Virus record (IMG/VR): IMGVR_UViG_3300025652_000398
Coordinates: 1-27,985 of that record
Length of the DNA stretch: 27,985 nucleotides
Source of the DNA: a virus
Reading direction: 5' to 3' (one strand)
Shown: piece after piece, positions 1 to 27,985 of the stretch
How the letters are laid out: each line of letters begins with the position of its first letter
Numbering within the stretch: position 1 is the first letter of the stretch
Notes under the pieces: generated by a model
Seen by the model: the letters and a program-made list of their open reading frames with translations, nothing else
What the model was told of the DNA's origin: nothing
The model's database searches: none
Made by a program: the position numbers and the translations under genes

Positions 1-1222
1 CAAGCCAGGTCAAACGCGCCTCACCGATCTGTTTCTCGGCCTCTGTGGCAGAGATACCCAAGAACACGTCTGCGGTGCGCACCTTGTTCCAGTCGTCACC
101 AACGTCTGTCGCTTTAGCCGTCGCGGCCTTGGCGCCGTCACGGTTGGTCTGTGTCGCTGTTAGCATGGCGCAATTGAACTCAAAGGCGATGGCGCGCAGG
201 TCGATATAGATAGAGCGCAGGTTGTCGATCAGATTGTCAGAGCGATATTCCGCGGCCATGATGTCTGCGTAGTCTGGAATGATCAGGTCAAGAATGATCC
301 CTTCCGAGCGATACCCTTCGATGATCCGTGCAAGCTGACTTGGTTTCAACGTGCCGGTGGCATGTGTGCGCATCTTGAAGTGACCAGACTTTGCCTGGGC
401 AGCCAAGACAGCCGCCTCAACCCCCTGCCAGTCAGTGTGCAGTGAACGCATCGCCGTATCTGCGAAGTTCGCATCCAAACGCTGCGCAATGATGTCCGCT
501 GAGACCTCGAGCGAGTCCAAAAGCACGTTGTAGCCCGCCAGACATGCGTTCTTGCCAAAATCACCAAGTGACATCGACTTACCAGCTTTCGCTGGCCCCA
601 TGATAACGCTGAGCTCCTGTCGACCCCATCCGTAGTGATACAGGTTGCTGTCAATCTCCGAGTAGCCGGTTGTGATGCCATTGCGAATGATCTTGCCCGC
701 CAGGAGATCCTGACGCTGCTGACTGCGGTTCTTGATTTCCTCGAAATAGTCGTAATCGTCGCCGTCCGAGACCAGACCCACATTGTTGGCGCGCGACATT
801 ATCTCGCCAATCTTGTCGAACTGACCCTTCTCAAGCAACGTGATGGACTGCATCATCGCGTTCTCGATCGCCTGATGTTTAGCAAACGACACGACCTTGT
901 CACTCACGTAGGTTGGGTTGGACAGATCGGCCGTCAGAATATGCTTGAGGGAATTGATGATGTCCGGAAGCTGATCTTTGCGAATGCGGTTCGCGGCAAG
1001 TTCATCCTTGACCATCTGATTGATCATCGACCGGTCAGGAACCTGATTGTAGGTCTCGACATGCGCCTTGATAATCCGGACAACATCGCCCGTTGCTGTC
1101 TCTGTGAAATACTGCGGCAGAAGCAAGTCCTTGACCTTCTTCGCAAAGGACGTGTCGCGCATGAACAGAGCGGCGATCTTTAACTGAAATGAGGGATCGA
1201 ACTCAAATTGCGCGTTTGACAT
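1..1222 (-). CDS. DnaB-like replicative DNA helicase (partial, C-terminus beyond window)
   Basis: Likely replicative helicase that unwinds DNA ahead of the phage replication fork. The open frame runs from ATG at 1222 to the window edge, giving about 407 codons without the end of the protein. A Walker A motif GPAKAGKS lies near residue 208, followed by a stretch reading LLDSLEVS that matches the DnaB 'SLEMS' region, and later LIIPDYADIM and TATQTNRDG, which fit Walker B and the H4-type motif of RecA-fold DnaB helicases. The N-terminal 110 or so residues are helical, as expected of a DnaB N-domain. The start is supported by an AGGAG five nucleotides or so upstream. It follows a 105-nt gap holding a long hairpin and an 18-bp dyad. 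Some phages encode a related primase-helicase, but no primase domain is seen in the visible part. Function is confident; exact subfamily is not. Confidence 0.9.
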   Translation of the reverse strand, partial: MSNAQFEFDPSFQLKIAALFMRDTSFAKKVKDLLLPQYFTETATGDVVRIIKAHVETYNQVPDRSMINQMVKDELAANRIRKDQLPDIINSLKHILTADLSNPTYVSDKVVSFAKHQAIENAMMQSITLLEKGQFDKIGEIMSRANNVGLVSDGDDYDYFEEIKNRSQQRQDLLAGKIIRNGITTGYSEIDSNLYHYGWGRQELSVIMGPAKAGKSMSLGDFGKNACLAGYNVLLDSLEVSADIIAQRLDANFADTAMRSLHTDWQGVEAAVLAAQAKSGHFKMRTHATGTLKPSQLARIIEGYRSEGIILDLIIPDYADIMAAEYRSDNLIDNLRSIYIDLRAIAFEFNCAMLTATQTNRDGAKAATAKATDVGDDWNKVRTADVFLGISATEAEKQIGEARLTWL

Positions 1223-1231
1223 GATGTCTCC

Positions 1232-1249
1232 TATGTAAGTGCTGACATA
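1232..1249 (-). promoter_or_regulatory. 18-bp dyad site upstream of helicase
   Basis: Sense strand reads TATGTCAGCACTTACATA, a member of the family TAnGTCA-N4-TTACwTA seen in seven intergenic gaps of this window. It ends next to the AGGAG ribosome site of the helicase gene and overlaps the outer arm of the hairpin at 1244-1292. Role as operator or promoter element is inferred from repetition and position only. Confidence 0.6.
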
Positions 1250-1292
1250 CGCTTGGGCGCATAAATTCACATTATGCGCTCCAAAGTATGTC
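1244..1292 (-). promoter_or_regulatory. Long hairpin in helicase leader
   Basis: Inverted repeat with arms 1244-1264 and 1272-1292 and a 7-nt loop at 1265-1271. In the minus-strand transcript the pairs are GACAUAC with GUAUGUC, UUGG with CCAA and GCGCAUAA with UUAUGCGC. This gives 19 Watson-Crick pairs plus one possible G-U, interrupted only by single-base bulges. No U-run follows, so it does not look like an intrinsic terminator. It ends about 20 nt before the start codon. It could be an RNA processing or stability element, a translational control structure, or a protein-binding DNA palindrome. Confidence 0.7.
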
Positions 1293-1310
1293 TTATTGTG
1301 CTTGTTTTTG

Positions 1311-1319
1311 AGTATAGCA
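1311..1319 (-). promoter_or_regulatory. Possible extended -10 promoter before helicase
   Basis: Sense strand reads TGCTATACT, an extended -10 (TGn plus TATACT, five of six to TATAAT) just downstream of the preceding stop codon. No -35 hexamer is visible at the usual distance. If used, its transcript would start before the hairpin at 1244-1292 and carry it in the leader. This is a sequence match only. Confidence 0.35.
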
Positions 1320-1327
1320 AAGCGCGC

Positions 1328-2077
1328 TTAGGGATGCGCTAGGTATTGCTCGATTTTTTGCTGATCATCTTCGTCAGGATAGCGCGCGCGGACCTTTTCC
1401 ATCGGCAACATGTCCTGTCTGATCATATGCGCCAGAAAGTAAAGAGGATCTGAACGGCGCATGGACTGCGCAAACAGCCATTCGTGATAATCATCCTGCA
1501 CCTTTAGACCGTCATAGTTCTGCACCAGAAAGGCAGGATGATCCGAGGTCCAGGTGTCCGTGCCCATCAGTTCTTCCCAGCGCTGAGAAACCTTGTCGAG
1601 AACGACCGCGTGATACAGATGTTCGGGCTGTGGCATGTGACGCTGCTGCCAACGGCGCATGCGAAACGTCATGGCATTCTCGATGTAGTGCTCGTATGGC
1701 ATTCCGATGCCATCCGCAAACTGACGGCCACGCCAGCACCCCGTCAGAACACGCTTCCACTTTGTCTCGCCTTTCTCAACCCCCTGAACGATACTATCCC
1801 AAGTCAAAACGCGCAGGTGCTCGGAACGCTCGCGGTCGATTTCGCGTCTGTAAATGCGTCTGTAAATTTCGCCATATGCTGCAACATAGGCCTTTGTCGC
1901 TTGAAGCGGCGTCATGAAGCGATAGTCGAACCACTTGGTGTCGCTCAACATCGCTTCATAATTGTGGAACTCCTTCTTTACGAAGGCCTGTGCGAAGAAA
2001 TCATTCTCCAAAATGTGGTCAGTGCCACGCATTTCGTTGTCGAGCTGCTGCGATGTGAAATAGGTCAAGAGTGACAA
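1328..2077 (-). CDS. Hypothetical protein between phoH and helicase
   Basis: Unrecognised protein of 249 residues. I place the start at TTG 2077 (protein begins LSLLTYFTSQQLDNEMRG) because AAAGGA lies seven bases upstream. A longer reading from 2167 would overlap the phoH end by 34 nt without a comparable ribosome site. The protein is hydrophilic, rich in Trp, Tyr, Arg and His, mostly helical by eye (for example the YRRIYRREIDRERSEHLRVL segment), and has no signal peptide, membrane segment or recognisable nucleotide-binding motif. It is followed by the DnaB-like helicase. Genes just before a phage helicase sometimes encode helicase loaders or replication accessory proteins, but nothing in the sequence proves that here. 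Confidence 0.75.
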   Translation of the reverse strand: MSLLTYFTSQQLDNEMRGTDHILENDFFAQAFVKKEFHNYEAMLSDTKWFDYRFMTPLQATKAYVAAYGEIYRRIYRREIDRERSEHLRVLTWDSIVQGVEKGETKWKRVLTGCWRGRQFADGIGMPYEHYIENAMTFRMRRWQQRHMPQPEHLYHAVVLDKVSQRWEELMGTDTWTSDHPAFLVQNYDGLKVQDDYHEWLFAQSMRRSDPLYFLAHMIRQDMLPMEKVRARYPDEDDQQKIEQYLAHP

Positions 2078-2133
2078 GATGATGTCCTTTGTTAATCTAC
2101 TTCTGTTATAGTCACACCGCAGCTGGGATGCGC

Positions 2134-2874
2134 TCAGTTTGAATACATTTTCACAATGTCCATGCACAAACCGGACCGGACGATGTCTTCTACGTCAAAG
2201 CCAACAGCCGATATGTCTTTGTGCCCTCTGGTCCGCTCGATCGCATCCGTCAGTCCCGATGAGGCACCGATGTCTGACTGGTCCGGGTCGCCGGAGATGA
2301 TGAACTTTGAGTTTTCACCAATCCGCGTCAGAAGCATTTTCATCTGAGCCTTTGTGGCGTTCTGCATTTCGTCCGCCAAGAGCCAGGTGTTCTTGAAAGA
2401 GGCGCCACGCATGAAGCCCATCGGGCGCGGATCAATGATCTTGCGCTTCAACAGATATTCCAGATGCCCTGTGCCCAGACGTTCTTCCAGCGCCTGATAA
2501 AAAGGCTCGAGATAGGGATCGTATTTGTCCTTCATCTCGCCCGGCAGAAAGCCCAATTTCTCCCCTGCCGCCTCGACGGCTGGCCGAACCAGAATGATGT
2601 TCTCGATCAAGCCGTCGCGCAGCGCATCAGCGGCGCGACATGTCGCAAGATAGGTCTTTCCTGTGCCTGCAGGACCGTAACCATAGATCAACTTCTTCGA
2701 CCGAATGGCATCATCATAGCGCGCCTGCGCATCTGTCAGTGGCTTGATAATGACGGAGCTTGGTTTCTTGCCTGCTTTTGTGATCTCCTGTTCAGGAGGT
2801 GTGGTCTCGGCAATATGAATCCTGCGCTGCGCCCGACGTGTCTGACGAGCGGCAACTTTGTGGTTCTTTTTCAT
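2134..2874 (-). CDS. phoH: PhoH-like ATPase
   Basis: PhoH-family P-loop ATPase of 246 residues, widespread in marine phages. Its biochemical role in phage is unsettled; some relatives are linked to RNA metabolism or phosphate stress. Walker A GPAGTGKT is at about residues 67-74, Walker B LLADE at about 165-169 followed by the family-typical MQNAT, and ISGDPDQSD with the SGL that follows matches the PhoH signature. The first 40 residues are basic (MKKNHKVAARQTRRAQRR), possibly nucleic-acid contacting. The start at ATG 2874 has a weak GGAAA upstream; an in-frame TTG at 2889 would add five residues but has no ribosome site. It stands behind a 160-nt gap with a dyad site and a long inverted repeat, suggesting its own transcription unit. 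Confidence 0.93.
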   Translation of the reverse strand: MKKNHKVAARQTRRAQRRIHIAETTPPEQEITKAGKKPSSVIIKPLTDAQARYDDAIRSKKLIYGYGPAGTGKTYLATCRAADALRDGLIENIILVRPAVEAAGEKLGFLPGEMKDKYDPYLEPFYQALEERLGTGHLEYLLKRKIIDPRPMGFMRGASFKNTWLLADEMQNATKAQMKMLLTRIGENSKFIISGDPDQSDIGASSGLTDAIERTRGHKDISAVGFDVEDIVRSGLCMDIVKMYSN

Positions 2875-2933
2875 GTTGGGGGTTTCCAAGCTGGGATGTG
2901 TAAAAGGACTCTAGCTCAAACTTTAGGACAGGT

Positions 2934-2947
2934 TAAGTCTTGACTTA
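2934..2947 (-). promoter_or_regulatory. Dyad site upstream of phoH
   Basis: Plus strand reads TAAGTCTTGACTTA, a short inverted repeat with TAAGT and ACTTA arms. On the sense strand it begins TAAGTCA like the other family members, but the second half-site is degenerate beyond TTA. It sits 60 nt before the phoH start. It is the weakest of the seven sites in the outer half. Confidence 0.5.
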
Positions 2948-2961
2948 CTTATTCTTTAGTT

Positions 2962-3032
2962 TCCCCTGCGACCGCAAAACTATTTCATTGGTGCGCTTAC
3001 CTACCGGTGACAAATGCCGCGGTCGCAAGGGA
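2962..3032. repeat. Inverted repeat in phosphoesterase-phoH gap
   Basis: Arms 2962-2975 and 3019-3032 are reverse complements over 14 bp with one mismatch (2966 against 3028). The inner nine bases, TGCGACCGC and GCGGTCGCA, are perfect. The 43-nt spacer contains a short ACCGGT palindrome. The structure starts five bases after the phosphoesterase stop codon. It lacks a U-run, and the spacer is long for an intrinsic terminator. It may be a protein-binding or RNA-stabilising structure. The 160-nt gap holds no gene that I can support. Confidence 0.6.
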
Positions 3033-3036
3033 TCTC

Positions 3037-4227
3037 TTATAACAGAAGAAGGTTACGCGTGCGCTCCGACTTCATGTTAAAACCAATAGCCATGACGGCC
3101 GAATGTGACTTGTATCCGCCCGAGGCGTGCTGATCACGCACAGTCAAGGCTGGCATCTGCATCCAGTAAATGCCCGGAAACTCGTCTGCTTTGATGTGAT
3201 GAAGGTGGCCGGTCATAACGATGCGGTAGCGCGTGCGGCCCCAAACGTCTGGAAACTCGGCCGCGCAGAACATCGCCAGATCCTTTGGCGTGCGCTTGTC
3301 GCCGTGATGAATGAAGATAGCCACCTCGCCATGTTCAACGACAGAAAATTCAGATGAGCCCGGCGCCTCGAAGTTCATGTAGATTTTGACGCGCGGATTG
3401 TCACGGTAGCGATAATGAAGACCGATCAGAATGGTCTCCCAGTTCTGCGGATCGTGATTGCCCGGAACCGAGTAATATTCAACCACCTCATGCTTGACCA
3501 AGGCCATCTCGATGCAGGATGATATGACGCTGATTGCCTCGAAGACGGTGAAGTAATTGCGACCATCTACGTCGAGCTGGTGATTTGACCGGCGTGTAAC
3601 ATTGCGGTCGTCGGTCTGGTGCGTAAAGTCACCACCGTTGATAATGACGCCGCGGTAGGCATTCGGTGCGCCGGCCATAACAGAAGACATTGCCGCCTTG
3701 ATACGATTACTGCCGATCTCGAGGTTCATTTCCTCACCGGATGCGCCTTTATGTGCGCGCATGCCCAGATGAGCGTCAAAGAGCGGATAGACGACCATCA
3801 TTTCCGGATCTGTGATCATTGATGCGATGATCTCGGGCGCGGCTGGAACACTCTGCAATGCCTCACGCACCTGATCCAGAAACTCTTCAGGCGATCCGGC
3901 TTTCATGGGCGCCAGTTGCATCGAATATTTCTGGTCTTTGATCCACAAGGACTTCGGGATCATTTTAGAGCCGAAGTGATCCATTGCCTCGACGATCGCC
4001 GGATCAACTGTGTCTCTTTCCACATATGCGGTGTAGCGGTCTATCAGAGCCGGAACATTCTCACCTGCACGCAGGCGGTTTCGCATAATGGCCGCGTAAT
4101 TGGTTACGGTCTTGGAAGACCTTTTCAGCTCTCTCGCCACGTCTTCCAAAAACGGATAGGTCTTTATGTCGTTGTAGATTTCCGCGAACCGGATGTGCTT
4201 ATCTTTGGTTGATTCAGAACCGTTCAT
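3037..4227 (-). CDS. Calcineurin-like metallophosphoesterase with HTH-like N-terminus
   Basis: Predicted two-metal phosphoesterase of 396 residues. The metal-binding motifs are all present in order: DAH at 151-153, GGD at 198-200, GNHD at 256-259, HHGD at 307-310 and GHLHH at 340-344. The N-terminal 60 residues contain a helix-turn-helix-like segment (FLEDVARELKRSSKTVTNYAAIMRNRL), suggesting DNA contact or a targeting domain fused to the enzyme. This architecture occurs in several phage proteins; the substrate (nucleic acid, nucleotide or protein phosphate) cannot be read from sequence. The start at ATG 4227 lies inside one arm of a 15-bp perfect inverted repeat, with a purine-rich AAAGAGAAAGAA ribosome-site candidate in the loop. 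It lies between the lysis cassette and phoH. Confidence 0.88.
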   Translation of the reverse strand: MNGSESTKDKHIRFAEIYNDIKTYPFLEDVARELKRSSKTVTNYAAIMRNRLRAGENVPALIDRYTAYVERDTVDPAIVEAMDHFGSKMIPKSLWIKDQKYSMQLAPMKAGSPEEFLDQVREALQSVPAAPEIIASMITDPEMMVVYPLFDAHLGMRAHKGASGEEMNLEIGSNRIKAAMSSVMAGAPNAYRGVIINGGDFTHQTDDRNVTRRSNHQLDVDGRNYFTVFEAISVISSCIEMALVKHEVVEYYSVPGNHDPQNWETILIGLHYRYRDNPRVKIYMNFEAPGSSEFSVVEHGEVAIFIHHGDKRTPKDLAMFCAAEFPDVWGRTRYRIVMTGHLHHIKADEFPGIYWMQMPALTVRDQHASGGYKSHSAVMAIGFNMKSERTRNLLLL

Positions 4228-4277
4228 CGTAAGTAGTTCTTTCTCTTTAAGGTATAGTATATCTTACGATGAACGGT
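4219..4277. repeat. 15-bp perfect inverted repeat over phosphoesterase start
   Basis: Arms ACCGTTCATCGTAAG (4219-4233) and CTTACGATGAACGGT (4263-4277) are exact reverse complements with a 29-nt AT-rich spacer. One arm contains the phosphoesterase start codon (4225-4227), and its purine-rich ribosome-site candidate lies in the spacer. The other arm ends five bases from the stop of the preceding gene. In mRNA the arms would pair and mask the AUG. The spacer also contains TATACT-like sequence on the minus strand, but no -35 partner. The structure is certain; its function is inferred. Confidence 0.75.
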
Positions 4278-4282
4278 CCGGT

Positions 4283-4720
4283 TTAATTCCAGAACGGCGT
4301 TCTTGTAAGCCAGGGTGTTGGAACAGAAAACTTACCGAAACCGATCCGGCAGCGGTGAAACACATCGGCGTAGCTTTCATGCAAAAGAACCTCCGGCGGT
4401 GCTGCCTGAACATGCCAATTCTCAAAGACATGAAATCCAGCAAAACGAACCTCTGGGGCGCCCCAGACGTAATCGACCGGCGAGTCATTGCCGCCGCGCT
4501 CACCTTTGCGCCAGCGGATATATTCCGGGTTGCAGCTGTTGCGAAGTTTGAAGAAACTACCGGAGACATAAACCCATTCACTTGAGTTTTCATCCTGCAC
4601 TGCGGTCATAAAGACTCGATCCACGACGGGAAAGTATTTCCCCTCAATGGTGCCCGGACCTATAAGCGAGATCCATCCAGCAGAAAGAACAGCAGTCCAA
4701 ATATGGAAAGCGTGTTTCAC
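4283..4720 (-). CDS. Small exported protein at end of lysis cassette
   Basis: Unrecognised protein of 145 residues starting at GTG 4720, with GAGGA as ribosome site and a 4-nt overlap (GTGA) with the stop of the holin candidate. Residues 7-25 (IWTAVLSAGWISLIGPGTI) form a hydrophobic segment after a short N-terminus, consistent with a signal peptide or single membrane anchor. The rest is hydrophilic with two cysteines (NSCNPEY and FHRCRIG) that could form a disulfide in the periplasm. Coupling to the lysis genes suggests a role in the envelope, such as lysis timing or superinfection exclusion, but this is context only. The gene looks real from its tight overlap and ribosome site. Confidence 0.7.
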   Translation of the reverse strand: MKHAFHIWTAVLSAGWISLIGPGTIEGKYFPVVDRVFMTAVQDENSSEWVYVSGSFFKLRNSCNPEYIRWRKGERGGNDSPVDYVWGAPEVRFAGFHVFENWHVQAAPPEVLLHESYADVFHRCRIGFGKFSVPTPWLTRTPFWN

Positions 4721-5070
4721 AAATCTTCCTCCACTCGACGTTTCTTTCCAAAAGCGGCTTCAACGATACCAGGCGCGACAGAAACGATGCCGCGCACCAG
4801 ATGCTCGCCTGTCAGAACAAGACCAATGACGACAAGGTCACGGTCCTCGACTGACAGCGTCGAGAAATTCCGAATAATCATATCCGTGCCGTAATACGCA
4901 GCGACAGCGCCAGCGATGACTCCACCGACCGCTTCTTTGCGTGTGGCGGGCCGTGGCGAGAAGAAATATTTGACAGCAGATCCAACAGCAACGGCGGCCC
5001 AGAACTTTAAGTCCTGACCCAGAATCGCAGCTTCGTTCAGGACATCCATCCAGGACTGATGACTACTCAC
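4717..5070 (-). CDS. Holin candidate
   Basis: Protein of 117 residues with two or three hydrophobic segments: FWAAVAVGSAVKYFF (about 23-37), AVGGVIAGAVAAYYGTDMII (about 47-66) and LVVIGLVLTGEHLVRGIVSV (about 79-98). The tail is charged (GKKRRVEEDL). Size, hydrophobic pattern and position between the spanins and the end of the cassette fit a phage holin, which permeabilises the inner membrane to release the endolysin. The start at GTG 5070 is chosen because GGAG lies eight bases upstream and the codon overlaps the outer-spanin stop; ATG 5049 is a possible second start, as seen in dual-start holins. I do not see a motif tying it to one holin family. Confidence 0.7.
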   Translation of the reverse strand: MSSHQSWMDVLNEAAILGQDLKFWAAVAVGSAVKYFFSPRPATRKEAVGGVIAGAVAAYYGTDMIIRNFSTLSVEDRDLVVIGLVLTGEHLVRGIVSVAPGIVEAAFGKKRRVEEDL

Positions 5071-5381
5071 TGCACTGTCTCCGATCTACGGGTGCGAAGG
5101 GTGCGATACCACTCGGCACAAAATTCGATGCGGCTGTTTTGCTGATCCAGACGGTTGTTCAGACGCAAGGCGGTTACTTTGAGGTTTTCACCTTCCACGA
5201 CACCGCTGGTCAGCTTCTGGTCGCAATACTCCGGCAGCTCCGGAAGAGCATCCGGGGCTTCAGCGACGGCTTTGCGCGCCGCGGCTTCTGATGTTTGCGT
5301 CTGCATCTTTGTCTCACCGCAGGCGGTCAAAAAGATCAGCGTCAACAGAGCAATTAGCATTGGTTTCAATTTGCGCGGCAT
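5067..5381 (-). CDS. Outer-membrane spanin lipoprotein (Rz1-like)
   Basis: Predicted o-spanin of 104 residues. The N-terminus MPRKLKPMLIALLTLIFLTAC is a classic lipoprotein signal with lipobox LTAC, so the mature protein would be lipid-anchored to the outer membrane. Its start at ATG 5381, with GGGAG upstream, lies inside the i-spanin gene in another frame, so 68 nt are shared. This is the usual overlapped Rz/Rz1 arrangement. At 104 residues it is longer than the lambda o-spanin. Mature-region cysteines (EYCDQK and IEFCAEW) could form intermolecular disulfides. It would pair with the i-spanin across the periplasm to fuse the membranes at lysis. Confidence 0.85.
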   Translation of the reverse strand: MPRKLKPMLIALLTLIFLTACGETKMQTQTSEAAARKAVAEAPDALPELPEYCDQKLTSGVVEGENLKVTALRLNNRLDQQNSRIEFCAEWYRTLRTRRSETVQ

Positions 5382-5640
5382 AGTCTGCCAGCTCCCGTTC
5401 AAACTCTTCCTGGTCAACGCCAGCCTTCGTTACTTTTTCGTCCAACTCTGCGTTGACCTCGACCACGGCTTTCAACCTGATGGCCAGAACGTTGCGCTCT
5501 GCTAAAAGTGCCGCCTTCTGGATTTCAATCGCGATCTTGTTGCGCTCTGCGTCCCTGATGTAGAGCAAGCCCGAAACAACTGCTGAGACGCACGCAGCGA
5601 CGCACAGGAGCACGACCACGAGTTTTAGCTTGTCCCACAT
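5314..5640 (-). CDS. Inner-membrane spanin (Rz-like)
   Basis: Predicted i-spanin of 108 residues. One N-terminal membrane segment (LKLVVVLLCVAACVSAVVSGLLYI) is followed by a charged, coiled-coil-prone periplasmic region with Glu, Lys and Ala heptad-like spacing, typical of Rz proteins. The C-terminal third overlaps the o-spanin start in a different frame. I use ATG 5640; GTG 5649, which overlaps the endolysin stop as GTGA, would add three residues and is equally possible because neither has a clear ribosome site. It acts with the o-spanin in the final outer-membrane step of lysis. Confidence 0.85.
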   Translation of the reverse strand: MWDKLKLVVVLLCVAACVSAVVSGLLYIRDAERNKIAIEIQKAALLAERNVLAIRLKAVVEVNAELDEKVTKAGVDQEEFERELADYAAQIETNANCSVDADLFDRLR

Positions 5641-5645
5641 GCGCG

Positions 5646-6329
5646 TCACAGGTAATTGCGTCCCTTGAGCGCGGTATGAAGCGCGGCGCGTGTCATGGGT
5701 CCGGAGACGCCATCGACAGTGAGTTTGGCTTCTCTTTGAAATCCGGCGATATTTGCAGGCCCAAAACCAAGCACGACCAGAGCCAGACGATCATACCGCT
5801 CGTAACGGTCTTTCAGACCATTGAAGCCACCATTGATCCGGCGCGTAACGGCCCGGACGTCGCCGGTGTCAGCCAGATCGTTCAGGTTATTTGCGCGCCA
5901 GAACCAAATCGGCACAAGACCCTCCCAGGGATCTGTCAAAACCTTGTCGGGGTTTTTTGTAAAATCAGGTGCGCTCGGGTCAGCCCGGCGCGCCCACTCC
6001 GTAAACTTGGTGTAATTGTAACGACCGGTGATCTGGATCGGTCCGCGACCGCGAAACTTCGAGCCGTCTCCAGCGATCACATTTCCGAGATCACGGCGCC
6101 CCTCGTAGCGGCTTTGAGCGGCTGTCGGGCCCCAAATCTCACGGTCATACCGAAAGTCACCGGACTCGTGTCCGAGCTGAGAGCCGTAATGCACGAAACG
6201 GTGTGGCTTATCGAGACCAACGCGCGCACCAAACTCCTCAAGCGCAGTTGCGACCGAGTTCAAATTGCTACTTACAGGCACAGCCTTGCTGGATTTTGAA
6301 AGAAGGAGTGCGATTTTGGAAGAGTTCAT
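5646..6329 (-). CDS. GH19-family endolysin
   Basis: Predicted peptidoglycan-cleaving endolysin of 227 residues in the chitinase-like GH19 lysozyme family. The expected family motifs are present: GSQLGHESGDF with the likely catalytic Glu55, YEGRRDLGN with the second acidic residue Glu76, and GRGPIQITGRYNY at about 94-106. The C-terminus (GFQREAKLTVDGVSGPMTRAAL) resembles a peptidoglycan-binding repeat. There is no obvious signal peptide, so export would need the holin. I place the start at ATG 6329; an upstream in-frame GTG at 6377 would read through the dyad site and the predicted transcription start, and is less likely. It is the first gene of the lysis cassette, behind a promoter at 6366-6394. 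Confidence 0.92.
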   Translation of the reverse strand: MNSSKIALLLSKSSKAVPVSSNLNSVATALEEFGARVGLDKPHRFVHYGSQLGHESGDFRYDREIWGPTAAQSRYEGRRDLGNVIAGDGSKFRGRGPIQITGRYNYTKFTEWARRADPSAPDFTKNPDKVLTDPWEGLVPIWFWRANNLNDLADTGDVRAVTRRINGGFNGLKDRYERYDRLALVVLGFGPANIAGFQREAKLTVDGVSGPMTRAALHTALKGRNYL

Positions 6330-6346
6330 GATCTCATGCCCCGTAA

Positions 6347-6364
6347 TAAGTAAGCAGTGACTGA
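6347..6364 (-). promoter_or_regulatory. 18-bp dyad site upstream of endolysin
   Basis: Sense strand reads TCAGTCACTGCTTACTTA, a family member (TAnGTCA-N4-TTACwTA, one mismatch). GTCA starts four bases after the -10 hexamer, so the dyad would cover the transcription start. This placement is typical of an operator, or of a phage-specific promoter extension. Confidence 0.6.
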
Positions 6365-6365
6365 G

Positions 6366-6394
6366 GTTATACAGCACGCGGATTTATTTGTCAT
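6366..6394 (-). promoter_or_regulatory. Sigma70-like promoter for the lysis cassette
   Basis: Sense strand has ATGACA (6394-6389, five of six to TTGACA), a 17-nt spacer and TATAAC (6371-6366, five of six to TATAAT). This is the best promoter match in the window. It lies in a 131-nt gap between the last tail gene and the endolysin, where a separate lysis promoter makes sense. Predicted start is near 6360, giving a leader of about 30 nt. Confidence 0.6.
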
Positions 6395-6460
6395 CCATCA
6401 AATCGGTCTATTTCGCCTTTCAGTGGTATGAACAAAGACAAAATAACCGCAGGTGGAATT

Positions 6461-6865
6461 TTAAGCGAGATGTGGCGCGACGGCGACATCAAAGGACGAC
6501 AAAATGGTCTCAATGTTGGCGCGCGTTACGGCCTCTTCGATATCCTGAATAACCCCCATACGCAGCATCTCGAGATTGCTGGCAATGGTCTTCCATATGA
6601 ATGCCATATTAACAACGACCTGCGCCACATCGAGCAGTGTCGGGGCTGTGATGCCGATCTCGGCCGCCAGAAGCGGATAGTCGCTTGCCAGGCTTGTAGC
6701 GCCCTGCGCAAGGCATTCGACCGCCTCTTCCTGCTTTGCCTTGTAGAGCATGTCCTGTCCGGGAATGACGGTGATATAGCGCATGCGCACCTTACCGATG
6801 GTCTCATTGACCTGACCGATCGCACGCAGCTTGAGCGCCGGGATGTTTTGACCAAAACTAGGCAT
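6461..6865 (-). CDS. Small fibre-associated / tail chaperone-like protein
   Basis: Protein of 134 residues, start ATG 6865 overlapping the previous stop by one base (TGATG). The central stretch MRYITVIPGQDMLYKAKQEEAVECL followed by YPLLAAEIGITAPTLLDVAQVV resembles small proteins encoded just after phage fibre or host-specificity genes, where a conserved 'Y-x-x-K...EA ... YPLL-AE-GI' pattern is common. Such proteins are thought to be fibre-assembly helpers or minor fibre parts. It ends the tail operon before the lysis promoter. The family resemblance is from memory, and the function is tentative. Confidence 0.6.
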   Translation of the reverse strand: MPSFGQNIPALKLRAIGQVNETIGKVRMRYITVIPGQDMLYKAKQEEAVECLAQGATSLASDYPLLAAEIGITAPTLLDVAQVVVNMAFIWKTIASNLEMLRMGVIQDIEEAVTRANIETILSSFDVAVAPHLA

Positions 6866-7242
6866 CAGGAAATCTCCAATTTCGTCTTTACCGTCTGGTA
6901 TGGAAACGGCGGCTTAATATCGAACATGTAGGTTCCGGGATCATCCAGTGTCAGTGTGCCGTCAGCGGGTCCGAATAGTTCGAGATCACCGACTTCGTTG
7001 CTCACCCAAACCTCTGTGCCGGCGGGGAGCAGGCTCAGGTCATAGGATGCGCTCGGCATCGCGGCGATCTGGGGTCTGTCGGCGCGCGCACCGTTCAGCA
7101 CGTAATGCAGATCCATGTCAGCCTCGCCAACCAAGGCAAGAACATCATCCCAAACCTGCTCGAGAGGATTGGGCGCATTACCAACCTGAATAATGCGCCC
7201 CTCGGGAGTGTAATTCATAAAGGGAAGGTTTGTCTGTGACAT
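6865..7242 (-). CDS. Hypothetical tail-fibre-associated protein
   Basis: Protein of 125 residues starting at ATG 7242, overlapping the J-like gene stop by one base (TAATG), so it is very likely translated in coupling. It starts MSQTNLPFMNYTPEGRIIQVG and is rich in beta-prone, acidic segments (EVWVSNEVGDLELFGPADGTLTLDDPGTYMFDI) that look like a small Ig- or fibre-like fold. No catalytic motif, signal or membrane segment is visible. Position directly behind the host-specificity gene suggests a fibre-tip component or chaperone. Confidence 0.65.
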   Translation of the reverse strand: MSQTNLPFMNYTPEGRIIQVGNAPNPLEQVWDDVLALVGEADMDLHYVLNGARADRPQIAAMPSASYDLSLLPAGTEVWVSNEVGDLELFGPADGTLTLDDPGTYMFDIKPPFPYQTVKTKLEIS

Positions 7243-10200
7243 TAGCGTTTAACTCCAAGAAGGGTCACTGTGCCCTTTGCTGCCAGCGTGCTGTCCTGAC
7301 CCCACCAATCCATCTCGAAAGTGTATGTGGCTGCTGCCAGATCCATGTAAACCTGACCTGTCGCGAAGTCGCTTGCCTGATACAGCGGTTCGCGGCTGAG
7401 AATAACAGCGGAGGCATTACGGAATATCTTGATACCCCACTGTTTCGTTCCGGCGTTGAACTCCTGCTCGATGCTCCAGATCATCAGAACCTTGGCTGGC
7501 TGGCTCAGCACAAACGACGGAACGGTAACGAGCCTTCTCCATGTCGAGGAGCTCGCTCCGGTGAGCTGAGCGCCCGACAGTGAGAAAGGAACAACAACCG
7601 CGTTGCCCTCGATGGTCAACGTGTCAACAGTCGCGTTACCCAACTGCGCCTTTTGCGTAATCAGGTTTGCTGTTGTGATCAGCTGTGAGGCCGTGATCGT
7701 TCCGGTTTTGATATTAGACCCTTCGATCAGGGTCTTTCCGTATGTAGCCGACAGATCAGATCCGCCACGATAGGTGGCAAGAATGATCCGGTCAGCTCCC
7801 ATAGCTGTCGATATAGATGTCGTGGTAGAAAGGGCGGTCGCGCCCATTATCCAGTAAACATACCGGATGCCACTCGACCATGTGGTGAGGCTGGCACCCA
7901 CGGCTGTTGTAACCGCTGTGCCGCCGTCGTTCACCCAAGTTATGACGCCGCTATCCCAAGCCAAGGCATTTGTGAAAGGGGTATTGTGCTGAAAGTTGAA
8001 ACCCACAAGGCTAAGGTTGCGAGACCCAATCTCCATCTTGTTGGCGGTAACGGTATTTGCGGAGATGTTTCCACCGTCGATCTTGGTCAGATCGCCGCCT
8101 TTGCGCCAATCAGACAGCGTTGTTGCGCCTGAAATAACGATTTTGCCAGGGTCGATCTGCGTAAACAGAGTGTTGATCCGTGCAGCAGGGTTATCCGCAT
8201 TGGCCTGAATTACACCAAGCGTCTGACCGCTCACCGTGATGGTGTTGGACAGCGTCGTGCCTGCCGTGATCTTGTTGGCGCTCAGTGTGCCGCTGATCTT
8301 CGCGTCAGTGATAACGGCATCTGAAATCTGCGCCGTTCCGGTGATGACCGCCGAAGTTGTTGTAAGCTGCGAGGCTGTGATTGTGCCGGTCTTAACAGTT
8401 GATCCGTCAATGATTGTGCGGCCGAAGTCCGCGTCAAGTTTAACACCACCCTCGTATGTCGCCAGAACCACATTATTTGTGCCAAAGGCAGTTGTCTGTG
8501 ATGTGGTTGTGGAAATACTGGTCGAACCCTGAACCCAGTAAAGGTAAAGAATGCCAGAGGACCAAAGTGTTCCAGAGACGTTCTGAACGATTGTTGTGCT
8601 GACCGATACACCGGCATCGTTCACATACTTGATGGTTCCGCCCGTCCAGGTGACGCGGTTTGTCGAAGGGTTATTGTGCTCGAATGTGATACCGGTCAGC
8701 GTCAGGTTGCGAGACCCGATTTCCAGCTTGTTTGCCGAGACTGTATTGGCGGAGATAGACCCACCGTCAATTTTAGTGGTGTCACCACCCCGGCGCCAAT
8801 CGGAAAGTGTCGTCGATCCGGATACAAGGATCTGTCCGGGATCAATTTTGGTCGATCCGGAGTTCACAACAGAGGCTGGGTTTGCTGCGTTACCCTGCAC
8901 CGTTCCCAGTGCCTGACCGTTTACGGTAATGGTATTCGCGATAGCCGTTCCCGCTGTCAGCTTGGCGGCTGTCAGTGTTGTGATCTTGGCGTCAGTAATG
9001 GTGGCGTCTTTGATCTGCGCCGAGAGTGTAATCAGTTCGCCTGTGGTCAAATGCGAAGCAACAATCGTATTGGCGAAAATCTCATCGGCGCGCACGGCGC
9101 CAGCGGCGATTTTACCGAATGTCACCGAATTGGCGAAAATCTCGTTTGCAGTTACCGCACCGGTATCGAGCTTCCCGGTCGAGATGGCATTGTCACCGAT
9201 CTGCGTGCGTGTGATTTGACCAGATACGTCTGTCGCGGCCACAGCAGAGGTCCAGCTGGTTCTGAAGCGGTAAAGCACGCCGGTTGTGGATAGAACGACC
9301 GTGCGACCGGTGAAGTTACCGGTTGTTGGAAGTGTAGAGACGATCTCGACCGGTGTAATTCCAGCACCAAAGCTGTCTGGATTGATCAAACTGTTCAGAT
9401 CAGTGCTGGTCAGGTTGATGACGGTCGCGCCGACGCGCGCACTCCAGCCGGACTTGTTCCCAGAAGTGTCAACGGCGCGCACCCAATAGTAGCGCGTAGT
9501 GCCCTTTGCGAGGTCGCCGCGCTGGAATGTGGTCGCTGCAGCGGTGAAGCTGGCGGTCACAGCAGTGCTAGGCGTTGTTGTGCTGGCGCTCTCGAAGATT
9601 TCGTAATGGCTGAGATCCGTGGCGGTGCTCGCGGTCCAGTTCAGCCAAATGCCATCGAAGCCAGCTTTCACTGACAGGCCTGTGACGGTGGACGGCGCGG
9701 CGTTGTCCGCTGTGGCAACAACAGAGAGCTGCGAGGTGTAGGCCGATTTCTGACCCAGCTCGTTGACAGAGCGCACCCGAGCAAAATACGTGACTCCCGA
9801 GATGCCTTCCGTCTCAAAGTAATGATCACCTACGTTAAAAACGACTTCGTTTCCGTAGGTTGTGTTGATAGCGACATCATAGGACACCGCGTTTGACGCC
9901 GCAGCCCAGTCAAAGGAAATTCGCGCCTTGCCAGGCTCGATCAGAACCGAAGAAATACTGGTTCCAGTCGGGACAGACGCGGCACCGGTTGTGAGACCGC
10001 TCGTTGTGGCGTTAACCCGAGCGCTCCAGCCTGATTTATTACCAGATGTATCAACCGCACGCACCCAGTAGTAACGCAGAACACCGGAGCCCAGACCATT
10101 GCGTGCAAAGATCGTGGCAGCAGAGGTGTATGTTGCCGCAGTTCCCGCAAGCGGTGTTGCGTTGGATGCGTTCTCGTAGATTTCGTAGAAGGCCAGATCA

Positions 10201-13200
10201 CTGACGGCAACAGGATTCCATTCCAGCCAGATCGCATCAATGCCGGACGTGATCGCCAGTCCTGTTGGCGTTGATGGCGCGACTGTATCGGTCAGTGTCG
10301 TATGTGCAACCAAGGCAGTGTAGGCGGAAGCGTTACCGACACGGTCGATCGCGCGCACCTGGGCGCTGAAGGGCACGCCAGGAAGAACCGTCCATTCATA
10401 GCGCGCCTCGGTGGCCGTAAAACCAACAAAGTTGCCGCCATTCTCCGCAATACGGATGTCGTAGTTCAGCAGATCGGGTTCTGTTCCGGCGGTCCATGTC
10501 GCGACCAGTCGCACAGACCCGTCTGTCTTCAGACTGGATGTCAGTGCAAGACCAACAGGCGTTCCGGGAGCGTCTGTATCCGAAAGAAATGGCAGGCCCG
10601 TGCTGATCGCAAACGGGCCACTGGTGGTCAGTCCGGTGCGGCTGAAGCTGTCATACAGCCCGAACTTGACGAAATAATCTGTGGCGCCTTCACCTGTCCA
10701 GTTGAAGTAACCCCCTGCTCCTTCGAACTTTGGTGTCGTCAGTTCAGGATCAAATGTGCTTGTCGTTTCAATCCAGACCTTTGCGCCGTCCACATCTGTT
10801 TCGGACGCAGACCAGGCGACGATGACTTCGGTTGAGCTGGACGTAACAGATGGCGTCACCGCCACTGGCGGCGGGTTGCTGACAGTGATCGAGGTCGGAT
10901 CAGATGTGATACCAAAGGCGTCAGTAACGGTGATCTCGAAACGCAGGGCGCGTGCCGGATCTTTCGTATGCAGCAGGTTGTCGGCCCTATTGGCGTCAAA
11001 GTCGTAGGTGAAATTCGTATCCAGAACGACCTGTTCGCGCAGCAAGGTGTTGTCGTCGTCGCGGTAAATGCGCACGGTGTTGTTGCGGTAAAGCGGCGAG
11101 AGATTATCAACGACCCCGGACGCGCCGGACTGCGAAGCGCTGGTTGTCGAGAAGTTGTTTGTCCACAAGATGCGCGCGTCGCGGCCGACAAATTCTGTGC
11201 CTGCGCTGTCTACCAGTGCAAGACCGGTAACGGTTGGTTTCTCAAGCGTGGTCACACCACCAACGGTGAACATGAGAGTGGTCGCCAGAGAACTGCGCCC
11301 CAGGAAATCTACGGTGCGCACAGAGATCGCGTGCTCGCCCGGTGTGTCCAAAGCGAGATCAGTGGAGACACCTGCAACGATCGGCATGTCGTATGTGCCG
11401 CTTGGGCCCGAAACCGAGATCCGGAAGCCCTGAACGGCGGTGTTTGCCGGTGGTGTCCATCCGACAGTTACCCGTGACTTCAGCGTCACGCCTTCCATGA
11501 TAACCTGTTCGATTGCAGTCAGATTACGTGGCGGCGAGACAGGATTGTTCTTGCGCGTGTAGGAGATCGGATCAAACTGGATGCCGCTCTCGACCCGAGC
11601 ATATTTCTGCGGATCGTGCTGCAATGCGGTAACAGCAACAACACCCTTTTCAACCTCGCTTGTCGTCAGCACGCGATACTTGCGCGGTGCAACATCTGTG
11701 CCGGTGATAGCAAACATCGCATTGAGCTGGGCAAATTCGTTCTCAGATACACCTGCGGAAAGGTTCAGCACGCGCCCTGTCATTGAACTGACGGATCGCG
11801 TGACAAGGGTGCCATTCATGGAGACCCAAGTGACCGTGTATGTCTCGCCAGGGGTCAGTGTGAAGTCGCCGTCGATCTCAAGCGTAGCGATGCCGCGATT
11901 AACGACACGGCCGCCAGCGCGCACTTGCGCCTTGCGTGGATCAGCGACCATAACGACATCACCGGGGGCGTATTTTACATGGTCGATACCAGCCTGATAC
12001 GTGACCGTTTCTGTCTCGTTTTCCTCTGTATCGAGAATCCACTTACCATAGCGGTGCGCCGCTGAGCGCGAGTCGCACCCATCCAGCTCGACAGACTTTT
12101 CGCGCCATCCGAAGCGCGCGACCAGCTTGTCAGAGATCACCGGTTCAACAGCAGGACGGTTGAAGTCATCAGGGTTCTGGTATTTCACCAGCACCACAGA
12201 ATAGCGTGCCTTTGTGGCGGTTGAGGAATAGTTGAATGCCCCGCCGATCACGTTGGCAGGCGTGACGATGGCAACAGGGTCCACTGGCATGTCTGCGGTC
12301 GCGAAGACCTGACCAAGAGACCAGAAGCCCATACCGCGGAATGTCGCGGTAATGCCCTGCAGAACCAACCAGGCTTCACGACGGCCAGAGATCACGCCGT
12401 TGTAGGTGTAGCGCGGCTCGTATGTTGGCGCACCGAAGTCATCTTTGTATCCGGTCAGCACGTTCTCGTCACAATATTGAGCGATGGTGTAGAGCGCCCA
12501 CTTGTTGACCTTGCTGGCGTCCACAAAGCGCCCCAGACCGTAGCGACGGTGCGTGATCAGATCATAGAAGATCCACGCCGGGTTGTTTGACCAGGCGTTC
12601 TTGAATGTGCCGTTCCAGATGCCGGTATAGACGCGCGTCACGGGATCGTAGTTTGACGGCACCTGAATGATGCGGCCTTTCCAGCGGAAGTTGATCTGAC
12701 CGACAGAGCCCGCCACATCTTCCGCATTCATCTCCATCGCGACAGCGGCGGAGTGAGGATAGGTGTATTTGCCCTCGACAAGCGCGATCATGCTCTCGAA
12801 GGTGATGTTGTTCTGCTTGCGGTCCTCGGTTTCGTCCGGTGTGATCCGGCGCACGCGAATATCCCAAGGGCCGTAACCCTCTGGCAGATTGACGCGGTAG
12901 GAGAACTGCACCGGGCTGGTGGCTTTTTCGTCCTCCAGAACCTGCCAATGCACTTCGTTCCAGGTGCCGCCTGCATTGCGCACGTCAATCGCCCACTGCA
13001 CGCTATAAGGTTTGATCTCGCCGGAGTTCTCTTCCATCTGAAGCAGGGAGTTCAGACGCACAACAACCTTGACAGAGTCTACATTCGTTTCGGTGATCGT
13101 CCGAACAACAGGTCCGACAGCGATAGAAACGGGCTGCTCGACGGCAATAACAGTGCCGACAGCGTCGTGCCCTGCAAAAGCTGTGTCGTCAGGCAAGCCA

Positions 13201-13424
13201 ATATGTTCTTCCCACAGGACGCCAGGAAAGTTGTCTTCCCCGAGGTCGTTCTGAAGAGGTGTTTGATCGCGATAGATGCCTTTTGCACCGCCCACAAGAC
13301 CACCAATCGGACCTTCAGACAGAACGTAAAGAAGCCGCGCCTTGGCGTTCGACTTCAGCGTGTCCGAATAGGATTGCGTCGCGCCGCCACTCTTGCCACC
13401 ACGACCGACTACACTAGCGTTCAT
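7242..13424 (-). CDS. J-like host-specificity / central tail-tip protein
   Basis: Very large tail-tip protein of 2060 residues, the counterpart of lambda J (1132 residues), which closes the tail tip and contacts the receptor. The N-terminus (YSDTLKSNAKARLLYVLSEGPIGGLV) matches the J-family opening. Several fibronectin-III-like domains follow from about residue 628 to 1400, two of them nearly alike around YYWVRAVDTSGNKSGW. Residues of about 1458-1915 are a tandem duplication of a 228-residue unit, each with SANKITAG/TLSDWR/IDGG-type segments and GTITASQ at the unit boundary. The last 145 residues are a unique beta-rich end that probably carries receptor specificity. The gene follows the I-like gene by six bases. 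Its size and repeats suggest growth by internal duplication. Confidence 0.93.
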   Translation of the reverse strand: MNASVVGRGGKSGGATQSYSDTLKSNAKARLLYVLSEGPIGGLVGGAKGIYRDQTPLQNDLGEDNFPGVLWEEHIGLPDDTAFAGHDAVGTVIAVEQPVSIAVGPVVRTITETNVDSVKVVVRLNSLLQMEENSGEIKPYSVQWAIDVRNAGGTWNEVHWQVLEDEKATSPVQFSYRVNLPEGYGPWDIRVRRITPDETEDRKQNNITFESMIALVEGKYTYPHSAAVAMEMNAEDVAGSVGQINFRWKGRIIQVPSNYDPVTRVYTGIWNGTFKNAWSNNPAWIFYDLITHRRYGLGRFVDASKVNKWALYTIAQYCDENVLTGYKDDFGAPTYEPRYTYNGVISGRREAWLVLQGITATFRGMGFWSLGQVFATADMPVDPVAIVTPANVIGGAFNYSSTATKARYSVVLVKYQNPDDFNRPAVEPVISDKLVARFGWREKSVELDGCDSRSAAHRYGKWILDTEENETETVTYQAGIDHVKYAPGDVVMVADPRKAQVRAGGRVVNRGIATLEIDGDFTLTPGETYTVTWVSMNGTLVTRSVSSMTGRVLNLSAGVSENEFAQLNAMFAITGTDVAPRKYRVLTTSEVEKGVVAVTALQHDPQKYARVESGIQFDPISYTRKNNPVSPPRNLTAIEQVIMEGVTLKSRVTVGWTPPANTAVQGFRISVSGPSGTYDMPIVAGVSTDLALDTPGEHAISVRTVDFLGRSSLATTLMFTVGGVTTLEKPTVTGLALVDSAGTEFVGRDARILWTNNFSTTSASQSGASGVVDNLSPLYRNNTVRIYRDDDNTLLREQVVLDTNFTYDFDANRADNLLHTKDPARALRFEITVTDAFGITSDPTSITVSNPPPVAVTPSVTSSSTEVIVAWSASETDVDGAKVWIETTSTFDPELTTPKFEGAGGYFNWTGEGATDYFVKFGLYDSFSRTGLTTSGPFAISTGLPFLSDTDAPGTPVGLALTSSLKTDGSVRLVATWTAGTEPDLLNYDIRIAENGGNFVGFTATEARYEWTVLPGVPFSAQVRAIDRVGNASAYTALVAHTTLTDTVAPSTPTGLAITSGIDAIWLEWNPVAVSDLAFYEIYENASNATPLAGTAATYTSAATIFARNGLGSGVLRYYWVRAVDTSGNKSGWSARVNATTSGLTTGAASVPTGTSISSVLIEPGKARISFDWAAASNAVSYDVAINTTYGNEVVFNVGDHYFETEGISGVTYFARVRSVNELGQKSAYTSQLSVVATADNAAPSTVTGLSVKAGFDGIWLNWTASTATDLSHYEIFESASTTTPSTAVTASFTAAATTFQRGDLAKGTTRYYWVRAVDTSGNKSGWSARVGATVINLTSTDLNSLINPDSFGAGITPVEIVSTLPTTGNFTGRTVVLSTTGVLYRFRTSWTSAVAATDVSGQITRTQIGDNAISTGKLDTGAVTANEIFANSVTFGKIAAGAVRADEIFANTIVASHLTTGELITLSAQIKDATITDAKITTLTAAKLTAGTAIANTITVNGQALGTVQGNAANPASVVNSGSTKIDPGQILVSGSTTLSDWRRGGDTTKIDGGSISANTVSANKLEIGSRNLTLTGITFEHNNPSTNRVTWTGGTIKYVNDAGVSVSTTIVQNVSGTLWSSGILYLYWVQGSTSISTTTSQTTAFGTNNVVLATYEGGVKLDADFGRTIIDGSTVKTGTITASQLTTTSAVITGTAQISDAVITDAKISGTLSANKITAGTTLSNTITVSGQTLGVIQANADNPAARINTLFTQIDPGKIVISGATTLSDWRKGGDLTKIDGGNISANTVTANKMEIGSRNLSLVGFNFQHNTPFTNALAWDSGVITWVNDGGTAVTTAVGASLTTWSSGIRYVYWIMGATALSTTTSISTAMGADRIILATYRGGSDLSATYGKTLIEGSNIKTGTITASQLITTANLITQKAQLGNATVDTLTIEGNAVVVPFSLSGAQLTGASSSTWRRLVTVPSFVLSQPAKVLMIWSIEQEFNAGTKQWGIKIFRNASAVILSREPLYQASDFATGQVYMDLAAATYTFEMDWWGQDSTLAAKGTVTLLGVKR
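7681..9049 (-). repeat. 684-bp tandem duplication in the J-like gene
   Basis: Two consecutive units of 684 bp (228 codons) meet near 8365. The GTITASQL boundary lies at 7681 and again exactly 684 bases on. Protein identity is clear (TLSDWR, TKIDGG, ISANTV, EIGSRNL, WSSGI, YWV/YWI, ILATY), while DNA identity is moderate, so the duplication is old. Outer limits are approximate. Confidence 0.8.
9441..10270 (-). repeat. Repeated fibronectin-III-like segments in the J-like gene
   Basis: Two segments 582 bp apart (194 codons) encode near-identical stretches around YYWVRAVDTSGNKSGWSARV, with SHYEIFESAS and AFYEIYENAS partners upstream. The shared DNA begins at about 9441 and 10023. Limits are approximate. 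Confidence 0.65.
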
Positions 13425-13430
13425 TTCATT

Positions 13431-14117
13431 CTACCTAATATCAGCGTGATTACCGGAGTGGTATTTTTCGATGGCCGAGGTCGTGTCGGCATCGGCAACA
13501 ACATCTTCCGCGATGTCTTCTTCAATGATGTCCAGATCGACCGAGATCAGCATGCCTGCGGAGACCACGTTTCCGTAACCAACCGGGATGCCTGATCCTT
13601 CACGCGCAACCGGAACAAGAGACGAGAACATATCGCTCCTGTCCTGCTCTTCGGCGTCAAAGGATTGTTCGGGTGCCAGCATGGAAGAGATACCTGCCAG
13701 AGCCATGCCAAGACCCAGAGAGCCCATCGCGGCGCCCCATGTCGTCGCGACCCCAAGGCTGGGGGCGATTGCAGTTGCCAGAACACCAACGGTTCCGAAA
13801 CCCATCGTGAGACCGATAAGCGCAACGCCCAGAACTACCTTCAGAACGCCGCCGTTCTTACTGCCGACCATTTCTGGAACGATATGCAGCGCGCCCTTCC
13901 CCAAACGCAGAGACGTCGCCTGATCAAGATCAAGATCGAGACCTGTCTCGACTGATTGACCGCGCACCAGATGCCAATTGCTCTGACAGATGTCCGATGC
14001 AAATCCTTTGAAGTTGGCGCAGAGCGCACTGACCGCTTCGGATGCCGTTTGAACATCAAGCTGAAAGACTTCGCCGTATTTCTGGCCAAGCTCGCCGTGT
14101 AGATAAACATCACGCAT
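13431..14117 (-). CDS. Lambda I-like tail assembly protein
   Basis: Protein of 228 residues in the lambda gpI family of tail-tip assembly proteins, which act before J joins. A ubiquitin-like N-terminal part (MRDVYLHGELGQKYGEVFQLDVQTASEAVSAL) is followed by a long Gly/Ala-rich hydrophobic stretch (about 115-180) typical of gpI, then an acidic tail. I place the start at ATG 14117, which has GAGGG about nine bases upstream and overlaps the stop of the K-like gene; ATG 14132 would add five residues. It lies between the K-like and J-like genes, as in lambda. Confidence 0.87.
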   Translation of the reverse strand: MRDVYLHGELGQKYGEVFQLDVQTASEAVSALCANFKGFASDICQSNWHLVRGQSVETGLDLDLDQATSLRLGKGALHIVPEMVGSKNGGVLKVVLGVALIGLTMGFGTVGVLATAIAPSLGVATTWGAAMGSLGLGMALAGISSMLAPEQSFDAEEQDRSDMFSSLVPVAREGSGIPVGYGNVVSAGMLISVDLDIIEEDIAEDVVADADTTSAIEKYHSGNHADIR

Positions 14118-14901
14118 CGGTCGGTCCCTCATATCTCATCCATTTGTGGGCGGCGCGCGCCCAGATACCCGCTGGTTCGCGTCGAGACAGACGACCCGGA
14201 AGGTGATGTAAAATCATGCCACCGCCGACCAGAACGCCGCCGTGATTGAGTTTCTCTGAGCGGATGGATGTCAGAAACACGTCACCGGGCTGTGCGTGAT
14301 CAAGTGCTATCTCACGAAAACCCCACTTCGGCGCATTCTCCGTGTAGAGATCGTAATCCGCTTCCCACCAGCCGTCTTCGCGTGGGCAATCCTTCATAGG
14401 AACTGGCGGATAGGGCCATCCCTCGACGCCATGCTCAGACATGCCTTCTTTGCCAAGACGAAATGCGTCGCGGATCAGGGTAAAGCAGTCGGCTGCATAG
14501 TGAACAAACTGGCGGTTCAGAATAGGCTGCACCGGCAACATATCGCCCCAGGTCAGCACATCTGAAATGCGCTCATCATCCAGTGCGATCAAACCCCAAG
14601 GCAGCCCGGACTTGATCTGGCTTTCTGCGTCCGTAACAGACGGGTGCGTAGGACCGCCGGGATGTGAGTGCAGCACCATCTGAATACGACCGTGATATTT
14701 CACCATGATCTCAGCAGGGATGCGAAACGAGCAAAGCTGACACATGCAGTCAGGGTTCTTAGCTTCATGCGTGTCTACGGGGCGCGCTGTGTTCACGCAG
14801 GGCACGTATCCGTCATCAACGACGAGCCCACAGCTCTCACGGGGGTATTCATCGCGTGCGTGTCGCTTTGCAGCGTCAAAGGCTTCTTTGAGGTTCATCA
14901 T
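14110..14901 (-). CDS. Lambda K-like tail protein: JAMM (Mov34) plus NlpC/P60 peptidase
   Basis: Two-domain tail-tip hydrolase of 263 residues. The N-terminal JAMM/Mov34 metalloprotease-like domain has E22 (RESCGLV) and HSHPGGPTHPSVTD at 78-91, giving the H-x-H...S..D zinc set. The C-terminal NlpC/P60 domain has candidate Cys139 (YAADCF) and His220 (LNHGGVLV), with His232 or 233 as the third residue. The pair is characteristic of lambda gpK, which is needed for tail-tip formation and may cut peptidoglycan on entry. The ATGATG start overlaps the L-like gene stop by 4 nt. A cysteine cluster CMCQLC (52-57) after the first strands is an added detail. Confidence 0.93.
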   Translation of the reverse strand: MMNLKEAFDAAKRHARDEYPRESCGLVVDDGYVPCVNTARPVDTHEAKNPDCMCQLCSFRIPAEIMVKYHGRIQMVLHSHPGGPTHPSVTDAESQIKSGLPWGLIALDDERISDVLTWGDMLPVQPILNRQFVHYAADCFTLIRDAFRLGKEGMSEHGVEGWPYPPVPMKDCPREDGWWEADYDLYTENAPKWGFREIALDHAQPGDVFLTSIRSEKLNHGGVLVGGGMILHHLPGRLSRREPAGIWARAAHKWMRYEGPTDA

Positions 14902-15602
14902 ATTGACCGCCCCATGCCTGGAAAGCCGCCAAATGGAAGACGCGCACCTACGCCGAAGCGATTTGTGCAGCAGGTCTTGTTACGTGCCGGACGGTCTTTC
15001 GACTTGTCAGTGGTCAGTTGATTGAACTCATCCCAGAAAGTGCCCCCTGTGTAAGGGCACTCGGCATTGGTGTAGTCAAAATCAACGCCGTTATAGGCAC
15101 GGTATTGAAACAGACAGGTGTTGCGCACGGCGGCGCGACCCGGAAGCATAACGCCTTCCTGATCAATCGCCGCGGAAAGCTCCCAGGTGATGCTCTCGGG
15201 AAGATCGGCTGACTTGCGCTCGATCTTGAAAATATCCGGCCCAATGAAGGACGTGTCATCTGCCTCGGGCGCCCCATCCAGAAAGCGCGCGAAGGTGCGC
15301 ACACGGGTCAGCTCGCAACCGTTCAGATCGCCATAGGTGTTTACCGCCGCCTGGATCAAACCGTCGGTGTTTGCCAAGATCAAACTGGGCTGCGGCAATG
15401 CCCCAACGCCGGTCGTCTCCATGCCCTCGAAAGAGATGTCGATGGCCGTGTAGGACGTGCCGCCAAAGACGACTGGTCCGTCAACCTCTGCTGACATTGA
15501 AAAATGCAAAACAGGTCCACCAACTGACGTGCAGTCGAGCTGGAACAGCTGGATCAGCGCGCTCGGATCGAGCTTCTGAATTTCGGAATTAATATCTGGC
15601 AT
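14898..15602 (-). CDS. Lambda L-like minor tail protein
   Basis: Tail-tip protein of 234 residues. Four C-terminal cysteines, C163, C182, C211 and C212 (RNTC, AECPY, KTCC), match the set that lambda gpL-type proteins use to hold an iron-sulfur cluster. The N-terminal part (SALIQLFQLDCTSVGG, then FGGTSYTAIDISFEGMETTG) is the usual hub-forming domain start, and the end (RFGVGARLPFGGFPG) is the family's conserved C-terminus. It lies between the M-like gene and the K-like gene. A dyad site lies 26 nt upstream of its ATG 15602. Confidence 0.92.
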   Translation of the reverse strand: MPDINSEIQKLDPSALIQLFQLDCTSVGGPVLHFSMSAEVDGPVVFGGTSYTAIDISFEGMETTGVGALPQPSLILANTDGLIQAAVNTYGDLNGCELTRVRTFARFLDGAPEADDTSFIGPDIFKIERKSADLPESITWELSAAIDQEGVMLPGRAAVRNTCLFQYRAYNGVDFDYTNAECPYTGGTFWDEFNQLTTDKSKDRPARNKTCCTNRFGVGARLPFGGFPGMGRSI

Positions 15603-15627
15603 GGCACCCTCTGGATGTCACGGATAA

Positions 15628-15645
15628 TAAGTCACTTGTTACTTA
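15628..15645. promoter_or_regulatory. 18-bp dyad site in M-L gap
   Basis: Plus strand reads TAAGTCACTTGTTACTTA, two half-sites TAAGTCA and TTACTTA with a 4-bp spacer, the cleanest dyad of the family. Its better-matching orientation is opposite to that of the sites at 1232, 6347, 22269 and 26903. I see no -35/-10 pair beside it. Confidence 0.6.
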
Positions 15646-15658
15646 TAAGCAAGGGGCA

Positions 15659-16009
15659 TCAAACCTGCAGGTTGAAGCTCTGCCGCAGCTTTGCCGTGAA
15701 GCTGAAAGGCGCCGTGCCACTGTCAGACCACTCCTTGCACGTCCATTTCAAAGGCGCGGGGTAGCTGTATGGTTGATACAGGAAAACCTTGTAGCCGCCC
15801 TGATCTTCGAAGAACTGGCGCAGCTCTTGAATTTGAACCTCGGTCAGCGCGTCCCACTTCAGAGAAACGACGGCACGAATGTGGTTCAGGCCATTTGGCA
15901 TGTCCAAGCTGTAACCATCGCCAAAGCCGGATGTGATCAGGTTCACCTCTGGACTGCGCGACCCGCCCGGTGAGGGACGGATCGAAGGATTGAAGGTCGC
16001 AAGTGCCAT
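15659..16009 (-). CDS. Lambda M-like minor tail protein
   Basis: Tail-tip protein of 116 residues. The pattern ITSGFGDGYSLDMPNGLNHIRAVVSLKWDAL ... LRQFFEDQGGYKVFLYQPYSYP ... WTCKEWS matches the gpM family, which joins the tip complex next to the tape measure. The start at ATG 16009 has GGAGATAAG upstream and follows the tape-measure stop by three bases. The cysteine in WTCKEW is conserved in relatives as I recall them. Confidence 0.88.
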   Translation of the reverse strand: MALATFNPSIRPSPGGSRSPEVNLITSGFGDGYSLDMPNGLNHIRAVVSLKWDALTEVQIQELRQFFEDQGGYKVFLYQPYSYPAPLKWTCKEWSDSGTAPFSFTAKLRQSFNLQV

Positions 16010-16012
16010 CTC

Positions 16013-19000
16013 TTATCTCCGGTTCAGGACGTTGCCGGGGCGCATTGCGCTGCGAATTTCGCTTGCCACGGTGCTTTTCATCGACTGTTCGAAATGGATC
16101 GCCATGCGCTTGGCCAGATCCTCGTTCTGCTCGTTTGTTCCGGCTGATCCCGCAACACTGATCGGTGCGCTGATCTGGATGCCCTGCGCTGTGAGAGCCC
16201 CAACAGGCGCCAGTGCGGACATCTGCTCCTTGGTGAACACACCTTCGCCTTCCATTGCGATAATGGGGCGCTCACGCGGTCCCAGACCCATTCCACCAAT
16301 GATGTCACCTGAGTGATACCGCGGTGCGCCGGCGAAGATCATCGGAGATGCCATTTTCGTTCTGAGACCCGAAGAGGCACCAACGATACCGCCTGAGTGC
16401 TTCATCGGAAACGGCATTTTTCCACCAGCGCCGGCACCGCCCTTGGCACCGCCGAGCTTCGCGCCGACATCGCTTGTCTTGCCGCCTGCGAAGGACGAGA
16501 ACATCCACTTCACGCCCATATTGACGACATCACTCAGCATACCGTCGATAGCGGACTTCAGATCACCAGTGCCGGTAATCAGACCCGTAACACCACTTGC
16601 AAGACTGTCTGTCCACTGGGTCGATTTCTCAACCAACTGACCCTGCAAGTCGCGCCATTCACGCATCTGTCCCGCCAGCGGGTTCAGTGTGGCTTCGTAT
16701 TTCTGCCGGATCGCTGCTTTCTGCTCCTCGACGAACCGAGTGATCTGAATCTCGGACTCCCCCGCCGCACGCTTCATCTGAACGGTGCGATTGACCATAT
16801 CCATCTCGCGCTGCATCTCGGTGCGCGCAAGCTGCATCTTGGTCATTGTTGTATCGAGGATCTGACGCCGTGCGAGGTTGGCATCTGCGGTGCGCTCTGC
16901 TGCCTCGAGGCGCGTCTGATCCTTCAGCATGTTGGCTTTAGTATCAAGTGCCTGCTTATAGGCGGCACTGTCTTCACCATAAGCGCGTCTGACGTTGTCC
17001 AGATATTGATCAAGCTGCTCATTGAGCTTGACCATGTCATTGGTCATACCTTCGTAATCAGGATTTGCAGCGCGCGCCTGTGCTTCCGCCAACTGACGGT
17101 TGATGTCGGTGCGCTGCTTCTCAAGCTCAAGTTCTTCGCGTGTGCTGTCGGTGCGCGCCTTGCGCCGACCAGCGGCGTCACGCTCGACATCGTCCAGCTG
17201 CTGTGCGGCAGCCAGCAAGTCTTTGTAAATACCGGCGTCAATCGACCGCTCGGAACCCAGCTTACCGGTTTCGATCGCCTCGATCAGCTCACGGTAGTTC
17301 GCGCCCAGATTTTCTGTGTCCTGTGTCGCGGCTGTCTTTCCGGCTGCCAGTTTGTCGAGATACTCGTTGCGGCTTTGCGCGAACTCTCCTTCGGTGAGGC
17401 CGGTATCGACAGTCCTCATTTTGGCAAGCTGTTCGACGTAATTCCGTGTGGCTTCTTCTGCCTGCGCAATCAGGTTTGCGGAGATATTCGTGTCAAAAGG
17501 CACAGGTGCGGTCGCAGGAGTGCCCTTGGTCAGCGAATAAGCGTTCGTCGCCGCCTGGCGACGTTTATCCTCATGGGCGTAATCTTTGTGCGGACGCTCG
17601 TATTCCTTCATGAACATGGATGCCGCTTCTGCCGGTGAGGCAGCGAGGTCCATACGCGCCAGCAAAGAGGCATATTCTGTGCGCAACTCATGCACAGCAA
17701 ATTTGACCTGCGCCAGTGGCTCAGCTTCATTCATACCCATTTTACCGGAGAAGTTCTTCAGGTTCGTCCAGCGGCCCTTACCCGGTGTCGGGTCGCGCCA
17801 TTGCGCCAAACCAAAGGACGTGCCTTTATCTCCGAGCGCCTTGGTGTTGAAATTACTTTCGACCTTGAAGTTACCCGCCATGGCTGCCGCAACTTTATCC
17901 GTCAGACCTTCTGCCTTCAGCATTCCGATGATGGTCTGCATGGACTGTTTGCTCTCGCCGGTCATACCTGCGAAATTCGGCGTCAGTCCGCCACTGCCTT
18001 CGCCAAAGATCGAGTGCCCACCGAGCATGCCCAATGCCCCGCCCAGGCTTCTAATGGCTGTCTCAACAGTGTTGATACGTCCTACGGTCGCTTCACCAAA
18101 TGTGTTCTCGCGCATCGCCGTCGCAACACGGTTCAAAGTGTCACCCTGAATGTTCAGAGTTCCGACAATATCCTTGATGACCTTGTTGACGCTGTTTGCT
18201 GGGCCCAGACCTGGGTAGAAGCCGCTATCAAGGCGCTGCTGGATCTTATCGACCTCGCTCAGCTCCTGACCGGACGCACGGCGTTCAAGCTCCATACGGC
18301 GCTCGATCTGTCTCTGGCGCGTGCGCTCGATGTCTGCCTCGATCGCGGTGCGACCTTCCATCAGCTTATCGAGAATTTCTTTCTGGCTTACGGCTTCCAT
18401 CAACTCGTTGTGCAACTTGCGCACCGCATCCGTGCCCTCTTCCAGAGAGCCAAAGTCGCCCCGCTCGATGCGATACATCATCTCGGCAACAGCACCGGAC
18501 GCGCCACCCAGTTCAGCTTCGAGGCTTTTCACATCGCGCAGGATATTGTTCAGCTCTACACCGCCGCGCTTCAGCTTATCATCGAGGCTTTCAATTTTAA
18601 CGCCGATATCAATTCCATTTGCGGCATTCTGAAGCGCGATCATTTTCGCACGCGCCGCTTCCATCATCGCCACAACAATGTCGAGCCGGGACTGGGCCGC
18701 CAGGTTCTGAATTGGATCTGTTGATGCGTTCAGCGCCGTTTCTGTTTCACGGCGCAGCTCATCGAGAATGTCCAATTCGTCCTGAGCTGCTTTCTCACGG
18801 GAGACGTTCAGTGCTGCGTTGTAGCGCTCGTTAATCTTCAGAAGGGACTCGCCTGTCTCACTGCGCGCCGCAAGTTCCGCTTTGTGCTTCTCCTCAAGCG
18901 CGACGATTTCATCACGATAGGCACGCTTTGATGTTAGCGTGCGGTCGGAAATCTCCTCTTCGAGCAGACGTGTTGTTTCACGGTCTTCGTTTTTACCAGC

Positions 19001-20623
19001 GCGCTTGATCGCATCGGCTCGAAATTCCTCGATTGCGGCAATCTCGGCGTTGAGCTCCTCGAGTTCTGCTTTTGTGGTCTCGAGGCTTCTGTTGGTGCTG
19101 TCGGCGATTGCGCCCGTGCCGGCGGCCTTGGCCTGCCTCTCCAACCGTTTGACCGTCAATTCGATCAGCTTGCGCTGTTCCATCAACTGATCGACGCGCT
19201 CCTGAATGATCAGGTTAGCCTGCTCGCGAGTTTCTGTGCCGAACTCCCTCAGTTCTTCATAGGCATCCTTGACTTTATTCTTGAAAAGACCGAACTGCCC
19301 CGCCGCAATTGCAACAGCAATACCGATCGCCGCAATCCACGGTGCAAAAGCCGTAAGCAATGTGCCAACAGCACCAAGTGATAACGCACCTGCGCGTGCC
19401 GCAGCGGTCATTGTCAGTAAGGCTCCTGCCCCACTATTGGCCCGGATTGTTGCGTTCAGCATTGCAGCGGAGGCGACAGCCATCTGACCGGAGAAGGCGA
19501 CCATTCCTACTTTGGTGGCCGCAAGAGCAAGTGAGATAGCACCAATACCAGCCGCAACTGACCGAAATATCAAAACAGCAATAAGAGCTTTGCCAAGCGC
19601 AGCAAGCCCATCGCGGAATTGATACAGCATCTGGATCGCAATACCGATCTTGTTCGCCAGTGAACTGAGCGTGTTTCCGATCTGGTCTGCAATCTTGAAG
19701 CCCTGAGATGACCGCAGGAAAGCGTTCAATTCACGGACAAGATCCTTCAGTGTCACATTGACGAAAGTAGAAAGACCTTCGCCTGTGGCCAACTTCTGCA
19801 GGTTTGCGTTCAACTGAGTGACCTGACCGGAGAAGGTCTGCATCATGCGCTGCGCTGTGCCACCGTAAGTGCGGTCAAGCTCGTCATAGAAGGCTGCCAG
19901 TGCGGGACCGGCCTGAACCATACCTGTGGAGATCGCGGAGACCAATTCCTGCACAGATACGGACATGGAGCGCGCCATCGTCTGCATCGCATTGGGCATG
20001 GATTCCGAGAGCTGCTGGCGCATCTCTTCCATCTGAATCACAGATTTACCAGACATTTGCTGGATGCCGAGCGTAACCCGGTGCAGCTGTTCGTCCGTGC
20101 CGCCAAAGGCCGCGATACCATCTGTCAGCGCATTCATGGCGCCCTTCATAGGGTCGATGCCGGTGGTGCGCAGTTTTACGAATGTGGTGGACAGTTCACG
20201 CAGCGAGAACGGAACCTTTGTCGCCATGTCGCGCAGATAGTTGACGTTGTCTGCGGCTTCCTTGATCGGATCAGAGGCATTGGACATGCCTTCCATCTGA
20301 AAGCGCAAGCGCTCCATGTCCGCGTTGATCTTGACGATCTGACCAACCAGACCGGAGCCTGAGCCGGTCAGTGAGTTGAACAGGATCGACAGACCGCCTG
20401 CAACAATGGAGACATCCCGCATCGTGCCAAGCAGCGTGCGATGGGAAACGTCGAGTTTGTTCGCCGATGTGACAACACCGGCGCCCGAAGACATCAGCTT
20501 TCGATAATGCGGATCAAGACGCGCAAGCTCGTTACGGAAGGACGTGAGGGACTGACCAGCGCGCAACATGCCGCTGGTGAAGGAACCGTCCGAGAGTTGA
20601 AGTTCTACGCGAATTGCTGGCAT
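16013..20623 (-). CDS. Tape measure protein with tail lysozyme domain
   Basis: Tape measure protein of 1536 residues, which sets tail length; at about 0.15 nm per residue it would predict a tail of roughly 220-230 nm. The N-terminal part (TSFRNELARLDPHYRKLMSSG, then RLRFQMEGM ... IQMEEMRQQLSESMPNAMQTMARSM) is the tape-measure domain. Hydrophobic segments at about 350 and 430 (APWIAAIGIAVAIAAGQFGLF) could enter the membrane on injection. Residues of about 893-1010 (AGNFKVESNFNTKALGDKGTSFGLAQWRD) form a phage-tail-lysozyme domain with Glu in KVESNF as likely catalyst. Long charged coiled-coil stretches surround it. Start ATG 20623 has no strong ribosome site and a dyad site sits just before it. 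Confidence 0.95.
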   Translation of the reverse strand: MPAIRVELQLSDGSFTSGMLRAGQSLTSFRNELARLDPHYRKLMSSGAGVVTSANKLDVSHRTLLGTMRDVSIVAGGLSILFNSLTGSGSGLVGQIVKINADMERLRFQMEGMSNASDPIKEAADNVNYLRDMATKVPFSLRELSTTFVKLRTTGIDPMKGAMNALTDGIAAFGGTDEQLHRVTLGIQQMSGKSVIQMEEMRQQLSESMPNAMQTMARSMSVSVQELVSAISTGMVQAGPALAAFYDELDRTYGGTAQRMMQTFSGQVTQLNANLQKLATGEGLSTFVNVTLKDLVRELNAFLRSSQGFKIADQIGNTLSSLANKIGIAIQMLYQFRDGLAALGKALIAVLIFRSVAAGIGAISLALAATKVGMVAFSGQMAVASAAMLNATIRANSGAGALLTMTAAARAGALSLGAVGTLLTAFAPWIAAIGIAVAIAAGQFGLFKNKVKDAYEELREFGTETREQANLIIQERVDQLMEQRKLIELTVKRLERQAKAAGTGAIADSTNRSLETTKAELEELNAEIAAIEEFRADAIKRAGKNEDRETTRLLEEEISDRTLTSKRAYRDEIVALEEKHKAELAARSETGESLLKINERYNAALNVSREKAAQDELDILDELRRETETALNASTDPIQNLAAQSRLDIVVAMMEAARAKMIALQNAANGIDIGVKIESLDDKLKRGGVELNNILRDVKSLEAELGGASGAVAEMMYRIERGDFGSLEEGTDAVRKLHNELMEAVSQKEILDKLMEGRTAIEADIERTRQRQIERRMELERRASGQELSEVDKIQQRLDSGFYPGLGPANSVNKVIKDIVGTLNIQGDTLNRVATAMRENTFGEATVGRINTVETAIRSLGGALGMLGGHSIFGEGSGGLTPNFAGMTGESKQSMQTIIGMLKAEGLTDKVAAAMAGNFKVESNFNTKALGDKGTSFGLAQWRDPTPGKGRWTNLKNFSGKMGMNEAEPLAQVKFAVHELRTEYASLLARMDLAASPAEAASMFMKEYERPHKDYAHEDKRRQAATNAYSLTKGTPATAPVPFDTNISANLIAQAEEATRNYVEQLAKMRTVDTGLTEGEFAQSRNEYLDKLAAGKTAATQDTENLGANYRELIEAIETGKLGSERSIDAGIYKDLLAAAQQLDDVERDAAGRRKARTDSTREELELEKQRTDINRQLAEAQARAANPDYEGMTNDMVKLNEQLDQYLDNVRRAYGEDSAAYKQALDTKANMLKDQTRLEAAERTADANLARRQILDTTMTKMQLARTEMQREMDMVNRTVQMKRAAGESEIQITRFVEEQKAAIRQKYEATLNPLAGQMREWRDLQGQLVEKSTQWTDSLASGVTGLITGTGDLKSAIDGMLSDVVNMGVKWMFSSFAGGKTSDVGAKLGGAKGGAGAGGKMPFPMKHSGGIVGASSGLRTKMASPMIFAGAPRYHSGDIIGGMGLGPRERPIIAMEGEGVFTKEQMSALAPVGALTAQGIQISAPISVAGSAGTNEQNEDLAKRMAIHFEQSMKSTVASEIRSAMRPGNVLNRR

Positions 20624-20634
20624 TTTGGCGGACC

Positions 20635-20653
20635 TAAGTCAGTGGTTACGTTA
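20635..20653. promoter_or_regulatory. Dyad site upstream of tape measure gene
   Basis: Plus strand reads TAAGTCAGTGGTTACGTTA: TAAGTCA, four bases, then TTACGTTA, one base longer than TTACwTA. It sits 11 nt before the tape-measure start and overlaps the stop of the chaperone frame. Same orientation as the site at 15628. Confidence 0.5.
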
Positions 20654-20986
20654 TCCGCCGGACGCAAGACGCGCCTTCATGGCGCGCAGGGCATTTCGAT
20701 CAAATTCAGGATCTAATTCTTCCCCTGTGATCTCATCGACCTTTATTTCCGCCGGGATGTTCTTTGGCATCCAGACATACACTTGACCTAATTGATCGGT
20801 CAGACTTTTCTGAGCCGTCACAAAGGCCTCTTCGCTGTTCACCGCACCTAGAAGATGAAGCTCAATCAGCTTCTCTTCGGCGCGCAGGCGATTGATCTGA
20901 TTAAGAACGAACCAGAACCTGCGCGGCGTTAGCTTCAAGACCTGGTCAAACGAGAGGCCGTATTCCCGCATGACCTTGGCGAACAT
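20651..20986 (-). CDS. Tail assembly chaperone, downstream (T-like) frame
   Basis: Reading frame of 111 residues directly before the tape measure, in the position of lambda T. It is open from well before its first ATG (20986): the frame continues upstream through 21025, where a GGGAAAC heptamer sits in the partner gene, so it is probably made as the C-terminal part of a frameshift fusion and not on its own. The protein is helical and charged (YGLSFDQVLKLTPRRFWFVLNQINRLRAEEKLIELHLLGAV), consistent with binding the tape measure during tail assembly. No ribosome site is seen before ATG 20986. Confidence 0.8.
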   Translation of the reverse strand: MFAKVMREYGLSFDQVLKLTPRRFWFVLNQINRLRAEEKLIELHLLGAVNSEEAFVTAQKSLTDQLGQVYVWMPKNIPAEIKVDEITGEELDPEFDRNALRAMKARLASGG

Positions 20987-21006
20987 AAATCCTATGTCGT
21001 AGGATT

Positions 21007-21357
21007 TTAGCTCGCCTTTGGGGCGTTTCCCTCAACATCGTCTTCGGCGCCCTCTTCGGTGGATGCAATCTCACCGCCGATACCGCGGATCGCTTCTACA
21101 ATCCCCTGCACCTGCGCCAGCGTCCAAACCGCGACATCTTCTTTTGTCAATGTCGGGAAAGCGTCCAGAACCATCTCGAGACCGGCTTCAAGCTCTTTGA
21201 CCGGAGACGGGTTCAGACCCAGGTCTTCGATCATTTTCATCTGCTTGATCATCTTGCCAACTTCTGGCGAGCACATTTCATGACGATTGCCTTTGACGAC
21301 AATAGCAAGAACGGCTTCTTCTACGAGTTCATCGAGGTTGATGACTTTGGTTGTCAT
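21007..21357 (-). CDS. Tail assembly chaperone, upstream (G-like) frame
   Basis: Acidic helical protein of 116 residues between the major tail protein and the tape measure, the position of lambda G. Sequence features are the MTTKVINLDELVEEA opening, a LGLNPSPVKELEAGLEMVLDAFPTLTKEDVAVWTLAQVQGIVEAI core and a loose, acidic C-terminus (TEEGAEDDVEGNAPKAS) that holds the slip site five codons or so before the stop. G-type proteins coat the tape measure before the tube polymerises. A GNRA-capped hairpin lies between this gene and the highly expressed major tail gene upstream. Confidence 0.88.
   Translation of the reverse strand: MTTKVINLDELVEEAVLAIVVKGNRHEMCSPEVGKMIKQMKMIEDLGLNPSPVKELEAGLEMVLDAFPTLTKEDVAVWTLAQVQGIVEAIRGIGGEIASTEEGAEDDVEGNAPKAS
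21025..21031 (-). promoter_or_regulatory. Slippery heptamer GGGAAAC for -1 frameshifting
   Basis: The sense strand is G GGA AAC in the zero frame, an X-XXY-YYZ heptamer close to the lambda GGGAAAG site. It lies 16 nt before the zero-frame stop at 21007-21009. A short CGCC/GGCG hairpin could form immediately downstream. Heptamer, frame and the open -1 frame all agree. Confidence 0.85.
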
Positions 21358-21388
21358 GTTCTGTTCCGATTATATGGGAAAGGTTGAG

Positions 21389-21410
21389 GGGTCGGCATCA
21401 CTGCCGACCC
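21389..21410 (-). terminator. GNRA-capped hairpin after major tail gene
   Basis: Perfect 9-bp stem GGGTCGGCA / TGCCGACCC with a GUGA tetraloop in the sense RNA, six bases after the major tail stop. Only a weak pyrimidine tract (CTCAACCTTTCCC) follows, so it is more likely a partial terminator or a 3'-end stabiliser that raises major tail output over the chaperones than a full stop. Confidence 0.65.
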
Positions 21411-21416
21411 GATTGA

Positions 21417-22241
21417 TTAGGCAGATGCCTTCTGGTTGCCGATCTCAAGCAGCGAGCCGTCTGCAAGGGCGTAACCCTTGAACTCGATGTTGTAGATCCG
21501 CTCCTGATTGGTGTTGTAGGAGAAGTTCAGAGCGCCAGCAGATGCGGCCTTCAGAATGACGAAGTCATCCTCACCGGATGTGCCTTTGGGACGCAGAACC
21601 AGCTTCTTACCGATTGTGCTCAGGTTGATGTTGATACCTGTCGAGACAGCAATCTTCGCGACAGTCGGGTCAACACCGCCGGTCGGGTTTGAGAAGGCGA
21701 TGTTTACGCCAGCTGTCTTGGTGATGGTGACGTTACCCCAGATGCCGCGTGTCTCGGCAGTGATTGTTACGACACCAGCAGCAACAGTCGCGGTAAACCC
21801 ACAAGGTGTGTCATTCACGGCAGCGGCGAAGTTGATCGCAGCAGCAGTAAAGGTTGCGCCTGGAGCCACTTCGTAAGCAGTTACAGGAGACGCCTTGAAG
21901 ACGAAGTTGATCCCGTTGATGTTGACTGCATCATTCGTGGTAGGTGCAGCAACAGAGAAGGTGACTGTGCCTGTGGCCTTGACGCCATCAGAGATCAGCA
22001 CGGAGCCGGGCAGAACATCAAGCAGGTTCTCCAGGGCTGTTTCGGCCATCGGCACGGTGGCTTTCACCATGCGGCCGATAATCAGTTCGCCGATTGGGGT
22101 GTCACCCAGCTGGTCGACTGTGATTTCATAAGTTGAGGTCGAGACCTCGGCAGTGACGCCGCCCTTGGTAAAACCAAGGTCGCGGCCGCCAAAAAGGGCA
22201 TTACATACACCCAGTTTTACGTTTTCAGTGGACGACGGCAT
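21417..22241 (-). CDS. Major tail protein with inserted domain
   Basis: Predicted tail-tube subunit of 274 residues. Position before the G/GT chaperones and tape measure identifies it. The outer parts (MPSSTENVKLGVCNALFGGRDLGFTKGGV ... and LRPKGTSGEDDFVILKAASAGAL) look like a tube protein. Between about residues 90 and 190 there is a Thr/Val/Ala-rich module (TVTFSVAAPTTNDAVNINGINFVFKAS ... FTATVAAGVVTITAETRGIWGN) that resembles a repeat found in some phage sheath and tail proteins, probably displayed outside. I place the start at ATG 22241 with GGAG seven to eight bases upstream; ATG 22256 lacks such a site. A promoter-like pair and a dyad precede it. Confidence 0.88.
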   Translation of the reverse strand: MPSSTENVKLGVCNALFGGRDLGFTKGGVTAEVSTSTYEITVDQLGDTPIGELIIGRMVKATVPMAETALENLLDVLPGSVLISDGVKATGTVTFSVAAPTTNDAVNINGINFVFKASPVTAYEVAPGATFTAAAINFAAAVNDTPCGFTATVAAGVVTITAETRGIWGNVTITKTAGVNIAFSNPTGGVDPTVAKIAVSTGININLSTIGKKLVLRPKGTSGEDDFVILKAASAGALNFSYNTNQERIYNIEFKGYALADGSLLEIGNQKASA

Positions 22242-22268
22242 GTCGAATATCTCCATTCAGCTTTGAGC

Positions 22269-22286
22269 TATGTAAGTAATGACTTA
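22269..22286 (-). promoter_or_regulatory. 18-bp dyad site upstream of major tail gene
   Basis: Sense strand reads TAAGTCATTACTTACATA, an exact match to TAnGTCA-N4-TTACwTA. As at the endolysin, GTCA begins four bases after the -10 hexamer of the candidate promoter at 22288-22316. Confidence 0.65.
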
Positions 22287-22287
22287 T

Positions 22288-22316
22288 TAAATAGCAGATA
22301 ACTTGGCAAGTGGCAA
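22288..22316 (-). promoter_or_regulatory. Candidate promoter for major tail gene
   Basis: Sense strand has TTGCCA (22316-22311), a 17-nt spacer ending TGC, and TATTTA (22293-22288). The -10 is a poor match to consensus, but the upstream TG extends it. The major tail protein is made in large amounts, so a promoter here is plausible. The 85-nt gap 22242-22326 holds no gene. Confidence 0.45.
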
Positions 22317-22326
22317 GAACCAAGGT

Positions 22327-22716
22327 TCATCCATACTTGAGCCAAATCTGCTTCATTCCCTCCATCGCCGCGTCCTGAACCTGCATCAAGGTCTGGGCGT
22401 TGACGATCTGGATACTGTTGTCTGCCATCTTCCACGGAACCGCAGTGTCAACATACACCGCCTGCCATGCCTGCTGGAATGTCAGACCCTGCGCGATGGC
22501 GCCGTTCATCTTGGCATTCGCAAGTGTCAGCACCCGGTCGATCCGGTCCATGCTGCGCTCGCCTGCGTCGTATTCGTGAAGCCCGACCGTGACGCGCTGG
22601 GAATATAGATCCTCTGCACGCTCGGCTTTCTTGTCCGTTTGCTCTTCTTCGGCGAAGGTTCGCTTTTTGGTGAAGTAGTGAGGACCGTGAACGATCCGTG
22701 TTTCAATCAGTGGCAT
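22327..22716 (-). CDS. DUF4376-like fibre-associated protein
   Basis: Protein of 129 residues whose start ATG 22716 overlaps the stop of the receptor-binding candidate by one base. The C-terminal half (RVLTLANAKMNGAIAQG ... WKMADNSIQIVNAQTLMQVQDAAMEGMKQIW) resembles DUF4376-type domains, which are common in or next to phage tail-fibre proteins and tail-fibre assembly genes. The N-terminal half is charged and helical (KKRTFAEEEQTDKKAERAEDL). A role as a dedicated chaperone or cap for the fibre encoded just upstream is suggested by coupling. The family call is from memory. Confidence 0.6.
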   Translation of the reverse strand: MPLIETRIVHGPHYFTKKRTFAEEEQTDKKAERAEDLYSQRVTVGLHEYDAGERSMDRIDRVLTLANAKMNGAIAQGLTFQQAWQAVYVDTAVPWKMADNSIQIVNAQTLMQVQDAAMEGMKQIWLKYG

Positions 22717-24836
22717 TATGTGTAGCTCCTTGTAAGGTCAATAGTTACAACATCTGCGATCACACCTACATCTAAGCCCTCAACAGCAAACTGTAAGTTA
22801 TCGCCGTCGCAGATCCCAAGAACGAAAGTGTCGTTGCGAAACACCTCGGTCCCGTTCCACAGCCAGGAACCTGTGCTATCAACAGTGAGAATAGTCTGAG
22901 TCGCGATGGACAGATTGACCGCTTCCGCTTCAACCTGAACTTTCATATCAGGCGCACCCGAAGCTGATCCGAGAAAGACAATATCCCCGTTGTTCGTATA
23001 GGCAGTAACGTCAAGGTATTGCGGATCGTTGAAAATTCGCACAGTTCCGTTGCCAGTGTCGTAGTAATGAGTATTCCCTCTTATGTAGCGAGGTTTATGA
23101 TTTTCGAAGTCGTAGTAGGGTTGCTGAGTGCCGTTTGTGGTAACTGGCGTGGGTAAAGTGTTCAATGCCGACAAGCTATCTCTGCTCGCCCCGGTATAGA
23201 ATGTATAAGAAGAGGCATAAACCGCACCATCGTCTTGCAAATACGTGCTTAGTATGTATGCCCCATCGGGGCTTATTTGCGTAAACTGAAAAACGAAACT
23301 TGAGTTTACATGCTCCCTAACGATAGAGGGACTTGTCAGATTCCAAGCGGTCGGGAGAGTGATCACATAACAAGACCCTTGCGTGTCGTAACCTCGACCC
23401 AAGGCGTAATAAACTTTCGTTCCGTCTATCGACATCAGCGGAACGGATACATACTCTGCCTCATCCTCAGTAGTGGTATAATCGAAGCTATCAGCGGCTA
23501 TAGAGTTGCCCAAGGACATTGTTGTAATATCATAAGGTGTTGACAGGTTTAGCTCATACAAGAGAGGGTGAGTGCCAGCACTAGCGTAAGTTGTCGCAAT
23601 GATCTTAGTGCCCTCATTGTTCATCGTTCCTCTACAAGCATAGGCAAAGGAGCCGCTACTGAGGCTCCGTCCGTCAAGAGTCGTAGCTCCGCCCACTAGA
23701 TTGGACGTGTTCTGTTCAACTATACTGACCAAGGTTCCGTCACCGTAAAGATGGTAAGGCGTGTCTAGCTTAACCACGCCCATGTAATGTGCGTAGGAAC
23801 CTCCTGAATTAGGGGTGCCCGCGCAAGAAAAGAGCATATGCTTGCCATCGCTAGTGTAAACCATGGACCTAATTGCGTCTGCGTATGAGAAAACAGTGCC
23901 TACCCAAGCGGGTTCGTAGGCTGAGCTACTGGACCAAGCTGGGTTGTTTTGCATACTGCGACTCAACGTCGAGGCTTGCGCTAGAGTTGCTGATTTTATC
24001 GTGCCGTCTGTGTCAACTATATTGGCCGCCGTCAGCCCTAAAAACGCTGGATCTTCCGTGTAGATCCTGTCTCCAGTGGAGTTTATAGCCACTGAGTTGC
24101 TGTAATTCTTCAATACGGATCTTATGGATGCTTTTGCAGAAAGCCAGTTTGTCTGACCACCCTCCTGAGCAAAAGTGGTGCTTCTGATGAATGCGCCATT
24201 TGCGTCTGAAGCGGGCTTCCCACCTTCAAGTGTCACGTTCTGCGATGTAGCAATGACGGAAGTAAAGTCCGAGACCTGAATAACTGCATCTTGAACATCA
24301 ACAGGATTGTTGGTTGCGGTAATATCCGAGCTCCCAGCAGTTGCATAGTTTGCGCCATCAAAAGCAGAGACGGACAGCGTTGCTATCTTCGGCGCAGCCC
24401 CTGCTGCGGCAATTGCGAGAAAGTTAATGGTCAGAACCGAACCGGTGCGTGTGATGCTGAAATGGGTCTCGTCGTTATTGTTCAGCGTGTAGGTATGCGC
24501 GGCGTTATAGTTTAAGATATTGACTGTTGTTGATGTGCCCTCGTTTCCACTTACTGTGGTTGCGGACAACTGCGGAGCAGGTGTTGTGGTGCCTGCTGCA
24601 AACAGGGCAGTCAGCTCTGACTGGATCTTGTTAGAGGACCAGGCCTGTGTCGCATTCGTGGCTGCATCGTTGATGACCGCGCCGCCGATCTCGACAATGC
24701 TCTCTGCGCCATCGTTCTTTTTGATGAACATCTTGCCGTCATAGGTATTGACGGCGATCTCGCCCAAATCGACATTGGTTGTCAGCGGCACTTTGCCCGG
24801 TGTGGCTGTCCGCTTGACCTTGAAGGTATTGCTCAT
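22716..24836 (-). CDS. Receptor-binding / tail-fibre candidate with beta-rich C-terminus
   Basis: Protein of 706 residues. The N-terminal 50 residues (FKVKRTATPGKVPLTTNVDLGEIAVNTYDGKMFIKK) match an attachment domain common in phage fibres. An Ig-like or cadherin-like segment follows (about 85-170). From about 290 on, recurrent blades such as LSPDG/MSIDGTKVYY, MNNEGTKIIATTY and LNLSTPYDI look like a beta-propeller (WD40-like) of several blades. This would be an unusual receptor-binding head. The coding DNA from about 22740 to 24300 is visibly AT-richer than its neighbours, which suggests recent exchange. GGAG lies before ATG 24836. Function as receptor binding is inferred. Confidence 0.75.
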   Translation of the reverse strand: MSNTFKVKRTATPGKVPLTTNVDLGEIAVNTYDGKMFIKKNDGAESIVEIGGAVINDAATNATQAWSSNKIQSELTALFAAGTTTPAPQLSATTVSGNEGTSTTVNILNYNAAHTYTLNNNDETHFSITRTGSVLTINFLAIAAAGAAPKIATLSVSAFDGANYATAGSSDITATNNPVDVQDAVIQVSDFTSVIATSQNVTLEGGKPASDANGAFIRSTTFAQEGGQTNWLSAKASIRSVLKNYSNSVAINSTGDRIYTEDPAFLGLTAANIVDTDGTIKSATLAQASTLSRSMQNNPAWSSSSAYEPAWVGTVFSYADAIRSMVYTSDGKHMLFSCAGTPNSGGSYAHYMGVVKLDTPYHLYGDGTLVSIVEQNTSNLVGGATTLDGRSLSSGSFAYACRGTMNNEGTKIIATTYASAGTHPLLYELNLSTPYDITTMSLGNSIAADSFDYTTTEDEAEYVSVPLMSIDGTKVYYALGRGYDTQGSCYVITLPTAWNLTSPSIVREHVNSSFVFQFTQISPDGAYILSTYLQDDGAVYASSYTFYTGASRDSLSALNTLPTPVTTNGTQQPYYDFENHKPRYIRGNTHYYDTGNGTVRIFNDPQYLDVTAYTNNGDIVFLGSASGAPDMKVQVEAEAVNLSIATQTILTVDSTGSWLWNGTEVFRNDTFVLGICDGDNLQFAVEGLDVGVIADVVTIDLTRSYT

Positions 24837-24881
24837 TTGGCGCTCCGTTAATGGCTATGTAGCCGGAGTTGGAGGTGTGGT

Positions 24882-24904
24882 GGTGGGACTTAGAAAGTCC
24901 CACC
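24882..24904 (-). terminator. Hairpin over fibre stop codon
   Basis: Perfect 10-bp inverted repeat GGTGGGACTT / AAGTCCCACC with a 3-nt loop. The stop codon of the HxH fibre gene (24890-24892) falls at the loop. A CACCACACC tract follows instead of U residues, so it is not a standard intrinsic terminator; it may slow transcripts or protect 3' ends. The gap 24837-24889 holds no gene. Confidence 0.55.
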
Positions 24905-26269
24905 GTCGATGACGATGTTGTCGATTGAGCCGCCGGTGATCGCGACAGCGTTGGCGCTCTGCGTTGCGATAGACCCAAGACCAAGGTTGCTCCGGGCTGT
25001 GACCGCGTTTGTCAGATCCGAAAGGTTGCTGGCTTTTACCAGTTTTTCAGAGATCGAGTTCGTGACGGTTGTCGCGAAGTTCGGATCATCACCAATGGCA
25101 GCAGCCAGCTCGTTCAGCGTATCCAGAGCAGTCGGCGCCGCCTCAATCAGAGCCGCCACAACGGCCTTCACGTAGGCTGTGGTCGCGATCTTCGTTGAGT
25201 TGTCAGTCGATGCCTGTGTTGGCGCCGTTGCGACACCTGTCAGCGCAGGACCAGCAAGAGGCGCCTTTGCATCCAGTGCCACCTGAAGACCAGTGGTCTC
25301 GGAGATGGCATGCGTGTGTGCGGAAGGTGTAAATGTGGAAGGTTTGCCTGTGATACCAGACCAAGGTGCCGCTTCGGCGACCTCTGCGAGATCAACCTTG
25401 CCGTTGTTTGTGCTGTCGTATGTGACCTTCAGCATGTCACCGGCACCAAAGCCCGCCAAAGCGGTTACAACATAAGCTGTGGTAGCGACTTGCGTGGTGT
25501 TGGTATTTGCAACAGCCGTTGGCGCCGTAGGAACACCTGTCAGTGCAGGGCTCGCGAGAGGTGCCTTTGCGTCGATTGCAGCCTGAAGACCTGTGACGTT
25601 AGCGATGCTGTGGGTATGTGAAGACGCTGCTTTGCCGTCCAATGCCGTCTGAAGACCTGTGACGTTGGCGATCGCATGCGTGTGCGCGGTCGCGGACTTA
25701 CCGTTCAGTTCCGTCTGAAGGCCTGTTACGTCGGCGATTAAATGCGCATGACCTGTCGCGGACTTGCCATCAATGGCCGCCTGTAAACCCGTAACATCGG
25801 CAATCGCATGACCGTGACCCGTCGCGCTCTTACCATCCAAAGTCGTCTGAAGGTTGGTGACATTCGCAATCGTGTGCGTGTGTGCTGTGGGTGCTTTACC
25901 GTCCAGTGCCGTCTGAAGACCTGTGACATCAGAGACGGCGTGCGCGTGCGATGTTGCCGCTTTTGTTCCAAGCAAGGTATCAAGCTGGGACTTGCGCACA
26001 AGATCGGTCGACCCGGAAGCGTCTTGAGATGCTTTCGGAACCGTCGAGAATGTCTTGGCACCGGCAACCGTCTGGCTGGATGTCAAATTGACAAAAGCAC
26101 CAGAGCCACCAACGGGCACAATGGAAGTGGCTACACCGCCGCCATCATCGCCCTTACCGGCATAGATGATGTCGTCCACCATGTTGTATGCCGGTTCACC
26201 AGATTTAAGCGACGCCGGAGATCCGGCGGCACCTGTGACGCGACGCTTGAAGCGAATTTCGTTACTCAT
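24890..26269 (-). CDS. Repeat-rich tail fibre with HxH motifs
   Basis: Fibre protein of 459 residues, start ATG 26269 behind AGGAGG. The N-terminus (MSNEIRFKRRVTGAAGSPASLKSGEPAYN) is related to that of the neighbouring 706-residue protein and probably anchors both in the virion. About six tandem 22-residue repeats of the type KSATGHGHAIADVTGLQAAIDG follow, then two copies of a KAPLA.PALTGV.TAPT...ATTAYV unit. HxH motifs of this kind bind iron in T4 long-fibre tips and occur in many trimeric fibres. The protein ends NIVIDGGTF, and the shorter fibre gene upstream ends ILDGGHF. Trimeric beta-helical fibre is inferred from the family. Confidence 0.82.
   Translation of the reverse strand: MSNEIRFKRRVTGAAGSPASLKSGEPAYNMVDDIIYAGKGDDGGGVATSIVPVGGSGAFVNLTSSQTVAGAKTFSTVPKASQDASGSTDLVRKSQLDTLLGTKAATSHAHAVSDVTGLQTALDGKAPTAHTHTIANVTNLQTTLDGKSATGHGHAIADVTGLQAAIDGKSATGHAHLIADVTGLQTELNGKSATAHTHAIANVTGLQTALDGKAASSHTHSIANVTGLQAAIDAKAPLASPALTGVPTAPTAVANTNTTQVATTAYVVTALAGFGAGDMLKVTYDSTNNGKVDLAEVAEAAPWSGITGKPSTFTPSAHTHAISETTGLQVALDAKAPLAGPALTGVATAPTQASTDNSTKIATTAYVKAVVAALIEAAPTALDTLNELAAAIGDDPNFATTVTNSISEKLVKASNLSDLTNAVTARSNLGLGSIATQSANAVAITGGSIDNIVIDGGTF
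25570..25965 (-). repeat. 66-bp tandem repeats in fibre gene
   Basis: About six adjacent 66-bp units encode 22-residue HxH repeats ending LQ..LDGK or LQ..IDGK. Codon-level similarity is high enough that copy number could change by recombination. Limits are approximate. Confidence 0.75.
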
Positions 26270-26278
26270 TTAGGCCTC

Positions 26279-26593
26279 CTAAAAATGACCGCCGTCGAGG
26301 ATTGAATGTTCGTGGCTATCGTCAATGACAGTTGCCTCGAGAGTGACATCCGAATTTCCGTCAAAGGCGACTGAGCCTGAGACATCACCGGACAGTGAGA
26401 TAATACGCGCGGTAACAAGACCGCCTGGGTCGCCCTTGTCGCCTTTTGGACCGATAAAGAACGGCAGCAATCTGAGACGAACCTCGTCATCGCGCTCGCC
26501 AAGAGCCAAGACACCCGAGCCGAAGTCTGATGTCAGCGTTGCGCTGGATACCAGATCGGGCTTGAGGTTGATCTGACTTGCAAAGGTGCTCAT
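26279..26593 (-). CDS. Short collagen-like fibre protein
   Basis: Protein of 104 residues. I place the start at ATG 26593, which overlaps the previous stop as ATGA and follows GGTGG. An upstream start at 26737 would add 48 residues of shadow sequence inside the preceding gene. A collagen-like Gly-X-Y run (GPKGDKGDPGG) sits about residues 45-55, followed by ISLSGDVSGSVAFDGNSDVTLEATV, a motif common at the tips of phage fibres, an HEH motif and the DGGHF ending. It may be a short fibre, or an anchor or trimerisation piece for the longer fibre encoded next. Confidence 0.75.
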   Translation of the reverse strand: MSTFASQINLKPDLVSSATLTSDFGSGVLALGERDDEVRLRLLPFFIGPKGDKGDPGGLVTARIISLSGDVSGSVAFDGNSDVTLEATVIDDSHEHSILDGGHF

Positions 26594-26892
26594 TCCACCA
26601 CCTCGAAATGCGCGGCTTTTGTCGAAACGCTTTCGCCTGAAGGTGATGTGAATTTCAAGGTCAGCTCGGCCTGACCAAAAGGCCAACGATTGGTGTTGTT
26701 CGTGCTCAATCGCACCGTGACCCCTGCTTCGATCCATGTCGCGGGAACTGAAACATCGTCACCTTCATCCACAAAGCGCACCCGCCCGCTGACCCTCCAT
26801 GTAGAGAGGTCAAGCGGTTCACCCTCTGCGTTCTTTACAGAGACCGGACCCGACACCGAGAAGGTATCGCCCTGGGCAAACTCATAGGACAT
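26590..26892 (-). CDS. Ig-like hypothetical fibre/baseplate protein
   Basis: Small beta-rich protein of 100 residues (FSVSGPVSVKNAEGEPLDLSTWRVSGRVRF ... GQAELTLKFTSPSGESVSTKAAHFEVVE) that resembles an immunoglobulin-like fold or the N-terminal domain of some baseplate and fibre-adaptor proteins. Start ATG 26892, with a dyad site 11-28 nt upstream. It is first in the adhesin island and overlaps the collagen-like gene by 4 nt, so it probably forms part of the adsorption apparatus. Not assigned to a family with confidence. Confidence 0.65.
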   Translation of the reverse strand: MSYEFAQGDTFSVSGPVSVKNAEGEPLDLSTWRVSGRVRFVDEGDDVSVPATWIEAGVTVRLSTNNTNRWPFGQAELTLKFTSPSGESVSTKAAHFEVVE

Positions 26893-26902
26893 TGGAAAAA
26901 CC

Positions 26903-26920
26903 TAAGTAAGGACTGACGTA
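26903..26920 (-). promoter_or_regulatory. 18-bp dyad site at start of adhesin island
   Basis: Sense strand reads TACGTCAGTCCTTACTTA, an exact match to TAnGTCA-N4-TTACwTA. It lies 11 nt before the Ig-like gene. A weak TTGAAT ... TAGGTT pair with 17-nt spacing can be drawn upstream, but I do not trust it. Confidence 0.6.
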
Positions 26921-26940
26921 ACCTAACAGACAGTCGAGTT

Positions 26941-27348
26941 TCATTCAAGCATTTCGACAGAGAAGACGGTGTCGAAATGCTGGCTCGCCTCAAAGTAATT
27001 GCTTTCCAGCCGCGGAAACACGATCGGAAGTGTGTCCGGGAAGAAACGATCAATGATCACCCTGCCCCTGTTGGTGTTTGCAGGGTGTATCTCGCGAACC
27101 TCGGACTGCAACAATTTCTGCACCTGGATCGCCAGTGTCTCTGTGTTAACAGCCGTATCTGCCCGACAGATGATCTGAATGCGCGTGGCGTGACGGCTGG
27201 GGATATACGGATCAATGGCGATGCCGATCAACGGCACACGCAGCTCGACGCCATATTCGATACCTGATGGCATTGTGCCGATGAAAACAGTGCGACCACC
27301 GATGAAGCCAGCCGCGGCGAGTTTCTCCACAAGAATGTCAAAGATCAT
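26941..27348 (-). CDS. Tail terminator / head-tail completion protein
   Basis: Protein of 135 residues between the gp10-like gene and the tail genes, the position of lambda U or of tail-terminator proteins. The pattern MIFDILVEKLAAAGFIGGRTVFIGTMPSGIEYGVELR, with ATRIQIICRADTAVNTETLAIQVQKLL in the middle, matches small tail-terminator/minor-capsid family proteins that form a ring at the top of the tube. ATG 27348 overlaps the previous stop (ATGA). The exact family is uncertain. Confidence 0.75.
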   Translation of the reverse strand: MIFDILVEKLAAAGFIGGRTVFIGTMPSGIEYGVELRVPLIGIAIDPYIPSRHATRIQIICRADTAVNTETLAIQVQKLLQSEVREIHPANTNRGRVIIDRFFPDTLPIVFPRLESNYFEASQHFDTVFSVEMLE

Positions 27349-27821
27349 CTGCCAATACTCCCACGATGAATGATGTTTGTGACCGCCTCGACGATGTTGC
27401 GCTGCAAGGGCGCCTCTTCTTCTTCCGCGGCGCGCGTCAGAAACCCCTCACCAATGTAGATGCCGGGATTGGCCGATCGCTTACGCAGTGTATTCTTTCC
27501 GGGGTTCATAGCCTCGTAGCGCTCATGGATGATCGCGGCATACTGGTTGAGATCCACGATGCGCTTTCCGTATTTGATGACCGTCATATCACCCACCACA
27601 ATGTCGATCTCCAGGCGACCGCGGTCGCCGTAGGTCTTCTCGATGCGAATGGAGTTCTTCAGACTACCTTCGTCTTCAGGAACATAAAGCCGAGCACGTT
27701 TAACGATCCGATCTGCAGACCGCTTCATCTGTCCGCGAGCTGTATCAGGAACACCTGTTCCGACACTGCGCAGCATGTTGCGCACCGCATTCAAACCCGT
27801 GATCTTCAGGGCACCCCTCAT
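27345..27821 (-). CDS. HK97 gp10-like tail-completion protein
   Basis: Protein of 158 residues that fits the HK97-gp10 family (lambda Z position), which helps connect the tail to the head. The marks are an N-terminal ITGLNAVRNML helix, VPEDEGSLKNSIR, and QYAAIIHERYEAMNP near the middle. A middle basic helix (QMKRSADRIVKRAR) and an acidic C-terminal helix (TRAAEEEEAPLQ) are seen. ATG 27821 overlaps the upstream stop by 4 nt, in the same tight connector operon. Confidence 0.85.
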   Translation of the reverse strand: MRGALKITGLNAVRNMLRSVGTGVPDTARGQMKRSADRIVKRARLYVPEDEGSLKNSIRIEKTYGDRGRLEIDIVVGDMTVIKYGKRIVDLNQYAAIIHERYEAMNPGKNTLRKRSANPGIYIGEGFLTRAAEEEEAPLQRNIVEAVTNIIHRGSIGR

Positions 27822-27985
27822 GACGGCAGCAGTTCGATGTCGATCTCGTAATGATCAAGTCGACCCAAGACGCTATACCGATCATGCTTTGACATAACAG
27901 AGAAGCGACGGCCGCCGAACTCAAACCTGTCGCCTATTCTGATGCCATCTGCAACGAAAACCGCGACCAGGATCTTGCCCATCGG
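27818..27985 (-). CDS. Head-closure / head-tail joining protein (partial, N-terminus outside window)
   Basis: Only the last 55 residues are visible (GKILVAVFVADGIRIGDRFEFGGRRFSVMSKHDRYSVLGRLDHYEIDIELLPS). They look like the small beta-barrel end of head-closure or head-tail adaptor proteins, and the position just before the gp10-like gene supports this. The frame is open to the window edge. An internal ATG at 27982 would give a 54-residue protein, too short for the family, so the gene most likely starts outside. Confidence 0.65.
   Translation of the reverse strand, partial: PMGKILVAVFVADGIRIGDRFEFGGRRFSVMSKHDRYSVLGRLDHYEIDIELLPS

Follow-up and report, generated by a model that had tools for sequence, protein, structure and literature searches.

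Dispersed 18-bp palindromic dyads in a phage related to Rhizobium phages and phage-plasmids are candidate operators of a small HTH repressor

Seven copies of an 18-bp palindrome with 7-bp half-sites and a 4-bp spacer were found in the window (the whole stretch of viral DNA analysed, 27,985 nucleotides), and these dyads are probably the operators of one phage-encoded HTH repressor, an XRE protein encoded beside repC, which would silence the element as a plasmid. The family of seven described in the initial annotation was borne out, with seven distinct places matching at three or fewer mismatches and 14 strand-wise and shifted matches, where 100 dinucleotide shuffles gave 0.79 on average and never more than four. 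Both orientations of the asymmetric consensus used in that annotation are present in the window, and the palindrome is better written TAAGTMA-N4-TKACTTA. Measured against the earlier consensus, four of the seven are exact rather than three, the site at 15628 also being exact on the plus strand, while the deviation recorded at 20635 stands (two mismatches). The second site, placed at 2930 and thought degenerate in its outer half, actually lies at 2934–2951 and has one mismatch.

The dyads, to which no strand is assigned, all precede genes on the minus strand and are kept at orthologous gaps of most testable relatives. That at 1232–1249 lies 9 nt before the start of the DnaB-like helicase gene (2–1222; 23 of 28 relatives have a dyad before the ortholog) and that at 2934–2951 lies 59 nt before phoH (2134–2874; 14/14). 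The dyad at 6347–6364 is 17 nt before an endolysin/chitinase-like gene (5646–6329; kept in the one relative testable, 1/1) and that at 15628–15645 is 25 nt before tail gene L (14898–15602; 22/22). Those at 20635–20652 and 22269–22286 precede the tape measure gene (16013–20623; 11 nt; 18/22) and the major tail protein gene (21417–22256; 12 nt; 19/20), and the last, at 26903–26920, is 10 nt before a gene at 26590–26892 (1/2). The 'Ig-like' label previously given to this last gene is unsupported, no PHROG matching it at E ≤ 0.001; Ig-domain PHROGs are matched instead by the major tail gene. The statement that all seven sites occupy gaps and none a gene holds with gene starts picked by hand, under which gaps make up 2.9% of the window and later ATG starts are used for the helicase (1222) and the endolysin-like gene (6329). 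The sites at 1232 and 6347 fall inside longer GTG-started ORFs if those are taken, the gene finder preferred the longer helicase ORF (to 1270), and the site at 20635 shares two bases with the preceding gene.

The window's phage is akin to Rhizobium phages V1VFA-S, B1VFA and RHph_X66 (118–122 kb), with SSU5-like phage-plasmids as distant kin and bacterial plasmids of 115–119 kb among the relatives. The relatives carry phage structural genes together with the plasmid genes RepC, ParA and a ParB-like gene, in a replication and partition region that falls beyond the 28-kb window, and we infer that the window's phage is itself a phage-plasmid. Its tape measure protein is matched by 755 plasmid-collection records, mostly partially and in Klebsiella and Escherichia. 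Each of 16 relatives (91–121 kb) possesses 28–46 dyads, compared with 0–2 in Markov-simulated controls. The 501 sites counted over 18 records comprise 483 in intergenic DNA and only 18 in coding DNA, so that coding hits are not as common as intergenic ones, and the median distance from dyad to start codon is 27 nt. Replication, nucleotide and structural genes are preceded alike. These counts and the conservation at orthologous gaps support the earlier proposal of a binding site for a phage-encoded regulator. One further relative (G041) has another word in place of the dyad, with four core sites, mostly of the A form. For seven of 36 records (G032, G011, G014, G027, V1VFAS, KlebPPp and L267), iteration carried the motif models off to unrelated words, and these results were set aside in favour of fixed-core counts and earlier motif models. 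A reversed-pattern control is unsuitable for T.A.T.A palindromes, for which spacer-3 and spacer-5 counts were used, with Markov controls for the numbers.

The best candidate for the regulator is a P22-c2-like HTH (XRE) protein of 130 residues encoded beside repC in the Rhizobium-phage relatives (QNH71710.1 in V1VFA-S). Fifteen of 18 records have a homologue and those that do not are three fragments, and a dyad lies within 350 nt upstream of 32 of 33 XRE genes (degenerate pattern, two or fewer mismatches). The near half of this dyad contains TTGA in 24 of 33 cases, a count that is informative only for the A-type records (11 of 15), whose ordinary near half is TTACTTA; in C-type phages TGACTTA is the usual one. 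Pfam HTH_3 was matched above cut-off by the first member, and eight of 14 members were matched at E ≤ 0.001. A fold search with its structure model (pLDDT 80) returned P22 c2-operator complexes (Z 9.1, rmsd 2.0 Å over 64 residues) at 17% sequence identity to c2. In this search HigA antitoxins, DdrO, SinR and C-proteins come near the P22 c2 score, and for that reason the fold names no function. Among PDB sequences the one match was weak: 8bny, 'Immunity repressor protein' (E 8e-4). The symmetry of the site would fit a dimer on a two-fold symmetric operator, and the XRE protein presumably binds the dyads and represses there. The regulator region lies outside the 28-kb window and the searches made gave no copy from the window's phage; one with the nearest-type XRE found two loci, neither from its samples. 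This phage is presumed to carry the protein; its sites mix A and C forms, as do those of G039, and its residue 37 is predicted to be Ser.

Residue 37 of XRE heads the recognition helix; all 13 TAAGTAA-type XREs have Asn there and none of the 15 with TAAGTCA-type or mixed words does, and a mixed-word phage with Ser37 is the sister of an Asn/A-type phage. The residue thus appears to covary with the dyad, although shared ancestry weakens this test: among 15,351 columns of 61 phage proteins, 128 split the same two sets, 23 of these having a single invariant residue throughout the A set, and in XRE itself two of 101 columns do so. The relative with the other word (G041) has Ser at this position and stands outside the pattern. 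It is unlikely that the dyads are instead operators of another phage DNA-binding protein (ParB-like, TerS-like HTH, CopG-type or unknown) to which the XRE gene is merely linked. Such a protein would accord with the further conserved proteins whose columns split with motif type, including the ParB-like protein (position 117; V1VFA-S gene 30626–31372), and with the chromosomal XRE homologues, of which 141 were found, 80 kept and 79 checked: between −400 and +600 relative to the gene no dyad was found (0/79), and four lay elsewhere. It is countered by the dyad that accompanies the XRE gene itself, similarly placed in most records, by the P22 c2 fold, and by the splitting XRE column lying at the head of the recognition helix.

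Similar sites, about 20–25 each, were found in a Klebsiella plasmid and in the E. coli phage-plasmid Cyrano. The 22 dyads of Cyrano, 20 of them intergenic, have a TARGTAA-type word, and its CYRAN_45 is a homologue of the XRE candidate in the same CobT/CobS/DnaE neighbourhood. CYRAN_45 is listed as a 'putative repressor' whose transcription in the lysogen is 10-fold above background (PMC9928086); its likely role as master repressor is thus already that paper's annotation and not new here. Operators are not mentioned for Cyrano in the sections of that paper available to us (PMC9928086), and CYRAN_45 itself has no dyad site. A site is present at none of the 14 lysogen-expressed genes of Cyrano compared with 18 of 109 others, a difference that goes the way predicted without reaching significance (p = 0.22).

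Under the proposed mechanism, a dimer of the ~130-residue XRE protein would occupy each symmetric site and, at the start site or in the −35/−10 spacer, would block RNA polymerase. Dozens of phage transcription units would be repressed separately, leaving the element silent as a plasmid, autoregulation would come from the additional site in front of the repressor gene, and loss of the repressor would open early and late promoters alike. The placement of the dyads was examined in 422 oriented sites, among which orthologous promoters make the counts non-independent. At the −8 offset, 39 of these have the start of CTATAA and 34 that of CTTG, compared with means of 0.9 and 1.7, respectively, at other offsets, while TA...T stands at the expected −10 box in 34/34 CTTG sites and 85/388 others. 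In all, 109 sites have a promoter-like box whose offset is fixed or nearly so, and 313 belong to neither promoter class. Relative to promoter boxes the dyads adopt two or more fixed positions, an arrangement more in keeping with an operator than with a promoter or RNA hairpin, and the boxes beside them are presumably used. In the window, the L-gene dyad (15628–15645) has CTTG at −8 and TATTAT at its far end, placing it within the −35/−10 spacer (the L class). By eye, CTAAAG was read at the −8 offset of the dyad at 2934–2951, TATAAC ending one base before that at 6347–6364, and CTTGCC-N17-CTATTT immediately upstream of that at 22269–22286.

Phage activators such as P1 Lpa and P2 Ogr switch on the genes of one phase, and sites for such a protein would likewise imply a dimeric regulator; many of the dyads do precede late structural genes. 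This reading is unlikely, as the classed sites (109/422) overlap the likely start site or the −35/−10 spacer, where a bound protein blocks polymerase, the sites serve replication, nucleotide and structural genes together, and the candidate's homologue in Cyrano is the annotated, lysogen-transcribed repressor mentioned above (PMC9928086). The initial annotation had also offered a phage-specific promoter, with the dyad or its half read by a phage-encoded polymerase or sigma factor. The dyads do precede many transcription units, and 17 of the 19 records tested gave a match to a sigma-70-like gene; however, the word is symmetric and its orientation independent of the gene, its position varies relative to −35/−10-like boxes, and the Klebsiella plasmid and Cyrano have similar dyads with no match to the sigma factor, which makes this alternative improbable. 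RNA hairpins in 5′ leaders affecting translation or mRNA stability are very improbable, since despite the ability of the dyad to fold as RNA and its short distance from start codons, the half-sites are uncompensated (a C/A mismatch in 25/37 sites of G039 and 34/51 of G043) and L-class sites in the −35/−10 spacer would escape transcription.

The repressor reading may extend to a supergroup of phage-plasmids (Rhizobium, Methylobacterium, Klebsiella and E. coli) with distributed repression, in which one small HTH dimer would act at nearly all promoters, whether early or late, by way of a separate near-identical operator at each, while repressor and word would co-diversify into immunity groups through few recognition-helix residues (Asn37 reading A, Lys/Arg/Gln reading C and Ser mixed). 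We hold this wider proposal tentatively, at slightly under even chances; it is made less likely by the chromosomal homologues kept, which mostly have Asn at the place matching residue 37 yet lack the dyad. No account of this symmetric dyad set was seen in a literature search that covered few subscription journals. A MEME scan of alphaproteobacterial phage-cluster representatives treated RHEph10 as a singleton, and the dyad is not mentioned in the available sections (PMC10783043), while two other papers deal with LexA and CtrA sites (PMC9700832, PMC9437464). For several other phage-plasmids the lysogeny regulators are named in a review which, in the parts available, gives none for the SSU5-like group, whose integrons it describes as carrying resistance genes (PMC11652158). 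If the proposal is true, this group gains a master repressor whose operator code can be read, the regulated units of an element become listable from sequence alone, and mutual exclusion between elements becomes predictable in the same way.

P22 operators have the same layout as the dyads, 18 bp with a 4-bp spacer, and are clustered. The XRE candidate resembles P22 c2 and lambda-type HTH repressors in its fold, but differs from c2 in its low identity, in having no apparent cleavage domain in its 130 residues, and in its dozens of dispersed sites. With Cyrano it shares a homologous protein, neighbourhood and similar dyads, although the Cyrano word and the siteless CYRAN_45 differ from the window's relatives. 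In a 42-kb Tritonibacter phage-plasmid, loss of one C1-type HTH repressor leads to lytic growth (PMC10090143); this is a different element, and a word search of the available text found no operators. Dispersed repressor operators are known from phage P1 C1 and as L5 stoperators (PMC8546580, PMC6550527). The P1 C1 repressor has 22 operators across its phage-plasmid genome (PMC8546580), and the dyads are similarly many copies of one site, spread over the genome before genes. The P1 operators are 17 bp and asymmetric, whereas the dyads are symmetric, of another word and more numerous per relative; being 18-bp palindromes, they are not filed as C1 operators. The stoperators of L5 and cluster A mycobacteriophages are asymmetric and mostly in one orientation, unlike the palindromic dyads. 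They lie mostly away from promoters and block elongation; of the oriented dyads, about a quarter have promoter-like boxes, with none recognised at the rest. Stoperators are dispersed as well, and their sequence changes in step with the repressor (PMC6550527), much as the word of the dispersed dyads appears to change along with the candidate repressor.

Seven separate dyads, the number given in the initial annotation, were found in the window, at 1232, 2934, 6347, 15628, 20635, 22269 and 26903. TAAGTCA-N4-TTACTTA with up to three mismatches gave 14 matches (counted strand-wise or shifted), compared with a mean of 0.79 and a maximum of 4 in 100 shuffles. The second site lies at 2934 rather than 2930 and carries one mismatch rather than a degenerate outer half, and the site at 15628, previously listed among those with small deviations, is exact. 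The gene set of the window was replaced by hand ahead of the intergenic and coding count. The claim that no dyad lies inside a gene stands for this hand-chosen set, with all seven dyads in gaps (2.9% of the window), although 1232 and 6347 are intergenic only with later start codons (the gene finder picked a longer helicase ORF) and one dyad shares two bases with the gene before it.

The nearest relatives of the window's tape measure protein are in the Rhizobium phages B1VFA, RHph_X66, V1VFA-S and the RHEph10 group (115–122 kb), and more distant ones are in phages such as SSU5 and nickie. The PhoH comparison was concordant for the Rhizobium phages, and megablast of positions 1–24000 gave no match in the phage collection. 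A relative of the tape measure protein also occurs on 115–119 kb plasmids of Rhizobium, Sinorhizobium, Shinella, Pararhizobium and Methylobacterium. ParA, ParB-like and RepC genes are present in V1VFA-S and RHph_X66; B1VFA and V1VFA-S were termed possible prophage-plasmids in their announcement paper, where the dyads are unmentioned (PMC12509600). Elsewhere in the window, gene 24890–26269 contains five 128-nt copies at 66-nt spacing (25566–25957) and encodes a tandem-repeat tail or fibre-like protein whose repeated units, as read by eye, are AHTHxIxxVTGLQxALDGK-like. A strong inverted repeat, GGGTCGGCA...TGCCGACCC, lies in the gap at 21358–21416 that separates the major tail gene from gene 21007; it is terminator-like but has no T run.

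The dyad finding is correct and far larger than the window shows. With up to two mismatches the dyad was matched in all 36 viral records scanned (four near-identical to the window), some PhoH-only relatives having a single match, such as G026 (control also 1). Among the seven records above 110 kb, five have 39–51 dyads with 0–1 in controls, except G028 (44, control 8); the other two are G033 (31, control 12) and G023, which has a variant word (23, control 7). With at most one mismatch, the half-site T(A/C)A(G/A)T(A/C)A gave 28–46 sites per genome in 16 relatives of 91–121 kb (the 108-kb G041 being outside this count), against 0–2 in Markov controls of three simulations each. The intergenic placement likewise extends to the relatives, with 483 of 501 sites intergenic over 18 records (including the near-duplicates G012/G022 and V1VFA-S/RHph_X66), though coding DNA makes up 78–97% of bases. 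In an unseeded enumeration of all dyads, part of this word ranked first in six of eight records, in some cases with its register shifted (exceptions: RHEph10's 40 kb and a CRISPR plasmid), and in a second enumeration in 8/12 (exceptions: G039, G041, G045 and L287).

Conservation was assessed in relatives whose ortholog could be aligned at its N-terminus and had 170 nt of sequence ahead of it, near-duplicates included, using a degenerate pattern with up to two mismatches. The dyad is kept before DnaB (23/28 relatives), PhoH (14/14), L (22/22), tape measure (18/22), major tail (19/20), endolysin (1/1) and gene 26590 (1/2). Orthologs of window genes without a dyad mostly lack one too: J 0/23, I 0/22, M 0/23, 20651 0/20, 26941 0/20, 27345 0/18, 27818 0/16, 1328 0/11, 6461 0/11, 22716 0/1 and 24890 0/1, with some found before the exonuclease (2/19), K (4/23) and gene 21007 (6/16).

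In annotated relatives a 130-aa HTH gene adjoins repC, followed by CobT-like, CobS-like, sigma factor and DnaE genes. Homologues of its P22-c2-like product, XRE, were identified in 15 of 18 records searched and not in the window, G007 or G014, all fragments. A dyad lies within 350 nt upstream of the XRE gene in 32 of 33 records, mostly at 95–175 nt (degenerate pattern, up to two mismatches). In 11 of 15 A-type records (A at half-site position 6) the near half of this dyad reads TTGAC, the usual form at other sites being TTAC. This TTGAC is a possible −35 box; only in V1VFA-S and pLM21S1 was a −10 at 17 bp seen by eye. For XRE, the AlphaFold model (pLDDT 80) matches P22 c2-operator structures with Z 9.1 and 2.0 Å over 64 residues, many other XRE proteins also being among the fold matches. 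We infer that the dyads are operators of a phage-encoded master repressor, read by XRE, which would silence transcription units one at a time; the regulator of the window's phage would be the XRE known from its relatives.

Residue 37 of XRE covaries with the dyad word. Core sites were selected by T.A.T.A only (positions 2, 4 and 6 free), and records were kept when their XRE was known and they had six or more sites. The window, G007 and G014 were dropped for having no XRE, and L267, G012, G041, L285, L287, Cyrano (an SSU5-like E. coli phage-plasmid) and the Klebsiella stretch for too few sites, G041 being one that would contradict the rule. At half-site position 6, A exceeds C in 13/13 records with Asn37, and C exceeds A in 13/13 with Lys, Arg, Gln, Ser or Thr, G039 being almost even (50 vs. 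42). Residue 37, directly before model helix 39–46, is the sole column parting 13 A-type from 15 C-type or mixed XREs without error, where the labels of L267 and L285 come from two core sites each and that of L287 from none. The types need three to four changes on the tree, in which six of 28 inner branches are well supported and the sister of G039 (Ser, mixed) is G017 (Asn, A). For a baseline, 61 shared proteins were examined: of their 15,351 columns, 128 part 10 from 10 genomes just as well, and in 23 of these one residue is fixed. The covariation is suggestive, mostly on account of the column's location. Most of 79 chromosomal XRE homologues (L184–L262, mostly Rhodobacterales) have Asn at this position, and no dyad was found near their genes. 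Sites that pair an A half with a C half are commoner than expected in the Ser37 phages G039 (25/37, p = 0.02) and G043 (34/51, p = 0.003); the window has 7/10 (p = 0.16) and G033, also Ser, 19/47 (p = 0.15).

Dyads lie a median of 27 nt from the start codon, as measured over 464 non-coding sites with G023 excluded. Among 422 sites with full flanks and less than 150 nt from a start codon, CTATAA begins at −8 from the dyad in 39, against a mean of 0.9 elsewhere, which would place the dyad over the transcription start. CTTG begins at −8 in 34 sites, against a mean of 1.7 at other offsets. TA...T, made up of the final two bases of the dyad and the four that follow it, is present in 34/34 CTTG sites vs. 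85/388 others (p = 4e-21, which is too strong because orthologous promoters contribute non-independent sites). The CTTG class, to which window site 15628 belongs, is best read from these motifs as −35 and −10 boxes with the dyad in the spacer. Class totals are 75 CTATA, 34 CTTG and 313 neither. The initial annotation had offered a phage-encoded regulator or a phage-specific promoter; being a symmetric word of varying place relative to the boxes, the dyad behaves as an operator. V1VFA-S has paired dyads ~50 bp apart (39976/40028 and 47485/47535) ahead of its putative major capsid gene and of V1VFAS_076, possibly cooperative or looping operators. In annotated Rhizobium relatives (RHph_X66, L163:19303–19947) the CobS and DnaE genes flank one for a sigma-70-like factor, which may recognise one of the two classes of promoter; it was matched in 17 of 19 records tested, including metagenomic ones, and not in the Klebsiella plasmid or Cyrano. 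G041 (L277) has the XRE gene and the sigma factor, its most frequent dyad differs in sequence (TATAAA-N6), and its operator code may be further shifted.

A scan for TARGTAANTACTTAYCTA with up to three mismatches gave 27 forward matches, in ~22 places, on the Klebsiella plasmid NZ_CP031803.1 (reversed control 1) and 18 on Cyrano (reversed control 0). At up to two mismatches Cyrano has 22 sites, of which 20 are intergenic. The XRE homologue of Cyrano, CYRAN_45, is described as a 'putative repressor' expressed 10-fold over background in the section of PMC9928086 on the LF82 lysogen transcriptome. An upstream dyad is present for 0/14 Cyrano genes listed there as lysogen-expressed vs. 18/109 others (p = 0.22).

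Many dispersed operators are also known for P1 C1, 22 in number (PMC8546580). The dyads would resemble these, and the L5 stoperators (PMC6550527), in their working manner. They differ from both in site symmetry, and for this reason the dyad system belongs to neither.

Follow-up and report, generated by a model that had tools for sequence, protein, structure and literature searches.

The inverted repeat at positions 4219-4277 of the window (27,985 bases, the complete IMG/VR record) is read here, with about even confidence and from sequence comparison, as site 2 of a dispersed phage element in which inverted recognition sites flank a promoter at operon boundaries. The element is likely to be a promoter-linked control site rather than the private switch of one enzyme gene, because its sequence turns over between phages and its arms stay complementary.

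The repeat consists of two perfect 15-bp arms at 4219-4233 (ACCGTTCATCGTAAG) and 4263-4277 (CTTACGATGAACGGT), separated by a 29-nt loop, and was the sole perfect 15-bp inverted repeat within the window. The arms are exact complements, and the expectation for such a repeat with a loop of at most 100 nt was 0.003 per window by analytic calculation and 0.013 in first-order Markov simulations, which bears out the claim of the first-pass annotation that the repeat is improbable by chance. Read in the gene direction (minus strand), the upstream arm AACCGGACCGTTCATCGTAAG spans 4263-4283; only 4263-4277 had been recognized initially, and the full length was taken from comparison with contigs L008 and L009. 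The A/T-rich loop ATATACTATACCTTAAAGAGAAAGAACTA (minus strand, 4234-4262) follows, its first 18 nt matching the L009 loop bar one change. The downstream arm CTTACGATGAACGGT (minus strand, 4219-4233) holds an ATG at 4225-4227 and has TCTG instead of the outer CCGG of the consensus arm. Within the loop lie a candidate -10 box, TATACT (minus strand, 4256-4261), proposed for the window from the directional TATAAT enrichment of its relatives, and the purine-rich run AAAGAGAAAGAA (minus strand, 4237-4248), a weak ribosome-binding-site candidate judged from sequence only. A start codon inside one arm and a purine run inside the loop were thus both found as initially described.

The ATG opens a 396-aa ORF (minus strand, 3037-4227), which has no earlier in-frame start before a stop in the upstream arm. 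On the other side, the stop codon of a 145-aa ORF (minus strand, 4283-4720) abuts the upstream arm; this ORF belongs to no family and lies 3' of holin/endolysin genes. Comparison of the window element with Rfam covariance models gave sub-threshold matches only, none at the gathering score. A sigma-70 promoter scan listed no site at the element, which has a -10-like box but no -35/-10 pair at 16-18 nt spacing. An intrinsic terminator scan did not list it either; its loop is 29 nt long and no T run comes past the stem. A second perfect inverted repeat, with arms of 12 bp and a loop of 10 nt, was present at 26948-26981, where ORF 26941-27348 ends.

Searching viral contigs for the pair of arms also recovered L003, L008 and L009. 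L003 is an independent contig that covers 8.5 kb of the window at 99.67% identity with the repeat intact, so a single assembly error is not the cause. With an expectation of 0.003-0.013 and further copies in L008, L009 and more distant relatives, chance or assembly artefact was refuted as an explanation and its probability is negligible. In L008 and L009 the element is the sole DNA similarity to the window and is located between an 85-aa winged-helix ORF and a PHROG 867 HTH (terminase-type) gene. The palindrome there is longer than that of the window, with 21-bp perfect arms and a TATA-rich loop. The two contigs are near-identical and their loops (L009 3403-3431, L008 8798-8824) differ by one TA unit, so loop length is variable among close strains. 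A private leader of the phosphoesterase gene was ruled out, since the same arms were found in another gene context. Single-arm matches in 28 other viral contigs (L010-L037) lacked a partner arm and were set aside as chance matches. A 20-nt pattern searched against host genomes (genome_contigs) gave no match, and a host origin is thus unsupported.

Proteins of L008 and of the window match, at consistent distances, those of Rhizobium phages RHph_X66, V1VFA-S, B1VFA and RHEph10, and more distantly those of Pseudomonas Nickievirus phages. We infer a single phage type as the source of the window, L003 and L008/L009. Gene order in the relatives runs ParB, ParB, ABC-type proteins, small winged-helix protein, HTH protein, TerL, portal, capsid and tail, followed after the tail by J, lysis, PhoH, a PHROG-2500-type protein and DnaB; repC is present in X66, B1VFA, N1_10 and RHEph10. 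By this order L008 represents the opening of the structural block, and the window represents its later part together with what follows. A homologous element was found in RHph_X66, RHEph10 and many IMG/VR phages of 105-121 kb as a palindromic signal of ∼70 bp, with arms of ∼20 bp and an A/T-rich loop of 15-61 nt. Site 1 lies before the HTH/terminase-structural block and site 2 after the lysis genes, where the gene that follows encodes an HTH-A1 protein, an HTH-phosphoesterase or PhoH; a site 3 is usual further upstream. The repeat in the window occupies the position of site 2. Ahead of its HTH gene, RHph_X66 carries ATTCCCGTCCATTCACTGTC - 44 nt - GACAGTGAAAGGACGGGAAT in the gap, and the downstream half recurs in the gap before PhoH. 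The arms of RHEph10 (TCCGGTCCGTCTCCCTTC) are quite unlike those of X66 and occur in both of its gaps and in a third place. The gene annotated past this third site (RHEph10 96170-97060, L045 46170-47060) has an odd, low-complexity-like composition and no family, and its annotated frame may be wrong.

The ABC-type protein beside site 1 was used as bait and gave 80 further loci, of which 66 were usable. About two thirds of these carried a long inverted repeat (score of at least 11.5) ∼250-480 nt past the ABC-type gene, mostly at 250-290 nt; loci with no clear repeat include the most distant ones. Scores were 11.5-27.5, as against about 6-11 in shuffled sequence and the neighboring coding stretch, where a few controls reached 11.5-15. 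Non-redundant site-1 loci with the element in the same position numbered 44, their arms being 14-30 bp long, and in most complete genomes no other A/T-loop inverted repeat was as strong as that of site 1. Two to three copies with genome-specific arms were found in each of 12 relative genomes. Both halves were present at site 1 in all 12, and elsewhere single halves occurred: the downstream half alone was clear at about nine sites (X66 sites 2 and 3, G012 site 2, G011 sites 2 and 3, G007 site 3, G019 site 2 and partly site 3, G017 site 2) and the upstream half alone at two (RHEph10 site 3, G021 site 2). A full hairpin is therefore not needed at every site.

Site 1 was recovered at its fixed position despite unrelated arm sequences. 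In the 43 site-1 elements whose arms were 17 bp or longer, the two arms of one element were 91% complementary, compared with 31% for arms swapped between elements (46% at the best shift); for 23 divergent representatives the values were 89% and 41%. Identity over the inner 11 nt of the half-sites was 0.92 within genomes and 0.48 between genomes (best of five registers). Elements had been picked as inverted repeats, and sites 2 and 3 had been located with each genome's own arm, so that part of the 0.91 and of the 0.92 is due to selection. Control scans of whole genomes with reversed patterns at equal stringency found 0-2 matches in each genome, and these were at the mismatch limit. Pairing of the kind first noted in the window was thus conserved in the relatives, where the arms have almost fully diverged between phages yet are still complementary. 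Compensatory changes were also sought in L005 and L006, which encode the closest phosphoesterases; these are of a different phage type and have no repeat, and were uninformative.

The loops of the relatives averaged 79% A+T, compared with 44% in the flanks. A perfect TATAAT near the downstream arm was present on the sense strand in 15 of 44 elements and on the antisense strand in 3 (3.5 in shuffles), and in sense-antisense comparisons of TATAAT the sense strand won 20 and lost 6. Genes past the element run in the TATAAT direction. No recognizable -35 box was found at the candidate -10 of the window or at the elements, and the TATACT of the window adjoins the upstream arm, not the downstream arm. 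Two relatives checked, X66 and RHEph10, encode a sigma-70-like factor. AAGTAAG/CTTACTT was present in 22 of 44 loops (0.2 expected) and is half of a dispersed ∼18-bp palindrome, TAAGTAAGNNCTTACTTA. Seven copies of this palindrome with at most 3 mismatches were counted in the window (0.01 expected), including 1232-1249, 2934-2951, 6347-6364, 15628-15645, 22269-22290 and 26903-26920; the copies lie 10-44 nt upstream of several start codons. A further 16 were present in the first 50 kb of RHph_X66, and the palindrome is operator- or SAS-like.

The 396-aa product is a calcineurin-like phosphoesterase resembling DNA repair exonucleases (PHROG 704, E 5.5e-61; weak Pfam Metallophos match). Its HTH-like N-terminus had been noted at the outset and was a three-helix HTH in the structural model, with mean pLDDT >90 for residues 11-60; a structure search with the HTH model gave generic HTH folds only, none significant. 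The domain (residues 6-78; minus strand, 3994-4212) is common to most proteins encoded after site 2. In relatives a ∼620-aa protein is encoded directly past site 2, and its first ∼75 residues match window residues 6-78, with 42-57% identity in the better matches. In RHEph10 it belongs to PHROG 1745, DNA transfer protein, and in related records it is annotated as A1. At the same site the HTH is a separate 90-aa protein in G007 and heads a 375-aa protein in G017. The loci concerned are 3994-4212 in the window, 23883-25745 in L044 and 8553-8825 in L158. One HTH, fused to an A1-type DNA transfer protein or a phosphoesterase, or standing alone, directly past site 2 marks a domain-swap hotspot.

The first-pass annotation had suggested that the enzyme might control its own gene through this HTH, a suggestion that found no support. 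Relatives with no phosphoesterase still carry the element, and G012, G020 and G009 keep elements with no detected HTH match, the stem in G012 being a perfect 26 bp; in G012 and G020 site 2 precedes PhoH. Conversely, the phosphoesterases of L005 and L006 have an HTH-like N-terminus and no repeat. The HTH is therefore not the required or general recognizer, and an operator restricted to it was rejected on the same grounds, although the phosphoesterase HTH might still have a role at site 2 alone. The 85-aa winged-helix protein beside site 1 was rejected as a variable recognizer because its recognition helix is nearly constant while the arms change. The broader proposal, in which either RNA folding or a DNA-binding factor exerts the control, fits the conserved pairing as a class of idea; its restriction to the phosphoesterase fell with the finding of the same arms in L008 and L009.

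In the preferred reading each element would comprise two inverted recognition sequences of ∼18-20 bp, read by one putative phage-specific trans-acting factor, and the A/T-rich stretch of 15-60 nt between them would carry a promoter firing into the downstream operon. Copies of the element would mark the starts of gene blocks at sites 1-3, and at site 2 the downstream arm would also encode the first codons of the next gene. Promoter activity and the factor itself are inferred here. One factor with inverted half-sites would account for complementarity, arm sharing within genomes, joint change between phages and the occurrence of single halves. Arm sharing within genomes could instead come from gene conversion. 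Counting against the recognition-site reading are the lean toward G.T mismatches, the missing -35, the position of the window -10 beside the upstream arm, and the constant recognition helix of the winged-helix protein.

The mismatches bear on a possible though somewhat unlikely alternative, an RNA hairpin acting as a switch in the manner of T4 genes e, soc and 49, in which the arms pair in read-through RNA and hide the start codon or translation start, and RNA started in the loop, having no upstream arm, is translated. In minus-strand RNA the stem of the window repeat extends to 17 pairs with the ATG inside (MFE -25.7 kcal/mol, z = -4.9), and RNA beginning within the loop (4250 downwards) had no unusual structure (z 0.02). 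At site 2 the window, RHEph10, G007, G011 and G027 have the start codon within the downstream arm or at its inner edge, complementarity survives extreme divergence, and the loops show a promoter signature. T4 provides a precedent for such a switch, with the late promoter placed in the 5' strand of the helix (PMC3014915). Stem mismatches on the sense strand of all elements were G.T/T.G in 27 cases and A.C/C.A in 13 (p 0.038), and G.T in 14 and A.C in 4 among the representatives (p about 0.03), a bias that is weak and drawn from mutually related loci; it weakly suggests sense-RNA pairing over pure DNA recognition. An RNA switch leaves unexplained that sites 1-3 of one genome share arm sequence, one arm is lost at several sites, and the site-1 start codon is usually 12-78 nt past the stem. 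The recognition-site and RNA hairpin models can coexist: at site 2 a transcript continuing out of the lysis genes would fold and hide the start codon, and loop-started RNA would stay open, so that silencing of read-through RNA as at T4 gene e is plausible, by analogy, as a secondary, added effect.

A role in DNA packaging, replication or recombination (a pac/cos site of the HTH/terminase protein, a lytic origin or a point of module exchange) is unlikely. Site 1 abuts the HTH gene beside the large terminase subunit in relatives, the A/T-rich core with flanking inverted sites is origin-like, and the copies bracket the structural module, but a pac site would not be expected to occur two to three times at operon boundaries or to carry a directional TATAAT. 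Less probable still is a small palindromic cassette, mobile in the manner of MITE or PeSL, that was copied within each genome and whose arms have no required function. Such a cassette would suit the genome-specific arms and the fact that window-type sites 1 and 2 have, in inverted orientation, their arms and most of the loop in common. It would not be expected to occupy the same two or three places across highly diverged phages and to have few other copies in each genome, and no target-site duplications were noticed in an unsystematic look.

No published description of the element was found in the literature searched, which is not proof of absence. The nearest known kind, by likeness of form and with no claim of homology, would be the ESAS of cluster K mycobacteriophages, which consist of two imperfect inverted repeats of ∼17 bp with a spacer of 4-13 bp, near gene starts and at several sites per genome (PMC3203893). 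The ESAS consensus differs between subclusters, its function is unproven, and the sites lie in the non-structural half beside a 13-bp SAS (PMC3203893); in K4 phages the right ESAS repeat can touch the start codon (PMC12699233). Paired inverted repeats are common to both, with arms of 14-30 bp at the 44 site-1 loci here. The present element differs in its A/T-rich spacer with TATAAT bias, which measures 29 nt in the window and 15-61 nt in the relatives, in its small number of sites (2-3 per genome, at module boundaries), and in far greater arm turnover. The SAS sequence GGGATAGGAGCCC was absent around the window repeat and from the listed elements when read by eye.

Hairpins of T4 e, soc, 49 and I-TevI have the start codon in the stem and a promoter, TATAAATA, in the 5'-side part, so that promoter-proximal RNA cannot fold (PMC3014915); arm sharing between sites is not described for T4 (PMC3014915). 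The likeness lies in the start codon within a stable RNA stem in the window and in the downstream-arm start codons at site 2 of relatives. As to a promoter in or by the 5' arm, the observations are a TATAAT bias in relatives and the candidate TATACT in the window. The stem-loop of PeSL (promoter-early stem-loop) cassettes is a terminator. These cassettes of T4-type phages, cited in PMC4503421, are promoter and stem-loop composites at gene boundaries, an arrangement resembling the present one. The element described here has its candidate promoter within the loop and lacks a terminator-like U run after the stem, and it fits neither PeSL nor an intrinsic terminator. For lambda Q, phage 21 Q and Caulobacter GafZ, recognition DNA lies within the promoter of a long structural operon, and the putative GafZ element is a palindrome with 7-bp arms between -35 and -10 (PMC6606751, PMC11150451). 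Both features recall the present element, which differs from that of GafZ in having arms of ∼20 bp around a loop.

The element flags probable transcription-unit starts in a large, poorly studied group of Rhizobium/Nickievirus-like phages, and at one of its loci a common HTH domain is found joined to different enzymes. The element couples a strongly conserved structure to almost complete turnover of sequence that is synchronous at several sites per genome, and so offers a tractable system for how a phage regulator and all its sites switch specificity together. Tentatively, and with considerable doubt, one phage-specific code may mark the promoters of the virion and neighboring blocks and be re-coded in step, leaving related phages mutually blind, with the paired arms doubling, at the RNA level, as a guard against read-through translation. 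Such mutual blindness, if true, would be a structural-gene counterpart of heteroimmunity.
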